Shown here: one piece after another, positions 1-64,000 of the stretch
Layout of the letters: each line of letters opens with the position of its first letter
Numbering within the stretch: the first letter of the stretch is position 1
Assembly: GCF_000833025.1 (NCBI RefSeq)
Contig: NZ_CP010817.1
Span: 3,782,001 to 3,846,000, forward strand
Direction of reading: 5' to 3'
Length of the DNA stretch: 64,000 bases
DNA from: Myroides profundi
Lineage (GTDB): Bacteria > Bacteroidota > Bacteroidia > Flavobacteriales > Flavobacteriaceae
Notes under the pieces: model-generated
Databases searched by the model: none
What the model saw: the letters and a program-made list of their open reading frames with translations, nothing else
Told to the model about the DNA's origin: nothing
Made by a program: the position numbers and the translations under genes

Positions 1-1244
1 GCTTTAAGTACGGTGTGATAGACAAAGATATCAAAGGAGAAAAAGTTATAATGAACATCTCTCTACCTGTAGGTAATCAACAAAACTTGCTTAATAAACA
101 ATACATCGGAAGTATGACTGCGTCGTTAATAACAGCAGGTACTAAGACGATGACTAAACAACAGATAAAAGATAAGCTTGACCAACTAAAGGCTTCTGTT
201 TATATCAACTTTAATGGTCAACATATTAACATTAACGTATCTGCTTATAGAAATACAATAGATGAGACGATGAAGGTGCTTAAGGATGTCTTGACTAACC
301 CTCTATTCCCTGAGTCTGAATTAGAAAAGCTTAAGCTAGAGAACATCACTTACTTAGAATCTCAATTAAACGATCCCCAGTCGTTAGCCTTTACTAAAAT
401 AGCACAGTTGACAGAAAAAGAGGATAAAGGTAGTATCTACTACACTCCTTCTGTACAAGAAACTATAGATGGGATAAAAAGTGTTAAGGTAAGTGAGATT
501 AAAGAGTTCTATACTAACTTCTTCGGTGCGAATAATGGTATCGCTACTACGGTGGGTATCCAAGATAAAAAGCAAGTAGATAAGTTATTTGAAGATACTT
601 TTGGCAACTTTAATAGTAAGGCGAAGTATGAGAAAGCTTATCCTAAGTATGCTAACACTAAACAATCTAAAGAGGTATTCCAAACACCTGACAAAGAGAA
701 TGCTGTAGCTGTAGGTAAACTTGACTTCGAGATGAATAAAAACAACCCTGACTATGCTGCTTTAGTATTCGCTAATGAAGTAATGGGTGGTGGATTCATG
801 ACTGCTCGTATTCCTCAACGTCTTCGTGAGAAAGAAGGTATAAGTTATGGTGCAGGAACTTCGTTAAATGTGGCTACTGACCCGAATAGCAAAAATGCTA
901 GCTGGATGATCTATGCGTTTATGAATCCTACTAAGCGCGCTGATGTAGAGAAAGCAATAGGTGAAGAGTTTAATAAGTTAGTTACTACAGGTATTACAGA
1001 AGAGGAACTATTGGCTAATAAGACAAGTTGGAAAAGTACTAGACAGACTAATCTAGGCCTTGACAACTATCTAATCAACCTTTCTTCTACTTTCTTATTA
1101 TATGACATTCCATTTAGTGACTTCGAGAAGTTAAATGCTGAGATAGACAAACTAACTGTCAAACAAGTGAACGACGCTGCTAAAAAGTACTTACAGCCTT
1201 CTAAATTCACTTCAGTATATGCAGGTGATTTTACTAAAAAATAA
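1..1244 (+). CDS. M16 family metallopeptidase, C-terminal part (5' end outside window)
   Basis: The reading frame is open to the first base of the window (codon phase starts at base 3), so the GTG at 15 is an internal codon and this is the C-terminal ~413 residues of a longer protein. M16 (pitrilysin/insulinase-type) peptidases consist of repeated domains, and only the N-terminal one carries the HxxEH zinc site. No HxxEH is present here. The visible part carries the late-domain signature RLREKEGISYG, which in this family helps bind substrate, and an alpha/beta pattern typical of M16 C-terminal domains. In Bacteroidota such proteins are usually ~900-residue exported peptidases. It ends in AGDFTKK and is followed at once by a strong terminator. 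The family call is good; the substrate cannot be told. Confidence 0.82.
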   Translation, partial: FKYGVIDKDIKGEKVIMNISLPVGNQQNLLNKQYIGSMTASLITAGTKTMTKQQIKDKLDQLKASVYINFNGQHININVSAYRNTIDETMKVLKDVLTNPLFPESELEKLKLENITYLESQLNDPQSLAFTKIAQLTEKEDKGSIYYTPSVQETIDGIKSVKVSEIKEFYTNFFGANNGIATTVGIQDKKQVDKLFEDTFGNFNSKAKYEKAYPKYANTKQSKEVFQTPDKENAVAVGKLDFEMNKNNPDYAALVFANEVMGGGFMTARIPQRLREKEGISYGAGTSLNVATDPNSKNASWMIYAFMNPTKRADVEKAIGEEFNKLVTTGITEEELLANKTSWKSTRQTNLGLDNYLINLSSTFLLYDIPFSDFEKLNAEIDKLTVKQVNDAAKKYLQPSKFTSVYAGDFTKK

Positions 1245-1264
1245 AGCAAATAAACTTTAAATAA

Positions 1265-1292
1265 AAAGCCGATTGATTACTCAATCGGCTTT
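1265..1292. terminator. Bidirectional intrinsic terminator
   Basis: An 11/12-bp perfect stem (AAGCCGATTGA / TCAATCGGCTT) with a TTAC loop is flanked by A-rich DNA on the left and T-rich DNA on the right. It lies between two convergent genes, so it can end the M16 peptidase transcript on + and the lipoprotein transcript on -. Confidence 0.85.
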
Positions 1293-1318
1293 TACATTTA
1301 TATACACTAGTCCATTTA

Positions 1319-2134
1319 CTAACAACTAAAGTCTACAGATATAGCTCCTGCTAAGTAGATAAAATATTGAGCTCCTTTAGATAAATATACTTCTACAGAC
1401 TGTATTTCGTACTCAGGTGAAGTATCAAACACAAAATCTAAGTTGCCATCTCCGTCTAAATCCCCTACAAACAATAGCTGTACAAATGTCTCATTAAAGC
1501 TTGGGATATCAAGGATTAACTGTTCTGCCTCTCCATTAACTGTAAGATATAGCTTATAATCTTTAAATCGCTTATATTTCTTAGTCTTACCACTATCATC
1601 TGTATAATCATAAGAGTCTACTTGCTTACCTTCAGCTCTCAGAATATACTGTTTACCATTAAATAGATATTCTTGTGGAGCATCAGGCCATAGCGGTTGT
1701 TCTTTAATATTCAGAGCAGTCTTAGTCCCTTTCTTAATCATTGCATTTGGGCCTAAGAAGAAAATAGGCTCCACTGGGCCTGTAGAGAAGATACCTAGTT
1801 GCTCACTTTCTGTACACTCATTCATCTCTTCACTAATAGCGTAATCTGCTTTTATGACTTGAAAAAGTCCTTTCTTCTCCTCAAAAGCTAGCCATTTATC
1901 ATTGACCTTATTGAATTCCTCTTGGTGAAAATCCTTGTCGTAATATCTAGGAATAAGAATATCTAGAATGATGTTTTCTTCCTTACCATATATTGTTAGA
2001 GCAGGTTTTTCTTCTTCTGTCTCCGTTATTACTTCTTCTGTAGAAGGTTTAACCTCAGGAATCACTTCTTCCTCTTTTGTTTCTTTACACCCCACTAATG
2101 CAAGTAGTGTGAACATGAACAAGGTTTTTTTCAT
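1319..2134 (-). CDS. Lipoprotein of unknown function
   Basis: I do not recognise a named family. The start at 2134 gives MKKTLFMFTLLALVGCKETK, a textbook lipoprotein signal peptide with lipobox LVGC; an upstream in-frame start at 2206 would put the signal 24 residues inside and would lie within the lepA terminator hairpin, so it is rejected. After Cys a Glu-rich linker follows (about residues 18-45). The rest is a single globular domain. Near the C-terminus GDLDGDGNLDFVFD looks like a calcium-binding FG-GAP/EF-hand-like aspartate loop. The protein is probably anchored in the outer or inner membrane facing the periplasm. It lies downstream of lepA on the same strand but behind that gene's terminator, so it is probably transcribed separately. 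Confidence 0.7.
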   Translation of the reverse strand: MKKTLFMFTLLALVGCKETKEEEVIPEVKPSTEEVITETEEEKPALTIYGKEENIILDILIPRYYDKDFHQEEFNKVNDKWLAFEEKKGLFQVIKADYAISEEMNECTESEQLGIFSTGPVEPIFFLGPNAMIKKGTKTALNIKEQPLWPDAPQEYLFNGKQYILRAEGKQVDSYDYTDDSGKTKKYKRFKDYKLYLTVNGEAEQLILDIPSFNETFVQLLFVGDLDGDGNLDFVFDTSPEYEIQSVEVYLSKGAQYFIYLAGAISVDFSC

Positions 2135-2169
2135 ATCGTATATTGGTCTGTTATATTTACATTTTGAAT

Positions 2170-2203
2170 CAAAAAAAAAGACTACCAATGTTGATAGTCT
2201 TTT
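2170..2203 (-). terminator. Intrinsic terminator of lepA
   Basis: Read on the minus strand, a 12-bp stem (AAAGACTATCAA / TTGGTAGTCTTT, one G-U pair) with a 2-base loop is followed by a run of about nine T. It lies 25 bases after the lepA stop codon. Confidence 0.85.
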
Positions 2204-2227
2204 CATTAAATATTTTAAAAGCTGCGT

Positions 2228-4024
2228 TTAGTCATTTAATTTTAATACAGCCATAAATGCTTCTTGCGGGATTTCTACGTTTCCTACTTGACGCATACGC
2301 TTTTTACCTGCTTTTTGTTTTTCAAGTAATTTACGTTTACGAGAGATATCCCCTCCATAACATTTAGCTGTTACGTCTTTACGAAGAGCTTTTACTGTTT
2401 CACGAGCAATTACCTTTACTCCGATAGCTGCCTGGATAGGAATATCAAACTGTTGACGTGGGATAAGTTCTTTTAATTTCTCACACATCTTCTTACCGAT
2501 ATGATAAGCGTTATCAGCGTGCATTAATGCTGATAATGCATCCACTACATTAGCATTAAGCATTACGTCTACTTTCACTAAGTTAGAAGTACGCATTCCG
2601 ATAGGAGAATAATCGAACGAAGCATATCCTTTAGATACTGTCTTCAATCTATCATAGAAGTCAAATACAATCTCTGCCAATGGCATATCAAACATTAACT
2701 CAACTCTATCTTCTGTTAAGTAAGTTTGGTTAGTAATAATACCACGCTTATCAATACAAAGACTCATTACTTGTCCAACGAAGTCAGCTTTAGTAATAAT
2801 AGTCGCTTTAATAAACGGCTCTTCTACTCTTTCTAATTTAGAAGGCTCTGGCAAGTCAGACGGGTTATTAACTATAATAGGTGTATCAGGTTCTTTCTTA
2901 GTATATGCTAAGTAAGAAACGTTAGGTACAGTAGTAATAACAGTCATGTTAAACTCACGCTCTAAACGCTCTTGGATAATCTCCATGTGTAACATTCCTA
3001 AGAATCCACAACGGAAACCAAAACCTAAAGCGGCAGAACTCTCAGCTGCGAATACTAATGAAGCATCGTTAAGTTGTAACTTCTCCATAGAGTTACGCAA
3101 CTCTTCATAATCTTCTGTGTCTACAGGATAGATACCCGCGAATACCATTGGTTTTACGTTCTCAAACCCTTCGATCATATTTTGAGTAGGTTCTTTTGCA
3201 TCAGTGATGGTATCCCCTACTTTTACTTCTCTTGCTTCTTTAATACCAGAGATTAAGTAACCTACGTCACCTGTTTTAATCTCTTGTTTAGCTACTTGGT
3301 TTAGTTTAAGTGTTCCGATCTCATCTGCGAAATACTCTTTATTAGTAGCCATGAACTTAATCTTCTGACCTTTCTTAATCGTACCGTTAACCACACGGAA
3401 GATTACCTCAATTCCACGGAATGGGTTATATACAGAGTCAAATATTAAAGCTTGTAATGGCTCCTCAGGATTTCCTTTAGGTGCAGGAACTCTCTCGATA
3501 ATAGCTTCTAAGATATCCTCTACTCCTAATCCAGTCTTACCTGATGCAGGAATAATCTCTTCATAGTCACATCCTAATAAATCAACGATATCATCACTTA
3601 CCTCTTCTGGATTAGCACTTGGTAAGTCAATCTTATTCAATACAGGAATAATCGTTAGATCATTCTCTAATGCTAAATATAAGTTAGAAATAGTCTGAGC
3701 CTGGATACTCTGAGCAGCATCAACAATCAATAACGCACCTTCACACGCTGCAATAGACCTAGAAACTTCATAAGAAAAGTCTACGTGTCCTGGGGTATCA
3801 ATTAAGTTAAGTATATATTTCTCTCCTTTATGAGTATATTCCATTTGGATAGCGTGAGATTTAATAGTAATACCTCTTTCACGCTCTAAGTCCATACTGT
3901 CTAAAAGCTGAGCTTGTTGCTCACGAGCAGTTACAGTCTGTGTAGCATCAAGTAATCTATCTGCTAACGTACTTTTACCATGGTCAATATGAGCAATAAT
4001 ACAAAAGTTTCTAATGTTCTTCAT
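2228..4024 (-). CDS. lepA: Elongation factor 4 (ribosomal back-translocase LepA)
   Basis: LepA is a translational GTPase that acts on ribosomes, proposed to reverse or remodel faulty translocation and to aid 30S assembly. At 598 residues it has the usual length. The GTPase domain is at the N-terminus: G1 AHIDHGKST (about residues 10-18), switch [11 protein letters not shown]3 DTPGHVDF, G4 NKID. EF-G-like domains II, III and V follow, and the LepA-specific C-terminal domain ends with the conserved stretch [17 protein letters not shown]. The start [17 protein letters not shown] matches the family. The gene is transcribed alone, from an apparent -7 element near 4156-4163, and has its own terminator. 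In many other bacteria lepA is next to signal peptidase lepB; here it is not. Confidence 0.97.
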
Positions 4025-4155
4025 CTTCGTTATATCAAAGTTTATTGGATTATATGCCCATTAGAAGTATTGAAACCACTTTCAATAATCATATAATCTA
4101 GATTCTAAGGCTCTTACATTCTTTTAATTAAAGAATCTACCTAGCCTATATTTTG

Positions 4156-4163
4156 CAAATATA
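4156..4163 (-). promoter_or_regulatory. Candidate Bacteroidota -7 promoter element for lepA
   Basis: On the minus strand the sequence is TATATTTG, a perfect match to the Bacteroidota -7 consensus TAnnTTTG. No convincing -33 TTTG is found at 19-21 bases. The leader would be about 125 bases. This is a motif match only. Confidence 0.35.
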
Positions 4164-4317
4164 CTTTAAAGTTTCAATTTTTAGTTATTTTTCTGTCTTA
4201 CAATCTCCCTTTATTTTAAAGAAACTGTTTATAATATCTATTGCATTAGATTTAGTAGTCTATTCTATGTTTTATAAAGACACATTTAGTAACTTTATAT
4301 TCATAAAAGAATATACT

Positions 4318-5199
4318 ATGAAATCATTATTTACAATATCCTTATTCTCTCTAGCAACCTTAGTAAGTTGTGGACAAAAGAGTGATATCACAAAAGATCA
4401 TATTATACTCCCGAACAACCTTAAAGAGGTATCAGGACTATACTATGATACTACTTCTAATTCATTCTGGGCACTACAAGATAGTGGCAATAAGAATGAG
4501 TTATATCAAATAAAGTCAGATGGTAAAATAAACCATACTCTAAAAATAAAAGATCAGAAGAATATAGATTGGGAAGAGTTAACTGCTGATAAAGAGGGTA
4601 ATCTCTATATCGGAGACTTTGGAAATAATAAGAATACTAGAAAAGATCTACGTATCTTAAAGATAAACAAAGACGATTTGCAAAAAGATAAGACAGAGGT
4701 AGCTGCAGTAATCTCATTTGAGTATCCTGAACAAAAAGCCTTCCCTCCTAAAGAGACTGAATTATTATACGATGCAGAAGCTTTTATCTTATACAATAAC
4801 AACTTCTACATATTTACTAAAAACAGAAGTAAGGGCTTCGATGGTACGTCATTAGTATATAAAGTGCCTAATCAAGCGGGGCATCACAAAGCTGAACATG
4901 TCCAAACATTCAATGGATGTAATGTATATAAACACTGTGCTATCACAGGTGCTGCCATCAGTCCTGACGAAAAGACTTTTGTACTCTTATCTCATTCTAA
5001 ACTTTGGATAATAGACGGTTTTAATCCTAATGCTATTATGGATGGAAAGATTAGTGAGCACAAACTACACCACGTCTCTCAAAAAGAGTCTGTGACTTTT
5101 GGAGATAACAACACTATCTATCTAGCGGATGAAGTAAAAGACAAAAAAGGTGGTAAAATTTATAAAGTGGATTTGGGTACATTAAAACCCAAACCCTAA
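4318..5199 (+). CDS. Lipoprotein with beta-propeller-like (SdiA-regulated-type) fold
   Basis: The ATG at 4318 gives MKSLFTISLFSLATLVSCGQKSD, a clear lipoprotein signal (lipobox LVSC); an in-frame start at 4153 would bury it and is rejected. The mature part is about 275 residues of repeated beta-strand units with phrases such as LKEVSGLYYD, FWALQDSGN, IDWEELTADKEGNLYIGDFGNN and VTFGDNNTIYLADE, typical of propeller proteins of the SdiA-regulated/NHL kind. These often bind or sense small ligands, but no active site is evident. Its last 18 bases overlap the 3' end of the convergent gene on the other strand, with no terminator between them. Function unknown; the fold call is moderate. Confidence 0.68.
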   Translation: MKSLFTISLFSLATLVSCGQKSDITKDHIILPNNLKEVSGLYYDTTSNSFWALQDSGNKNELYQIKSDGKINHTLKIKDQKNIDWEELTADKEGNLYIGDFGNNKNTRKDLRILKINKDDLQKDKTEVAAVISFEYPEQKAFPPKETELLYDAEAFILYNNNFYIFTKNRSKGFDGTSLVYKVPNQAGHHKAEHVQTFNGCNVYKHCAITGAAISPDEKTFVLLSHSKLWIIDGFNPNAIMDGKISEHKLHHVSQKESVTFGDNNTIYLADEVKDKKGGKIYKVDLGTLKPKP

Positions 5200-8100
5200 T
5201 CCAAATACAAAGCGACCTCCATCTACACTGTTAAAGAAAGAACAGTGTAGAGTCGCTTGTTCTACAGCGCTTATCCACAGTCCTGCTCCATAAGAGTTAT
5301 GCCACTTATTAGAAGACTCTCCTGGTTGCCATACTCTACCGTAATCGAAGCCTCCATAGAAACCATAACTCATAGGAAGAAACCCTGCTGTAAACTGACC
5401 TGCATTAAATCTTAAATCTGTTGTTTGTACAAAAGATGTCTTTCCTGTAAAACGCTCTGGTCTAAAGCCTCTTAAGTTAGCATTACCCCCTATAGTGGCT
5501 GCGTGATAAAAGTCATAGTTCTCATTAAACCTTGTTTGGTATGTAAAATTAGTCGCAAGTACTAATCTTTCTCCTCTATCAATAAAGTGTAAGAAACTCG
5601 CTTTAAGATCTAGATACGCAAAGTTCTGCTTAGTCTCCTCTAAGTTCATTCTCCACCCAAGTTTTGAATTAAAACCAAAACCAACTGTTGGATTAGCAGG
5701 ATAATTATACTGCTCATAATTATACTCTACCTTAAGACCTCCATACTGTTGAAAATCAAAAACCTTAGCATCTACACCATTGATATCATCAGTGATATAT
5801 CTATCCGTTTGATGCTTTACCTTTAAGGCATCATATTCTAAGTTTGCTTCAAAGCTAGCTCCCTGTTTTCCTTCATATCTATACCCAGGAGAAACAGAAT
5901 AGCTCTCAATACGCACTCTCTTATAATCTTTACCTTTTTCTTTATCAAAGTAATAGGTCTCATTTCCCAATCCGTAGTAGTTCACTGCAAAATTAGGACT
6001 AGTCGCTCTACCGCCTATCGTAAACATCCAGTCATTAGTAGCATTAGGGAAATACCCTTTGTACTCTGCCTCTAACCCTTTGGTATTAAAAGAGTAGAAA
6101 CCTTTCAACACATGCTTTGCTGTATAAGGATCTTGAATGAACTTAGAACGTGTAGAACTGTATAAAAAACCAAGCTTAACACCATCTTCTGGGTTAAAAC
6201 CAATATTTGGCAATAACATATTCAAGTTAAGAGGTACACGCTCATAATTAAAGTTATTAATATCGTACTTATTAGTTAGTACTGTTCTTCCATTAGCACC
6301 TTCCATCTTTACTTCATTCTTCTTATCCGCATAATCATACACGATTACTTTAGAAGAATTGTCTACTAAGAAAGTATCTTGATTCTTGCCACCTATTAAT
6401 CTAATCTTAATCTTTGCTTTCTCATCTCCACTTACTTTAAAAGTATCTTCATCGTTCAGTCCATATACCCAAATCTCTTTAGTCTCAGTAGCATTATATA
6501 CCTTATCGAATACTAGCTCTTCTCCAGTCTTTTTAGCTCTATATTGTTTTACACGAACATTTCCTTCAGCCAATCTCTCAATATCAAACACCTCTTTCTT
6601 ATCAGTTCCAGATAAGATGACATACTCACGTAGTTGTTTATAATATTTTGGCAAGAAAGCGTCTATCTTATTACGTCTTGCTTTGAATATTCTTTTGATC
6701 TCTTCTACCTCTTTTGTCTGTACTTCTTGAGGTAATTTACTAAACGCCTCGTCTAAAGCCTCATCGTCTAACTTCTCAACAATATCCTTAGCTTCTCTCA
6801 ACCAATCTTCTAAAGAAGTACTCTTTAATAAGTATTGATCTAATGGAAAAGCTGTTTTATTAATCCATCTCGGATTAGCAAAGTCTTCTGTATAATTCTG
6901 CATATGTCTAAGTGGTGGTAGCTTCTTTATCAATGATAACAAAGCACCATCTATCTTAGCAAAAGCCTGATCTCTATCTCTAGGTATCGGTCTATAGATT
7001 ACTTTATCTCCTTCTGTAAACTCTGACCATCTCCACTGATCTCCATGTCTATCCCAGTCGCCAATAAGCATATCAAAGATTCTAGCACGCATATAAGCAG
7101 TCTGATCCACCTCATACTTTTCATCTTTTCTCAACTTCGCAATAACGTCAGTTGTGCTAATGATATTACTAACATTCCCAAAGCTTACTTCATCCTCATA
7201 TCCTGACGAGGGTCTCTCTTCTATCATATACAGTTCGTCCCCATAGTTATCATTAAACCTACCTAATACAGACTGCTTAGGTACATAGTACAACTCTGGA
7301 TTAGTGTGATACATCCCTATCTTATCTGCTAAACCATCAAGTATAAATGGTGTATAAGGGTGAGAAGTAGTATAGAAGTCATATATAAATCGCTCTGTCC
7401 AAGTATTGTCAAAAGCATTCATTACATAGTGATCCTTAAACACAGCAGTCTGTGCGAAACGAGATACACTCTTACGCACACCACGCATCACATACTCTTT
7501 ACCCTCTTTATCTACAAGTCTTAGAGACATAGACTGATTACCTCCACCAGATATAGTAGGTGTAAGTCCTCCTTTTAAAACAGTCAAATCTGCTACAGGA
7601 GCTGTTATTGGTGTACCATATACATTGCGATAATGCTCCCCCCATAAGAATCGATAGAACTTACTCTTTTCTGTCCATTGTTTTGGGTAAACACTAGCTT
7701 GTGCTGTTTGTTGTTCAAGCTCTTTATTATCTATATCTCGGTTTTCTTTACCACCTCCAAAGTTATCTAACATCACAGTGCTATATAAAGACGTATATCC
7801 TCCTTCTTTATAACCATAGAAAGAAAGCTTAGCACTCTTATCTTCTCTAATCTCTAACTTAGAATACCCAAACACACCAGCAGAGAAATCTCCTTCTACA
7901 ACCGCTCTAGCAGGTGTAAGATTACTCATTGCTCCGCTTATTATCTGCTTTACACCCCCTCTATCGATATACTGTAGATTGTGCTCATGACCTGATGCTA
8001 TCACTACATTCGTATACATCTGGGCGATTGTTCTAATACGCTTATTTAACTCATTGTATTTTTTGCTTTGAAGATCTTGAGGATTTATACCTGACATCTG

Positions 8101-8922
8101 TCTAGTATAATTATATACACTTCCTATAATAGGCAGTGGAATATTATTGCCTATTGGGAATAAATGATCCTGTACAGAGAACTTCCCTCCGTGATTACCA
8201 TTGCTATATACAGGGTGATACATTGCTAATACCACCACCTTATTCTGATTCTTATTAATCTCTCCTCTAACTTCTTCGAAGAAATCTTCTCTCGTCTTTA
8301 TATCACAGTCTTCATTGATATTCGGATGGTTATCCCAATTCTCAATATACCACTGGCTATCAATCACGATTAGCACAGTCTCATCATTTATCTTAAGTCT
8401 TTCTAACCCACATACCTTACGCGGTAGTAGAGCTTTCTTATTTCCTGTTCTTTCGACTAAATATTTATCTAGATTCTTAATCCCTTCATAACTACCTTGC
8501 CAATCTGATTCTCCGTTAATGAATACTGTCGTTCCCTTATTACTCTCCATTAACCCCAATTGACTCGCTAAGCTTTCTTCAGCTTTCTTTCTTTTTTTAG
8601 AAGAATTACCAGGCATCCCTTTTTTAGTATTATTCCCTAATAACACTAATGTTGAGTTCTTATCACTCTCTTGAGCCAACATCTGTTTAAAAGCTTCTAA
8701 ATGCTCTTGTTCCTCCGTATTATTCGCTTGGCTTATGTTTCCAACCAAATAATAAGTATGTACAATTTTTTGATCACTACTGCGTTCTTTAGATAACGCT
8801 CCGCTTTTGGTGCCATATTGAGGCTCTAATGTTGCACAAGATACTAGACCTACTAAAGAGGTTAAAGAAAGTGCAACAGCGATTTTTGAAAGCTTTAACG
8901 GTGTTTCAAAAAATATTTTCAT
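5182..8922 (-). CDS. Three-part surface protein: degenerate metallophosphoesterase, kinase-like middle, Omp85-type barrel
   Basis: This is a 1246-residue lipoprotein (lipobox Cys29, LVSC). Residues ~54-390 align in pattern with calcineurin-like phosphoesterases that Bacteroidota fuse to outer-membrane barrels, but the metal-binding motifs are altered: LVGN (61-62) where GD is expected, LLGNN (96-98) for GDN, GESD (137-140) for GNHD, and YHP (235-237) for HHP. Only GHEHNLQ (311-317) is intact. Residues ~440-770 contain GDWDRHGDQW (621-630) and PRDRDQAF (647-654), which resemble the catalytic and metal-binding loops of CotH/Fam20/HipA-like atypical kinases. From ~850 to the end the sequence alternates aromatic beta-strands and finishes in FVFGLGFGF, as in BamA/TamA-family surface-antigen barrels. 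The barrel call is firm; activity of either enzyme-like part is inferred. Confidence 0.8.
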   Translation of the reverse strand: MKIFFETPLKLSKIAVALSLTSLVGLVSCATLEPQYGTKSGALSKERSSDQKIVHTYYLVGNISQANNTEEQEHLEAFKQMLAQESDKNSTLVLLGNNTKKGMPGNSSKKRKKAEESLASQLGLMESNKGTTVFINGESDWQGSYEGIKNLDKYLVERTGNKKALLPRKVCGLERLKINDETVLIVIDSQWYIENWDNHPNINEDCDIKTREDFFEEVRGEINKNQNKVVVLAMYHPVYSNGNHGGKFSVQDHLFPIGNNIPLPIIGSVYNYTRQMSGINPQDLQSKKYNELNKRIRTIAQMYTNVVIASGHEHNLQYIDRGGVKQIISGAMSNLTPARAVVEGDFSAGVFGYSKLEIREDKSAKLSFYGYKEGGYTSLYSTVMLDNFGGGKENRDIDNKELEQQTAQASVYPKQWTEKSKFYRFLWGEHYRNVYGTPITAPVADLTVLKGGLTPTISGGGNQSMSLRLVDKEGKEYVMRGVRKSVSRFAQTAVFKDHYVMNAFDNTWTERFIYDFYTTSHPYTPFILDGLADKIGMYHTNPELYYVPKQSVLGRFNDNYGDELYMIEERPSSGYEDEVSFGNVSNIISTTDVIAKLRKDEKYEVDQTAYMRARIFDMLIGDWDRHGDQWRWSEFTEGDKVIYRPIPRDRDQAFAKIDGALLSLIKKLPPLRHMQNYTEDFANPRWINKTAFPLDQYLLKSTSLEDWLREAKDIVEKLDDEALDEAFSKLPQEVQTKEVEEIKRIFKARRNKIDAFLPKYYKQLREYVILSGTDKKEVFDIERLAEGNVRVKQYRAKKTGEELVFDKVYNATETKEIWVYGLNDEDTFKVSGDEKAKIKIRLIGGKNQDTFLVDNSSKVIVYDYADKKNEVKMEGANGRTVLTNKYDINNFNYERVPLNLNMLLPNIGFNPEDGVKLGFLYSSTRSKFIQDPYTAKHVLKGFYSFNTKGLEAEYKGYFPNATNDWMFTIGGRATSPNFAVNYYGLGNETYYFDKEKGKDYKRVRIESYSVSPGYRYEGKQGASFEANLEYDALKVKHQTDRYITDDINGVDAKVFDFQQYGGLKVEYNYEQYNYPANPTVGFGFNSKLGWRMNLEETKQNFAYLDLKASFLHFIDRGERLVLATNFTYQTRFNENYDFYHAATIGGNANLRGFRPERFTGKTSFVQTTDLRFNAGQFTAGFLPMSYGFYGGFDYGRVWQPGESSNKWHNSYGAGLWISAVEQATLHCSFFNSVDGGRFVFGLGFGF

Positions 8923-8943
8923 ATTTTAGGGGTTATAAAGGTT

Positions 8944-10107
8944 ATGACTATGACGATTCTACAAAAGATTGAAGAACACATCTTTCAGATACACAAAGAT
9001 ACACTATCACATCAATATACGTACCACAATTTTAACCATACAGTACGTGTTGTTAATGGTTTAGAAGAAATTTTAAATCATTTAACAGTAGATAGTCATA
9101 ATGCTAATTTATTGAGATATGCGGCATGGTTTCACGATATAGGTTATATTAATTCTTGGGAAGGACATGAAGAAAGAGGTGCGCAGATGGCACAAACTTA
9201 CTTATTAGAGAATGGAGTACCTCATGATGACGTATTAACCGTTATGCAATTAATACGTGCTACTAAGCTAGACTATGTACCAGATAATGACTTAGAGTGT
9301 ATTATTAAAGATGCAGACTTCGCACATTTCTCTGATGAGAACTATGTTGCGACTAGTAATCTTCTAAAGAAAGAAATAGAAAGTCTGTGTTCTAAAACAT
9401 TTACTAGACTAGAATGGTTAGAGCAGAATAGAGATGTAATGCTGTATAGACACCGTTATTACACCAACTATGCTCAACAAAATTGGCAACCTACTAAGCA
9501 AAAGAACCTGCTAGATGTACTGTCTAAAATAGATAAGATCAACTCTAACAAAAAGAAAAAAGAGAAGATAGAATCGAATAGAACAATCGATACTCTATTC
9601 AGAACTACTTTGCGTAACCATACTCAACTTAGTGCCATAGCAGATAGAAAGGCAAATATCTTATTATCTGTCAACGCGATTATTATCTCTATCTGTCTAT
9701 CGACATTAATACCTAAACTAGACAGTCCGAGTAATGCTCATTTGATTGTGCCTACATTTGTATTATTAATCTTTAGTGTAGCGACTATCATTTTTGCGAT
9801 ACAGTCTACAAGACCTAAATTAACATCAGGCAAATTCACTAAAGAACAGGTAGAAAACAGAGAAGTAAACTTATTATTCTTCGGTACTTTCCATCAAATG
9901 CCTTTTGAAGAATATGAAGAGTCACTAAGTGAAATCATGAAAGACAAACAATACCTACACCACGCCCTGACGAAGGACTTATATAGCCTAGGTATTGTCT
10001 TAAACAAGAAGTATAAGTTCTTGCGTATCACTTATGCTGTTTTCACATTAGGTATTATTCTATCTGTTATCACATTTACATTAGCGTTTAGAGGTATTGG
10101 TTTTTAA
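8944..10107 (+). CDS. HD-domain phosphohydrolase fused to a Pycsar-effector-type transmembrane domain
   Basis: The protein has 387 residues. The N-terminal half is an HD-type metal-dependent phosphohydrolase: His32 in YHNFNHT, His64-Asp65 in WFHDIGY and Asp123 in KDADFAHF supply the H...HD...D ligands. After a lysine-rich linker (about 195-205) the C-terminal half starts with RNHTQLSAIADRKANILLSVNAII, has two hydrophobic segments (~228-246 and ~253-268), a soluble insert, and a last membrane segment (~360-382). This second half fits the DUF5706/PycTM family that acts as membrane effector in Pycsar anti-phage defence. No nucleotide cyclase is beside it, so a housekeeping nucleotide-signalling role is as likely as defence. 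Its 3' end overlaps the convergent gene by 20 bases. Confidence 0.82.
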   Translation: MTMTILQKIEEHIFQIHKDTLSHQYTYHNFNHTVRVVNGLEEILNHLTVDSHNANLLRYAAWFHDIGYINSWEGHEERGAQMAQTYLLENGVPHDDVLTVMQLIRATKLDYVPDNDLECIIKDADFAHFSDENYVATSNLLKKEIESLCSKTFTRLEWLEQNRDVMLYRHRYYTNYAQQNWQPTKQKNLLDVLSKIDKINSNKKKKEKIESNRTIDTLFRTTLRNHTQLSAIADRKANILLSVNAIIISICLSTLIPKLDSPSNAHLIVPTFVLLIFSVATIIFAIQSTRPKLTSGKFTKEQVENREVNLLFFGTFHQMPFEEYEESLSEIMKDKQYLHHALTKDLYSLGIVLNKKYKFLRITYAVFTLGIILSVITFTLAFRGIGF

Positions 10108-12454
10108 GGTAATTATGCATCAGTGTATCATAATCTAATGATTCTATATCAAAGTCTAGATTCACACCTACACGTAGTCCTATAAGACCCGATACACTCT
10201 GCATATCTTCGATTAGGAACTGCTCTAGATTGTGATCTAGAAGACCTACCTTTTGACCAAACTCTATATAGCCTAGATATTCTTCTAAGTCATAAGTAGA
10301 CGCAAAGGCAATTGTAATCTTTTTGGGTTGTACGATGCGTTCAGTTGAATCTTTTATATTCGCTTTATCTAATCTCTTTTTGATAATCTCATATCGGGTA
10401 TTATATGCACCATCGATATCGAAACGCTTCTCGTCCATTCTGAACTGAATACCTAGAGAAGAATCATATACTAAGATTAGCACAGTCACATCCATCTTCA
10501 GTGGATCTTGTATATTATTGCGATAGTGCATACACATCTGCTCACACATCACTTGTAATTGCCACAAACGAAGATTGTGTAGATACGTAAAGTCAAAAGA
10601 CTTCATCGGACTGATAGAGCTACCTATATAAATATTGTGCTCTACCCCATCTGTCTTAAATCGCTCATAGTAATGAGGATAAACCTTCTGTACAGACTCT
10701 TGTCTCTGATCTAATAGATCTGTGAAGGTCTTATTCATCTTACCTACTTGAGTATCATATATCTTTCTATATCTATAATAGATCCCTAATTCTGGATCTA
10801 TATAAGAAAAGTACTCGTCTAATCTTGGTCTATAGAATAAGTGTTCGTCCTTTAATAAATAAGGGTGTACCTCATTCGTCACATAGTTCTGAATGCGTTG
10901 TTCTAACCCCGTTACGAAGTCCTCTTCTAAATGTCTCAAATACGCTTGTAACTTTAGAATATGCCTTTCTAAGATTAATGCATTCTCACTAAAAGTACAA
11001 TTGCGAAACACTGTGATTAGCTTCTCTAGTTGCTCTCTAAGATCGCCTAGAATAGCCTCGTTGCGCAGTGCTCCAGATCCTTTTATATCTATCTCTCCAT
11101 ATAAAGGATATACGTTCTGAAATGCGATAGGATTAATAAAATAATCTTTATCTGCTACACTATCGATATAGTTGCGTCGAGCTTCTTCTAAGAACTTCCA
11201 ATAAACACTAGGGTGTATCGTCGTAAACTCTCGTTGAATAATAGCCTCTACCTGATTAAGCATATCTGACTTCACTCGTTGGAAAGTCTCTGAAATAATC
11301 GGCATCAATGCATTTAGCTTCTGTGCATTCACACTATTCAGCACTCTAGGGTCTTCTGATACTATCTCGAAGACACCTTCTACACCACTGGACAACACTA
11401 CAGGGCTAAACAGTCCACTGCGTACCCCTTGTCTCTTAAGATGTAGACACATCTCGCACTCCTTATCGTTAGCTAATACTACATCTACGTCAGATATACT
11501 ATAATATCCTTTTTGATCAACTACAGTCGCATACGCCTTCTCAGATAAGAGAATAGAAGAGTTCTCCTCATCTAGTAAAAAACTAGGCATAGCCATCATC
11601 TCATTAGTCTCCTTCTGTATCAATGTATCTACTACTAAAGGAGTATACCCTATACGCAGATTAGGCACTCTGAATATAGAGCTGAATAGTTGCCCTAAGA
11701 TGGTACCTATTGGCTCGCGTTGCAACTCTGCTTTTAAGAAATTCTCTTTTAATAAAGACATCGCATTCTCTATCGTAGCATCTACTAGACTGATAATACC
11801 GAATCCTTTCAGCACCCAACTCTTCTGAGGAAATTTCTCTTTCCACAGTTCTAGATTATCAAAGTTATCTTCTAGTAGCTCGATATCTTCCTTAGTCAGC
11901 ATGACCGCATCTTCTGTAGGTACTACCTCTACAAAGTCTGCATTATACAGCACTCTATAATGATGGATAATTCCCTTAGCATCTGGCAAGTCTACAAACA
12001 GAGGACGAGTCAAATCAAATGTTGTCTTAAAATAATGGTTCATGATTATACAACAGCACGCTATATAATACTGCTGTTGGTTAAAATCTCTAATCTCAAT
12101 ATTATAGTTTCCACCACTCTCTTCGATAATCTTTCTAAACCTTCTACTGTGATTAAACATTAGCTTCTGCAGAGGCATTCCTACTGCCTTAATCTCATTA
12201 TCCGTCAAGGCTATCGGAAACAATATCTCTAGTAGCTCCCCTATCAATGCCTCGTGTTCTACTAATAGATCATAATCTTCTATAATCTGAAGTAAACACG
12301 GCACATCATTGATACGACCTAACAAGTCTCTAAAATACGTCTTCTTCATTTCATTCTTCTCAGGATCATCTATAAAAGCTTGCATAGCTTCCACCAGACG
12401 GTGAAAAGAAAATTTGATATCAAACGGGGTATAATCAAAAGTGGCGAGTCTCAT
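10088..12454 (-). CDS. Large cytoplasmic protein with a GAF-like region, function unknown
   Basis: The protein has 788 residues, no signal peptide and no membrane segment. I recognise it only as a Flavobacteria-type protein usually called GAF-domain-containing. The part at about 250-420 shows an alternating strand/helix pattern, including EMCLHLKRQGVRSGLFSPVVL and VFEIVSEDPRVLNSVN, that fits a GAF small-molecule-binding fold. The N-terminal 230 and C-terminal 350 residues look mostly helical and have no motif I can name. There is no output domain (no kinase, cyclase, GGDEF or HTH), so it may bind a ligand or a partner. It faces the HD-PycTM gene tail to tail with overlapping 3' ends. Start ATG at 12454 gives MRLATFDYTPFD. 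Confidence 0.62.
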   Translation of the reverse strand: MRLATFDYTPFDIKFSFHRLVEAMQAFIDDPEKNEMKKTYFRDLLGRINDVPCLLQIIEDYDLLVEHEALIGELLEILFPIALTDNEIKAVGMPLQKLMFNHSRRFRKIIEESGGNYNIEIRDFNQQQYYIACCCIIMNHYFKTTFDLTRPLFVDLPDAKGIIHHYRVLYNADFVEVVPTEDAVMLTKEDIELLEDNFDNLELWKEKFPQKSWVLKGFGIISLVDATIENAMSLLKENFLKAELQREPIGTILGQLFSSIFRVPNLRIGYTPLVVDTLIQKETNEMMAMPSFLLDEENSSILLSEKAYATVVDQKGYYSISDVDVVLANDKECEMCLHLKRQGVRSGLFSPVVLSSGVEGVFEIVSEDPRVLNSVNAQKLNALMPIISETFQRVKSDMLNQVEAIIQREFTTIHPSVYWKFLEEARRNYIDSVADKDYFINPIAFQNVYPLYGEIDIKGSGALRNEAILGDLREQLEKLITVFRNCTFSENALILERHILKLQAYLRHLEEDFVTGLEQRIQNYVTNEVHPYLLKDEHLFYRPRLDEYFSYIDPELGIYYRYRKIYDTQVGKMNKTFTDLLDQRQESVQKVYPHYYERFKTDGVEHNIYIGSSISPMKSFDFTYLHNLRLWQLQVMCEQMCMHYRNNIQDPLKMDVTVLILVYDSSLGIQFRMDEKRFDIDGAYNTRYEIIKKRLDKANIKDSTERIVQPKKITIAFASTYDLEEYLGYIEFGQKVGLLDHNLEQFLIEDMQSVSGLIGLRVGVNLDFDIESLDYDTLMHNYLKNQYL

Positions 12455-12580
12455 AATATGTTAGGTGCTTTAGGAGATAAAGATACGAAATTCTCACTTT
12501 GACATTGCACTTATCACATCCTCTAATTTTTCTATTTCACAACAATATCAAAACTAAAAACCTAAAAGCTAAAAAAATCG

Positions 12581-12588
12581 TACTTTTG
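12581..12588 (+). promoter_or_regulatory. Candidate -7 promoter element for dusB
   Basis: TACTTTTG matches the Bacteroidota -7 consensus TAnnTTTG and lies 21 bases before the ATG at 12610, giving a leader of about 15 bases. It therefore also argues against the longer start at 12499. Confidence 0.5.
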
Positions 12589-12609
12589 CCTCAAATTTCT
12601 AGAACGAAT

Positions 12610-13602
12610 ATGATTAAAATAGGCAATATAGAACTACCAGATCATCCATTGTTATTAGCTCCAATGGAGGATGTTAGTGATCCACCTTTTCGCCGTCTGT
12701 GTAAGACGCATGGTGCAGACCTAATGTACTCAGAGTTTATCTCTTCTGAAGGACTGATTAGGGATGCGATGAAGAGTAAAATGAAATTAGACATCTTTGA
12801 CTACGAACGCCCTGTAGGGATACAGATATTCGGTGGTGATGAAGAAGCGATGGCAGAATCTGCTCGAATCGTAGAGACTGTACAGCCAGATTTAGTTGAT
12901 ATTAACTTTGGTTGTCCTGTAAAGAAAGTGGTGTCTAAAGGAGCAGGTGCGGGTGTACTAAAGGATATTGACTTGATGATTCGCCTGACGAAGGCTGTAG
13001 TACAGAGTACTCACTTACCTGTGACAGTAAAGACACGTCTAGGATGGGATGAGGAGTCTATCAATATTGACGAAGTAGCAGAGCGCTTACAAGATGTAGG
13101 AGTTCAGGCATTGACTATACATGCACGTACTAGAGCACAGATGTATAAAGGTCATTCTGACTGGACACATATAGAGCGTATCAAGAATAACCCACGTATC
13201 CAGATTCCTATCTTCGGTAATGGAGATATAGACAGTCCACAGAAAGCCTTAGAGTACAAAGAGACTTTTGGATTAGACGGTATGATGATCGGTCGTGCTG
13301 CTATCGGATATCCTTGGATATTCAATGAGATCAAGCACTTTTTTAACACAGGAGAGATATTACCTCCTCCTACTATCAAGGATAGATTAGAAGCTGCTAA
13401 GAATCACTTGATTTGGTCTATGGAGTGGAAAGGAGAGCGATTAGGTATCGTAGAGATGAGACGTCACTACACTAACTACTTTAAAGGAATACACGGTTTT
13501 AAACCACATCGTTTAAAATTAGTGACTACTGATGACCCTATCGAGCTATTATCTCTATTCGATAGAATAGCAGAAGAATATAAAGATTACGTAATAGAGT
13601 AA
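12610..13602 (+). CDS. dusB: tRNA-dihydrouridine synthase, DusB-like
   Basis: This flavoenzyme reduces uridine in the D-loop of tRNA with NADPH. It has 330 residues on a TIM-barrel with FMN site. Seen: the N-terminal APMEDVSDPPFRRL, the catalytic-cysteine motif FGCPVKKVVSKGAG (Cys acts as general acid), the tRNA/FMN motif HARTRAQMYKG, GNGDI and IGRAAIGYPWIF. The ORF is open back to 12499, but those 37 residues are not family-like and lie over the candidate promoter; MIKIGNIELPDHPL from 12610 fits. The gene stands alone and ends in a strong terminator. The DusB subgroup is the usual assignment for this Bacteroidota form; the exact target uridine is not visible. Confidence 0.93.
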   Translation: MIKIGNIELPDHPLLLAPMEDVSDPPFRRLCKTHGADLMYSEFISSEGLIRDAMKSKMKLDIFDYERPVGIQIFGGDEEAMAESARIVETVQPDLVDINFGCPVKKVVSKGAGAGVLKDIDLMIRLTKAVVQSTHLPVTVKTRLGWDEESINIDEVAERLQDVGVQALTIHARTRAQMYKGHSDWTHIERIKNNPRIQIPIFGNGDIDSPQKALEYKETFGLDGMMIGRAAIGYPWIFNEIKHFFNTGEILPPPTIKDRLEAAKNHLIWSMEWKGERLGIVEMRRHYTNYFKGIHGFKPHRLKLVTTDDPIELLSLFDRIAEEYKDYVIE

Positions 13603-13614
13603 AATCATACACAT

Positions 13615-13646
13615 AAAAAAACCACCTAATAATAGGTGGTTTTTTC
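13615..13646 (+). terminator. Intrinsic terminator of dusB
   Basis: A 9-bp stem AACCACCTA / TAGGTGGTT with an ATAA loop, followed by T6, starts 13 bases after the stop codon. The A-run on the left would allow weak function on the other strand too. Confidence 0.85.
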
Positions 13647-13821
13647 TCTTTTTCAAAACAATTTCTATACTGTAATCTCTGATTCACAGACTTACTAAAT
13701 GAAATTATTTACATAATTACTAGCGCATAATTATGTTATCACTAACTAGACCAAAATGTTCTCTGAAGTGAACTATTTTTATTGGTTTCTATCTATAAAC
13801 GCATTTCTTGTTCCGTTAGTA

Positions 13822-14409
13822 TTACGCTGCTGGAAAAATACCATATTTAAACAGCTGAAACCATCTATCTACATATTCACTGTTAAAGTCTAGCACCTTC
13901 ATCACTTCTCTACTAAACTCTGTAGCTCCTATACCACTAGCTGTTACTACATTTTGATCTCTTACCACGAGCTGATCTACATAGTTCTTCTCTCCGTGAT
14001 AAGTAGGTACTAATCCTTTCATATAGAACAAGGCATTACTCGTATGCTTCACGTAGTCAAGCATACCTTTCTGAGCTAAATAAAGCGTAGCTCCACAAAT
14101 AGCAGCTATTGGTAACTGGTATTTATAAATCCCATAAACTACCCTATCAATAGCATTAAAGTTATTTGTACTCTTTTCCCACATCTCTCCTCCTGGCAGT
14201 ATTAAAAGTTTCAGTGTAGAGATGTCTATATCCTCTAGACTACAGTCTACCTTAACCTTTAACCCTCCTACCGAAGTAACATCAGCACCTGTATCAGAGA
14301 CAGTTAATACCTGGTATCGACTATCTTGTATTAATTCAGGCATCAGATATCCAATCTCCCAATCTGAATACCCATCAAATAAGTAAATGTAAATATGATT
14401 TGCTTCCAT
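13822..14409 (-). CDS. DJ-1/PfpI family protein (class I glutamine-amidotransferase-like fold)
   Basis: A 195-residue cytoplasmic protein with the flavodoxin-like fold of the DJ-1/PfpI superfamily. The nucleophile-elbow cysteine lies in AAICGATLYLA and the upstream acidic partner in LFDGYSDWEIGY. KLLILPGGEMWE is the strand before the elbow. Members act as chaperones, deglycases, proteases or amidotransferase-like enzymes, and sequence alone does not tell which. The start at 14409 (MEANHIYIYLFDG) is chosen over 14448, whose first 13 residues are lysine-rich and not family-like. Transcribed separately from the neighbouring mechanosensitive channel, which ends in its own terminator. Confidence 0.82.
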   Translation of the reverse strand: MEANHIYIYLFDGYSDWEIGYLMPELIQDSRYQVLTVSDTGADVTSVGGLKVKVDCSLEDIDISTLKLLILPGGEMWEKSTNNFNAIDRVVYGIYKYQLPIAAICGATLYLAQKGMLDYVKHTSNALFYMKGLVPTYHGEKNYVDQLVVRDQNVVTASGIGATEFSREVMKVLDFNSEYVDRWFQLFKYGIFPAA

Positions 14410-14483
14410 CTTCTTCTTTTTCTCAAAGATATAGCAATATTGTATCAACTTAAATAAAACAGTCGCTACAAATCATAGCAAAA

Positions 14484-14513
14484 AAAACTCCTTTCGATTT
14501 GAAAGGAGTTTTC
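14484..14513 (-). terminator. Intrinsic terminator after the MscS-type channel gene
   Basis: On the minus strand AACTCCTTTC / GAAAGGAGTT forms a 10-bp stem around AAATC, followed by a T8 run. It lies about 13 bases past the stop at 14526. Confidence 0.82.
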
Positions 14514-14525
14514 TACTATTCTTAT

Positions 14526-15356
14526 TTATTTTATTTCTTTATCTGAGATAACATGTATATCTCTCTGTGGAAATGGAATCTCGATATTAGCATCATCTAA
14601 AGCATTCTTCACTATCTGCTGAATCACGAATACTGTATCCCAGTAATTAGCTTTATCCATCCATACACGTACATTTAAGTTCACAGAGCTATCTGCTAAA
14701 CTGTTCACAAAAATGATTGGCTTCGGATCTTGCTTCACCTCTTTATGCTTCGCTAATGCTTCTTGGATTACATTCTGTGCTGTCTTAATATTAGTATCAT
14801 ATGAGATACCAACTACGAAGTCATATCTACGTGCTGTAATATCTGTATAGTTCGTAATCACTGAGTTTGCTAACGGTCCATTAGGACAATATAACTTTAA
14901 TCCTGTAGCCCCTGTTATCGTCGTATATAATAAATCTATCTTTTCTACAGTACCTTCTACTCCTCCTGTGTTAGAGATATACTCTCCTACCTTAAAAGGT
15001 TTAAACAGTAAAATCAATACTCCTCCTGCGAAGTTAGATAAACTCCCCTGAAGTGCTAAACCAATAGCTAAACCTGTTGACGCAAAAACTGCTGTAAGAC
15101 TCATTGACTTAAAGCCCATAATAGAAGCTACAATCACAATCAACACTATATATAGAGCAATTCGAATCATACTTAGCAAAAATCCTTTCAGCGATTTATC
15201 TAAATCTCTTTTATCGAATCTTTTACCAATTATTTTTAGAATTAACTTAACTATATATATCCCTCCTAATAACACAACTAACCCTAGGGCATATCTAGGA
15301 AGTGATAATAATATACTCTCTAAAAAGTTCTCTAAACTACTTACAATCTTTTCCAT
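14526..15356 (-). CDS. Small-conductance mechanosensitive channel (MscS family)
   Basis: A 276-residue inner-membrane channel that opens under membrane tension to release solutes during osmotic downshock. Hydrophobic segments lie at about 15-40, 60-82 and 88-110. The last is the pore-lining helix, with the Gly/Ala-rich pattern GLAIGLALQGSLSNFAGGVLILLFKPF and then VGEYI. A beta domain (EGTVEKIDLLYTTI) and the cytoplasmic alpha/beta domain follow (GISYDTNIKTAQNVIQEAL). It has the short form typical of E. coli MscS. It starts 20 bases downstream of the secreted C1 peptidase stop, so the two may share a transcript, though no functional link is evident. Confidence 0.92.
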   Translation of the reverse strand: MEKIVSSLENFLESILLSLPRYALGLVVLLGGIYIVKLILKIIGKRFDKRDLDKSLKGFLLSMIRIALYIVLIVIVASIMGFKSMSLTAVFASTGLAIGLALQGSLSNFAGGVLILLFKPFKVGEYISNTGGVEGTVEKIDLLYTTITGATGLKLYCPNGPLANSVITNYTDITARRYDFVVGISYDTNIKTAQNVIQEALAKHKEVKQDPKPIIFVNSLADSSVNLNVRVWMDKANYWDTVFVIQQIVKNALDDANIEIPFPQRDIHVISDKEIK

Positions 15357-15376
15357 AACAATTTTTTAATTTTTAT

Positions 15377-16576
15377 TTACAATTTCATTTTCTTAGCTAT
15401 TCCTTTTGGGATACCATCTTTATGGATCATGATATCCGTCGTTTTATACTTCACGAACTCTTTACTCATATACATATATCCTTTATAGTCATTCGTAGTT
15501 CCCCAAGAGTTCTTGATGATATAGTACTCTCTACCTTTCTGATCTTTAGAGATACCTACGATGTGCATCCCGTGATCATCTGTAGTCGTATAGTTATCGA
15601 ATGCCTCTTGACGCATCTCAGGAGTTACTTTTCTCTCTGGTTTTGGCCCGTTAAACATTTCTTCTTTCTCTTCAGCAGACATATCTTCCCAATCCTTCTC
15701 AGGAACGAAAGCTACACCATTCTTCCAGCTAAAGTATTTCTCACTCACGTCACCAGCCCATGCTACAGTGAATCCGTTATTAACAGCGTGATCGATGATC
15801 TCTGTTAGCTCGTTCATCTGTACATTATACACTTGATTAAAAGCCCAGTTATCTGGTACTAGTAATACGAACTTCTCATACATAGGGTAGTTTAGGTCTG
15901 ATCCTATCTCTACATAATCATCAGCGTTGATCCCTACTACATCTTTCGCAAAGCTCTGTGGAGTATACTTTTTACCTTCCCATGTAAACTCCTTAGGAGC
16001 CTCTCCTAAATAAGCATCGATAGCAGCAGTATACGCTTTCTCCCAGTTCGGAGTTAATTTTCTATTTGGGTTAGAGACTACTGCTTTTAAGATACCTTCT
16101 TGTACCGCAGCCATCTCTCCAAATTTATTAGTAGTCGTACCATAGTTCAGACCATCATATACAGACTGAGGTACTGCTCCATACATTCTATACATATTCA
16201 TCACATCGTGGAACGCACCACCATCTCCTAGTGTTACAGCACCATGCATTCTTACATACATTTTCCCTTTTTCGATATATGCATTACGAGCAGAGAATAT
16301 TTGAGAAATCTCTACAGGACGTTTTCCCATTCTCATCATTTCTGACTCGATAAATGAGTTCGCTGAGTAAGACCAACATGTCCCAGAAGAACCTTGATTT
16401 TTCACAGAAGTGTTTTCAATATTCACAACATCTGTAAACGTGTAAAGCTCTTTACTCTTTGCACTTGCATTTAATTTTAATGAGTTTACTAAATTATCCT
16501 GAGCTACAGTAGTAACAGAATATCCAGCCGACAGCACAAGGGCTAAAACCCATGCTTTTAATTGATTTTTATACAT
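15377..16576 (-). CDS. Secreted C1-family (papain/bleomycin-hydrolase-like) cysteine peptidase
   Basis: A 399-residue protein with a signal peptide (cleavage likely after VTTVAQ, about residue 26), so the mature enzyme is periplasmic or exported. The active site is readable: oxyanion Gln61 and Cys67 in KNQGSSGTCWSYS, the catalytic His in DDHGMHIVGI and Asn in IIKNSWGT. This layout, with a ~270-residue insert between Cys and His, is that of peptidase C1B (aminopeptidase C/bleomycin hydrolase), but unlike the cytosolic enzymes this one is exported, as is common in Bacteroidota. Upstream is a 505-base intergenic stretch; downstream is the MscS gene in the same direction. Confidence 0.9.
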   Translation of the reverse strand: MYKNQLKAWVLALVLSAGYSVTTVAQDNLVNSLKLNASAKSKELYTFTDVVNIENTSVKNQGSSGTCWSYSANSFIESEMMRMGKRPVEISQIFSARNAYIEKGKMYVRMHGAVTLGDGGAFHDVMNMYRMYGAVPQSVYDGLNYGTTTNKFGEMAAVQEGILKAVVSNPNRKLTPNWEKAYTAAIDAYLGEAPKEFTWEGKKYTPQSFAKDVVGINADDYVEIGSDLNYPMYEKFVLLVPDNWAFNQVYNVQMNELTEIIDHAVNNGFTVAWAGDVSEKYFSWKNGVAFVPEKDWEDMSAEEKEEMFNGPKPERKVTPEMRQEAFDNYTTTDDHGMHIVGISKDQKGREYYIIKNSWGTTNDYKGYMYMSKEFVKYKTTDIMIHKDGIPKGIAKKMKL

Positions 16577-16813
16577 ATCGTTAGGTTTGTTAGAATCGTA
16601 AAGATAAAAAAAGTGATTTAAACAGCCTTACCTTATAGCACAAAACTACATTTCTTTAGCGCTACTGCACAAAATCCATTAATTAACTGCTTTATTCTCA
16701 AACTGCATTTTCCTTTCATTCCCCCTTAACTCATCATTATTATACGACACTATTGCACCATTCTAAATTGAACTATAGTTGCTGTGATAGTAATATGTTC
16801 CCAATGTGATCGG

Positions 16814-16884
16814 GTAGTGATAGGCTATTTTTGGTACTTTTAAGCCGACCAAATGCCTATCACTAGCCGACCACAAGCCGACCA
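16814..16884. repeat. Inverted repeat plus three AGCCGACCA direct repeats
   Basis: The 11-bp arms TAGTGATAGGC / GCCTATCACTA are separated by 30 bases. AGCCGACCA occurs three times, once inside the loop and twice after the right arm. A hairpin with the same AGTGATAG/CTATCACT core recurs at 29253-29287. Confidence 0.5.
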
Positions 16885-16986
16885 CCCCTAAAAAAGTGGT
16901 AAAAAACACCCTACATACATTCTTTGATTAACCTATATAAGAAAGGTAAATATCACTATCTTAAACGAAAAGTCGTATAATAAAAA

Positions 16987-17018
16987 AACAGTGTATCTAT
17001 ATTCTAGAATACACTGTC
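16987..17018 (-). terminator. Intrinsic terminator of the lipoprotein gene at 17082
   Basis: On the minus strand ACAGTGTATTCTA pairs with TAGATACACTGT (one bulge) and is followed by T7. It starts about 60 bases past the stop codon. A near-copy of this hairpin ends the S9 peptidase gene at 18081-18112. Confidence 0.75.
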
Positions 17019-17081
17019 TTAACATACTAACTGAATAGTATAAGGGCTCTTTTCAATTAATAGAAAGAGTACATCTATTTT

Positions 17082-17897
17082 TTACTTCGAATAAGTATAA
17101 GTAGTTACAACTTCTATGTCAAAAGGGGTCCAGTTCGAAACATATTTACCATCAACGTAATCATAGAAATCCATTTGTCTAGTTCCTTTTAAAATTGTTT
17201 TAGTAGGATAATTACTCTCATCATAAGAGTAAGTTATTTTTAAGTCATCCAGTACAATTCCATCTTTATTCGTATAAGTATAAGCAATAGGATTGTTATT
17301 AGGCAACAATTCTTTAGCCATTTTTAACTCTGCTGGTACGCTTGGACTAGCAAGATTTAATTCAACACCATCTAATAAATCAATAACTCCTGCAGCTCTT
17401 AATGTATGGAATCCATAGAAAGGCTTATCATCATAAGTAATTCTAATTACATACTCTTCCATCTTCTCATTATAAACAAGGATTTCAGATGGATTCTTTT
17501 TATTGTCATACTTAAGTACTTTACCATATTTATAAGCCGAGTTTTGGTATAGCAATAAATCTTTTATCAATATCACCTCTTTAGGAGTAGTGATTTTCTC
17601 TACTTTCTTATTACTACCATATGCTATATCTCCTTTACTGTTTTCAAAGATGCTACCATCCTCATCACGTTCAATATATTCAATAGAAGTAAGCTTACCA
17701 TCTTCTGCATAACTCAGGTTAAACGTTTTGTCTTCTTCCTTATCTCCATCTTCATAAACAACTACATCTATCTTCTCGATGTTCTTAATGACTTTATTAG
17801 GTTCTGTTGTGGTAGGTGTACTATTATCATCAGAACTACATGATGATACTCCAACAAATGCAAGTGCTGCTAAAGCACTAAAAATAATCTTTTTCAT
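17082..17897 (-). CDS. Lipoprotein of unknown function with repeated YSYDE-type beta segments
   Basis: A 271-residue lipoprotein: MKKIIFSALAALAFVGVSSCSSDDNS has a lipobox SSSC followed by SDD, which in Flavobacteria often marks export to the outer membrane surface. The start at 17897 is chosen over 17918 because it begins the signal peptide. The mature part repeats strands of the kind FNLSYAEDGKLTSIEYIE, KITYSYDES and VTTYTYSK, which recall the DUF4595/RHS-like beta sheets seen in Bacteroidota lipoproteins. No active site is visible. The gene is monocistronic, with a candidate -7 element at 17916-17923 and its own terminator. Function unknown. Confidence 0.7.
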   Translation of the reverse strand: MKKIIFSALAALAFVGVSSCSSDDNSTPTTTEPNKVIKNIEKIDVVVYEDGDKEEDKTFNLSYAEDGKLTSIEYIERDEDGSIFENSKGDIAYGSNKKVEKITTPKEVILIKDLLLYQNSAYKYGKVLKYDNKKNPSEILVYNEKMEEYVIRITYDDKPFYGFHTLRAAGVIDLLDGVELNLASPSVPAELKMAKELLPNNNPIAYTYTNKDGIVLDDLKITYSYDESNYPTKTILKGTRQMDFYDYVDGKYVSNWTPFDIEVVTTYTYSK

Positions 17898-17915
17898 AGC
17901 TATTTTATTTTTATG

Positions 17916-17923
17916 CAAATTTA
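17916..17923 (-). promoter_or_regulatory. Candidate -7 promoter element for the 17082 lipoprotein
   Basis: The minus strand reads TAAATTTG (TAnnTTTG). It lies 18 bases upstream of the start at 17897, so an ATG at 17918 would be inside the promoter. Confidence 0.45.
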
Positions 17924-18080
17924 AGTTAACAAGCAGCTACTTTATACAGATGAAATAATTATTCCATTTTTATCATTGAAATAACTGCACATTTATACTA
18001 ATCACATATTTAAAAGTGGTTTTTAACATAAATCAAATAATTATACCAAAACGATAAAATAAAAATATTGACATAAAAAA

Positions 18081-18112
18081 ACAGTGTACCTCTGATATTA
18101 GAGATACACTGT
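18081..18112 (-). terminator. Intrinsic terminator of the S9 peptidase gene
   Basis: The minus strand forms ACAGTGTATCTCT / AGAGGTACACTGT (13 bp with a G-U pair), followed by T7. It is very similar to the hairpin at 16987-17018. Confidence 0.82.
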
Positions 18113-18136
18113 TCTTAACTATTAATATACTATATA

Positions 18137-20038
18137 TTACAACGTTTCTTTCAACCAACGGAAGAATTCACCTTGCCATACTTGTGCGTTTTGCGGTCTT
18201 ACTACCCAGTGATTTTCATCTGGTAAATATAAGAATCTACTTTTCACTCCTCTTAATTGAGCAGCTTGGAACGCTTCTTGTCCTTGTCCAATTGGCACAC
18301 GGTAGTCTTTACCACCTTGGATAATTAAGATAGGTGTATTCCACTTATCTACATTATTAATTGGGTTAAAGTTAGTAATAGCGTTTTGAGCATCTTTATT
18401 ATCTTTTTCCCAGTATGCTCCACCTGTATCAAAGTTAGGGAAGAATACCTCTTCTGTAGTACCATACATACTTACTAAATCAAATACTCCACAGTGTGAA
18501 ATAAACGATTTGAAACGGTTCTCATGGATTCCTGCTAAGTAGAATACCGAATATCCTCCATAACTAGCTCCTACTGCTCCTAATCTATCTCTATCTACAT
18601 ATTTCTCTTTCGCTACGTCATCGATAGCTGCTAAGTAATCTTGCATAGGTTTTCCAGCCCAGTCTTTAGAGATTGCTTCATTCCACTCTACACCGTGTCC
18701 TGGCATCCCTCTACGGTTAGGAGCTACTATAATGTATCCCTCTGCAGCCATTAACTGGAAGTTCCAACGGAAAGAATAGAACTGAGACAATGCCGACTGT
18801 GGTCCTCCTTGTGCATATAACAATGTTGGATATTTTTTGTTTGGATCAAAGTTAGGTGGATATACTACCCAAGTAACCATATCTTTACCATCTACAGTCT
18901 TCACGATTCTCTTCTCACTCTTGCTCAATGCAATCTTAGAATAAGCGTCATTATTCACTTTAGTCACTTGATTCCAAGTCTTCTTAGCCATATTATAAGC
19001 ATATACCTCAGAAGCATGGTTAAAGTCCGTACGAGTCACTAGTGCTACATCTCCTGTCACATCTACGATACTCGTCACGTCAAAGTTACCATCAGTGATT
19101 TGTCTTACGTTGATAGCGATACGTATTCTACCAGGGAAGTTCACTTCGAACAACTGTACAGTACCTCCTACAGCTGCGATAAAGTAAATCTTCTTACCAT
19201 CTTTACTCCATCTATAGCTATCTACAGTACCATCCCATCCTGCAGTAAGGTTCATTTTGATTCCATTGTAGTCTACAATGATATCATTCTTATCAGCCTC
19301 ATACCCATCACGCTTCATCTGTAACCAAGTTAGGTGTCCTTCTGGAGAGTATGTAGGATGTGTATCGTATCCTTTATTTTCTTCTGTTAAGTTCTTAGTC
19401 TGTTTAGTAGCTAAGTCGTATAAGTATAAGTCAGTATTCGTACTTGTAGCGTACTCTGTACCGAATTTCTTCTTAGACACATATACGATACCTTTACCAT
19501 CAGGAGTCCACACATAGTCTTCGTCTCCACCGAATGGCTTCTGTGGTGCATCATAAGGTTCATTACCTAAGATGTCTATCTTCGCTTCTTTATTATCTGT
19601 AGGAGCATATAATACGTGGTTATGTGTACCATCGTTCCACGTATCCCAATGTCTATAGTCTAATCCGTCATATACATACGCATCAGACTTCTCCATCGTA
19701 GGATATAGGTCTTTACCTAATACTTTATTGATTTTTACAGCCTCATCGAATAAAACTAATTTTCCATCAGGAGAAATGTTTTTATCATTAAGTAAGTGTT
19801 TGTATTCCTTAATTTCAACAGGAGTACCTCCAGTTACAGGAATTTGATAAGTCTTAGAATCAAACTTATCTTCTGTCATATTAGCGTGGCTTACTTTGTA
19901 GATTAAGTTTTTACCATCCTTAGTAACTCCTACTGGACTTACTCTACCTAATTTCCACAGAAGCTCTTTAGTCATTACTTCTTGAGAAAAAGCAGATAAA
20001 CTCGCTAAGCTTAAAGCAAATAAGAATATTTTTTTCAT
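18137..20038 (-). CDS. Secreted S9-family prolyl oligopeptidase-type serine peptidase
   Basis: A 633-residue protein with signal peptide MKKIFLFALSLASLSAFSQ, so it is periplasmic or surface-located. Residues ~30-370 are WD/TolB-like propeller blades (SPDGKLVLFDE, TPDGKGIVYVSKK, SKDGKKIYFIAA), the gating domain of the family. The C-terminal alpha/beta-hydrolase domain shows the nucleophile Ser in GASYGGYS, the Asp in GGKDYRVP and the His in DENHW, a complete triad. This is the dipeptidyl/acylaminoacyl peptidase branch, which takes short peptides and would help the cell feed on protein. It is monocistronic, with a 304-base upstream gap shared with the divergent symporter. Confidence 0.94.
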   Translation of the reverse strand: MKKIFLFALSLASLSAFSQEVMTKELLWKLGRVSPVGVTKDGKNLIYKVSHANMTEDKFDSKTYQIPVTGGTPVEIKEYKHLLNDKNISPDGKLVLFDEAVKINKVLGKDLYPTMEKSDAYVYDGLDYRHWDTWNDGTHNHVLYAPTDNKEAKIDILGNEPYDAPQKPFGGDEDYVWTPDGKGIVYVSKKKFGTEYATSTNTDLYLYDLATKQTKNLTEENKGYDTHPTYSPEGHLTWLQMKRDGYEADKNDIIVDYNGIKMNLTAGWDGTVDSYRWSKDGKKIYFIAAVGGTVQLFEVNFPGRIRIAINVRQITDGNFDVTSIVDVTGDVALVTRTDFNHASEVYAYNMAKKTWNQVTKVNNDAYSKIALSKSEKRIVKTVDGKDMVTWVVYPPNFDPNKKYPTLLYAQGGPQSALSQFYSFRWNFQLMAAEGYIIVAPNRRGMPGHGVEWNEAISKDWAGKPMQDYLAAIDDVAKEKYVDRDRLGAVGASYGGYSVFYLAGIHENRFKSFISHCGVFDLVSMYGTTEEVFFPNFDTGGAYWEKDNKDAQNAITNFNPINNVDKWNTPILIIQGGKDYRVPIGQGQEAFQAAQLRGVKSRFLYLPDENHWVVRPQNAQVWQGEFFRWLKETL

Positions 20039-20342
20039 TGTTAGGGTTTTATTAAAGCGTAAAAATAGGCTTTTCTTTTGATTTTGCTCGAAAGTTAACT
20101 AATTCTCTTAGTCTAGACATTCTTTCTTATACAAACGACAACAAATAGTGTACTCTAATAAATAATGCACTTCTATAATACTGAGTGTATATTTAATTAA
20201 TAGTATTATTGATAATAAAAAAGTAAAAAAACAACCTAAACGATAATAATTGAATTTCACACCATTATAGTACGTTATTTTTTTTTAAAATCGTCTTGAT
20301 TTGAAAAAAAAAGAGGTATTTTCACGCTCAAATTTGATTTAC
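20039..20342. other. 304-base divergent intergenic region
   Basis: Very AT-rich spacer between the S9 peptidase (-) and the SLC1-type symporter (+); it must hold both promoters. I find no full consensus promoter. A small inverted repeat TAATACT / AGTATTA lies at 20176-20208. Nothing else is visible. Confidence 0.4.
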
Positions 20343-21587
20343 ATGAAAAACAATAAACTTTTTATAGCGATCATCATTGCGCTAGTACTTGGTGTAATCG
20401 TTGGAAGTATTTATCACTATTCATTCCCAGAATACAAATTAGGATTTGCAGAAAACATTAAATTACTAGGTACTATCTTCATCCGTTTAGTACAGATGAT
20501 TATTGCTCCACTAGTATTCTGTACCCTAGTAGTAGGTATTGCCAAAATGGGAGATATGAGTATGGTAGGGCGAGTAGGTGCTAAAGCTATGGGATGGTTT
20601 ATCTCAGCCTCGTTAGTCTCTCTAACGATAGGTTTAGTATTAGTAAACTGGTTCAAGCCAGGTGTCGGAGCTAACTTTGATTTAAATAATGTCTCTGGGG
20701 CGAATGACTTATTGACCAAAACAGACTCATTAAGCTTACAATCATTCGTAGAGCACTTAATTCCAAAAAGTATATTCGAAGCCTTTGCTCATAATGAAAT
20801 TCTTCAGATAGTAGTATTCTCTGTATTCTTTGGAATCGCGCTATCTACATTAGGTAAAAAAGGAAAATCAGTAATCAAATTATTTGACAAAATATCAGAG
20901 GTAGTCTTAAAGATGGTAACTTATATCATGTGGACTGCACCTCTAGGGGTATTAGGAGCTATCGCTAGTGCAGTAGCACTGTACGGTCTTTCTATTTTCT
21001 TAACGTATGGTAAGTACCTACTAGCTTTCGCATCAGGATTAGCTATCTTATGGGCTGTCTTAATCTTAGTAGGTTATCTAATCATCGGTAAAGATGTATG
21101 GAGACTATTAAAAGCAATCAAAGAGCCTCTATTAATCGCATTCTCTACTACAAGTAGTGAAGCAGTATTCCCAAAATTAGTAGAGCAATTAAAAGCTTAC
21201 GGTTGTTCACCAAAAATCGTATCATTTACCTTACCTTTGGGTTACTCATTTAATCTAGATGGAAGTATGATGTATCTAACATTTGCCTCTATCTTCATTG
21301 CTCAGATATATGATGTACATATGAGCTTAGCAGATCAGATCTTGATGTTACTAGTTCTAATGGTTACGAGTAAGGGTGTAGCTGGTGTACCTCGTGCATC
21401 GCTAATCGTTATCGTAGCTACATGTGCTATGTTTAATATCCCACCAGAAGGAATTGCGTTTATTTTACCGATCGATCACTTCTGTGATATGGGAAGAAGT
21501 ATGACTAATGTATTAGGAAATGCTTTATCAACTGCTGCGATAGATAAATTTGAAACAAACAATGAACAAACTAAACAATTAAGTTAG
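20343..21587 (+). CDS. Dicarboxylate/amino-acid:cation symporter (SLC1/GltP-DctA family)
   Basis: A 414-residue inner-membrane secondary transporter that takes up glutamate, aspartate or C4-dicarboxylates with Na+ or H+. About eight hydrophobic helices are visible (TM1 IAIIIALVLGVIVGSIY). Family hallmarks are the hairpin-1 serine-rich stretch AFSTTSSEAVFPKL, the TM7 ion-site motif SFNLDGSMMY and hairpin-2 SKGVAGVPRASL, followed by DHFCDMGRSMTNVLGNA with the substrate-contacting Asp/Arg region. The ATG at 20343 (MKNNKLFIAI) is chosen over 20301 because it begins directly at the first helix. The DedA gene follows after 21 bases on the same strand, so the two are probably cotranscribed. The substrate cannot be fixed. 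Confidence 0.92.
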   Translation: MKNNKLFIAIIIALVLGVIVGSIYHYSFPEYKLGFAENIKLLGTIFIRLVQMIIAPLVFCTLVVGIAKMGDMSMVGRVGAKAMGWFISASLVSLTIGLVLVNWFKPGVGANFDLNNVSGANDLLTKTDSLSLQSFVEHLIPKSIFEAFAHNEILQIVVFSVFFGIALSTLGKKGKSVIKLFDKISEVVLKMVTYIMWTAPLGVLGAIASAVALYGLSIFLTYGKYLLAFASGLAILWAVLILVGYLIIGKDVWRLLKAIKEPLLIAFSTTSSEAVFPKLVEQLKAYGCSPKIVSFTLPLGYSFNLDGSMMYLTFASIFIAQIYDVHMSLADQILMLLVLMVTSKGVAGVPRASLIVIVATCAMFNIPPEGIAFILPIDHFCDMGRSMTNVLGNALSTAAIDKFETNNEQTKQLS

Positions 21588-21608
21588 ATTACAGAACATA
21601 AAAGCACT

Positions 21609-22307
21609 ATGGACGAATTTTCAATAGCACAACTTATAAACCCTGAATTCTATATAAACTTACAGATAGCAGGACATTCAATAGGTATATATGTCGTATT
21701 ATTTATTGTATTTGCAGAGACAGGCTTATTCGCAGGTTTCTTTTTACCAGGAGATAGTTTACTTTTCTTATCAGGAATATACAGCACAGCTCTAATGGCT
21801 GAAGTAGTACCGATAGAAAGTGACTTCTTAAATGTAGCCTTATTATCTACTCTAGTCGCCTTGGCAGGTATCCTCGGTAACAGTTTTGGGTATTGGTTCG
21901 GTAAAAAGAGTGGAAACTATCTCTACAATGTCAAAGACAACTTTATCTACAAGAAGAAATACTTATACGAATCTAAGGTATTCTTCGAAAGACATGGAGG
22001 AAGAGCAATTATATTCGCTCGTTTCTTACCAGTAGTAAGAACATTCGCTCCTATTATAGCAGGTATTGTACACATGGACATCAAGAGATTCATGTTATAC
22101 AATGTGATTAGTTCTTTCTTATGGGCTACTACATTAATCTTTGCGGGTCACTACCTACAAGTATGGTTATTAGATAGCTATGATATAGACCTAAAACACT
22201 ACATCGAATACATTATCTTATTCTTAGTATTAGTGACTACATTACCTATCGTAATGAAAGTGATCAAAAGCAAGAAAAAGGATAAAGAAGAAAGCGAAGA
22301 AATATAA
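21609..22307 (+). CDS. DedA family (SNARE-associated/VTT-domain) membrane protein
   Basis: A 232-residue inner-membrane protein of the DedA superfamily, members of which move lipids such as undecaprenyl phosphate or phosphatidylethanolamine across the membrane and support proton-motive force and drug tolerance. Seen: the re-entrant motif GFFLPGDSLLFLSG, then GNSFGYWFGKKSG and the conserved arginine region ARFLPVVRTFAPIIAG, with hydrophobic helices near 18-40, 70-95, 155-180 and 195-220. The C-terminus is a charged KSKKKDKEESEE tail. It is the second gene after the SLC1 symporter and is followed by a strong terminator. Which lipid it handles is unknown. Confidence 0.93.
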   Translation: MDEFSIAQLINPEFYINLQIAGHSIGIYVVLFIVFAETGLFAGFFLPGDSLLFLSGIYSTALMAEVVPIESDFLNVALLSTLVALAGILGNSFGYWFGKKSGNYLYNVKDNFIYKKKYLYESKVFFERHGGRAIIFARFLPVVRTFAPIIAGIVHMDIKRFMLYNVISSFLWATTLIFAGHYLQVWLLDSYDIDLKHYIEYIILFLVLVTTLPIVMKVIKSKKKDKEESEEI

Positions 22308-22313
22308 TATATA

Positions 22314-22351
22314 AAGGAAGTAAAGTACAATGTACTTTACTTCCTTTTTTT
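22314..22351 (+). terminator. Strong intrinsic terminator after the DedA gene
   Basis: A perfect 15-bp stem (AAGGAAGTAAAGTAC and its complement) with a 3-base loop runs into T7. It starts 6 bases past the stop codon. Confidence 0.92.
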
Positions 22352-22402
22352 AATCCTTTACAGCTACTTTTAATAAGAAAAGGTCTCTTAACATGAGACC
22401 AT

Positions 22403-22440
22403 AAAATAAGGCTTGTATCGTACGATACAAGCCTTATTTT
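22403..22440. terminator. 38-base near-perfect palindrome, probable bidirectional terminator
   Basis: AAAATAAGGCTTGTATCG and its exact complement meet at a central TA, flanked by A and T runs. It lies 25 bases beyond the ferredoxin stop on the minus strand, between convergent genes. A smaller hairpin (GGTCTC / GAGACC, 22382-22400) sits just before it. Confidence 0.8.
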
Positions 22441-22464
22441 ATTAAGATATATTAAATCTCTATT

Positions 22465-22806
22465 CTATCCTATCGGTGCGATCTCGAAGACTAATCCTTC
22501 TACTCTCTCATCTACAGGTATCTGACAACTAAGTCTACTAGTAGGTTTAACATTACGAGCATCTGAATCTAACAAAGCGTCTTCTTCGTCACCCTTCTCT
22601 GGTAATTCTACTTCATCTCCATTAATCATATAGCATTGACAAGAAGCACACATCAACATACCTCCACATATACCAAATGTTCCGTCTTCTGCTAGTTCAT
22701 AAGCACGAACAACTTCCATCATATTCATCCCCATATCTGTTGGGGCATCTATAACGTGAGTCTCACCTTCGCGATCGATAATGGTTACTTTAATATCCTC
22801 AGCCAT
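22465..22806 (-). CDS. 2Fe-2S ferredoxin (adrenodoxin type)
   Basis: A 113-residue cytoplasmic electron carrier. The four cluster cysteines are readable: Cys-x5-Cys-x2-Cys in GICGGMLMCASCQC and the fourth in SRLSCQIPV. The spacing and the beta-grasp layout (DIKVTIIDREGETHVIDA at the start) put it with vertebrate/bacterial adrenodoxin-like ferredoxins used in iron-sulfur assembly or with P450s. Its start lies 2 bases after the stop of the reductase gene, so the two form a redox pair: the reductase passes NADPH electrons to this protein. Downstream users are not visible, but the Fe-S assembly genes next door make cluster biogenesis plausible. Confidence 0.93.
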   Translation of the reverse strand: MAEDIKVTIIDREGETHVIDAPTDMGMNMMEVVRAYELAEDGTFGICGGMLMCASCQCYMINGDEVELPEKGDEEDALLDSDARNVKPTSRLSCQIPVDERVEGLVFEIAPIG

Positions 22807-22808
22807 AA

Positions 22809-23861
22809 CTAGTCTATAGATTTCACTACTGCTTTTTCTGCTTCTTTACGTGTACCATCGAATCCGTTGATACCAGATACAGTAGTATATTTTAATACAA
22901 ATTTCTTACCTGGATTCAACATATTGAACACACTCTGACACATCAAAGTAGCTTCGTGGAATCCACATAGAATTAATTTTAATTTACCAGGGTAAGTGTT
23001 GATATCACCAATCGCGTAAATACCAGGTATATTCGTTTGGTAATCCAATGCATTATTAACCTTAATAGCATTCTTCTCAATCTCTAATCCCCAATCTCCA
23101 ATAGGTCCTAACTTAGGAGTTAAACCAAATAATGGAATAAAATAATCACAAGCTATCTCACGTTTCTCTCCTTCGATTTCCACAACGACTGCTTCTAATT
23201 TATCTGTTCCTTTTAATTCAACAACTTCTCCTGGAGTTAACATATTGATCTTTCCTTGGTCTTTAAGAACCTGTACTTTCTCTACAGAGTCTAATGCTCC
23301 ACGGAATTCATTACGTCTGTGTACCAGACTTACTTCAGCAGCTACATCTGCTAAGAAAATACTCCAATCTAGAGCAGAGTCACCCCCACCAGCGATAACT
23401 ATTTTCTTACCAGCGAACATCTCTGGTTTTTTAACGAAGTATTCTACTCCCTTATCTTCATAGAATGCAAGATTCTCTATCTCTGGTTTACGAGGCTCGA
23501 AAGACCCTAAACCACCAGCAATAGCAACTGCTTTACCATGATGTTTTGTCCCCTTGTTAGTTGTAACGATAAACGTACCATCTTCCAACTTCTCAATATT
23601 CTCCGCTACTTCATTTAATGTAAAGCCAGGTTGAAACTGCTTTATTTGTTCCATTAAATTATCTACTAGCTCACCAGCTCCAACACTAGGATATCCAGGG
23701 ATATCAAAGATTGGTTTTTTAGGATACAATTCTGTTAACTGTCCTCCTGGTTGTGGAAGTCCATCGATAAGATGGCATTTTAGTTTTAATAATCCTGCTT
23801 CGAATACAGCGAACAGACCAGTAGGGCCCGCTCCAATAATTATTATATCGGTCTCAATCAT
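22809..23861 (-). CDS. Ferredoxin--NADP(+) reductase, thioredoxin-reductase-like type
   Basis: A 350-residue flavoprotein with two Rossmann folds: FAD-binding GAGPTGLFAVFEAG near residue 10 and NAD(P)-binding IAGGGDSALDWS near 155-170; GIYAIGDI is the second FAD contact (about 280-290). It lacks the CxxC redox pair of thioredoxin reductase, as in the Bacillus YumC / Chlorobium type of ferredoxin-NADP reductase. The adjacent 2Fe-2S ferredoxin gene, 2 bases downstream, is the obvious partner. A -7 element at 23879-23886 lies 18 bases before the ATG. It is cytoplasmic and reduces ferredoxin with NADPH or the reverse. Confidence 0.92.
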   Translation of the reverse strand: MIETDIIIIGAGPTGLFAVFEAGLLKLKCHLIDGLPQPGGQLTELYPKKPIFDIPGYPSVGAGELVDNLMEQIKQFQPGFTLNEVAENIEKLEDGTFIVTTNKGTKHHGKAVAIAGGLGSFEPRKPEIENLAFYEDKGVEYFVKKPEMFAGKKIVIAGGGDSALDWSIFLADVAAEVSLVHRRNEFRGALDSVEKVQVLKDQGKINMLTPGEVVELKGTDKLEAVVVEIEGEKREIACDYFIPLFGLTPKLGPIGDWGLEIEKNAIKVNNALDYQTNIPGIYAIGDINTYPGKLKLILCGFHEATLMCQSVFNMLNPGKKFVLKYTTVSGINGFDGTRKEAEKAVVKSID

Positions 23862-23878
23862 GATGTAGTTCTTTTGTG

Positions 23879-23886
23879 CAAAGTTA
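23879..23886 (-). promoter_or_regulatory. Candidate -7 promoter element for the reductase-ferredoxin operon
   Basis: The minus strand reads TAACTTTG (TAnnTTTG), 18 bases upstream of the start codon at 23861. No clear -33 box. Confidence 0.45.
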
Positions 23887-23916
23887 TCCTTTGCGAAATT
23901 TATTAAAAATGATAAA

Positions 23917-23970
23917 AGTCAATCTTAAGTAACTAGTGCAAGTAAAGCCATAAATTACTCAAGATTGACT
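23917..23970 (-). terminator. Long-stem hairpin, probable terminator of the mrp-nifU-like operon
   Basis: AGTCAATCTTGAGTAA and its partner form a 16-bp stem with one mismatch around a 22-base loop. On the minus strand it is followed by TTTATCATTTTT. It starts 10 bases after the stop at 23980. Confidence 0.6.
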
Positions 23971-23979
23971 ATGTTATTT

Positions 23980-24219
23980 TTATCCCACATTAACTACAGA
24001 TTCGATCTCTGGAGCATACTTTTTAATCGTAGTTTCTACTCCAGCACTTAAGGTCATTTGATTAACACTACAAGCTGTGCAAGCGCCTTCTAAGCGAACT
24101 TGTACAACTTTGTCATCTTGAATATCAATAAGAGTGATATCCCCACCATCTGCTTGTAAAAATGGACGGATCTCATCTAACGCCTTTTCTACATTCTGTT
24201 TTATAGTTTGTGATGCCAT
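23980..24219 (-). CDS. NifU C-terminal-domain iron-sulfur protein
   Basis: A 79-residue protein that is only the NifU-like C-terminal domain. It carries the CxxC of Nfu proteins in GACTACSVNQMTL, which binds a labile 4Fe-4S cluster for delivery to client enzymes; LQADGGDITLIDI is the other family signature. It lies 21 bases downstream of the Mrp/ApbC ATPase gene in the same direction. Both are Fe-S carriers, so they are likely cotranscribed and work together in late cluster assembly. The full-length family usually has an extra N-terminal domain; the single-domain form is common in Bacteroidota. Confidence 0.92.
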   Translation of the reverse strand: MASQTIKQNVEKALDEIRPFLQADGGDITLIDIQDDKVVQVRLEGACTACSVNQMTLSAGVETTIKKYAPEIESVVNVG

Positions 24220-24240
24220 ATATTTTTCTTGTATTAAGTC

Positions 24241-25371
24241 TTATTTTTTAGCAACTGATGAACATCCTGCCATAGTTGTAATTTTGATAGCTTCAGTAGC
24301 AGGTAGTGACTCATTTCTCAACACTACTTGTTCTACTACGTTTCTGCTTAAATCTTCGAATACCTTTGCGATGATAGTATCATTCTGTAATGCTGCTGGA
24401 CGACCATAATCACCAGCCTCACGGATACTCTGTACGATAGGCACTTCTCCTAAGAAAGGAACATCTAAGTCTGCTGCTAAATTCTTAGCACCATTCTCAC
24501 CGAAGATATAGTATTTATTATTTGGTAATTCTTCTGGAGTGAAGTACGCCATATTCTCAACGATACCTAAAACAGGAACATTGATACTCTCTGACATAAA
24601 CATTGATACTCCTTTTTTAGCATCAGCTAGCGCTACTGCTTGTGGTGTAGAAACCACTACAGCCCCTGTAATAGGAAGAGACTGCATAATAGATAAATGA
24701 ATATCTCCTGTACCTGGAGGTAAGTCTAATAATAAGAAGTCTAGTTCTCCCCAGTCTGCATCAAAAATCATTTGGTTTAATGCTTTTGCAGCCATAGGTC
24801 CTCTCCAGATTATTGCTTGGTCTCCTTTTGTAAAGAATCCGATAGAAAGGATCTCTACTCCATACGAAGATACAGGCTTCATCTTAGAACGTCCTTCTAC
24901 TTCTACTGAAATAGGTTTAGCTCCTTCTACGTCAAACATAATTGGCATAGATGGTCCATAAATATCGGCATCTAATACTCCTACTTTAAAGCCCATATTA
25001 GCCAAACTAGCAGCTAAATTAGCAGTAACTGTAGATTTACCTACTCCTCCTTTACCAGAAGAGATAGCAACAATATTTTTAATACCAGGAATAGCTTTTC
25101 CTTTAATCTCAGGCTTTTCAGGAGCCTCTACTTTTATATTTACTTTTACTTTCGCCTTGTCATATACTTGATCGTGAATTACTTTCATCACGTCAACTTC
25201 TGCTCTTTTCTTAATGTGTAAAGCTGGTGTACTCAGTACTAAGTCTACTACTACTTCGTCTCCGAAAGTCATTACATTACTTACAGCTCCACTCTCCACC
25301 ATATTCTTTCCTTCTCCAGCTAGAGAAATGCTCTCTAAAGCCTTAAGGATTTCTTTTCTATCTAATTTCAT
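24241..25371 (-). CDS. Mrp/NBP35 (ApbC) family iron-sulfur cluster carrier ATPase
   Basis: A 376-residue cytoplasmic P-loop ATPase. The N-terminal ~95 residues are a MIP18/DUF59-like domain. A deviant Walker A GKGGVGKST (about residues 107-116) follows, then DADIYGPSMP, LDLPPGTGD and STPQAVALADAKKG. The CxxC that many members use to bridge the cluster is absent; the last residues read MAGCSSVAKK with a single Cys. The role is assembly or transfer of Fe-S clusters, with the NifU-domain protein as neighbour. A promoter -7 element is at 25418-25425. The start ATG at 25371 (MKLDRKEILKAL) matches the family. Confidence 0.93.
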   Translation of the reverse strand: MKLDRKEILKALESISLAGEGKNMVESGAVSNVMTFGDEVVVDLVLSTPALHIKKRAEVDVMKVIHDQVYDKAKVKVNIKVEAPEKPEIKGKAIPGIKNIVAISSGKGGVGKSTVTANLAASLANMGFKVGVLDADIYGPSMPIMFDVEGAKPISVEVEGRSKMKPVSSYGVEILSIGFFTKGDQAIIWRGPMAAKALNQMIFDADWGELDFLLLDLPPGTGDIHLSIMQSLPITGAVVVSTPQAVALADAKKGVSMFMSESINVPVLGIVENMAYFTPEELPNNKYYIFGENGAKNLAADLDVPFLGEVPIVQSIREAGDYGRPAALQNDTIIAKVFEDLSRNVVEQVVLRNESLPATEAIKITTMAGCSSVAKK

Positions 25372-25417
25372 TATATGCGATTCGTTTTCAACAATTTAAT
25401 ATAAATTCTGACTAACG

Positions 25418-25425
25418 CAAATATA
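25418..25425 (-). promoter_or_regulatory. Candidate -7 promoter element for the Mrp-NifU operon
   Basis: The minus strand reads TATATTTG (TAnnTTTG), 47 bases upstream of the start codon. No -33 TTTG at the proper distance. Confidence 0.4.
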
Positions 25426-25488
25426 GTGGGAATATTTGAACTTTTAATGTTAATATATTCTAAATACAAATAATGTTATAACTAATAT

Positions 25489-26784
25489 TTATAGTGTATT
25501 TGTATTGAAAAGTTTAAGCTTGCGCTCCATAAAAGAACGATTATAATCATTCTTAATCAAAGCAAACTGAGAGCTCAATAATTGATTCTTTGCAGCATTA
25601 AATGAGAAGATATCTACCTTTCCATTCTCATATTTTGCTTGTGTTGTACTAAATGATTTTTCTGATAGCTCAATACTTTTTTGAAGTTGTTTTGCTATAT
25701 TCTCTAACTGTGTAATTTCAGTTCTCAACTCCTCAATTTGATTGTTCAGATTAACTTCACTTTCCTTTATACGCAAGGTATTTAAACGAATTTCTTCATT
25801 TTTCACTCTTACTTGTCTACGTATATTTCCACCTTGAAACACAGGTATACTCAACCCAAAACTAACGTACTGACTTTTATTATCTCCCATCTGTTTTGAG
25901 AAAGAATTAGTACGCAATTCTATATCACTATTAAAGGGTTTTGAATAGAAAGAACCATATTGATAATTCCCTACTAATCGAGGTAAATTCTTAGACTTAA
26001 TTAGTCTCTTCTCTTGTTCTAAAACACGTTGTCTTAATCGATTCTTTTCTAGTGTTGGATTAAACTCATACCCTTCTATTTGTGCTATAGATTCCTCCTT
26101 TTGTACCACACTAAACTCATTCACTCCTAAATCTTCTATATTTAATAAATGAAGTAATTTTAACTTCTGATTATATAGAGTATTCTCCGTTTGCTCTATA
26201 CTAATAGTCTCGCTGTGATATATGTATTCTATATCATAGAAATCACTCTTAGGTTTTGCGCCTGCTTCTACCTCCTTCTGTACACGCTCTAAGTTTGTTT
26301 TACTATTAATTAGTTGCTGTTGTTGTATTTCTAAAAAGGATTGAGAACCTATAATTTCATAAAACAACTCAAGAATAGCTGTCTGATATTGAAATAGGAC
26401 TTCTTCACTCTCCAACGTAGCATAATCAATAGATAGGTTATCTTTCTTATGTTGTATAAAATTACTAAAGTCAAATAGCGTAACTCCAACATCTAATGAA
26501 GCTCTTGTAGACTGAATATTAGAACTCACACGGCTATTCGTAGCAGGATCAATAGCAGAACCAAAGTTATAAGACTGTGTCCCATTCAACCCTATATCAG
26601 GTAAATAATAGGATGCCACACTTTGCTTTCTACTTTCAGCAACTTTAGTCTCTAAGGCAGACACCATCAACCTTAAACTATTCTCTTTTCCTTTCGCTAC
26701 ACAGTCCTCCAAAGTCCACTGCTCTTGAGCTACTCCTACAATACTAAACAAAATAGTCAATACTAAACACCAACTCTTACTCAT
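25489..26784 (-). CDS. TolC-family outer-membrane efflux duct
   Basis: A 431-residue protein with signal peptide MSKSWCLVLTILFSIVGVAQ. The mature part is the repeated coiled-coil/beta pattern of TolC proteins (ALETKVAESRKQSVASYYLPDIGLNGTQSY near the first hairpin; LNNQIEELRTEITQLENIAKQLQ and FSTTQAKYENGKVDIFSF near the second). It would form the trimeric channel through the outer membrane. It is the last gene of the long permease operon, and its ATGAGTAA start overlaps the stop of the preceding permease by 8 bases, which suggests translational coupling. It completes the tripartite exporter with the adaptor at 46234 and the ATPase at 45527, nearly 20 kb upstream. Confidence 0.92.
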   Translation of the reverse strand: MSKSWCLVLTILFSIVGVAQEQWTLEDCVAKGKENSLRLMVSALETKVAESRKQSVASYYLPDIGLNGTQSYNFGSAIDPATNSRVSSNIQSTRASLDVGVTLFDFSNFIQHKKDNLSIDYATLESEEVLFQYQTAILELFYEIIGSQSFLEIQQQQLINSKTNLERVQKEVEAGAKPKSDFYDIEYIYHSETISIEQTENTLYNQKLKLLHLLNIEDLGVNEFSVVQKEESIAQIEGYEFNPTLEKNRLRQRVLEQEKRLIKSKNLPRLVGNYQYGSFYSKPFNSDIELRTNSFSKQMGDNKSQYVSFGLSIPVFQGGNIRRQVRVKNEEIRLNTLRIKESEVNLNNQIEELRTEITQLENIAKQLQKSIELSEKSFSTTQAKYENGKVDIFSFNAAKNQLLSSQFALIKNDYNRSFMERKLKLFNTNTL

Positions 26785-29203
26785 ACTTTATATATTTTAA
26801 AACATCAATACGTGTCGCTTTATAAGCTTTCCAAAACACTAACAACATTGAGAAAAGCATTAAACTTACAAAAGCAATAACAAATGGTAACACGGTAATC
26901 GAAATACGATAAACAAAGTCCTCCAACCATATATTCATCACATAAATCACAGGGTAAATCGATATGATAAATCCAATTAGACAATACATAACAAAACGCA
27001 CAGATAATTTCAGAATCAAACTAATTGAGTTTGCTCCTAACACTTTTCGAATAGCAATTTCTTTTAATTTACTTTCAATACTAAAGGACACGATTGCCAT
27101 CAAACCGAACAAAGCTATAAATACTGAGACCCCCATCAAACACACAAATAATGTACGTTGATATAATGTCTTTTGGTAACTTTTAGCAAAGTCTTCATTG
27201 ACAAATTTGTATTGTATTGGATAGGTAGAATCAATTCTCTTATTCCAAAACTCTTCTAAAGCTTGTAAGGTTATTTGCGTATTATTAGTATCTATTTTTA
27301 CTGCTATATGATCTATTAAATGATAAAACCAATCCACTGAATTAGGCATAAAATAAGTTACAGGATTAGTATTCTGACTAACTCCTTCTACCTTCATATC
27401 CTTTACAACACCAATAACTTCAAACTCTTTTCCATTCCATTTAATCTTTTTTCCTAGTATTCCATCTGAAAAATTAAAAGTTGATTTAAATGTTTCGTTA
27501 ACAACAACTTTACTAATACTATCTGTCGCCAAACCACGATCAAAAAAACGTCCTTCTTTCAATTCTCCATCAAATACTTTCAAAAAATCATATCCTACAG
27601 GAACGTTGTTACTTTGTACCGAAGCCTCTCCTATTCTATTTCCTGAAGCACTACTATACCCACCTCCAATAACCATTGAATGAAGTGTTACTTCTTTTAC
27701 ACCTTTAATCTTTTTTAAATCAGACTCAATATCATAATAAAGATCATTTCGCCTCTGGATATCTTTAATCTTAAAATTAATATTAACAACCTGATCACCA
27801 TCAAAACCTAAATCCTCTTGAAGAATATGCTCTACCTGTTTATCTATAAAAACAGCCGTTGACAAAAAGAAAAAGGCGATTACAAATTGTAGAATCAGAA
27901 ACATATTTCGAAGACTAACACCCGCTTTTCCTCTTAAATAATTTCCTTTCAACACTTTTAATGTATCAAACGACAATAAGAACAAGCTTGGTAATGTACC
28001 TGATAATAAAACAACTCCTAAGACAATTCCTAGAATAGGCAAAGCAATTACCCAAACATGGAAGGACATAGTTCTATTAACCAACAAATTAAAATAGGGT
28101 AATAATATCTCAACAAGCACTAAGGCAATCACTAAAGCTAGTAATACACAAATAATAGATTCGAAGATAAACTGTAGAAATAGTTGCCATCTTGTAACAC
28201 CAATTGCCTTTCTTATACCAATTTCTTTTGCACGTTTAAAACTGTTTACTAAAGCTAAATTAACTGCATTTATAATACTCAACATTAGCAATAACACAGA
28301 AGATGTCATCATTATATTCAATACCTTAGAAGCTGCTGCTCCTCCTCCTAACCCTTTTGAAATTGGGTTTAAATGAATTGTATCTAATGAATTAAAGTTA
28401 AGTATAGCATTAGCGTTAAAGTTCTTCTTCACCTCTTCTAAAGTCATGGACTCCTTCTTCATATACATCTGGAAGACATCGTCATAAATCACATCTCTTA
28501 TACGTTCGTGAACATCTTTAATCTGAACACCTTCTTTTAACTTTAGCAATAGAGTGTAATTATGATCCCCCCAGTTATTTTCTCTATTATAAGCAATCTG
28601 ATTTTCTGTAACAAATGAAGTCAATCCTTTAAAATTAACTGAACTTTTTCCAGGAATACGATAAACAAAACGAATAGATAATACCTTTCCATTTTCCAAT
28701 ATAACTGTCTTTCCTATTGGATCAATACCTTTACCAAACAAACGTTCTGATTGGTCTATATCTATTGCTAAAGCATCTTTATAATTCGTTTTATACTCTT
28801 CTGCACTACCATAAATAGTCTCGAAAGGAAAGAATTCAAAAAAATTAGCTTGCTTTTCATCAATATCATAGAGAAATTCCTTACGTCCATCCACCTCAAC
28901 ACTTGAAATATCGTCAAATGTAAAGCTAAAATTATATGCCTCTACAATATCTGATAACTTGTCTAAATTGTTAGCTACAGGTGCAGGAAACCAATTCTTA
29001 AAGAAAGACTCTGATGATCCTTCAACTTCATAAACTCTCTCTTTAAAAGGATTCCAATGATTATAACTATGCTCGTTATGCCAAAACAACAATACAAGTA
29101 TAACAGCTGTCATACCAACAGCTAACCCTAAAATATTTAGAATTGAAACCACCTTATTCTTCCAGAAATGTTTCAGGTATAATTTAAACCAATTATTAAT
29201 CAT
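26777..29203 (-). CDS. MacB/FtsX-type ABC permease, seventh and last in the array
   Basis: An 808-residue double-length permease. It begins MINNWFKLYLKHFWKNKV and ends YKATRIDVLKYIKYE. The first FtsX core has EIGIRKAIGVTRWQLF, the second IAIRKVLGANSISL, each followed by transmembrane helices; between them are two large extracytoplasmic domains (about 45-285 and 450-685). It is set apart from the other six by the second GIN-domain gene and a 103-base gap, and its N-terminal third differs most from theirs apart from the first gene. It is coupled to tolC by overlap, so it may be the ancestral member that pairs with the duct. The substrate is unknown. Confidence 0.9.
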   Translation of the reverse strand: MINNWFKLYLKHFWKNKVVSILNILGLAVGMTAVILVLLFWHNEHSYNHWNPFKERVYEVEGSSESFFKNWFPAPVANNLDKLSDIVEAYNFSFTFDDISSVEVDGRKEFLYDIDEKQANFFEFFPFETIYGSAEEYKTNYKDALAIDIDQSERLFGKGIDPIGKTVILENGKVLSIRFVYRIPGKSSVNFKGLTSFVTENQIAYNRENNWGDHNYTLLLKLKEGVQIKDVHERIRDVIYDDVFQMYMKKESMTLEEVKKNFNANAILNFNSLDTIHLNPISKGLGGGAAASKVLNIMMTSSVLLLMLSIINAVNLALVNSFKRAKEIGIRKAIGVTRWQLFLQFIFESIICVLLALVIALVLVEILLPYFNLLVNRTMSFHVWVIALPILGIVLGVVLLSGTLPSLFLLSFDTLKVLKGNYLRGKAGVSLRNMFLILQFVIAFFFLSTAVFIDKQVEHILQEDLGFDGDQVVNINFKIKDIQRRNDLYYDIESDLKKIKGVKEVTLHSMVIGGGYSSASGNRIGEASVQSNNVPVGYDFLKVFDGELKEGRFFDRGLATDSISKVVVNETFKSTFNFSDGILGKKIKWNGKEFEVIGVVKDMKVEGVSQNTNPVTYFMPNSVDWFYHLIDHIAVKIDTNNTQITLQALEEFWNKRIDSTYPIQYKFVNEDFAKSYQKTLYQRTLFVCLMGVSVFIALFGLMAIVSFSIESKLKEIAIRKVLGANSISLILKLSVRFVMYCLIGFIISIYPVIYVMNIWLEDFVYRISITVLPFVIAFVSLMLFSMLLVFWKAYKATRIDVLKYIKYE

Positions 29204-29252
29204 AAGTATTCGGATGAAGTATTACACTGCCCAATGCATATATCCTAAGATA

Positions 29253-29287
29253 AGTGATAGATAGTCATTATAAACATATCTATCACT
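29253..29287. repeat. Perfect 11-bp inverted repeat between the GIN gene and the last permease
   Basis: AGTGATAGATA and TATCTATCACT are separated by 13 bases, inside the only gap of more than 12 bases in the operon. No T-run follows on the minus strand, so it is not an obvious terminator; it could stabilise or process the mRNA. Its core is like the repeat at 16814-16865. Confidence 0.6.
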
Positions 29288-29306
29288 AGTCTAGAAACTA
29301 TAAGAA

Positions 29307-30137
29307 TTAATCTATATTTTTTACTTGTCCTGAAGAAGAAGTGTTTGAACTCACTATCTTAGCTCCTCCTGTATATTGAACACGTCCTGAAGAACTCGCT
29401 CTACCAGATACCTCATCAGTTACATTAAACACCATAGAACCTGATGAGCTAGCTTTACCTTCTAGTGTTTTAGTTGTGAAGCTAGATCCTTTAATAGAAC
29501 CACTACTAGAAGCAGAAGCGCTCACAGAATCAGCATTCCCAGATAAACTCAACCTAGCTGAACTACTAGCTCCAAAGTCTCCAGTTTTAGTCTTTAATGA
29601 GATATCTACACTTGCTGAAGAACTAACACTTGCAGATGATTTCTTTGTCACCTCAAAACTACCTTCTATTTTAGAAGAAGAACTTGCCTCTATAGATAAG
29701 TTATCTGCTTGCACTAACTCTCCTCTAAACCTTGCTGAACTACTCGTTTTTACATCAAATGATTTAGCTACAACTTTGTTTAATAAGTTAAACTTAGCAG
29801 AAGAAGACAATCTTACCTCTTCTAAACTAGGGTTATTTATAGTAACTACTACTTTCCCAAAATCTCTTATATTGATACCGTTCTTCCATTTTTTATTGCT
29901 TTTTTGATCAATGAAGATATCTAACCCTCCAGTAATTGTCGTTTCTGTCTTGACATCTTTCATATTCTCAGACTTCTCTACTTCCACTACTACACTCTTA
30001 GCTCCTCCATAAATAAAGTTCACTTCTATTCCTTGAGAAGCTTTTACGGATTTAAAATCACTTACTTGACGTGTTTCTTTTGATTGTGCGAACACACTTC
30101 CTCCTACTAATAGGAAGAACATTACTATTTTTTTCAT
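29307..30137 (-). CDS. Head-GIN-domain (DUF2807) protein with serine ladder
   Basis: A 276-residue exported protein (signal peptide MKKIVMFFLLVGGSVFAQ). After an N-terminal stretch (TRQVSDFKSVKASQGIEVNFIY) typical of head-GIN/DUF2807 proteins come at least eight coils of about 20 residues, each carrying an SSS or SSSA/SSSG step (SSSAKF, SSSARF, SSSSKIEG, SSSASVDI, SSSARLSL, SSSGSIKG, SSSGSMVF, SSSGRVQY, SSSGQVKN). This predicts a single-strand beta-helix with a stacked serine ladder. Start: the ATG at 30137 begins the signal peptide; an ATG at 30164 overlaps the upstream permease stop (ATGAATAA) and would give a nine-residue longer n-region, also possible. It is probably a periplasmic or surface accessory of the exporter. 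Confidence 0.82.
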   Translation of the reverse strand: MKKIVMFFLLVGGSVFAQSKETRQVSDFKSVKASQGIEVNFIYGGAKSVVVEVEKSENMKDVKTETTITGGLDIFIDQKSNKKWKNGINIRDFGKVVVTINNPSLEEVRLSSSAKFNLLNKVVAKSFDVKTSSSARFRGELVQADNLSIEASSSSKIEGSFEVTKKSSASVSSSASVDISLKTKTGDFGASSSARLSLSGNADSVSASASSSGSIKGSSFTTKTLEGKASSSGSMVFNVTDEVSGRASSSGRVQYTGGAKIVSSNTSSSGQVKNID

Positions 30138-30156
30138 ATTTAAATTTGTTTTATGG

Positions 30157-32610
30157 TTATTCATATTTTATATATTTCAGTACATTGATCTTCGTCGCTG
30201 ACCAAGCCTTTAAGAATACAACTACGCCTGTTAATATTAGTATCACAATCAAGCAAATGATAAATGGTTCTACACTAATATCAATTCTAAAAGCATAATC
30301 ACTCAACCATTTGTTTAAGAAATAATAACTAGGGAATATAGCAATACCAAAACCTACCAGACACATCACTACATACTGTACAGACAATTGTTTTAATAAG
30401 CTAGATGAACTAGCCCCCAACACCTTGCGAATAGCCACCTCTTTTAGGCGGTTATTAATATTAAAAGAAGCTAGACTATACAATCCAAATAAAGCGATAA
30501 ACACAACAATTCCATTCAGTGTTAAGAAAACATCTCTCTCTTTCTTTACATTATTAAATGTCTTTGCATATTGCTTATCTAAAAACTCATAACTAAATGG
30601 CTCGTCAGAGATATCCCTATTCGCCCATATCTTCGCTATCTCATTCATTGTCTTTTCTACATTATCTCCTTTAACCTTAACTGTGATCTGTCTACTATTT
30701 AATCCCACCCAAGGAATTGTTTTTAAACTAAAGAAGACTAGAGGAGCATAATTAGATTTAAGACCATATAGATTAAAGTCCTTTACCACACCTACTATTG
30801 TCAGTTTATTACCATTCCACTCTATTGTTTTCCCTATAGGATTCTCTTCTTTCATTTCATAAGCAGTACGTTCATTAATCAATATATTAGAGATAGAGTC
30901 AGACGCAAATTCAGGTGATAAACTTCTTCCTTCTTTCAGCTTTATATCTAAAGTATTTAGATAATTATAGTCCATTCCTACATTAATACCCTGTATTCTA
31001 TTTCCATTATGTATAAAACCTGAGGAACTACCATAACTACTCCCTATACTGATCGAAGCGATAGACATATTCTCTACTCCACTGAGCCTCATGATCTCTT
31101 CTTTCAGAGATTGATATACATTAATCTTCTCTTCATAAGGGCCTTTACTAATAAAAGGAATGACCACCACTTGATCTCCTTTAAACCCAAGATCCTTATT
31201 TAACATATAAATTACCTGCCCATATACAATATAACTTCCAACCATAAAGAAACAAGCCACTGTAAACTGTACTATTAACATGACGTTCTTTAATGTCTTA
31301 CCTTTCTTACTCTTATTTACTTCTCCTTTCAGAACTTCTAACGTTTTAAAACTAGCAGTAAATAAAGCAGGAATAATACCTACTAATAAAACAATGATCA
31401 CAATGAACAATAGTAACCAAGGTAGTATATAGAATACTTCTATTTCCATCTGTGAATCTAAGAATACTTTTAACCATGGCATCGTAAACTCAATCAGTAC
31501 AAAAGCAATAATACAAGCTAGTATAGAGGTAACTAGAGCCTCGATTAACCCTTGTAATATCAAGTTTCTCTTAGTCGCACCTAATGTTTTTCTTATTCCA
31601 ACTTCTCGTGTACGACCTATCGCTTGGGCAGTGCTTAAGTTGATATAATTAAATACAGATAATACTAATATCAATAAAGAAAGGCCTATCATGATATTCA
31701 ATCTCCCGACATTAGTTGCTCCCTCAGGAGTACCATTTAAGTCAGAGTTCTTCTGCATTCTTTGTGTTGCTAAGACATGTAGTTTATATCCTTTATTTTT
31801 TAGATTCTTAAACTCCTCCAGTGTCACACCTTCTTCTTTTTTCATATACTCCTCTAGGCTCAATCCTTCATCCTTCGCTAGCGATACATACACTTGTTTA
31901 ATCAAGATATCCTTTATTAGCCCTTCCACTTCCTTAGTATACTTAGCATCGTCTAACTTTAACCAAATAGTTGAGTTATAATTACCCCATTGCTCTATTC
32001 CCTCTTTCTCATATTGATCTACTGCATTAACCAGTATATTTGCCATTATTGAATTCCTGTTTTTCCCTAGCTTATACACAGCACTTACTACATAAGTATC
32101 TTTATTATACTCAAAAGATTTACCTATCGGATCTTCTCCATTGAATAATTGCTTAGCATACTCATCAGTAATAACAGCAGTATTTGGCCCATTAAATGGC
32201 TTGTTCTTATCTCCCTTTACTATCTCATAAGGAAAAAACTCAAAGATGTTAGACTTTACATATCCTATCTTTTCCACTCCTTTTTTCACCCCATCTATAG
32301 TCATTGTCCCACCACCATAGTAATTATCCCAATAAGTATAATCAATGATATGTGAAGACTCTTCTTTTAACTTAGAACCAAAAGGATAAGGTAACTTCAT
32401 CCAGCTCGTATCTGCATTCAGAATAGACTCTACTGTGAATATATTATCCTTATTCGGATTCGCTTGATCATAAGAAGACTCTTCTCTATAATGCACGAAT
32501 GACAAGATAACAGAAGCAAATCCCACTCCTAAACTTACTAATGTTAGAATAAAATAAACTTTATTCTTCAACACATTAGACCAATATACTTTTAACCAGT
32601 TCTTTATCAT
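30157..32610 (-). CDS. MacB/FtsX-type ABC permease, sixth in the array
   Basis: An 817-residue permease starting MIKNWLKVYWSNVLKNKVYF and ending WSATKINVLKYIKYE. Core motifs: EVGIRKTLGATKRNLILQ (first FtsX unit) and EVAIRKVLGASSSSLLKQL (second). The second half matches the neighbouring permeases (GFGIAIFPSYYFLNKWLSDYAFRI) while the first extracytoplasmic domain is its own, including a lysine-rich stretch EGVTLEEFKNLKNKGYKLHV. It starts 1 base after the fifth permease and its stop overlaps a possible start of the GIN gene. Like the others it must borrow the ATPase at 45527. Confidence 0.9.
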   Translation of the reverse strand: MIKNWLKVYWSNVLKNKVYFILTLVSLGVGFASVILSFVHYREESSYDQANPNKDNIFTVESILNADTSWMKLPYPFGSKLKEESSHIIDYTYWDNYYGGGTMTIDGVKKGVEKIGYVKSNIFEFFPYEIVKGDKNKPFNGPNTAVITDEYAKQLFNGEDPIGKSFEYNKDTYVVSAVYKLGKNRNSIMANILVNAVDQYEKEGIEQWGNYNSTIWLKLDDAKYTKEVEGLIKDILIKQVYVSLAKDEGLSLEEYMKKEEGVTLEEFKNLKNKGYKLHVLATQRMQKNSDLNGTPEGATNVGRLNIMIGLSLLILVLSVFNYINLSTAQAIGRTREVGIRKTLGATKRNLILQGLIEALVTSILACIIAFVLIEFTMPWLKVFLDSQMEIEVFYILPWLLLFIVIIVLLVGIIPALFTASFKTLEVLKGEVNKSKKGKTLKNVMLIVQFTVACFFMVGSYIVYGQVIYMLNKDLGFKGDQVVVIPFISKGPYEEKINVYQSLKEEIMRLSGVENMSIASISIGSSYGSSSGFIHNGNRIQGINVGMDYNYLNTLDIKLKEGRSLSPEFASDSISNILINERTAYEMKEENPIGKTIEWNGNKLTIVGVVKDFNLYGLKSNYAPLVFFSLKTIPWVGLNSRQITVKVKGDNVEKTMNEIAKIWANRDISDEPFSYEFLDKQYAKTFNNVKKERDVFLTLNGIVVFIALFGLYSLASFNINNRLKEVAIRKVLGASSSSLLKQLSVQYVVMCLVGFGIAIFPSYYFLNKWLSDYAFRIDISVEPFIICLIVILILTGVVVFLKAWSATKINVLKYIKYE

Positions 32611-32611
32611 A

Positions 32612-35047
32612 CTACTCGTATTTAATATATTTTAATACATCTACCCTAGTCGCTTTATAAGCTCGACTGATAACAATTAGTAATGTCAATATCATAATGA
32701 TAACAAAACAAAATATAAATGGCCATACACTCATCTCTATTCTAAAAGCATAATCACTCAACCATTTATTCAAGAAGTAATAACTCGGGAATATAGCTAT
32801 TCCAAAGCCTATTAAACAAAACACAATGTACTGTCCTGTTAGCTTCTGTATCAGATCTTCAGGTCTCGCACCTAGTACTTTGCGTATAGCAACTTCTTTT
32901 AACCTAGAGTTAATCGTAAATGATGCCAAACTATACAATCCAAAAAGAGCAATAAAAACAACCAATAAATTCAAAACTAAAAATACTTTGCGCTCTTGTA
33001 GAGAACGTTCAAAACTCTGTGCAAAACGCTTATCTACGAACTCATAAGTAAAAGGAGAATCAGAGATATTATGTTTTTTCCAAATCTGTTCTATAGCTTC
33101 CATCGTCTCTTTAACATTCTCTGTGTTTATCTTAATAGACATCTCATTCATATTACTTCCCCATCCTTGTTCAAAATCTAATGACATAAATATCATTGGG
33201 CGATAATCCTCATGCAATCCAAACAAATTAAAATCCTTTACAACCCCAACAATAGTGACTTTCTCTTCATTCCATTCAAACTCTTTTCCTAAAGCATTGT
33301 CAGTAATACCCATCATTGCTATTGCCTTTTCATTTAACAATACATTTTTTATACTATCAGAAGCAAAATCTTGAGATAGTGCTCTTCCTTCTTTTAATTT
33401 AATATCAAATAGTTTTAAAAAATCATCATCCATAGCTGCTACACCTGCCTGTATTTGTTTGCCTTGGTAAGAATATCCTACAGATGAATAATTTTTTCCG
33501 CCTATTGCCAATGACCACGCACTTGCTCCCTCAACACCTTTTATTTTAAGAATATCTGCCTTTAGTCTTTTATAGATAGGTAGAGTATTCTCTACAAGAT
33601 CTCTTTTAAGATTATATGGTACTCCTACTATCTGATTTGCATTATAACCTAAATCCTTATTAAGCATATAATTCACTTGCTGATTGACAATCAAAGAACC
33701 GATGATAAAAAAACAAGCAACGATAAACTGAACTGTTAGTAATGTATTCTTAAACCAAACTCCTTTCTTACTTCTTTTTATATTTCCTTTTAAAACTTCT
33801 ATTGTTTTAAAACTAGAAATATAGAACGCAGGTACTGTTCCCACTAAAAAAATCACAGTTATTAAAAACAATAAAACCTGAGGCACAAATTCCAAAACAT
33901 TAAACAACAATTTAGCTTTAAAAAACACTCTCAGACTAGGAAGAGCATATTCGACTATAACTAAAGAAATGATAATAGATATAAGTACTGTTACTCCTGA
34001 TTCAAAATAGTTTTGCAGCATTGTACTTGCTTTATTAGCTCCTAATACTTTGCGTACACCTGACTCTTTACCCCTATTCATTACTTGTACTGTAGTAATA
34101 TTGATATAATTAAATACTGACAATAACATGATAAGACTTGAAAGACCTATAGCAATATAAATTCTATTTCTATTCGCTATTCCTTCTGGTAAAGCGTTTT
34201 TTTGATTCGAATTAATTAACCGTTGTCCTTTTAAATCATGTAAATAAAATGTCAATACATAATCTTTTTCTTTTTTTAGTTCCTCTATCGTGAGTCCTTT
34301 ACTTTTTGCTACAGGAGCAATCACTTTGTCGTCGTATATACTTAATAATTGTTTCTCTATCAACTCTTTTGACTCTGGACTTTTTAATTTAATCCAAAGT
34401 GCAGAACTATAATTTCCCCAACCATTACTTCCTATAGCATTTTCTACTCGTTCATCCAAAACATTAAATACCATATTAGGATTTATAGAACTCAATGTTT
34501 CTGCTTCCTTATACACTCCTTTCACTGTAAATGTCTTTCCCCACAAAAGGATTACTTGCCCTACAGGTTCTTCATCCTTAAATAAATACTTCACATAAGT
34601 ATCCTTGATAAATACTTGATCAGGCCCATCAAAAGGTTTTATTTTATTTCCTTGTACAATCTCAAAAGGGAATACGTCAAAAAACGCTGATTGACCAAAA
34701 CTAGCTTTTTCAAAAGCTTTAGACTCTCCATTAACTAATACTACACCTCCCTGGTAATGAGCATCTAAATAAGTATACGTTTCTACACGGTCAGAAATAT
34801 CCTTCAAAACCTCTCCATAAGGATAAGATAATGATGGCCAACTCTCCTCTTCACTAAACTTAGTCTCTACCATAAATACACGATCACTATCCTTGTGCCA
34901 AGTATCGTAAGACATTTCTTCAGTATAATATAAATACGAAATTATCACAGCTGATAACCCTATCGCCAATCCTATTACTGTCAACAAGAAATACATCTTG
35001 TGCTTCATCGTATTGTACCAATAAATCTTTAACCAGTTCTTTAACAT
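32612..35047 (-). CDS. MacB/FtsX-type ABC permease, fifth in the array
   Basis: An 811-residue permease, closest to the fourth. The first ~66 residues are the same in both apart from a few changes (MLKNWLKIYWYNTMKHKMYF, then YYTEEMSYDTWHKDSD), and the last ~130 residues are almost identical (SFTINSRLKEVAIRKVLGAR onwards, ending DVLKYIKYE). Between these the extracytoplasmic domains diverge clearly. First FtsX unit: SGVRKVLGANKASTMLQN. The pattern points to duplication with later divergence of the exposed domains or gene conversion of the ends. It starts 2 bases after the fourth permease. Confidence 0.9.
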   Translation of the reverse strand: MLKNWLKIYWYNTMKHKMYFLLTVIGLAIGLSAVIISYLYYTEEMSYDTWHKDSDRVFMVETKFSEEESWPSLSYPYGEVLKDISDRVETYTYLDAHYQGGVVLVNGESKAFEKASFGQSAFFDVFPFEIVQGNKIKPFDGPDQVFIKDTYVKYLFKDEEPVGQVILLWGKTFTVKGVYKEAETLSSINPNMVFNVLDERVENAIGSNGWGNYSSALWIKLKSPESKELIEKQLLSIYDDKVIAPVAKSKGLTIEELKKEKDYVLTFYLHDLKGQRLINSNQKNALPEGIANRNRIYIAIGLSSLIMLLSVFNYINITTVQVMNRGKESGVRKVLGANKASTMLQNYFESGVTVLISIIISLVIVEYALPSLRVFFKAKLLFNVLEFVPQVLLFLITVIFLVGTVPAFYISSFKTIEVLKGNIKRSKKGVWFKNTLLTVQFIVACFFIIGSLIVNQQVNYMLNKDLGYNANQIVGVPYNLKRDLVENTLPIYKRLKADILKIKGVEGASAWSLAIGGKNYSSVGYSYQGKQIQAGVAAMDDDFLKLFDIKLKEGRALSQDFASDSIKNVLLNEKAIAMMGITDNALGKEFEWNEEKVTIVGVVKDFNLFGLHEDYRPMIFMSLDFEQGWGSNMNEMSIKINTENVKETMEAIEQIWKKHNISDSPFTYEFVDKRFAQSFERSLQERKVFLVLNLLVVFIALFGLYSLASFTINSRLKEVAIRKVLGARPEDLIQKLTGQYIVFCLIGFGIAIFPSYYFLNKWLSDYAFRIEMSVWPFIFCFVIIMILTLLIVISRAYKATRVDVLKYIKYE

Positions 35048-35049
35048 CT

Positions 35050-37479
35050 CTAGTCGTATTTAATATATTTTAATACATCTACTCTAGTCGCTTTATAAGC
35101 ACGACTGATAACAATCAGTAATGTCAATATCATAATAATGACAAAACAAAATATAAATGGCCATACACTCATATCTATTCTAAAAGCATAATCACTTAAC
35201 CATTTATTCAAGAAGTAATAACTAGGAAATACAGCTATTCCAAAGCCTATTAAACAAAACACAATGTACTGACCTGTTAGCTTCTGTATCAAATCTTTAG
35301 GTCTTGCGCCTAATACTTTGCGTATAGCTACTTCTTTTAACCTAGAGTTAATCGTAAATGATACCAAACTATACAATCCAAAAAGAGCAATAAAAACAAC
35401 CAAAGAATTCAATACTAAGAACACATTTCGTTCTTGTAAAGACCGTTCAAAACTTTTAGCAAATCGCTTATCTACAAATTCATACTGAAATGGTAAATCA
35501 GTTATATTATGTTTCTTCCACACCTCTTCAATAGCCTTCATTGTTTCCTCAGCCTTGTCAGCTTTTATCTTAATAGACATCTCTTTCATATTGTTTCCCC
35601 ACTGATTATTAGACAGTGTAACAAATAATAATGGTCTATAATCTTCTCTAAGTCCTACTAGATTAAAATCCTTTACTACTCCTACTATAGTATATTCCCC
35701 TCCATTCCATTTTATATTCTTGCCTATAGGCTGTGACTCTCCCATTATGGACATTGCTTTCTCATTAATCAAAATATTTTGAATACTATCATTAGCTAAA
35801 TCCTTTGATAACATTCTTCCTTCTTTCATTTCAATCTGGTATAATTCCAAGAAATCATAATCTATTGCAGCTATACCAGGCTGCACATCTTTTTCTTTAT
35901 AACTAAAGCCTGAAGACACATATCTACTACCGCCAATATCTAATAAACACGCACTCGCTCCTTCCACATTACTTAGATTTAAAACATCTGTTTTTAATCT
36001 CTTATACACGTCATATTTATTGTTTATACCCTTCTTAAAATTATATGTCACCCCTACTATTTGTTCAGCCTGAAATCCTAAATCTTTTTTCAACATATAA
36101 CTCACTTGCTGATAAATAATAAAAGATCCTATAATAAAAAAACAAGCAACAATAAACTGAACTGTTAATAGAAGATTTTTAAACCACACCCCTTTCTTAC
36201 TTCTCTTTATATTACCTTTTAAAACTTCTATTGTTTTAAAACTAGATACATACAGAGCAGGTATAGTTCCCACTAAAAAAACTACTAATATTAAGAAAAT
36301 TAGTAATTGTAGTATAAAATCAAACAAATCGAAGATTAACTGTGCCTTAAAAAACACTCTTAAACTAGGTAAAGAGAATTCTACTATTGCAAAAGACAAT
36401 ACTATAGATATTAGTACCGTTATAGTTGATTCAAAATAGTTTTGATATATCAGACTTAAACGATTCGCACCAAAAGTCTTACGCATCCCCACTTCCTTAC
36501 CTCGATTCATTACCTGTACTGTAGCAATATTGATATAATTAAATACAGATAATAATATGATTAACACGGATAAACCTAAGGCAATATATATTCTATTAAC
36601 ATTAGCACTCCCTTCTGGTAATGCATTTATATCAATATTTTTCTCAAAACGTTGTCCCTTTAAATCATGTAGATAATAACCAAAATAACGCTCCCCTCTA
36701 CTTCTTTTATACTCGTCTACAGATATACCTTTTTTATTAGCCTCAGGCAACATGACATACTCATCATATATAGCGAGTAACCTTTTCTCTATAGTTTCTT
36801 TAGACTGTGTATCCTTGAGTTTTACCCATAAAGCAGAACTAAAATTTCCCCAATACCCTTTCTCTACTGCTTCTTTCTCCCTTTCATCTAAATCATTCAT
36901 TATGATATTAGGATTGATAGAGCTTAATGTATTTGCTTCTTTAAATATTCCCTTTACTACATAAGTGACATCCCATATCACTATAGTCTGCCCTATAGGG
37001 TCTTTATCTTTAAATAAATAGTCTACATATGTATCTTTTATATATGCTTGATTTGGAGCATCAAAAGGTTGTAGTTGACTTCCACTTACTATTTCAAAAG
37101 GAAATACAGTAAAGAAATTAGACTGTACACTAATAGCCTTGGTATAAGAAAGCAGTTCTCCATTATGCACTAACATTCCATCATCATAGCTATTATCTAC
37201 ATAAGAATATGCTTCTACTTCAGGAGATATTTCTTTTAATTTAGATCCAAATGGATAAGATAACATTGGCCAACTCTCCTCTTCACTAAACTTAGTCTCT
37301 ACCATAAATACACAATCACTATCCTTGTGCCAAGTATCATAAGACATTTCTTCAGTATAATATAAATAAGAAATAATCACAGCTGATAACCCTATCGCCA
37401 ACCCTACTAATGTCAACAAGAAATACATCTTGTGTTTCATCGTATTGTACCAATAAATCTTTAACCAGTTCTTTAACAT
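35050..37479 (-). CDS. MacB/FtsX-type ABC permease, fourth in the array
   Basis: An 809-residue permease, sister of the fifth. First FtsX unit EVGMRKTFGANRLSLIYQN; second EVAIRKVLGARPKDLIQ. Hydrophobic helices fall near 18-40, 290-312, 338-365, 382-408 and 432-455, then three near 690, 735 and 770: the eight-helix plan of two fused MacB halves. It ends IKYD where its sisters end IKYE. Divergent parts include ERYFGYYLHDLKGQRFEKNI in the first exposed domain. Two bases separate it from the third permease. Confidence 0.9.
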   Translation of the reverse strand: MLKNWLKIYWYNTMKHKMYFLLTLVGLAIGLSAVIISYLYYTEEMSYDTWHKDSDCVFMVETKFSEEESWPMLSYPFGSKLKEISPEVEAYSYVDNSYDDGMLVHNGELLSYTKAISVQSNFFTVFPFEIVSGSQLQPFDAPNQAYIKDTYVDYLFKDKDPIGQTIVIWDVTYVVKGIFKEANTLSSINPNIIMNDLDEREKEAVEKGYWGNFSSALWVKLKDTQSKETIEKRLLAIYDEYVMLPEANKKGISVDEYKRSRGERYFGYYLHDLKGQRFEKNIDINALPEGSANVNRIYIALGLSVLIILLSVFNYINIATVQVMNRGKEVGMRKTFGANRLSLIYQNYFESTITVLISIVLSFAIVEFSLPSLRVFFKAQLIFDLFDFILQLLIFLILVVFLVGTIPALYVSSFKTIEVLKGNIKRSKKGVWFKNLLLTVQFIVACFFIIGSFIIYQQVSYMLKKDLGFQAEQIVGVTYNFKKGINNKYDVYKRLKTDVLNLSNVEGASACLLDIGGSRYVSSGFSYKEKDVQPGIAAIDYDFLELYQIEMKEGRMLSKDLANDSIQNILINEKAMSIMGESQPIGKNIKWNGGEYTIVGVVKDFNLVGLREDYRPLLFVTLSNNQWGNNMKEMSIKIKADKAEETMKAIEEVWKKHNITDLPFQYEFVDKRFAKSFERSLQERNVFLVLNSLVVFIALFGLYSLVSFTINSRLKEVAIRKVLGARPKDLIQKLTGQYIVFCLIGFGIAVFPSYYFLNKWLSDYAFRIDMSVWPFIFCFVIIMILTLLIVISRAYKATRVDVLKYIKYD

Positions 37480-37481
37480 CT

Positions 37482-39917
37482 CTATTCGTATTTAATATAC
37501 TTTAATACATCTACCCTAGTCGCTTTATAAGCACGACTGATAACAATCAACAATGTCAATCCTAAAATCATCAATAAACTATACACATACACACTCCATC
37601 CTATCTCTATGCGATACGCATAATTCTCCAACCACTTATTTAAAAAGTAATAACTAGGAAACACTGCTATACCGAATCCAACTAAGCAATAGATTACATA
37701 CTGAAATGACAACTGTCTTAACAGCCCAAAAATATCTGCTCCTAATACCTTGCGGATAGCTACTTCTCTTAACTTTGTTCCTATCGTAAAAGACGATACA
37801 GCAAACAATCCAAATAAAGCAATGAATACAACTGTATAATTTAATACTCTAAATACTTTTCTCTCTAATAACACACGGTCAAAAGTTTTCGCATAACGTT
37901 GATCTACAAATTCATAAACAAAAGGAATTTTACTATCTATATTATATTTCTTCCATATTTTTTCAACAGCATCTAGAGTAGGCTCTATCTTATCTTTACT
38001 TAATTTAATAGAGACATACAGAAAGTTATTTCTTATCCTTTGATTAGTATGAAAGTGGTAGTAAATCTTAGGTTTTACTTCGTTTGCTAATCTTTCATTA
38101 TTATAGTCATCTACCACACCTATGATTGTGTACTTAAAACCTTTGCCTTCTATAAACTTCCCTAGTGGTTCTTTCTCTTTCATTTCTCTAACGAAGGCCT
38201 CATTGACAATGATGTTATTAATACTATCTGAAGCAAACTGAGAAGATATATTCCTCCCTTGTTTCATCTTTATATCATATAAATCAAAGTAGTTATAATC
38301 CATTCCTATTTGTTCTACTAAGAACTCTTCTGATTGATAGGAATGATAAGTAAACGTATTAGATAATGCATTACTTCCAAAGTGTGAAGAAGCTGTTGAC
38401 ACATCCTCCACTCCTTTTATTTGTAGAAGTTCCTCTTTAAAATTATAGTATTGATTTAATCGATCAGAAGTCCCATCGTATTCTCTATTTTCCTTAAATA
38501 ATACACCTATTACCTGATCCCCCTTAAAGCCGAGATCTTTATGAAGCATATAATTAACCTGTTGATGTATCAATATCCCACTTGTGATAAAAAAACTAGC
38601 AATAACAAACTGTAGAACTAAAAAACTATTCTTTATTACTCTTCCACTAGTGCTTTTATAGATAAAACCTTTAAGTGCTGATAACGTATCCATCTTATCG
38701 AGATATAGTGCTGGTAAGATACCCACCAAGAGAGTGACAACTATTAATACACTCGATAATAAGCCTATAAACTTAAAAAACGAGAACTCAATCGTTGTAC
38801 CCACAAATACATTTATGAACGGCACTAATAATTCTAAAATAATAACACTTAATAATAAAGCTATTCCAGTTGTTATAAAGGACTCTAAAAGCCCTTGACT
38901 AATAATTAAACTTCTATTTGCGCCTAAAACCTTTCTCACCCCAACTTCTTTAGTTCGATTCAGAGATTGAGATAGTGCTAGATTGATAAAATTAAATATG
39001 GACAACAATAGAATCATAACAGAAAGTCCCACTATAATTTTCAACATCAATAAATTAGTATTCCCTTCAGGAAAAAAATAACCTATTGCATTCATCCTAG
39101 CGCCATTCAAGGGTAATAAATAACTCTTAGCATAGAAGCTTTTAAAAGTAGTCTCTACAAATTCTTCTACAGAAACTCCTTTAGGCTCTGCTAAAACAGA
39201 ATAAAAATGTTTATAGAATAAATTATCAATAGCGACTCTAGTCTGTTCTTTATCTTTGGTTTTAACCAATAAATTAAAATTACTATTAAACCAATCTCCT
39301 CTAGACGCTATCTCTTCAGTACTTAACTTATCTATTACAATATTAGGACTCATAGAACTTCTTATATCATGTCCTATCCTATAGACAGCAGATACACTAT
39401 ACTTAACATCCTTTATCTCAATTTCTTCTCCTAATGGATTAACATTCTTTCCGAATAATAATTCAGCTAATTCTAGTTCTATAGCAATATCATTTGGATT
39501 ATTAAACGCTGTTTTCTCATTGCCATAAACAAACTCAAAAGGAAAAAAAGAAAAGAAATTCTTCTGAGCATATATTACTTTCTCAATAGCATATTCCTTC
39601 TCATCTATTTTTACATTTCCTCTAAAATACACCCCATTATAGTACATATAATCTTCCACTATAGGGTAATTCTCTTTTAAGAAATACCCTAGTGCAAAGG
39701 GCTGACTATTACTAGAGATCTGATCACTTTTAGACTCTAAGACAAAAACCTCATCCTTATAAGGATTCCATTGATCATAACTAGACTCTTCTAGATAATA
39801 TAACGATGCTAATGTAACTGACGCAATACCTATCGCCAATCCTACTACTGTCAACAAGAAATACATCTTGTGTTTCATCGTATTGTACCAATAAATCTTT
39901 AACCAGTTCTTTAACAT
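37482..39917 (-). CDS. MacB/FtsX-type ABC permease, third in the array
   Basis: An 811-residue permease, sister of the second. They share the first ~60 residues (MLKNWLKIYWYNTMKHKMYF, LYYLEESSYDQWNP) and nearly all of the last ~125 (SFTIGTKLREVAIRKVLGAD, GWSVYVYSLL, DVLKYIKYE). The exposed domains differ: this one has FKSFYAKSYLLPLNGARMN in the first, and HFGSNALSNTFTYHSYQ in the second. First FtsX unit: EVGVRKVLGANRSLIISQ. Its start is 8 bases after the second permease, the widest gap among the six adjacent permeases. Confidence 0.9.
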   Translation of the reverse strand: MLKNWLKIYWYNTMKHKMYFLLTVVGLAIGIASVTLASLYYLEESSYDQWNPYKDEVFVLESKSDQISSNSQPFALGYFLKENYPIVEDYMYYNGVYFRGNVKIDEKEYAIEKVIYAQKNFFSFFPFEFVYGNEKTAFNNPNDIAIELELAELLFGKNVNPLGEEIEIKDVKYSVSAVYRIGHDIRSSMSPNIVIDKLSTEEIASRGDWFNSNFNLLVKTKDKEQTRVAIDNLFYKHFYSVLAEPKGVSVEEFVETTFKSFYAKSYLLPLNGARMNAIGYFFPEGNTNLLMLKIIVGLSVMILLLSIFNFINLALSQSLNRTKEVGVRKVLGANRSLIISQGLLESFITTGIALLLSVIILELLVPFINVFVGTTIEFSFFKFIGLLSSVLIVVTLLVGILPALYLDKMDTLSALKGFIYKSTSGRVIKNSFLVLQFVIASFFITSGILIHQQVNYMLHKDLGFKGDQVIGVLFKENREYDGTSDRLNQYYNFKEELLQIKGVEDVSTASSHFGSNALSNTFTYHSYQSEEFLVEQIGMDYNYFDLYDIKMKQGRNISSQFASDSINNIIVNEAFVREMKEKEPLGKFIEGKGFKYTIIGVVDDYNNERLANEVKPKIYYHFHTNQRIRNNFLYVSIKLSKDKIEPTLDAVEKIWKKYNIDSKIPFVYEFVDQRYAKTFDRVLLERKVFRVLNYTVVFIALFGLFAVSSFTIGTKLREVAIRKVLGADIFGLLRQLSFQYVIYCLVGFGIAVFPSYYFLNKWLENYAYRIEIGWSVYVYSLLMILGLTLLIVISRAYKATRVDVLKYIKYE

Positions 39918-39925
39918 CTCTATCT

Positions 39926-42373
39926 CTATTCGTATTTGATATACTTTAATACATCTACCCTAGTCGCTTTATAAGCACGACTAATAACAATCAACAATGT
40001 CAATCCTAAAATTAACAACAAACTATACGCGTATACACTCCATCCTATCTCTATGCGATACGCATAATTCTCTAACCACTTATTTAAAAAGTAATAACTA
40101 GGGAATACTGCTATTCCAAATCCAACTAAGCAATAGATTACATACTGAAATGACAACTGTCTTAACAGTCCAAAAGTATCTGCTCCTAATACCTTGCGGA
40201 TAGCTACTTCTCTTAGCTTTGTTCCTATCGTAAAAGACGATACAGCAAACAGTCCAAATAAAGCAATGAATACAACTACAATACTTAGAATATTAAATAT
40301 TCTCTTCTCCATCTGTACTTTATGGAAAGTCTCTGCAAACTGCTTATCTACGAATTTGTATTGAAACACATCCCTTTCTTCTATATTATACTGCTTCCAC
40401 AGCTTCTCGATATCAACAATAGTCTTACTAAAATATTCTGGAACAATCTTTATGTATATGACAGAATACATCCCATAGCTATGCTTAGTCTCTGGCATAT
40501 AAGAATATACAAATGGCAATATTTTCTCTTCAAGCCCTTCAACATTAAAGTCTTGAATTACTCCCACTATTGTTTTCTTCTTGCCTAGCAATTCTATTGG
40601 GGTATCAAGAGGCTTAGCCAAATTCATCGTATGAACAAAAGTCTCATTCACCACCACATTATCTAAACTATCAGAAGATAATTGAGCAGATAACATCCTA
40701 CCTTCTTTTAGCTTAATCTCTAATGCATCGAAAAAATCATAATCAATCATAGCATTATTAATCATCACATTTTCTTTCCCGTTGTTGTGATAAGTACCAA
40801 ATACACCTCCTCGATTACCTACAAAACTTACATTACTAGTAGATATCGACTCTATTCCTTTAATCTTCTCTAGTTCGGCTTTAAAGCTTGCATACTTAAT
40901 AGCGCGCTTTCCAGTATACTTACTACTACTTAGAAACTCTATATTAATAACTTGATCTCCTTTAAAACCCAGACTTTTATTGAGCATATAACTTACTTGT
41001 TCATTGACGATGATAGAACCAATAATAAAGAAACAAGCTATTGTAAATTGAAGAACTAAAAATCCATTACTAAGCCACTTACCTCCTTTAGTCCCTATTA
41101 CATTTCCTTTTAATAGTTTGACAGTCTCAAATCTTGAAACAAAAAAAGCAGGAATACCACCACATATCAGAACCACTAAAGTGGCAATAACGATAAGAAC
41201 AGCTAAATCATTGATAAACGAAAATGTGATATTCGTCTCTAAATAAACATTGATATAAGGTAGAATGAGCTCAATGATACAAATAGCTAATACTAAAGAA
41301 AAGATAACAACAATAGCAGTTTCAAAAATACTCTGCTGATAAAAACTTCTCTTACCTGCACCAGCCACTCTTCTCATTCCTATTTCTTTTCCTCTGCTAA
41401 CTACTTGCGTTAATGATAGATTAACATAATTAAAAATAGAAAGTAAGAGTATCGTCATAGATAAGAAAATACTAATGTTTAGCATTTGCACATTTGCACT
41501 ACCTTCTGGGAATAACCTTTGATTCGGTAGCATACGAGCATCTGCAAGTTTATTTAATACGATATCTCCTGTATAGTATTTAAAAGGTTCTTCTTCTTTA
41601 TATTGCTCTAATGTTAGACCATCCTTCTTTGCATTTGGAATGGCAACATATTTATCTCTAAGCTCCATTATAGCCTTTTTAATTCTATCAGGCTGTTTAG
41701 TCTTCACACATAGAATTAATCCAAAATCTCCCCAATCATCACTTTCACTAGGCTTTTCAGTCAAATTATTCATAACTGCATTAGGAGCAAAAGAACTACG
41801 TAGGTCTCCTATTTTGTATACACCAGAGATTATAAAATTAGTGTTACCCTGACTATCATAGTCTGGATTAATAGCTTCTATTGTCTTACCTATTGGGTTT
41901 ACTCCTTCCCCAAATAGTGCTTCAGAGATCTTAATATCTATCGCTACATCATTAGGGTTAACTAACGCTTTTTCAGCATTACCATATACAAACTCGAATG
42001 GAAAAAACTCAAAGTAGTTATCTTGTACGGCATATATATCTTTTGCATCTATTTTCTTCTCATTATAAATGAAGTTTAGAGAACCATTATATCCATAGTA
42101 CATATAATCATCTAGTTCCTTATAATTATCCTTTAGATATCTTCCCATAGGACGGAACTGATCTGTCATAGAGAAATTCGGAGCTACAGTCTCTACGAGA
42201 TACACCTCATCCTTATTCGGATTCCACTGATCATAACTAGACTCTTCTAGATAGTATAATGATGCTAATACAACTGACGCAATACCTAATGTCAATCCTA
42301 CTACTGTCAACAAGAAATACATCTTGTGCTTCATCGTATTGTACCAATATATTTTCAACCAGTTCTTTAACAT
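39926..42373 (-). CDS. MacB/FtsX-type ABC permease, second in the array
   Basis: An 815-residue permease. It shares its ends with the third permease but has distinct exposed domains, e.g. YYGYNGSLNFIYNEKKIDAK and VGNRGGVFGTYHNNGKENV. First FtsX unit EIGMRRVAGAGKRSFYQQ is more divergent than the second, EVAIRKVLGADTFGLLRQL. The two FtsX units in one chain mean that a single polypeptide supplies the whole membrane part that MacB builds from two copies. It starts 2 bases after the first permease. Confidence 0.9.
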   Translation of the reverse strand: MLKNWLKIYWYNTMKHKMYFLLTVVGLTLGIASVVLASLYYLEESSYDQWNPNKDEVYLVETVAPNFSMTDQFRPMGRYLKDNYKELDDYMYYGYNGSLNFIYNEKKIDAKDIYAVQDNYFEFFPFEFVYGNAEKALVNPNDVAIDIKISEALFGEGVNPIGKTIEAINPDYDSQGNTNFIISGVYKIGDLRSSFAPNAVMNNLTEKPSESDDWGDFGLILCVKTKQPDRIKKAIMELRDKYVAIPNAKKDGLTLEQYKEEEPFKYYTGDIVLNKLADARMLPNQRLFPEGSANVQMLNISIFLSMTILLLSIFNYVNLSLTQVVSRGKEIGMRRVAGAGKRSFYQQSIFETAIVVIFSLVLAICIIELILPYINVYLETNITFSFINDLAVLIVIATLVVLICGGIPAFFVSRFETVKLLKGNVIGTKGGKWLSNGFLVLQFTIACFFIIGSIIVNEQVSYMLNKSLGFKGDQVINIEFLSSSKYTGKRAIKYASFKAELEKIKGIESISTSNVSFVGNRGGVFGTYHNNGKENVMINNAMIDYDFFDALEIKLKEGRMLSAQLSSDSLDNVVVNETFVHTMNLAKPLDTPIELLGKKKTIVGVIQDFNVEGLEEKILPFVYSYMPETKHSYGMYSVIYIKIVPEYFSKTIVDIEKLWKQYNIEERDVFQYKFVDKQFAETFHKVQMEKRIFNILSIVVVFIALFGLFAVSSFTIGTKLREVAIRKVLGADTFGLLRQLSFQYVIYCLVGFGIAVFPSYYFLNKWLENYAYRIEIGWSVYAYSLLLILGLTLLIVISRAYKATRVDVLKYIKYE

Positions 42374-42375
42374 TT

Positions 42376-44754
42376 TTATTCGTATTTGATATAATTAATA
42401 ATATTGATTTTAACAGCCTTATACAGCTTACTTGCTAAAACCACAAAGACTAAAACAGAGAGTAGTACTAAAGAAAGTACAAATGGGTAAACCGCAATAT
42501 CTGTATGATCTACAAACCTATCTAACCATTTACTCATCAACCAATATGTAGGGTATAGTACTAATACATAAGTAATCCCCAGAGCATATATAAAAGGCTT
42601 TAGTAACTTCAGATAGAGTTCTTTCTCACTAGCCCCTAATACTTTTCTGATCACGATTTCCTTTAATTGTTGTTCTATTGCAAAGGACATCACCGCGTAG
42701 AGTCCAAACAGAGCGATTAACACTACCGCTCCATTCCACAACATAAACATATTGCGCTGTGATAATGTTTTCTGATAAGTCTGAGCAAACTGTTTCTTCA
42801 CAGCCATCACCTCAAACGGATACTCATAATCGACATTCACTATCCAGAATGCTTGTAGACGTTCTAGAGTTTCTTCCCTTATCTCTGGATCTATCTGCAC
42901 AGATAGAGACTCTATACCATAAGGCAAAAACTCTATATCTCTCCAGTGAAACAGAAGCATTGGCTTTATACTCTCTTCAAACCCGTCTCGGTTAAAGTCT
43001 CCTATTACCCCTTTTATGATAAATGTATTACTGTCATACGCTATGACCTCTCCTACTACATCACTAGGTTGTTTACCTAGTTGAGTAACAAACTTCTCAT
43101 TGACATATACGGTTGGGAGATCTTCATCTATATCCTCCTGAAGCGCCAGCATATTGAATCCCATCATCTGTATATACCCTTCATCTACCCCATCCATGAT
43201 GAAGTCCGTTATTTTCTGTTGTTGATAATAAGCCGTATGATTCGTATTCATACTACTTCCTTTAAAAGAGATTGTAGACAGCCCTACACCTTTCACCCCT
43301 TTTATATCCGCTATTTGTTCTATGACTTTAGAGGATCTATACATCTTACGTCTAATCTGTTGTGTATATAGCTTGACTTGATATACCTGCTCTCCCTTAA
43401 ATCCTAATTCTTTACTTTGCATATAATCCACTTGATTATACACTAGCCATCCAGCGATTAAGAAAAAGAAAGCAATCACCAACTGTATTCCCACGAATGC
43501 CATTCTCCACTTAGAGATACTTAAATGAAGCTGTACTTGTCCTCCCTTAGTGTGTTGTCTAGCGATAATACTACCGTATAAAGCAGTTAATAAACCTCCT
43601 AAACAAATAATTCCTCCACCTATCAGTAAAATCACAATCCCCATAGCTTCCCAAGAGAACACTAAGTGTTGATGTAAAAAACTGTTGTAAATAGGTAAAC
43701 TCAATTCTACTAAAACCAAAGAAATACTTAACGCAACTAAGACATTCAGTACCGTCTCAAAAAGTAATTGTAATACCAACTGTCCTTTTGAAGCTCCTAT
43801 AATTCTTCTTAGAGACAACTCCTTTGCTCTACTTAAGACATTAGACTGATTCAGACTGATATAGTTCACTACAGTCAGTAAAAAGATTAAGAACGAACAC
43901 CCACTGATTAACCCTATTGTTTCTCTCTTCGTATTTCCTTCTAATAGAGTAGTCTGCTTAGATTCAAATCGAGCTTCTGCTAATGGAACTAACTTAGAAG
44001 TAATCTCATCTCCCCTATCATCGAAGTATTTATTCTTCTTTTTCTTATTGTAGTAAACCTCTTCTAGCTCTTTTAATAACTTAACTTGGTCTACTCCATC
44101 TGCTTTCTTAAACACGAGTCCACCTACATTCTCTTGCCATAACTCATACTCTTCTATTTCATCAAAGTCTATAGAAGCAAGTACTACCTCGGGCATTATC
44201 GTAGCCCGTTGATTTAATTCATACACCCCTCTTATCACATACTTCTGATGTGCTAACGACAGTGTGTCACCTACGGGATTTGTGTCTCCAAAAAAACGAG
44301 TAGCAAGATTAGAAGATATCGCAATAGAATAGTCATCAACGAACAATTGTTCTTTATCCCCATGCTTAAATTCAAAAGGAAAAAAGTGGAAGAACGACTT
44401 TTGTGTATTCAATATCTTACTTACAACTCCCTGTTCTGATCTACTCTCCCCATAGAAATCTAAATATTCTAATGCATAGTAACAGTAGTCTTCAGCTAAT
44501 TGATTCTCTAATAAATAAGGCCCTACCCCGGCAGGGATATAGATAGAATTGGATTGTTTTCCCATTTCTAGGTCTACTTCATACATATTACCTACCTTAG
44601 GTATCCATCTATTATAGCTATACTCACTCTTATAGTAAGTCACCGCTAGGATAACAGACGCCATACCAATAGCTAGCCCTATGATATTCCACAAAAAGAA
44701 CAATCTAGAGTTACTGATATTTTTAATATATATTTTAAACCAATTCTTTAGCAT
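42376..44754 (-). CDS. MacB/FtsX-type ABC permease, first in the array
   Basis: A 792-residue permease, promoter-proximal and the most divergent of the six contiguous copies. It starts MLKNWFKIYIKNISNSRLFF and ends YKAVKINIINYIKYE. FtsX units: ELSLRRIIGASKGQLVLQ and EIVIRKVLGASEKELYLKL. Family background for the whole set: MacB/FtsX (type VII) ABC permeases do not carry substrates through the inner membrane but couple ATP hydrolysis to movement of their periplasmic domains, driving efflux through an adaptor and TolC or handing on lipoproteins. It lies 4 bases after the first GIN gene. Confidence 0.9.
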   Translation of the reverse strand: MLKNWFKIYIKNISNSRLFFLWNIIGLAIGMASVILAVTYYKSEYSYNRWIPKVGNMYEVDLEMGKQSNSIYIPAGVGPYLLENQLAEDYCYYALEYLDFYGESRSEQGVVSKILNTQKSFFHFFPFEFKHGDKEQLFVDDYSIAISSNLATRFFGDTNPVGDTLSLAHQKYVIRGVYELNQRATIMPEVVLASIDFDEIEEYELWQENVGGLVFKKADGVDQVKLLKELEEVYYNKKKKNKYFDDRGDEITSKLVPLAEARFESKQTTLLEGNTKRETIGLISGCSFLIFLLTVVNYISLNQSNVLSRAKELSLRRIIGASKGQLVLQLLFETVLNVLVALSISLVLVELSLPIYNSFLHQHLVFSWEAMGIVILLIGGGIICLGGLLTALYGSIIARQHTKGGQVQLHLSISKWRMAFVGIQLVIAFFFLIAGWLVYNQVDYMQSKELGFKGEQVYQVKLYTQQIRRKMYRSSKVIEQIADIKGVKGVGLSTISFKGSSMNTNHTAYYQQQKITDFIMDGVDEGYIQMMGFNMLALQEDIDEDLPTVYVNEKFVTQLGKQPSDVVGEVIAYDSNTFIIKGVIGDFNRDGFEESIKPMLLFHWRDIEFLPYGIESLSVQIDPEIREETLERLQAFWIVNVDYEYPFEVMAVKKQFAQTYQKTLSQRNMFMLWNGAVVLIALFGLYAVMSFAIEQQLKEIVIRKVLGASEKELYLKLLKPFIYALGITYVLVLYPTYWLMSKWLDRFVDHTDIAVYPFVLSLVLLSVLVFVVLASKLYKAVKINIINYIKYE

Positions 44755-44758
44755 AACA

Positions 44759-45514
44759 CTAATTACCTGCCTTAACTGATCCCATAGAATCTGTATATTT
44801 CTTTAATTCTTTTGGTGTATTATAGTACACCACTTTACCCATAGAGTCTGCATAAGCATTTAGACTTTCTGTAGGATACACTTCTGCCTTCCCCATAGAA
44901 TCTACCTCAGCTTTTACCATTTTTGCTTTTAAGCCTTTTCCTGCGAATGTCGCTGCACTATCCACATTGACTACGAGGGATTCGACATCTCCTGTCACTT
45001 CCACACGACCTGCCGAGTCTACATTAGCCTTCATTGTCTTCGCTGTTACATTACCAACATACTTAGAGGCTGAGTCTACATTAATACTGATTGTATTCAC
45101 AGAGAAATTAGCATTTACAGATCCAGCCCCATCAATAGAGATCTTAGCGCTATCACCAGATACTCTCCCAGACACCACTATTCTAGCCATAGCACTAGCG
45201 TAATAAGTAAGTACTGACTTCTGAGAAACATTCACTGTAATCTTTCCTATACTTTTATACCTTCTGTTTGGAGACTTGGATTCAATAGACAATTTAGTTC
45301 CTACCTGTCTGATTTGCACTAACTCTTCTGGGCTCTCCGTATCAGTGACTATTTCTACTGTATTAGAATCCCTAGTTGCATCAACATTAACTATCACTAT
45401 AGAAGATACTTCTATACTCTGTACTCCACCTGCTATAGTAACCGTTTGCTTACCTTGTCCATACATAATGAAGGACAATAACGCAGCTACAAGTGTTAAT
45501 AAAAAACGTATCAT
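44759..45514 (-). CDS. GIN-domain-like (DUF2807) protein with Asp-Ser ladder
   Basis: A 251-residue exported protein with signal peptide MIRFLLTLVAALLSFIMYGQ. The C-terminal ~150 residues form coils of ~20 residues, each with a DS/DG step: SIDGAGSVNA, NVDSASKYVG, NVDSAGRVEV, NVDSAATFAG, EVDSMGKAEV, YADSMGKVVY, YTDSMGSVKA. This is the same single-strand beta-helix idea as the serine-ladder protein at 29307, but with an acidic ladder, so they are paralogs in fold rather than copies. It lies between the ATPase (12-base gap) and the first permease (4-base gap). Probable periplasmic or surface accessory; no enzyme motif. Confidence 0.78.
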   Translation of the reverse strand: MIRFLLTLVAALLSFIMYGQGKQTVTIAGGVQSIEVSSIVIVNVDATRDSNTVEIVTDTESPEELVQIRQVGTKLSIESKSPNRRYKSIGKITVNVSQKSVLTYYASAMARIVVSGRVSGDSAKISIDGAGSVNANFSVNTISINVDSASKYVGNVTAKTMKANVDSAGRVEVTGDVESLVVNVDSAATFAGKGLKAKMVKAEVDSMGKAEVYPTESLNAYADSMGKVVYYNTPKELKKYTDSMGSVKAGN

Positions 45515-45526
45515 AATTCTGTGTTT

Positions 45527-46231
45527 TTATTCTGCAAAAACATCTACGATTTTAGTATTCATTTTCTCTGATAAGATCATTCCATCTTTCATTAAAATCG
45601 TGCGTTCTGAGTACGAAGCATCGTGATTCGAGTGAGTCACCATGATGATTGTAGCTCCTTGTTGGTGCAGTTCTGTTAATAATTCCATTACTTCGTTACC
45701 ATTCTTACTATCTAAGTTACCTGTAGGCTCATCGGCTAGGATAATCTTAGGGTTCGTTACCAAGGCACGCCCTACAGCCACACGTTGTTGTTGTCCTCCT
45801 GATAGCTGTTGTGGATAATGTTTTAATCTATGTACTATATTTAAGCGCTCTGCTATTTCCATTACCCTCTTCTTGCGCTCACTGCTAGGCACTTTATTAT
45901 AGATTAGAGGAAGTTCTATATTATCATACACTGTCAACTCATCGATTAGATTAAAGTTTTGGAATATAAATCCGATGTTTTCTTTTCTAATCTGTGCTCG
46001 CTGACCTTCTGTTAATCCCACCATCTCCTTGTCTAATAACAGGTAGCTTCCACTACTCGCATTATCTAATAGTCCGATGATATTTAACAGCGTTGACTTT
46101 CCACATCCTGAAGGTCCCATAACAGAGATAAACTCTCCTTTTTTCACATTTAAAGAAACCTGATTTAAAGCTGTTGTCTCTATTTCTTCTGTCTGAAATA
46201 CACGAGACATTTGATTAATAGTTATTACCAT
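45527..46231 (-). CDS. ABC transporter ATP-binding protein (MacB/LolD type)
   Basis: A 234-residue cytoplasmic ATPase, the only one in the operon. Walker [10 protein letters not shown] (about 39-47), signature [15 protein letters not shown], Walker [12 protein letters not shown] and the switch His in MVTHSN are all present, so it should be active. This subfamily (MacB, LolD, FtsE) pairs with FtsX-fold permeases. The single ATPase must serve all seven permeases encoded downstream, unless another one comes from elsewhere in the genome. It starts 2 bases after the adaptor gene. Confidence 0.96.
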
Positions 46232-46233
46232 AA

Positions 46234-47475
46234 TTATTCTTCTATGTTTAAATGTTCTACTCTTAAATAATCTTTATAACTCGATACGATCACTTCCTCC
46301 CCTACTTCTAAGCCCGATATCACTTCATAGTAAGCAGGGTTCTCGCGTCCTATCTCTACATTCCTTCTTGTAGCCTTATTGTTTTTTACTACATATACCC
46401 ATTCTCCTTTTGTGTCTTGAAAGAAATTACCTTTAGGTAATAACAGCGCTTTCTCTTTTCCTGACAAGAATAACTTCACTCCGAAGGTTGTCCCTTCCTG
46501 TAGTTTTAATTCCTTTTCTGTATCGAAAGCCAGGTGTACTTCGAATCTACCGCTCTTCACCTCAGGCAACACTTTTATCACTTCTACATTTGTGATCTGC
46601 CCTTTCATATCGATCTGTCCTCTCTGCTTAAGCATTATTTTATCGAGATAGAACTCATCCACCTGTGCGACTAGCTTATACCCTTCCATCACATCTATCT
46701 TACCAATACTCTCTCCTCCGTTATACGTCTTTCCTAATATAGCCTCGAACGATGACAGCCTCCCTGATACAGGCGCTTTTAATAAGAAATTCTGTTTATT
46801 CTCTCTTAGCTGCTCCAAGCTTCTATTGATGACAGCTATCGATTGATCTATCTGTTTTACTTGTAGCACATTGCTTTGTTTCTCTTTTTGGATACTCTCT
46901 TCCATCAATGCTTTACGCTTTTTTTGATACGTTAGCGCCTCTCTTGTTTTGTTCCAATCACTCTCTGACAATATCTCCTGATCATATAATTTTTTATTTA
47001 GATCATACTGTAGCTCTGCATTCTTATAATCGTACTCGATGCTTATCAAATCTTTCGTTAAATTTAACTCTTGATTACGAATATTCATCTTATTCACATT
47101 CAAATTATTCATTTGATCGATCAGAGAAGCTTCTTGAGACATAAAGTTAAACTCAGAACTCGGGTTATACAGTCTTACTAAAGGTTGTCCCTGTACTACC
47201 ATACTTCCATTCTCTACTAATCTCTCCATCACCGCTCCTCCTTCTGTGATATTGACTAACAAAGAATGCAATGGTTCTACCTGAGACTGAAAAGAAATAT
47301 ACTCTTCGAAAGAGTTCTCTTCTACGGGACGAATACGTATCTCTTTCTTAGAAACGTTTAAAGCGATATGCTGAAAAAAAGTGATATAACTGATCAATAG
47401 CAAAGCGATAATACCAACTGAAGCAAGTATTATCTTAACTTTTTTTCTATTTTTACGAGGAATAGTACGATCCAT
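46234..47475 (-). CDS. HlyD/MacA-type periplasmic adaptor of a tripartite exporter
   Basis: A 413-residue membrane-fusion protein: a positively charged N-terminus (MDRTIPRKNRKKVK), one transmembrane anchor (~16-35), lipoyl half-motifs (PLVRLYNP and LKAPVSGRLSSFEAILG), a long coiled-coil hairpin between them (about 100-220) and C-terminal beta domains (EGTTFGVKLFLSGKEK, VVKNNKATRRNVEIG). It would bridge the permeases to TolC. The start at 47475 is preferred over 47538, whose extra 21 residues would run through the putative promoter. It is the first gene of the operon; the divergent NtrC-type regulator begins 152 bases away. Confidence 0.93.
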   Translation of the reverse strand: MDRTIPRKNRKKVKIILASVGIIALLLISYITFFQHIALNVSKKEIRIRPVEENSFEEYISFQSQVEPLHSLLVNITEGGAVMERLVENGSMVVQGQPLVRLYNPSSEFNFMSQEASLIDQMNNLNVNKMNIRNQELNLTKDLISIEYDYKNAELQYDLNKKLYDQEILSESDWNKTREALTYQKKRKALMEESIQKEKQSNVLQVKQIDQSIAVINRSLEQLRENKQNFLLKAPVSGRLSSFEAILGKTYNGGESIGKIDVMEGYKLVAQVDEFYLDKIMLKQRGQIDMKGQITNVEVIKVLPEVKSGRFEVHLAFDTEKELKLQEGTTFGVKLFLSGKEKALLLPKGNFFQDTKGEWVYVVKNNKATRRNVEIGRENPAYYEVISGLEVGEEVIVSSYKDYLRVEHLNIEE

Positions 47476-47497
47476 TATTAATTGTTTTATAGATATA

Positions 47498-47515
47498 ATA
47501 ACAATAATGTGCCAA
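47498..47515 (-). promoter_or_regulatory. Possible sigma-54-like promoter of the exporter operon
   Basis: The minus strand reads TTGGCACATTATTGTTAT. The TTGGCAC is an exact -24 box; the -12 box (TTGT) is one base too close and lacks the final C. It lies 23-40 bases before the adaptor start, the right place for a promoter, and an NtrC-type activator is encoded next door. Because sigma-54 spacing is strict this remains a candidate. Confidence 0.33.
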
Positions 47516-47535
47516 TCATTAATAAGCACATTATT
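47503..47535. promoter_or_regulatory. Inverted repeat in the regulator/exporter intergenic region
   Basis: AATAATGTGC and GCACATTATT (10-bp perfect arms) are separated by 13 bases, a dyad that could be an operator. Its left arm overlaps the sigma-54-like -24 box. Confidence 0.45.
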
Positions 47536-47627
47536 CATTACAAATCAACAACTTAATATTTGATCAAAAAATAAACTGTTCAGTTTCGGACACTAAAACG
47601 TTCGCTTTTGAAATAAACCTTTACACT

Positions 47628-48974
47628 ATGAGAAAAACTAACGCTACAATTCTTGTATTAGACGACAATTCTGAAGTTCTTATCGCAGCAAAAATGTTGC
47701 TAAAAAGACACTTTGAAACCATATTGACGAATAATAACCCAAAAAAAATAGCAGAAATACTTTCTCAACAAGAAGTAGATGTGATTATTCTAGACATGAA
47801 TTATCGAGTAGGCTTTGAAGATGGTAAAGAAGGGATATTTTGGTTTAAAGAGATTAAAAATATTGCACCGAATACACAGATCATACTGATGACTTCTTAT
47901 GGTAATGTAGAGACTGCTGTAGAAGGTATCAAACTCGGAGCAGTAGATTATATCCTAAAACCATGGAATAACGAAGCACTTATAGAAACCGTAAAAGGAG
48001 TAGTCAAACAACTGCGCAAAAAAGAAACACTAGTAGACAAACCACAAAAAGAAGATAACGTATTTATAGGTCAGGCTCCTAGCATTCAGAAAGTATATAC
48101 GATGGCTAGTCGTGTAGCTAAAACAGATGTTAATGCACTAATATTAGGAGAGAATGGTACAGGTAAATATGTATTAGCAAAACATATACATGACAATTCT
48201 CCTCGAAAAGAGCAACCATTCATCCATGTAGACTTGGGGTCTTTAAACGAAAATCTTTTTGAGAGTGAGCTATTTGGTTATGCTAAAGGAGCTTTTACAG
48301 ATGCTAAGCAAGATACGGAAGGTCGCTTCGAAGCTGCCAATGGTGGTACTATATTCTTAGACGAAATCGGCAATGTACCTCTTCACTTACAAGCCAAACT
48401 TCTTCAAGTCATCCAATCTAAAAGCGTGATTCGACTAGGTGAGTCTAAAGCTCGTCCTGTAGACATCCGCATCATCACAGCTACGAATGCTAATATAGAA
48501 CAAGAGGTCAATGAGAAGTCATTCAGAGAAGACTTGTATTACCGTATCAACACCGTGACACTACAGCTACCGCCATTAAGAGATCGCCTAGAAGATATCT
48601 TACCTCTACTACAATTCTTTGTGGAAGAGTATGCACATAAATATGATCGTACTGTACCGAGTATTAGCGAATCTACTCAGCAAGCCTTAACTTACTACGA
48701 CTGGAAAGGGAATATACGCGAAATGCAAAACCGTGTAGAGCGTGCATTAATCCTAACAGAAGAGGATGAACTAAACCTTCATGATTTCGGTATTTCACCA
48801 ACTATGATTAACGATACCTCTACAGAAGAGAATACCTTACAAGATATGGAGCGTATCTCTATCCTTAAAGCACTAGAGAAGTACGATGGCAATATCTCTC
48901 AGACGGCTGAAGAACTAGGGTTATCTAGAGCCGCGTTATATAGAAGACTAGAAAAGTACAATATCAAAAACTAA
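47628..48974 (+). CDS. NtrC-family response regulator (receiver, AAA+, HTH)
   Basis: A 448-residue protein. Receiver domain ~6-125 with phospho-acceptor Asp56 (IILDMNY) and Lys111 (LKPW). AAA+ domain ~145-375: Walker A GENGTGK (174-180), sigma-54 contact loop GAFTDA (221-226, where the classical motif is GAFTGA), Walker B TIFLDEIGN (241-249), arginine finger region FREDLYYR. The C-terminal Fis-type helix-turn-helix is at ~408-446 (ISQTAEELGLSRAALYRRL). It should activate sigma-54 promoters when phosphorylated by the kinase gene 10 bases downstream. The divergent exporter operon is the likely target. Confidence 0.95.
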   Translation: MRKTNATILVLDDNSEVLIAAKMLLKRHFETILTNNNPKKIAEILSQQEVDVIILDMNYRVGFEDGKEGIFWFKEIKNIAPNTQIILMTSYGNVETAVEGIKLGAVDYILKPWNNEALIETVKGVVKQLRKKETLVDKPQKEDNVFIGQAPSIQKVYTMASRVAKTDVNALILGENGTGKYVLAKHIHDNSPRKEQPFIHVDLGSLNENLFESELFGYAKGAFTDAKQDTEGRFEAANGGTIFLDEIGNVPLHLQAKLLQVIQSKSVIRLGESKARPVDIRIITATNANIEQEVNEKSFREDLYYRINTVTLQLPPLRDRLEDILPLLQFFVEEYAHKYDRTVPSISESTQQALTYYDWKGNIREMQNRVERALILTEEDELNLHDFGISPTMINDTSTEENTLQDMERISILKALEKYDGNISQTAEELGLSRAALYRRLEKYNIKN

Positions 48975-48984
48975 GTTTAATCCT

Positions 48985-50310
48985 ATGCAGTCATTTCACT
49001 TTAAAGCCTTCTTGCGCATTATAGTCATCCTTCTATTAGGATTGTTAGGCATGTTCTTATTCACTAAGGATCTTGTGTATTCCTTTGTCTTGGTATGTAT
49101 ACTGATAGTCGCTTTATTCATTGAATTTTTCTTTTTTCAGAAGAAATATTACACAGCCATAGACCGTATCGTACTAGCGATGATGTATGATGACTATTCA
49201 CTTAAGACAACAAAAGAGCAACCTAATGAGACACTAAACAACTTACAGAAGCTCTACCATAAACTACAAACACAACAACAACAAAACGAAATACGCGAGC
49301 TGGTCTATCTAAATATTTTAAACAATATAGAAACAGGTATTCTAATCCTAGAGAAGAAGAGTGATAAGTGGGAAGTATTCCTTATCAATGATTACTTCTC
49401 TTCCCTATTCGACATACCGAAGATTAAGTCTTGGACAAACCTAGAACGGCTACTCCCTACACTAACCCATCATCTACAACAGCTAAACTTTAAAGAATCT
49501 AAAGAGTCTATCGATATCAAAATAGAGCATGAGGAGAAACAAACCTTTATGCTCCAAACTTCTAATACAATAAGTCAAAATCAAGAGTACTTCATCGTAT
49601 TATTAGATTCTATCCAGAAAGTATTAGAGAAAAAAGAGAAAGACACTTGGGAGAATCTAATGAAGATTATCTCTCATGAGATCATGAACTCTCTTACACC
49701 TATTCACTCACTTGCTCATAATACACAGGAGATACTAGAAGAGGAAGAGTTGTCAGAAGAAGATATGGATGATATCAAAGTAAGTATCAATACGATTGTT
49801 AACCGTACTAATCACTTACAGCAATTCATAGACAACTATAGGAAGTTAACCATGCTGACTTCTCCTAAAAAGCAGTTAGTCCCTGTTAATCGCATCATAC
49901 AGATGAGTATAGAGACTCTGATGCCTCTATTCAAAAATAACGGTATCCAAGTACAAACAAACTTAAATCTGCAGATCAATCTAGAGTGGGACATTAAACA
50001 GATGGAGCAAGTATTTATCAACTTATTGACTAATGCGATACACGCCACTGCCAAACAAGAGGTAAAAGAAATCCATATCAACTTATACGAAAAGAACAAT
50101 CGTATCTACATAGATATAGAAGACAGTGGACTAGGAATCATCCCTGAGATTAAAGAAAAAATATTTATTCCTTTCTACACCACCCGTGAAGAAGGTGCAG
50201 GTATTGGACTACCTCTATCTAAGAATATCGTAGAGATGCACAATGGGTACCTAACGTATCACAGACGAGAAGACAGAACAGTCTTCAGTCTTAACTTCCC
50301 ACTGTATTAA
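48985..50310 (+). CDS. Membrane sensor histidine kinase, partner of the NtrC-type regulator
   Basis: A 441-residue kinase. Two transmembrane helices (~10-28 and ~32-50) with only a few residues between them, so it has almost no periplasmic sensor and probably senses within the membrane or through a partner. A PAS-like region follows (~108-215), then the dimerisation H-box SHEIMNSLTPIHSL, N-box INLLTNAIHAT, G1 DSGLGI and G2 GAGIGLPLSK. It ends FSLNFPLY. It lies 10 bases after the regulator gene on the same strand. A sensor without an exposed domain, beside permeases rich in exposed domains, suggests that the exporter itself may take part in sensing (inference). Confidence 0.94.
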   Translation: MQSFHFKAFLRIIVILLLGLLGMFLFTKDLVYSFVLVCILIVALFIEFFFFQKKYYTAIDRIVLAMMYDDYSLKTTKEQPNETLNNLQKLYHKLQTQQQQNEIRELVYLNILNNIETGILILEKKSDKWEVFLINDYFSSLFDIPKIKSWTNLERLLPTLTHHLQQLNFKESKESIDIKIEHEEKQTFMLQTSNTISQNQEYFIVLLDSIQKVLEKKEKDTWENLMKIISHEIMNSLTPIHSLAHNTQEILEEEELSEEDMDDIKVSINTIVNRTNHLQQFIDNYRKLTMLTSPKKQLVPVNRIIQMSIETLMPLFKNNGIQVQTNLNLQINLEWDIKQMEQVFINLLTNAIHATAKQEVKEIHINLYEKNNRIYIDIEDSGLGIIPEIKEKIFIPFYTTREEGAGIGLPLSKNIVEMHNGYLTYHRREDRTVFSLNFPLY

Positions 50311-50365
50311 ATTAATTAGGTATTTGGAGTTAGGAATTACACCTAGGGCATAATATCCAGTATCT

Positions 50366-50392
50366 TGTCATTCCGACGATAGGAGGAATCAC
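50366..50392. repeat. REP-like intergenic element
   Basis: The stretch beginning TGTCATTCCGACGATAGGAG and ending GGAATCAC (ATTCC / GGAAT short stem) resembles the 'GTCATTCCGA...GGAATC' intergenic repeats known from many Bacteroidota genomes. The surrounding 50340-50480 is GC-richer than the neighbourhood. Single copy in this window. Confidence 0.4.
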
Positions 50393-50458
50393 ACTAACAT
50401 ATCCACTAAGCCACAAACGCATTTAGCCCACACGCCTCCTGACTACGTCAAAGTACAG

Positions 50459-50474
50459 ACGCATTATCATGCGT
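50459..50474. repeat. Small hairpin ACGCAT / ATGCGT
   Basis: Six-bp perfect arms with a TATC loop in the same repeat-like region. A second hairpin, AAAATGTCT / AGACATTTT, follows at 50496-50516. Neither has a good T-run. Confidence 0.4.
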
Positions 50475-50571
50475 GTCACACAATGGACATCACTAAAAAT
50501 GTCTACTAGACATTTTCTTAATACCCCACCTTTTTGACCATAAATACTATCAAAAAGAGGTTATTATAAAT

Positions 50572-50605
50572 AACAAAACTCCACTTATTAGGTGGAGTTT
50601 TGTTA
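50572..50605 (-). terminator. Intrinsic terminator of the 50606 gene
   Basis: AACAAAACTCCAC / GTGGAGTTTTGTT, a 13-bp perfect stem with a 7-base loop, directly after the stop codon on the minus strand. Confidence 0.78.
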
Positions 50606-51388
50606 TTATTTAAACTGTTTAACTTTCAAAGCTATTTCTTCTAATAATTCATCTGTTATTCCAATACTTAATTGATTTGTATGAATCACAACCCTTTTAG
50701 GGTCTTTTAGACTATCATAATGCACATTTATATAATTTGTTTTTGTTACATCAATAGTACTGCATTCAGTATCAAATTTCACATTAAATATTTTCTCAAT
50801 ATCTATATCAAAATCTCTAACGTAATGACCAGCAGCCACTATAATAATAGGAAAATCTAAATAAAAAGTATTTGATAAGAATACTTTTCTTTTTTCTAAA
50901 CTAGCTATTCTTTCCTTACTATCTACATTAGCACTTTTTTTTCCAGAAGCTTCACTTAATTCTGTAATAAAAGAGTTCTCTAAGAAGTTAATATACTCAC
51001 TTTTAACTCCTTTATTATAAATCTTATCATATAACTTTTGATAATTAAACCAAGTTTTACTTGCACCTCCTTCTCCTTTAACTTTACCAGTTGCATCTAT
51101 AGAATAGACTGTGTTTTTTTGCCCTTTATATGGATAAAGTGGATTAAACGATGTATTATCTTCAAACCAATTCTGAACCTCTTCTTGAGATAAATTATTA
51201 TCAATATTATTTACCCAGTTCAAATAATTCCCTTTTATTTCACTACTATATTCCTCTCTACTACTTTCAACATCAATTGCAGCTTCTTTACCTATAAACA
51301 ATATTTTCCCCATAGGGTTACCTTTTCCAATATAAAGTTCGTCTTTATTTATTGCTATTAAATCTTTAAAATTTTTAGTATACCCCAT
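50606..51388 (-). CDS. Unrecognised protein, possibly uracil-DNA-glycosylase-like fold
   Basis: A 260-residue cytoplasmic protein without signal or membrane segments. I do not firmly recognise it. GNPMGKILFIGKEAAID (about 21-37) near the start, PIIIVAAGHYVRD in the middle and VVIHTNQLSIGITDELLEEIA near the end recall the strand-loop arrangement of uracil-DNA-glycosylase-like proteins, in which a Gly-rich first loop and a late His loop form the active site, but the usual GMNPG and HPS motifs are not exact. It sits alone between repeat-like DNA and a small membrane-protein gene and is more AT-rich than its neighbours, so it may be accessory or acquired. The fold suggestion is weak. Confidence 0.6.
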   Translation of the reverse strand: MGYTKNFKDLIAINKDELYIGKGNPMGKILFIGKEAAIDVESSREEYSSEIKGNYLNWVNNIDNNLSQEEVQNWFEDNTSFNPLYPYKGQKNTVYSIDATGKVKGEGGASKTWFNYQKLYDKIYNKGVKSEYINFLENSFITELSEASGKKSANVDSKERIASLEKRKVFLSNTFYLDFPIIIVAAGHYVRDFDIDIEKIFNVKFDTECSTIDVTKTNYINVHYDSLKDPKRVVIHTNQLSIGITDELLEEIALKVKQFK

Positions 51389-51490
51389 AATATTAATCTT
51401 TTTTCTTATAAAGATAATGTAAGATGTAAGAACCTGAAAATTGAGTCATGACTTTTTACAACCATATTAGCTTCTACTTACAGTCCACTC

Positions 51491-52021
51491 CTATCTCACC
51501 TCTTCATGATATTCTTTGATCTCCTGATGTATAGCTCTACCATCACCTTCAATATATTCTCCAGAGAGAGCATCAAATAAACTCAATCCAAATATTCGAT
51601 TAAATACACTACTGTACAAAGGCAATTGATTAAACACAAGATCTTTATTCTTCATCTTAACCCCTATCCCATGCTTGTTGCGAAAGCCAATGTATATCAC
51701 TTCTTCTATATCACTCCACTTGAGTGTAATCCCTCTCTCATAATTAATAATCTCATTGGGTGTAAGTCTTAATAGAACTTGTCTATTTGCTGATTTTCTT
51801 AACAAGATAATGCCTGAGGTTATCCAGATTATCCCTACCCCTATGAATAGTGATAACAATAAAGTCATCTGCCAGAATGATATAAATAACGCGATACTCA
51901 CCTCCACATCTCTAAGTATAAAATAACACAGCACTAATCCGAATATTAAACCTATAGCACCTATGATCACAAGGCTTCTCCCCATACTAGAACCATAATA
52001 ATATACTTTCTCTTCTTTCAT
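51491..52021 (-). CDS. Small membrane protein, STM3941-like, with PH-like C-terminal half
   Basis: A 176-residue protein with two hydrophobic segments (~15-34 and ~43-72) and then a soluble C-terminal part (LLRLTPNEIINYERGITLKWSDIEEVIYIGF) whose strand pattern is that of bacterial PH-like domains found in STM3941-type proteins. No catalytic residues. It lies 102 bases upstream of the 50606 gene on the same strand, with no terminator between, so cotranscription is possible. Function unknown. Confidence 0.66.
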   Translation of the reverse strand: MKEEKVYYYGSSMGRSLVIIGAIGLIFGLVLCYFILRDVEVSIALFISFWQMTLLLSLFIGVGIIWITSGIILLRKSANRQVLLRLTPNEIINYERGITLKWSDIEEVIYIGFRNKHGIGVKMKNKDLVFNQLPLYSSVFNRIFGLSLFDALSGEYIEGDGRAIHQEIKEYHEEVR

Positions 52022-52134
52022 TCAGATATTTTTTAGTAAATATAATGATATCAGAAAAACAAAGCCTATACTGATAAGTAACAACTAACTAATCATTCGT
52101 TTTTTCTACCCCCTTCAACACTGCACCAACACAT

Positions 52135-52205
52135 CTTCAATACTTCTTCAAGAAATAAGCCCTCTACTAGAGCAATCTTGGGGAAATGTTGAAGAAGTCT
52201 TGAAG
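52135..52205. repeat. Imperfect inverted repeat
   Basis: CTTCAATACTTCTTCAA and TTGAAGAAGTCTTGAAG match at 15 of 17 positions and enclose 37 bases. It could be the folded remnant of a mobile or repetitive element. Confidence 0.5.
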
Positions 52206-52366
52206 GAGTTCACTCAAAAGTACGCTATATATAGGATTAAAGGCTATTCTGGTTTTTAATCTATAAAAACAAAAATAACCACAAACAATTAAAAATCACT
52301 AGTTTAAACTATTAAAATCTCAATATGAATGCAGAAAAACTATGCCTGTTTTTAAAAAAAAGACAC

Positions 52367-52390
52367 AAAAAAAGGCTTCAATAGCCTAAA
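52367..52390 (-). terminator. Terminator-like hairpin 194 bases past the alkyltransferase-like gene
   Basis: On the minus strand AGGCT / AGCCT closes a 5-base loop and runs into T7. It could be the end of the trmB operon with a long 3' leader, or of an unannotated small RNA between 52390 and 52583. Confidence 0.5.
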
Positions 52391-52583
52391 TACATAAAAA
52401 AATAGTGAATAAAGAGTCTTCTAAAGCTCTTAAAAAGGAAATAACAGATGTCTATAAGAGAAAAATAGACCTCTTTCTGTGAAAATAAGAAGCAAACAAA
52501 CTAATTCAAAATATGAACTAATAATATCTAAATAATTGGATTAAAATACACTACTAGAGAAAATAAGTGATTTATAAGGTTAT

Positions 52584-52919
52584 TTATTCTCCTTCGTACA
52601 CAGTAGGTTCCCAAAGGAGTTCTTTAAAATTGACCACTTTATTATCTACTACCTCCACACCTTCATTCTCTAATAATTGTTGCATTAGATTCGTTCCATC
52701 AAAATGAAATTTACCTGTCAATAATCCATTTCGATTGACTACACGATGTGCAGGTACTGTATCATCATCATGAGATGCATTCATCGCATAACCTACCATA
52801 CGAGCAGAACGCGCTGCACCGATAGCTCTAGCTATAGCACCGTAAGTGGTCACTCTACCTACTGGTATCTGTCTCGCAACAGAGAAAACTCGTTCAAAGA
52901 AATTAGCCTGCTTGTCCAT
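52584..52919 (-). CDS. Alkyltransferase-like protein (MGMT fold without the reactive cysteine)
   Basis: A 111-residue protein consisting of the MGMT DNA-binding domain: GRVTTYGAIARAIG (21-34) and the helix with ARMVGYAMNASH. The active-site motif PCHRV of O6-alkylguanine transferases reads PAHRV, with Ala57 in place of Cys, so it cannot accept the alkyl group. Such ATL proteins bind and flip O6-alkylguanine and pass the lesion to nucleotide excision repair. Its ATG overlaps the LysE-family gene stop by one base; it is the last gene of the trmB operon. Confidence 0.88.
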   Translation of the reverse strand: MDKQANFFERVFSVARQIPVGRVTTYGAIARAIGAARSARMVGYAMNASHDDDTVPAHRVVNRNGLLTGKFHFDGTNLMQQLLENEGVEVVDNKVVNFKELLWEPTVYEGE

Positions 52920-53545
52920 TACTTCAATAACTTATATATCGTGATCAAGCAGATAATCCCCGTAATAGTCCCAATTACGTAATTAATATTGCGCAGGATA
53001 AAAGCATCTTCTCTAGAGGGTTTCTTAAAAAAGGAGATATAGAGATAAAACATCATCGCTGACCCTATCACTACCCCTAATGAGAAGAATATAGTACATA
53101 TCAAATCAAAGATATGATAGTCATAGGTAGCTAAAGTGATACTTAAAAAAACGTAGTAGGGAATTAAGAATACATTGATCGAAGCTAAGAAAAGCCCGTA
53201 TACAAAAGGCGACTTACTCTTCTTAGGATTATTCTTTTTCTTCATCTCTTTTTTCTTTGCAAAAAAGAAGAAGTAAATCGTCAATATCGCAAAAATAACT
53301 AGACCGATTTCGTGTAATGCCTCTGTAATACTCGGGCTAGAATCAATAAGCTTAGAAAAGAATATGGCGATAAATGTCTGAATAAAAATAACTGTTGAAG
53401 CTCCTAAGACGTACGAAAAAGCATTGCGCCCTCCTTCTTCCTTAGCAATCTTGACAGCTGTCATATTAAGCAGCCCTGGAAGAGAAACTCCCAAGGTAGC
53501 TGCTAAAAAACCGAAAAATAAAAGTGTGACAACTTCTACTCCCAT
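52919..53545 (-). CDS. LysE/RhtB-family exporter-like membrane protein
   Basis: A 208-residue inner-membrane protein with about six hydrophobic helices. The N-terminus FGFLAATLGVSLPGLLNMTAVKIA carries the LysE-family pattern GxxxPGPxxxxt in a slightly altered form (LPGLLNM), and the second helix GGRNAFSYVLGASTVIF follows. The loop at ~100-112 is lysine-rich (KKKEMKKKNNPKK), a cytoplasmic signature. Members export amino acids or related metabolites. It starts 1 base after trmB's stop and overlaps the alkyltransferase-like gene. The substrate is unknown. Confidence 0.82.
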   Translation of the reverse strand: MGVEVVTLLFFGFLAATLGVSLPGLLNMTAVKIAKEEGGRNAFSYVLGASTVIFIQTFIAIFFSKLIDSSPSITEALHEIGLVIFAILTIYFFFFAKKKEMKKKNNPKKSKSPFVYGLFLASINVFLIPYYVFLSITLATYDYHIFDLICTIFFSLGVVIGSAMMFYLYISFFKKPSREDAFILRNINYVIGTITGIICLITIYKLLK

Positions 53546-53546
53546 C

Positions 53547-54218
53547 TTACTTAATTCTAAATTGAATGTAAGTTATAGGTTTATTTTGTTCTAAATACTG
53601 TGATTCGTAAAAAGTTTGAATTTCTGTTACTACCGCAGGTGCACCTTCATTTTTATAAATGTGGTGATTAGCATAAATAACTTCGTGCCCTTCTCCATGT
53701 AGAAGCCCTAATGTATATCCATGCATGAACTCGCTGTCCGTCTTTAAGTTCATAATACCATCCTCTGATAAGATATTCTTATAACGCTTAAGGAATTCAC
53801 TATTCGTTAGACGGTGTTTAGTACGTTTATACTTAATCTGAGGGTCTGGGAAAGTAATCCAGATTTCACTCACTTCACCTGCTGCAAAAGCATGCTCTAT
53901 TAATTCGATTTGTGTACGTAAGAAAGCTACATTAGTCATTCCTGACTCTACAGCTGTCTTAGCCCCACGCCAAAAACGAGCACCTTTAATATCAATACCA
54001 ATAAAGTTTTTCTCAGGAAAACGCTTCGCTAGCTCTACTGTATATTCTCCTTTTCCACATCCTAGTTCTAATACAATAGGATTATCATTCTTAAAAACAT
54101 CTTTATTCCAATTACCTTTTTGTGGTAACTCTCCTATCATGTCTTCTCTAGTCGGCTGATATACAATATCAAAAGTTTCGTTCTCTCTGAATCGCTTTAG
54201 TTTATTTTTACTTCCCAC
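53547..54218 (-). CDS. trmB: tRNA (guanine-N7-)-methyltransferase
   Basis: A 223-residue SAM-dependent enzyme that makes m7G46 in the variable loop of tRNA. Seen: the SAM-binding LELGCGKGEYTVELA, FIGIDIKGARFWRGA, the TrmB signature ITFPDPQIKYKRTKHRLTN and, near the end, the conserved EIQTFYESQ. Length and start (MGSKNKLKRFRENETF) fit the Bacteroidota family. It is the first gene of a three-gene operon with the LysE-family exporter and the alkyltransferase-like protein. The candidate -7 element TAATTTTG lies at 54245-54252. Confidence 0.96.
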   Translation of the reverse strand: MGSKNKLKRFRENETFDIVYQPTREDMIGELPQKGNWNKDVFKNDNPIVLELGCGKGEYTVELAKRFPEKNFIGIDIKGARFWRGAKTAVESGMTNVAFLRTQIELIEHAFAAGEVSEIWITFPDPQIKYKRTKHRLTNSEFLKRYKNILSEDGIMNLKTDSEFMHGYTLGLLHGEGHEVIYANHHIYKNEGAPAVVTEIQTFYESQYLEQNKPITYIQFRIK

Positions 54219-54244
54219 GTGATATACTTCATTATAAATTTGCG

Positions 54245-54252
54245 CAAAATTA
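54245..54252 (-). promoter_or_regulatory. Candidate -7 promoter element for trmB
   Basis: The minus strand reads TAATTTTG (TAnnTTTG), 27 bases upstream of the ATG. Motif match only. Confidence 0.38.
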
Positions 54253-54320
54253 AGTAATTATAGTGAAACTATACTATTTTAATTTTATACGCAACAAATA
54301 GATACCTTATTGGATAATAA

Positions 54321-55382
54321 TTAATTATCAGTAGGGTCTACTAAAGCTTTCTCTAAAGTGAAAGAGAACTCCGATCCATAACCGAAACTACTCTCTACGT
54401 AAATATGCTCTTCATGCGCCTCTACGATATGCTTCACGATAGACAATCCTAATCCAGAACCACCCACTGCTCTAGCTCCACTCTTATCAATGCGATAAAA
54501 ACGCTCGAATAGACGAGAGACATTCTCTTTCTTAATACCAAGACCATTGTCCGTAACACGGATAATCAATTTGTTTTTCACTAGGTCTTCGATAGTTACT
54601 TCTGTAGTTCCTTTGTCTTTACCATATTTAATAGAGTTATCTATTAGGTTAGTGATGACTTGTCCTATGCGTTCTTTATCCCCTACTACATAAATAGGTT
54701 TGTTATAATTCAGATCGAAGATTAGAGATATATTTCTTTTCTTGGCTTTATAATCTAAAAAGTCAAAGGCATGTCGAATCGTCTCTACAATATCAAAAGT
54801 CACGATATTAAGATGTAGATCACCAGACTCAAGCTTAGTAATCATATCTAAGTCATTAACGATATAGATAAGACGATCTACACTCTGAGCGGCGCGCTCT
54901 ATATAACGATCTCTGACCTTAAGATCATTAATCGCACCATCCTGTAAAGTCTCTAAATAACTCTGTATTGTGAATAGAGGAGTCTTTAGTTCATGAGATA
55001 TATTCCCTAAGAACTCTCTTCTATACTCTTCTCTCACTTGAAGAGACTCAATCTCAATCTTCTTGTTTTTAGCAAATTTCTGAATTTCTTCTGTCAAGGT
55101 CTGCATATCAGTCGTCACGGCTTTACTTCTCAGCTCAGCATGTTCTAACAGAGAGACATTGTCATATATTTTTTTTATTCTTCTGTAGATAAAGTGTTCT
55201 ACGCGATACTGAAGAATAAAAAAGGACATCGTAAATAAGATTAAAAGATATCCTAACACTATCCAAACTGGGATGTTTAGATAAAATACACCTATAGGAA
55301 AGGTTACAATAAAGCTTATCAAGGTAATAGAAGATGAAGACTTTATTGCAAACTTATAAGAGTTTTTAAACTTTGTAGCCAT
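54321..55382 (-). CDS. PhoR-like sensor histidine kinase
   Basis: A 353-residue inner-membrane kinase. Two transmembrane helices (~17-35 and ~39-57) again leave little periplasmic loop, as in PhoR, which senses phosphate through the Pst system. A coiled helical linker follows (~75-120), then the H-box FLGNISHELKTPLF, N-box NLIDNSIKYG, G1 DNGLGI and G2 GSGLGLSIV. It starts 3 bases after the response-regulator gene stop. The PhoR assignment rests on architecture, the PhoB-type partner and general resemblance; another OmpR-class kinase is possible. Confidence 0.88.
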   Translation of the reverse strand: MATKFKNSYKFAIKSSSSITLISFIVTFPIGVFYLNIPVWIVLGYLLILFTMSFFILQYRVEHFIYRRIKKIYDNVSLLEHAELRSKAVTTDMQTLTEEIQKFAKNKKIEIESLQVREEYRREFLGNISHELKTPLFTIQSYLETLQDGAINDLKVRDRYIERAAQSVDRLIYIVNDLDMITKLESGDLHLNIVTFDIVETIRHAFDFLDYKAKKRNISLIFDLNYNKPIYVVGDKERIGQVITNLIDNSIKYGKDKGTTEVTIEDLVKNKLIIRVTDNGLGIKKENVSRLFERFYRIDKSGARAVGGSGLGLSIVKHIVEAHEEHIYVESSFGYGSEFSFTLEKALVDPTDN

Positions 55383-55385
55383 TAA

Positions 55386-56078
55386 CTATTCTGCGTGGTC
55401 AAATTTATACCCTACTCCTTTTATTGTCTTAAAGTAACTATCTCCGATTTTTTCTCTTAGTTTTCGGATATGTACATCGATAGTTCTTCCGCCTACTACC
55501 ACTTCATTTCCCCATACTGCATCTAAGATCTCGTCACGAGTAAACACTTTACCTGGCTTAGCCATTAATAAATAAAGTAGTTCAAATTCTTTTCTAGGGA
55601 ATACAATTTCTTCTTTGCGAACAAATACTCTGTACTCATCTCTATCGATTCTAATATCTCCTACCTCTATAGTATTAGTAGAAGTATCATCACTGAAGCG
55701 TGCACGTCTAAGTAATGCCTTTACCTTACTCATTAACACCTTTGGTTTGACAGGTTTTGTGATATAATCATCCGCCCCTGCTTCAAAACCTGCTACCTGT
55801 GAATAATCTTCCCCACGTGCTGTTAAAAAGGTGATTACGCTATTAGATAGACCACTGTTTTTTCTAATCAACTCACATGCTTCTATACCGTCCATCTCAG
55901 GCATCATTACATCTAATATAATAAGGTGTGGTTTGTTTTGAGTTGCAGACTCAACTGCTAGCTTACCGTTTGTTGCAGTAAATACTTGATACCCCTCTTG
56001 CTCTAAATTATATCCAATGATATCGATAATATCTTGCTCATCATCAGCTAAAAGGATCTTAATTTCAGAATTTTTCAT
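55386..56078 (-). CDS. OmpR/PhoB-family response regulator
   Basis: A 230-residue regulator. Receiver domain: acidic pair DDE in KILLADDEQD, phospho-acceptor Asp in LIILDVMMPEMDG, Thr in FLTARGED and Lys in YITKPVKP. The winged-helix domain (~130-228) carries FPRKEFELLYLLM, FTRDEILDAVWG and the recognition-helix region RTIDVHIRKLREKIG. The start at 56078 is chosen over 56117 because a perfect -7 element (56104-56111) lies between them. It would bind direct repeats 11 bases apart, and such repeats are present just upstream in the divergent intergenic region. Confidence 0.93.
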   Translation of the reverse strand: MKNSEIKILLADDEQDIIDIIGYNLEQEGYQVFTATNGKLAVESATQNKPHLIILDVMMPEMDGIEACELIRKNSGLSNSVITFLTARGEDYSQVAGFEAGADDYITKPVKPKVLMSKVKALLRRARFSDDTSTNTIEVGDIRIDRDEYRVFVRKEEIVFPRKEFELLYLLMAKPGKVFTRDEILDAVWGNEVVVGGRTIDVHIRKLREKIGDSYFKTIKGVGYKFDHAE

Positions 56079-56103
56079 ACTTGTGTTGTGTGTTTTAGTA
56101 GGC

Positions 56104-56111
56104 CAAATATA
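56104..56111 (-). promoter_or_regulatory. Candidate -7 promoter element for the PhoB/PhoR-like operon
   Basis: The minus strand reads TATATTTG (TAnnTTTG), 26 bases upstream of the start at 56078. Confidence 0.48.
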
Positions 56112-56156
56112 GAGCATAATACATTACTAAATATAGACTTTACAATAATTTAATAT

Positions 56157-56207
56157 GTTAACAATTTGATAACCTAATATACGCAAAAAATTAAACTTTG
56201 ATTAACC
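56157..56207 (+). promoter_or_regulatory. Pho-box-like direct repeats between the regulator and the TonB receptor
   Basis: GTTAAC (56157) and GATAAC (56168) are 11 bases apart; TTAAAC (56191) and TTAACC (56202) are again 11 bases apart. OmpR/PhoB regulators bind such tandem repeats on one DNA face. The last unit ends 20 bases before GTTCTTTG (56228-56235), a weak -7-like element of the receptor gene, so it falls where a -33 box would be. Confidence 0.45.
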
Positions 56208-56262
56208 TTCACTATACATTCATCTAGGTTCTTTGCACCAATAATACAACACACTTATTTAT

Positions 56263-59016
56263 ATGAAAAATTTCTTAGTGATCTTAACCTTAATGGTATC
56301 AGCCACTTTTTATGGACAAAAGGCCGAAATTAAAGGAAAAATAACAGATGACTCTACGCATGAACCACTAGCCTATGCTACCGTGGCAATTAAAAATACT
56401 TCTGAAGGAGTAAACACAGAATTAGATGGTAGTTATAGTATCTCGGTAGAAGCAGGTACTTATATATTACAGTTTCAATATATGGGGTATGTAACTCAAG
56501 AAAAATCAATCACAGTTGCAAAAAAAGAATCAAAAACAATAAATATAACATTAGCCTCTGAACATGTAGAACTAGAAGGAGTAGTAGTAGAAGCTACACG
56601 CTCTAAATCTAGAGAATCGGCTCTACTTATAGAACAACAGAGATCTAGTGAGATCAAACAACATATAGGTTCACAAGAATTATCTCGTAAAGGGGTAAGC
56701 GATGTGGCTTCTGCAGTAGCTAAGACAACAGGTGTAGCCAAGCAAGAAGGTACAGGAACAATATTTGTACGTGGATTAGGAGATAGATATAACAGTACTT
56801 CGCTAAATGGATTGCCTCTAGCTTCAAATGATCCAGAGAAAAAGAATATTGACTTAAACTTATTCTCTACTGATATCGTAGAATACATCTCAATAGATAA
56901 AGCATACAGTGCAAGAAACTCTGGAGACTTCGCAGGAGGAAATATAGATATTATCTCTAAAAAACACAGTGGAGAGGGATTCTTCAACATTAGCTTAGGG
57001 TCAAACATTAATTCTAATGCTGTAGGAGAGGATAAATTTAGATCTCTATCAGACAGAAACTTTTTAGGATTCTCTAATACAAAGCAACCTAGCAATGCGC
57101 TTCAAAGTTTTAGTTTTAAAAACTCTGCACAGACAAAAAACAAATCTCCTTATGGAATGAGTTTAGGACTGAATGGTGGTAAATCATTCTACTTCGGAGC
57201 AGAGTCTTCATTAAACATCTTTGCTACTGTATCATTTGACAATAATTACAAATTCAAAGAAGGAATTAATCGTACTGCTCAAGCTCAAAACAGTTTTACA
57301 AAAGATTTATACATGAAGTCTTATGAGTATAATACGAATACTACTGCGATGTTAAATGCTGAGTATAATATCAACTCTAGAAATAGTATCAAATACAATT
57401 CTCTTTTAATCAATGGTACTCAAGAAAAACTAGATGAATACACTGGTTTTATCAGAGATATTACAGATAGAAAAGACTATTATGAAAATACACTTCTATC
57501 AAGACAAAACTACAGACAAGATCGTCTATTCGTAAACCAATTATTAGGAGATCATAAACTAAATGATCAAATAGACCTAAACTGGGGGTTAGCTCTTAAT
57601 AACATTTCTGCTCAGACTCCTGACAGACAGATGTACACTTTAAACAAAGTTAAAGGAGAGGATAACTACGAATTCTCGACTAACTCTAGATCTGATAATA
57701 ACAGATACTTCGAGGATCTAATCGAAAACGAAGTAGGTGCAAATATCGCTGCATCATATAAATTCGGTAAAAACAGTGAGAATCTATACAACGGAAAGTT
57801 AACAGTAGGATATAACTTGCGTCAAAAGAACAGAGAGTTTAAGGCTACACAATACGTGTTTCAGATCAATGCTGATTATAACAACAATATAAATCCGTAC
57901 GCACTAGACAACTTCTTTAATCAACAAAACTTCAATAACGGATACTTCCAAACATATACGTTCAGAGGAGGTGCGAATACACCTAATGCATTATTACCTC
58001 AAACGTATGACGGAGATATGACAGTACATGCAGGTTTTGCAAATGTAGAATACAAATTATCAGATAGATTATCAGGTACTATCGGAGCTAGATTTGAGAC
58101 AATCACTCAAAAAGTAACTTGGCAAACACAATTAGACGCTGATAAAAGCTCTAATACATTAGATAAAAATGCATTCTTACCAAGCTTGTCTTTAAAGTAT
58201 GCTGTTGATGATAGAAACAACCTTCGTTTTGCTGCATCTAAAACATATACTTTACCTCAATTTAAAGAAAGAGCTAGATTTATCTATGAGGATGTAACTG
58301 AGATTAAAGTAGGTAACCCAGACTTATATGCATCTGATGATTATAATGTAGATCTTAAGTGGGAATTCTTCCCTACTAATGATGAAGTATTCTCTGCTTC
58401 TGTATTTGGTAAATATATTAAAAACCCAATCAACGAGATTGTTTCTGCTTCTTCTTCTAATGATATCACGTATGCGAATACAGGTGACTATGGATACGCT
58501 GCAGGACTAGAAATAGAAGTGCGCAAAAACTTAATCAGCTTCGATGATGTAAATACAAATAAACTTACAGGAGGATTAAACGCTTCTATAATGAAGACGT
58601 ACCAAAAATTAGATAATGAAAAAGTAAATAGAGAGAATAAATATATCACTACCTCATTTACTCATGACAATTCAGACTTCACAGGTGCATCAGATTTCTT
58701 ATTAAATGCTGACTTATCTTATATCAAAGAATGGGGTGAGAAAAACTTAATGGCTACTGTATCTTATGCTCATTTCTCTGATAAGCTATACTCTATCGGA
58801 ACAGAGCAAAGTGGTAACCTAGTAGACAAAGCATTTGGTATGTTAGATTTTACTTTCAAAATGAAGTTCAATAAAAGATTCGGTATTGGTTTAAATGCTA
58901 AAAACTTATTAGACCCAAAAATCGAAAGAGAACAACAAAACAAGACTCAAGATGTCTTAGTAAGATCATATAAACTTGGAAGAAACTTTAGCTTAAGCCT
59001 AAACTATTCATTCTAG
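56263..59016 (+). CDS. TonB-dependent outer-membrane receptor with carboxypeptidase-like regulatory domain
   Basis: A 917-residue protein. Signal peptide MKNFLVILTLMVSATFYGQ, a CarboxypepD_reg-like beta sandwich (~20-105: ITDDSTHEPLAYATVAIKNT), plug domain (~115-240: GTIFVRGLGDRYNSTSLNG, SGDFAGGNIDI) and a 22-strand barrel ending in an aromatic strand (SLSLNYSF). It imports a bound ligand with energy from TonB-ExbBD. No SusD-type partner follows; a beta-helix lipoprotein does. It is divergent from the PhoB/PhoR-like pair with direct repeats between, which suggests induction under phosphate limitation (inference). A strong terminator follows. Confidence 0.93.
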   Translation: MKNFLVILTLMVSATFYGQKAEIKGKITDDSTHEPLAYATVAIKNTSEGVNTELDGSYSISVEAGTYILQFQYMGYVTQEKSITVAKKESKTINITLASEHVELEGVVVEATRSKSRESALLIEQQRSSEIKQHIGSQELSRKGVSDVASAVAKTTGVAKQEGTGTIFVRGLGDRYNSTSLNGLPLASNDPEKKNIDLNLFSTDIVEYISIDKAYSARNSGDFAGGNIDIISKKHSGEGFFNISLGSNINSNAVGEDKFRSLSDRNFLGFSNTKQPSNALQSFSFKNSAQTKNKSPYGMSLGLNGGKSFYFGAESSLNIFATVSFDNNYKFKEGINRTAQAQNSFTKDLYMKSYEYNTNTTAMLNAEYNINSRNSIKYNSLLINGTQEKLDEYTGFIRDITDRKDYYENTLLSRQNYRQDRLFVNQLLGDHKLNDQIDLNWGLALNNISAQTPDRQMYTLNKVKGEDNYEFSTNSRSDNNRYFEDLIENEVGANIAASYKFGKNSENLYNGKLTVGYNLRQKNREFKATQYVFQINADYNNNINPYALDNFFNQQNFNNGYFQTYTFRGGANTPNALLPQTYDGDMTVHAGFANVEYKLSDRLSGTIGARFETITQKVTWQTQLDADKSSNTLDKNAFLPSLSLKYAVDDRNNLRFAASKTYTLPQFKERARFIYEDVTEIKVGNPDLYASDDYNVDLKWEFFPTNDEVFSASVFGKYIKNPINEIVSASSSNDITYANTGDYGYAAGLEIEVRKNLISFDDVNTNKLTGGLNASIMKTYQKLDNEKVNRENKYITTSFTHDNSDFTGASDFLLNADLSYIKEWGEKNLMATVSYAHFSDKLYSIGTEQSGNLVDKAFGMLDFTFKMKFNKRFGIGLNAKNLLDPKIEREQQNKTQDVLVRSYKLGRNFSLSLNYSF

Positions 59017-59351
59017 AATCTAAATATCATATAATACCCCAAAAGCAAAGCGAGAGTCTTCTAATAAGGCTCTCGCTTTATTTATTTACCTAAAATGGGT
59101 GAAGTACAATTACATTCAATAGGGGCAATTTTAAAAAAAACATCCTTATTAATTACTTACAAAACACTCAGATTTCCTTCCTATTTACACTCGCTTAAAC
59201 TACAAATCCATATACTATTATAATTAACCTACTTAACACCTATTTAATATTGAGGAAACAAACTATTAATTATTCAATGACAATGAGTTAACATACTTTT
59301 TCTGTTTTCTAGACATCTTTGTATCAAACAATATAAAAAACTATATTACAC
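59017..59351 (+). other. 335-base intergenic region after the TonB receptor
   Basis: Holds the receptor's terminator (59047-59085), then AT-rich DNA that must contain the promoter of the beta-helix lipoprotein. TTTAC (59184) and TTAAAC (59195) are 11 bases apart and TTAACC/TTAACA lie at 59224/59233, loosely like the repeats upstream of the receptor, but less regular. Nothing else is seen. Confidence 0.4.
59047..59086 (+). terminator. Intrinsic terminator of the TonB receptor gene
   Basis: A 14-bp stem AAAGCGAGAGTCTT / AAGGCTCTCGCTTT (one G-U) with a 5-base loop, followed by ATTTATTT, 30 bases past the stop. Confidence 0.82.
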
Positions 59352-60512
59352 ATGAAAAAATTATTAAGAGCAGGATTCAGTATTGCATTAGTTACATTAA
59401 CATTAGCAAGTTGTTCATCAAGTGATGATAATAACGGAGGAGGAACAACAGATCCTGGAACAACTACTCCAGGTTTGAAAGGAGACATATTAGGTGGAGA
59501 ACTTAAAAAAGGAGATAAACTAAGCTTAGAAGCAAACAAAACATATAAATTAACTTCTAAATTAGTAGTAAACGATGGAGCTACTTTAAACATTCCAGAA
59601 GGAGTTAAAATTATTGGAGAAGGTGGTACTTCTGCCTATATCGCAGTAGGACAAGGAGGAAAGATCTTTGTAGAAGGAAAACAGAACAATCCTGTAGTAA
59701 TGACAGGTGTAGAAAAAACTAGAGGAAACTGGGGAGGTCTAGTAATCTGTGGAAAAGCACCTATTAACAAGGCAGAAACAGCAACAGCTGAAGTATCAGA
59801 CTTAACATACGGTGGAAAAGTAGCTAATGATAACTCAGGTTCTATTAAATATTTAAGAATCGAATACGCAGGAGCTAACTACAACGCTGAAAAAGAATTC
59901 AATGGACTTTCTTTATTCGGAGTAGGAAGTGGTACTGTAATCCAATATGTACAAGCACACGAAGGTTCTGATGACGGATTTGAGTGGTTTGGAGGAACAG
60001 TTAGTGCACAATACTTAGTGTCTACTAATAATGATGATGATCAGTTTGACTGGACAGAAGGATGGTCAGGAAAAGAAAACAAATTCTGGTATTCAAAACA
60101 ATCAGGTACAGCAGATAAAGGATTCGAAGCTGATAACAATGCTAAAAACAGAGCTGCAAATCCTTACTCTAATCCAACTATCGTAGGAGTTACATTACTA
60201 CCTGCAGTAGACGGAAAAGGAACTGCAATGAAATTACGTGAAGGAACTAAAGGAAATATTTCTGATGTAGTAATCGGAGCTTATGCAACTGCATTCGACG
60301 TAGAGCATGATGAGACTATTGCTAACGTTAATGATGGTTCATTAATCTTAAGTAATGTAAAACTTATCAATGTAGGTAAAGCTACTTCTGGTAAAAACAC
60401 TAAAGGAGATGCAGTAGATGTATCTAAAGTATTTACTGCTGGAGAAGCTAAAGGAGCAGGAAATGGAGTTGGTGTTCCAGAGTGGACTAAAGGTTGGACA
60501 GTAGGTCTATAG
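59352..60512 (+). CDS. Beta-helix lipoprotein paired with the TonB receptor
   Basis: A 386-residue lipoprotein: MKKLLRAGFSIALVTLTLASCSSSDDNN has lipobox LASC plus an SSSDD run, and a Gly/Thr-rich flexible linker (to ~45). The mature domain looks like a right-handed beta-helix: NDGATLNIPEGVKIIG, GGKIFVEGKQNNPVVMTG, GSIKYLRIEYAG, SGTVIQYVQAHEGSDDGFEWFGG, with many Asp/Asn at the turns. Homologs are common in Bacteroidota beside TonB receptors and are sometimes misnamed multidrug transporter; this one has no membrane helices. It probably sits on the cell surface and binds a ligand for the receptor. Own terminator. Confidence 0.78.
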   Translation: MKKLLRAGFSIALVTLTLASCSSSDDNNGGGTTDPGTTTPGLKGDILGGELKKGDKLSLEANKTYKLTSKLVVNDGATLNIPEGVKIIGEGGTSAYIAVGQGGKIFVEGKQNNPVVMTGVEKTRGNWGGLVICGKAPINKAETATAEVSDLTYGGKVANDNSGSIKYLRIEYAGANYNAEKEFNGLSLFGVGSGTVIQYVQAHEGSDDGFEWFGGTVSAQYLVSTNNDDDQFDWTEGWSGKENKFWYSKQSGTADKGFEADNNAKNRAANPYSNPTIVGVTLLPAVDGKGTAMKLREGTKGNISDVVIGAYATAFDVEHDETIANVNDGSLILSNVKLINVGKATSGKNTKGDAVDVSKVFTAGEAKGAGNGVGVPEWTKGWTVGL

Positions 60513-60536
60513 TAATACTAAGATAAAAATGTTAAA

Positions 60537-60579
60537 AAAAAGTGCTTATTTAAAAAAATAGGCACTTTTTTGTTTTTTT
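60537..60579 (+). terminator. Intrinsic terminator of the beta-helix lipoprotein gene
   Basis: AAAAAGTGCTTAT / ATAGGCACTTTTT, a 13-bp stem with one G-U pair, followed by a long T-run, 25 bases past the stop. Confidence 0.88.
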
Positions 60580-60622
60580 ATCTCGTTTTAAATAATTACT
60601 TTTATACCATAATTTTAGTTAG

Positions 60623-60976
60623 ATGGCAAAAAAATACTTTTATATCACGATGTTCATTGCAATGCTAGGCGGAAGCACAGCATTTGCGCAAAGTGGTTTG
60701 CGCTATAATAATGAACCTAGATATTCTACGAATCAGAATATCGAAGGGCTATCTATTTACCCTAACCCAGCGGTTTCAAATGGTAAATTGTACATTGAAT
60801 CTACTAAAAATGAACCAAAAGAAGTAGAGCTATACAATGTTGTAGGAAAAAAAGTATTCACAACTACTGTTAATAACAGAGAGTTGAACTTACCATATAG
60901 TGTTAATGCTGGTATTTACATTATGAAGATAAGAGAAAGTAATGCTACTGCTACTAGAAAAATAGTAGTAAAATAA
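60623..60976 (+). CDS. Small exported protein consisting almost only of a T9SS type A sorting domain
   Basis: A 117-residue protein: signal peptide MAKKYFYITMFIAMLGGSTAFAQ, about 20 linker residues, then a complete type A C-terminal sorting domain (~43-117): LSIYPNPAVSNGKLYIES, EVELYNVVGKKVFT, LPYSVNAGIYIMKIRE and the terminal KIVVK. The sorting domain normally directs large cargo through the type IX system for surface attachment. Here there is no room for cargo. It follows the beta-helix lipoprotein by 110 bases across a terminator, so it may be a surface accessory of the same uptake locus, or may have another role. Confidence 0.88.
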   Translation: MAKKYFYITMFIAMLGGSTAFAQSGLRYNNEPRYSTNQNIEGLSIYPNPAVSNGKLYIESTKNEPKEVELYNVVGKKVFTTTVNNRELNLPYSVNAGIYIMKIRESNATATRKIVVK

Positions 60977-61006
60977 GAAATACATTTTAATGATTTTATA
61001 TTCTTA

Positions 61007-61037
61007 AAAGAGTATCACTAAAGTGATGCTCTTTTTT
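61007..61037 (+). terminator. Intrinsic terminator of the T9SS-domain gene
   Basis: AAAGAGTATCAC / GTGATGCTCTTT (12 bp, one mismatch) with a 4-base loop, then T-run. It starts 30 bases past the stop. Confidence 0.85.
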
Positions 61038-61043
61038 TATTTG

Positions 61044-61051
61044 TATTTTTG
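61044..61051 (+). promoter_or_regulatory. Candidate -7 promoter element for the LuxE-like gene
   Basis: TATTTTTG (TAnnTTTG) lies 19 bases before the GTG start, giving a leader of about 12 bases. Its proximity to the T-run of the terminator means it could be chance. Confidence 0.38.
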
Positions 61052-61070
61052 TACTTAAATATAATAGACC

Positions 61071-62051
61071 GTGTTTAAACCTGAAGAAATCATCCAAATA
61101 CAAACAAAAAAAGATTTTCATAGAGTAGCTATGAAAGTCTTTAGATTCCAGTATGAACATAATCCTGTTTATCAACAGTTCTGTAATCTTCTAAATAAAA
61201 CTCCTGAGCAAGTCAAGACATTAACTGATGTACCTTTTCTACCTATCGAGTTCTTTAAGAGCAAAGATGTTTTATCTTCAATAGATCCTATAAAAATAAC
61301 ATTCACTAGTAGTGGTACTACCGGAATGATAACTAGTAAGCACCATGTGACTGATCTAGACTATTATGAATATAGCTTTAGAGCAGCATTCTCACACTTC
61401 TATGGAAATATAGAAGACTATGTTGTCTTAGCTCTTTTACCAGCTTATTTAGAAAGAGAAGGTTCTTCTCTAATCTATATGGTAGAAGATCTTATAGAAG
61501 GTTCTAATCAGCCTGAAAGTGGATTCTACCTACACAACTATGAAGAGCTGGCTAAGATGCTAATAAACTTAGATAAAGAGGGTAAAAACGTCTTATTAAT
61601 AGGTGTTACCTATGCCTTACTAGATATGATAGAAATGCAAAAGTTTAACCTTAGCAATACTATTATTATGGAAACTGGAGGTATGAAAGGTAGACGTAAA
61701 GAAATGATACGAGAAGAACTACACCAAGTATTATGTGAAGGTTTCGGAGTATCTAAAATACACTCTGAATACGGAATGACTGAGCTATTATCTCAAGGTT
61801 ATTCTTTTGGTGATGGTATCTTTGAATGTCCTCCATGGATGGATATCTTAACTCGTGATCCAGAAGACGCCTTGACCTATGTAGAAGAAGGTAAAACAGG
61901 CGGGGTCAATGTAATCGATTTAGCAAATATTAACTCTTGCTCCTTTATCGCTACGCAAGACTTAGGAAAAAAATACAGTAATGGTTCATTTGAAATCTTA
62001 GGAAGATTTGACCATTCTGACATAAGAGGTTGTAATCTTATGGTTGTATAA
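61071..62051 (+). CDS. LuxE-family acyl-protein synthetase / acyltransferase
   Basis: A 326-residue enzyme of the adenylate-forming superfamily, LuxE branch. Seen: the nucleotide-loop motif TFTSSGTTGMITSKH, then LALLPAYLEREGSSLIYMVEDLI, METGGMKGRRKEMIREEL and YGMTELLSQGY, in the order found in LuxE. LuxE activates a fatty acid with ATP and holds it as an acyl-enzyme thioester. No luxC/luxD partners or luciferase are nearby, so light production is not implied; in Flavobacteria these genes stand alone and the acyl acceptor is unknown. The start is GTG at 61071 (reads as Met-Phe-Lys-Pro), consistent with the -7 element 19 bases upstream. Ends in a bidirectional terminator. Confidence 0.88.
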   Translation: MFKPEEIIQIQTKKDFHRVAMKVFRFQYEHNPVYQQFCNLLNKTPEQVKTLTDVPFLPIEFFKSKDVLSSIDPIKITFTSSGTTGMITSKHHVTDLDYYEYSFRAAFSHFYGNIEDYVVLALLPAYLEREGSSLIYMVEDLIEGSNQPESGFYLHNYEELAKMLINLDKEGKNVLLIGVTYALLDMIEMQKFNLSNTIIMETGGMKGRRKEMIREELHQVLCEGFGVSKIHSEYGMTELLSQGYSFGDGIFECPPWMDILTRDPEDALTYVEEGKTGGVNVIDLANINSCSFIATQDLGKKYSNGSFEILGRFDHSDIRGCNLMVV

Positions 62052-62053
62052 TA

Positions 62054-62089
62054 AAAAAGCCTCATACGTTTAAACGTATGAGGCTTTTT
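62054..62089. terminator. Perfect 36-base palindrome, bidirectional terminator
   Basis: AAAAAGCCTCATACGTTT followed directly by its exact complement, with A and T runs at the ends, between convergent genes (LuxE-like on +, gldC on -). Confidence 0.9.
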
Positions 62090-62096
62090 CTTATAA

Positions 62097-62435
62097 TTAC
62101 TTTTCTAAAAGATCTAATTTCTCTGCAAAATAATCACAGAAGTCTTTCATTGTTGCTGCCATCTTCTCATCTTCTGTAGCACGCTCAAATGTGTCTGACA
62201 TTGCTACTAATGTTTGATGAAAGAACTTCTTCATTTCATCCACAGGCATATCCTTTGTCCATAAGTCGATACGCAGTGTTTCTTTTGCTTTGTGATCCCA
62301 GATAGATAATAACATTGCTTTAGAACTAGCTTTCTCTACACCTCCATCTTTAGCAGTCCAAAACAATTTATCTGGCACTTTATTTTCGTCTAACTCTACT
62401 CTAATATTTATATCAGAAACGTGATTTTTACTCAT
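62097..62435 (-). CDS. gldC: Gliding motility protein GldC
   Basis: A 112-residue cytoplasmic protein recognisable as GldC by MSKNHVSDINIRVELDENKVP, the middle LSIWDHKAKETLRIDLWTKDMPVDEMK and the end FCDYFAEKLDLLEK. In Flavobacterium johnsoniae GldC helps gliding but is not essential for it, and its biochemical role is unknown. Its ATG overlaps the gldB stop by one base (TAATG), so the two are translationally coupled. It ends 8 bases from the palindromic terminator. Confidence 0.94.
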   Translation of the reverse strand: MSKNHVSDINIRVELDENKVPDKLFWTAKDGGVEKASSKAMLLSIWDHKAKETLRIDLWTKDMPVDEMKKFFHQTLVAMSDTFERATEDEKMAATMKDFCDYFAEKLDLLEK

Positions 62436-63421
62436 TACTTCTTTGGTTTATACTTTGATTTTTCAAATATTTCTTTTGCATCCGTATTAAACAGATCATG
62501 CAAAGTTACATTATTATTTTGCATATACGCATTGACAATTTGCCAACCTAACCAAGCTCCAGTTCTCCCTGGGCTATCACCATCAATATCTAAATAATAC
62601 TTAGAAAAAGGAGCAGCTGTAAGAAAGCGACTACTCAACTTACTGTCTGTGTCAAATAATAAATTATTCTCTATAAAATATCTCCACATCTCTTGTTCAT
62701 TCTCCTGACACCACTGCATCTGTTCTAAAGTATACCCCATGATATAAGCATCATTAACCTTAGGCAACAATAATTTCTTAGCATATAATACCTTACCGTA
62801 TTGTACCATACCTCCTAAGAAAGTACGATCTCTATTGCCTCCTATTTTTTGTAACACAAAGCTTTCTGCTAAATCAGGTAATATCTGTGTAGGCTCAAAA
62901 GATGGTCTTAAATACTCAGGAAAACTAACATAGAAATGATGATCCTTCCCTAAATAAGTATCTAAAGCAATCAATGCTAACGAATCTGCATAAATAGCTT
63001 TTGCAGTCACATCCACTTCCGAGATTAATGTGATTACCTTTTTCTTCGAAGTCTCATGTGGATAATAATACTTCACATGTTTAAAGAAATCTTCTAATTG
63101 CTTTGGCAATTCACCTAAATCTTGATATTTCTTCTCTACCTCTTCATTTAACTCAATGAATATGGTATCTTGTTTTTTCTTTATCCAAAACTCATCAGAT
63201 AAATTCTCATTAAAGAAATACGGATACTGTTTTTTAATACTTGCAAGATCAGCATCTTTCGACTTGAAGAACTCTTGATCAAAACGAGTAACAGTCATAT
63301 CTATAGGAATAGCATTAATCTCTTTATCAAGTTCACTCTGCTTATCTCCACAGCTAGACCAAAAAACACAGCTCACTAGTAATACAACACTAGATAAATT
63401 AGTAAATTTGGAAAAAGTCAT
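62435..63421 (-). CDS. gldB: Gliding motility lipoprotein GldB
   Basis: A ~328-residue lipoprotein required for gliding and type IX secretion function in F. johnsoniae. The N-terminus MTFSKFTNLSSVVLLVSCVFWSSCGDKQ has a signal with lipobox-like cysteine. Family blocks: VTRFDQEFFKS, HVKYYYPHETSKKKVITLISEVD, LALIALDTYLGKDHHFYVSFPEYLR, GKVLYAKKLLLPKVNDAYIMGYT and GDSPGRTGAWLGWQIVNAYM. The start at 63421 is preferred over 63442, because the candidate -7 element at 63447-63454 would place the RNA start near 63440. Operon with gldC; divergent from nadE. Confidence 0.93.
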   Translation of the reverse strand: MTFSKFTNLSSVVLLVSCVFWSSCGDKQSELDKEINAIPIDMTVTRFDQEFFKSKDADLASIKKQYPYFFNENLSDEFWIKKKQDTIFIELNEEVEKKYQDLGELPKQLEDFFKHVKYYYPHETSKKKVITLISEVDVTAKAIYADSLALIALDTYLGKDHHFYVSFPEYLRPSFEPTQILPDLAESFVLQKIGGNRDRTFLGGMVQYGKVLYAKKLLLPKVNDAYIMGYTLEQMQWCQENEQEMWRYFIENNLLFDTDSKLSSRFLTAAPFSKYYLDIDGDSPGRTGAWLGWQIVNAYMQNNNVTLHDLFNTDAKEIFEKSKYKPKK

Positions 63422-63446
63422 TCTATCTTTTTTTATTTTCAATGTA

Positions 63447-63454
63447 CAAATATA
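63447..63454 (-). promoter_or_regulatory. Candidate -7 promoter element for gldBC
   Basis: The minus strand reads TATATTTG (TAnnTTTG), 26 bases upstream of the ATG at 63421. No -33 TTTG at the usual distance. Confidence 0.45.
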
Positions 63455-63512
63455 ATAAGATAGATATCAACCTATTCCATAAATATTTAAAGTCATGGTA
63501 AACAACACTAAA

Positions 63513-64000
63513 ATGAATACTTCAGCAGTAACAGATTATATCGTTAATTGGTTAAAAGAATATGCGCAGAATGCAAGAGTAAGTGGATATGTAATAGGAA
63601 TATCAGGTGGTATTGATTCTGCGGTAACCTCAACACTATGCGCTATGACGGGACTACCGCTATTATGTGTTGAAATGCCAATCCATCAAGATCCCTCACA
63701 AGTATCAAGAGCAAAAGAACACATCTCTTTCTTAAAAGAAAAGTTTACTAATGTATCCTCTACTGTGGCCGACTTAACGTCTACATTTGAAACATTAAAA
63801 ACAGCTGTTCCTTCTTCAAATGATGAAGCTATCTTAAATCTTACACTTGCCAACACACGTGCTAGATTGCGCATGACAACGTTATACTACTATGCCGGAC
63901 TACACAGAAGTCTAGTAGCAGGAACAGGAAATAAAGTAGAAGACTTTGGAGTTGGTTTCTTTACTAAATATGGCGATGGTGGTGTAGATGTAAGCCCTAT
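63513..64000 (+). CDS. nadE: NAD(+) synthase, N-terminal part (3' end outside window)
   Basis: The reading frame runs to the end of the window without a stop, so only the first ~162 residues are visible. It is an ATP-pyrophosphatase: the P-loop SGGIDS in YVIGISGGIDSAVTS, then LCVEMPIHQ, LTLANTRARLRMTTLYYYAG and VAGTGNKVEDFGVGFFTKYGDGGVD, all NAD-synthase hallmarks. This is the single-domain form, which turns deamido-NAD into NAD with ammonia. ATG at 63513 (MNTSAVTDYIVNWLKEYA) fits the family; an in-frame ATG at 63495 would add six residues (MVNNTK). Divergent from gldB. Confidence 0.93.
   Translation, partial: MNTSAVTDYIVNWLKEYAQNARVSGYVIGISGGIDSAVTSTLCAMTGLPLLCVEMPIHQDPSQVSRAKEHISFLKEKFTNVSSTVADLTSTFETLKTAVPSSNDEAILNLTLANTRARLRMTTLYYYAGLHRSLVAGTGNKVEDFGVGFFTKYGDGGVDVSP

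Follow-up and report, generated by a model that had tools for sequence, protein, structure and literature searches.

A probable seven-permease export operon of the type VII (MacB-like) class beside a regulator and kinase pair in Myroides profundi

A 64,000-nucleotide stretch of the Myroides profundi genome, hereafter the window, carries a twelve-gene operon in which seven double-length MacB-type permeases are encoded together with one ATPase, one periplasmic adaptor and one TolC-type duct. On a narrow balance of probability, we read the seven as alternative permeases that would take turns on the single ATPase, adaptor and duct and handle different ligands under envelope stress. The array apparently grew by local amplification from a single permease, which many relatives have at the same spot.

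Organization of the operon

Re-reading of the open reading frames gave twelve closely packed genes at 25489 to 47475, all on the minus strand, in the order adaptor, ATPase, GIN protein, six permeases, GIN protein, permease and TolC, with spacings of 2, 12, 4, 2, 8, 2, 2, 1, -8, 103 and -8 bases, just as the original prediction described them. The adaptor (46234 to 47475; HlyD-type by Pfam) shares 99% identity with its counterpart in Myroides odoratimimus CCUG 39352, which puts the window in this species group. Its longest frame starts at 47538. The start at 47475, at which the original prediction had ended the operon, is the likelier one, because a 413-residue frame begins at the later methionine in four relatives (Pcu381, phaeus, WP-1 and G058) and because a promoter-like element sits between the two candidate starts. 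The ATPase (45527 to 46231) is a stand-alone 234-residue protein of the MacB/LolD/DarD type (Pfam ABC_tran; 285.7 bits with the DarD model against a cut-off of 375), and the generally known ABC motifs are present in its sequence. It is followed by GIN1 (44759 to 45514) and by permeases P1 (42376 to 44754), P2 (39926 to 42373), P3 (37482 to 39917, with ends near-identical to those of P2), P4 (35050 to 37479), P5 (32612 to 35047, with ends near-identical to those of P4) and P6 (30157 to 32610). GIN2 (29307 to 30164), P7 (26777 to 29203) and the outer-membrane duct (25489 to 26784; Pfam OEP, 126 bits) complete the operon. The single ABC_tran gene and single OEP gene agree with the one ATPase and one duct that had been predicted.

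Both GIN proteins match DUF2807 (Toastrack). The fold was compared for GIN2, which has a signal-peptide-like start and whose AlphaFold model (pLDDT 89) shows a beta-helix with PDB matches 3lyc, 4opw and 3ljy. The 8-base overlap of the TolC and P7 genes is kept in all nine Myroides-type loci (defined below). The gap between GIN2 and P7 (29204 to 29306) measures 103 nt in the window and in CCUG 39352, and 7 to 33 nt in the other seven Myroides-type loci; the window has about 80 extra bases here, with a 16-nt inverted repeat at 29248 to 29292.

The permeases have 792 to 817 residues. By Pfam, all seven contain two MacB_PCD and two FtsX stretches, which places them in the type VII (MacB/FtsX-like) class and matches the predicted chains of about 800 residues with two FtsX units each. 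A profile search of the genome put 13 of its 17 MacB_PCD matches in the array; the other four lie in frames of only 408 to 440 residues, and the seven are thus the sole double-length permeases that this search found. The P4 model has eight membrane helices and two periplasmic domains, and over the full length its fold matches E. coli YbbP best, with further matches to BceB, MacB and LolCDE. Each permease chain thus looks like a complete membrane domain, as had been claimed. Under a simple pattern, none of the seven lacks either of two coupling-type motifs; 17 of 82 permease rows miss one or both, among them CCUG 39352 P2 and five of the six WP-1 copies.

Elsewhere in the window, Pfam gives the frame at 8944 to 10107 an HD domain together with a membrane domain of PycTM (Pycsar effector-type) kind, and the frames at 10088 to 12454 (788 residues) and 50606 to 51388 (260 residues) have no Pfam match at E up to 0.001.

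Permease number and gene context in relatives

Relatives of the adaptor were collected from 11 loci in named genomes, from 20 of the 61 genomes of the window's GTDB genus (window included; E up to 1e-30) and from 29 of 148 genomes of the order (E up to 1e-60), among which the window and genome G060 are repeated. Gene order was read at 57 loci (30 in a first set and 27 in a second, one extended afterwards), many of them closely related and hence non-independent samples. Eight single-length permeases of another operon in four genomes of family f5 were removed from the counts; G034 (a 6.6-kb contig) and L008 (an adaptor with no array on its contig) were not counted, and G068 was counted with five permeases, the adaptor being absent from that contig.

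One double-length permease is present in 24 loci, two in 13, three in 7, four in 5, five in 2, six in 2 and seven in 4. Seven is the observed maximum and is reached in three lineages, represented by the window, CCUG 39352, Elizabethkingia sp. YR214 and G165, a genome of the same family. The original prediction had called seven extreme and proposed a count in related genomes. The resulting series runs from one to seven, with one permease in 14 of the 30 first-set loci; seven does lie at the top of the range, but four of 57 loci reach it. Sharing of one ATPase by seven permeases agrees with the gene content of the window operon, but the seven-permease array of G165 ends in a second ATPase. Arrays closing with a second ATPase and a TolC gene were seen at L116/L100 (G165, seven permeases) and L105 (G149, four permeases).

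A divergent NtrC-type regulator gene adjoins the adaptor in 54 of the 57 loci. The same mrp-like gene follows the operon in 25 of the 30 first-set loci, and the locus is therefore at the same place in these genomes. The locus is old. A gene labelled TolC is missing from 12 of the 14 single-permease loci in the first set, and in nine of these 12 an opposite-strand frame of 532 to 547 residues occupies the TolC position.

Nine genomes were treated as Myroides-type: the window's, five named Myroides, the Flavobacteriaceae MAG Pcu381, and G020 and G058, which group with Myroides in the permease tree. The single-permease genomes of the window's GTDB genus are probably Flavobacterium. P1 and P7 are kept in all nine, and the number of middle permeases ranges from one to five. 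Two permease genes among 141 are split, one array permease being broken into two frames at L045 (G020) and another at L088 (G158). Other variants of the layout are a permease between adaptor and ATPase in G095, and an extra 470-residue frame after the adaptor with a GIN gene ahead of the ATPase at Elizabethkingia L009 and L010.

Probable growth of the array

The seven permeases share 28 to 70% protein identity overall, and P1 has 28 to 30% identity with the remaining six. A maximum-likelihood tree was built for 82 permeases without the split permeases of G020 and G158, which were also left out of the second tree; in it, 42 Myroides-type rows separate from the 40 others with 99% SH-aLRT support. 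A P1 clade and a P7 clade each contain one member from all nine Myroides-type genomes, the remaining 24 Myroides-type rows form a third clade, and the 18 Elizabethkingia rows form a clade of their own (100%). In a wider and rougher tree of 119 rows (20 of 139 thinned out), which carries a long-branch warning, Elizabethkingia groups with family f5 and the Myroides-type group has 93% support. Myroides, the Elizabethkingia/f5 group and the G165 type, whose copies are scattered among those of other genomes, therefore seem to have amplified their permeases separately, the rooting being unsettled; older paralogues with subsequent loss are a possible alternative to separate amplification.

Mosaic ends and selection

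Ends were defined as the first 45 and last 119 codons, with circular shifts of this mask as control. The synonymous difference between P2 and P3 is 0.194 in the ends against 0.728 elsewhere (1 of 805 shifts does as well), and that between P4 and P5 is 0.185 against 0.593 (2 of 807). In its last part, P2 shares 94% DNA identity with P3 and 81% with its orthologue in M. marinus, whereas its core shares 53% with P3 and 90% with the orthologue. P5 shows the same pattern with P4. Because P2 and P5 resemble the paralogue more than the M. marinus orthologue in their ends, we attribute the P2/P3 and P4/P5 ends to gene conversion or an equivalent exchange. Compared with CCUG 39352, P3 and P4 differ more in their ends (0.18 and 0.17) than in the core (0.05 and 0.06); continuing exchange at these ends is only suggested, because 44 of 810 and 50 of 808 shifts reach the same end excess.

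Gene conversion was rejected as a general rule of such arrays, as only 6 of 138 within-genome pairs have an end synonymous difference below 0.4. Four of the six are the two window pairs, in two genomes; the others are pair 5/6 of Elizabethkingia YR214 (28 of 794 shifts) and a pair of G056 (755 of 805 shifts). Constraint alone also keeps permease ends alike. In Elizabethkingia YR214, paralogues differ by a mean non-synonymous change of 0.080 in their last membrane part against 0.35 to 0.44 in the periplasmic domains, and synonymous change is high throughout. The corresponding ratios among paralogues (2.2 for P2 to P6, 1.6 in WP-1 and 1.7 in Neptunitalea) are weak by themselves, because membrane parts are already more conserved than periplasmic ones in single-copy orthologues of same-genus genomes, with a ratio of 1.9.

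All seven window copies are under purifying selection, with dN/dS of 0.05 to 0.22 against CCUG 39352. This stands against a reading of the array as dosage or neutral amplification with redundant copies, which we hold to be the least probable of all: copy number does differ among related species and two permease genes are split, but the cores have also diverged, to 53% DNA identity for P2/P3 and 70% for P4/P5, as have the proteins overall.

Regulator, kinase and candidate control elements

Upstream of the operon and divergent to it, at 47628 to 50310 on the plus strand, lies a regulator and kinase pair that the original prediction did not cover. The response regulator (47628 to 48974) is of NtrC type by Pfam, with receiver, Sigma54_activat and Fis HTH domains and the loop GAFTDA; GAFTGA is the usual loop of sigma54 enhancer-binding regulators. 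The histidine kinase (48985 to 50310; Pfam, hydropathy) has two N-terminal membrane helices, no periplasmic domain and about 150 cytoplasmic residues ahead of the phospho-acceptor. Hydropathy gives two helices and no periplasmic domain in all 29 kinases.

Two candidate elements lie in this region, both on the minus strand. The sequence TGTCCGAAACTGAACA at 47577 to 47592 is a form of the palindrome TGTYC-N6-GRACA and a candidate operator by its recurrence in intergenic regions; TTGGCAC-N4-TTG at 47502 to 47515, 61 nt from the palindrome, resembles a sigma54 -24 element. Among 29 intergenic regions between regulator and adaptor, 24 contain the palindrome, compared with 3 of 5800 single-base shuffles, and 12 contain TTGGCA, compared with 187 of 5800. 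Kinship of the genomes inflates both intergenic counts. The promoter-like element has no GC at -12 (consensus GG-N10-GC), yet groES and grpE of the same genome, which are sigma54 targets in F. psychrophilum (PMC9723704), have canonical spacing; the case for sigma54 control thus rests mainly on the domains of the regulator. Sigma54 control of FtsX-type permeases in Bacteroidia has been predicted (PMC12316311).

The strict pattern TTGGCAC-N3-6-TTGC had one match in the genome against six in the reversed control, which gives no ground for calling the element a textbook sigma54 site. The pattern GAACA...TTGGCAC-N4-TTG matched this locus only (control 0) and is too narrow, as the last part is missing from the site of the outer-membrane protein (OMP) discussed below. 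A scan for sigma70-type promoters inside the operon found 84 against 92.6 expected and is therefore uninformative, and its consensus is unsuited to Bacteroidota; the promoter consensus of F. psychrophilum is TAnnTTTG (PMC9723704).

A possible regulon

The form TGTYC-N3-A-N2-GRACA gave 18 rows at 12 sites in the window's own genome, six of the sites inside long frames, against 3 rows in the reversed control. In 21 genomes, the palindrome with TTGGYA at 50 to 75 nt gave 28 matches against 8 in the reversed control, using a pattern that misses the TGTCC form at the window's own exporter. Ten matches are at the exporter, seven upstream of the OMP relative, two upstream of a 234-residue CarbopepD_reg protein and nine at none of the five proteins compared. 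The seven belong to relatives of an outer-membrane barrel gene (PF14905) and come from seven of the nine Myroides-type genomes, which suggests that the exporter and the barrel gene form a small regulon. The recurrence concerns relatives of the first gene of a tandem pair.

In the window's genome, this pair (L131, G000:C1:493241-498022, outside the window) encodes barrels of about 790 residues (PF14905 with CarboxypepD_reg) and is preceded by the same palindrome/TTGGCAC spacing as the exporter. The palindrome upstream of the 234-residue CarbopepD_reg-like protein was seen in the window's genome (G000:C1:2247515) and in CCUG 39352 (L122, L132); the matched TTGGYA points away from the gene, and another TTGGYA lies 61 nt away on the gene side.

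Proposed mechanism and alternatives

We propose that the locus is an export operon of type VII (MacB-like) that carries its own sensor pair, and that amplification in place turned a single ancestral permease into seven within the Myroides odoratimimus lineage. Every double-length permease would form a whole membrane domain, most likely binding two copies of the single ATPase, and would dock on the single adaptor and TolC duct. With each permease using the common ATPase, adaptor and duct in this way, the seven would act as alternative subunits. Their membrane ends would be held alike by constraint, with recent gene conversion added in P2/P3 and P4/P5, and the two periplasmic domains of each copy would have diverged towards different ligands, either periplasmic or extracted from the membrane. 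The analogy of MacB, BceAB and YbbAP makes peptides of the periplasm or hydrophobic compounds that act on the envelope the most likely ligands. Under a challenge to the envelope, the kinase and NtrC-type regulator would turn on the operon through the recurrent palindrome and, by the same palindrome, the distant barrel gene pair.

Alternative permeases best explain why membrane parts are alike, periplasmic parts drift, all copies are kept and their number varies. An ATPase swapping between permeases was one option of the original prediction; it fits the conserved membrane ends with diverged periplasmic cores, but has the second ATPase of one seven-permease genome against it. End homogenisation that is not general, the weak paralogue ratios, the two ATPases of G165, the single-permease loci lacking a gene labelled TolC and the non-canonical -12 half of the promoter-like element all count against the proposed reading.

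It is also possible, if decidedly less probable, that the permeases are chiefly sensors of a Bce-like kind, each reporting bound ligand to the kinase through the membrane, with the array widening the inputs. The kinase without a periplasmic domain fits this reading; the regulator is of NtrC type, however, whereas Bce systems have an OmpR-type regulator, the roughly 150 cytoplasmic kinase residues before the phospho-acceptor may themselves sense, and the adaptor and TolC point to transport. The same two components make lipid or lipoprotein handling, on the pattern of YbbAP or LolCDE in place of export of foreign compounds, unlikely, YbbAP and Lol systems not being known to have an adaptor or a TolC-type duct. 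Assembly of several permeases into one ordered complex, not by turns, we consider quite improbable. The permeases do lie in one probable operon and P1 and P7 are constant in the Myroides-type genomes, but the middle permeases vary from one to five, 14 of the 30 first-set loci carry just a single permease, and each chain is by its fold already a complete membrane domain.

More tentatively, the alternative permeases could be part of an evolvable specificity array. Uniform ends, kept by constraint and gene conversion, would let any permease fit one ATPase, adaptor and duct while the cores are free and unequal exchange adds or removes permeases. These would feed the sensor-less kinase that controls them and the barrel pair, giving an export-and-sensing circuit with multiple inputs, which several lineages of Flavobacteriales would have evolved in parallel. 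We regard this extension as speculative and rather doubtful as a whole. The natural series from one permease to seven at a single syntenic position, with a probably shared ATPase, makes it possible to ask what determines specificity in a type VII transporter, how many permeases one ATPase can serve and whether export in bacteria is diversified through exchange of periplasmic domains. The recurrent palindrome, together with the barrel genes bearing it, offers a handle on the signal.

Comparison with known systems

Among the literature matches listed, no paper treats a multi-permease array of this kind, going by title and start of abstract. The known MacB-type pumps consist of a single ATPase-permease, a single adaptor and a single duct. 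The window operon resembles MacAB-TolC in its adaptor, TolC-type duct, MacB_PCD/FtsX permease fold and MacB-like ATPase, but its ATPase is separate and not fused to the permease, and it has seven double-length single-chain permeases and its own NtrC-type regulator. Adaptor and duct are encoded with the transporter here, and E. coli TolC is encoded elsewhere than macAB.

Darobactin export (DarBCD) shares the separate ATPase, the adaptor and the double-length permease, and of the NCBIfam models, DarC fits the window adaptor best and DarD the ATPase; the scores, however, are far under the cut-offs (adaptor 164.1 against 450, permeases at most 95.9 against 700, and the ATPase as given above), and the window has many permeases. 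The duplicated permeases of ADOP (TIGR03434) are likewise double-length and MacB-type. This model gives the top NCBIfam score for all seven permeases, at 152 to 230.9 bits (highest for P6) against a cut-off of 622.3, but the window permeases are accompanied by an ATPase, an adaptor and a duct.

E. coli YbbAP-TesA also combines a double-length permease having two periplasmic domains with a separate ATPase. It differs in its single permease, in TesA in place of adaptor and duct, and in its 10 membrane helices, against eight in the P4 model; PMC12646458 gives 10 helices and two ATPases per permease for this complex. BceAB-BceRS similarly has a MacB-family permease adjoining a kinase without a sensor domain (two helices, no extracytoplasmic domain). 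The Bce permease has one large extracytoplasmic domain and ten helices, whereas the window permeases have two domains and eight predicted helices, and the window adds an adaptor and an NtrC-type regulator; Bce systems are described without an adaptor in PMC5985334.

One ATPase for several transporters recalls the shared ATPases of FhuC type. FhuC reportedly serves more than one transporter, by the title of PMC10147376. FhuC-type systems are importers and are not known as tandem permease arrays. The operon is a variant of type VII ABC export whose permease number is less exceptional than initially believed, and whose evolution and possible regulon are of greater interest.
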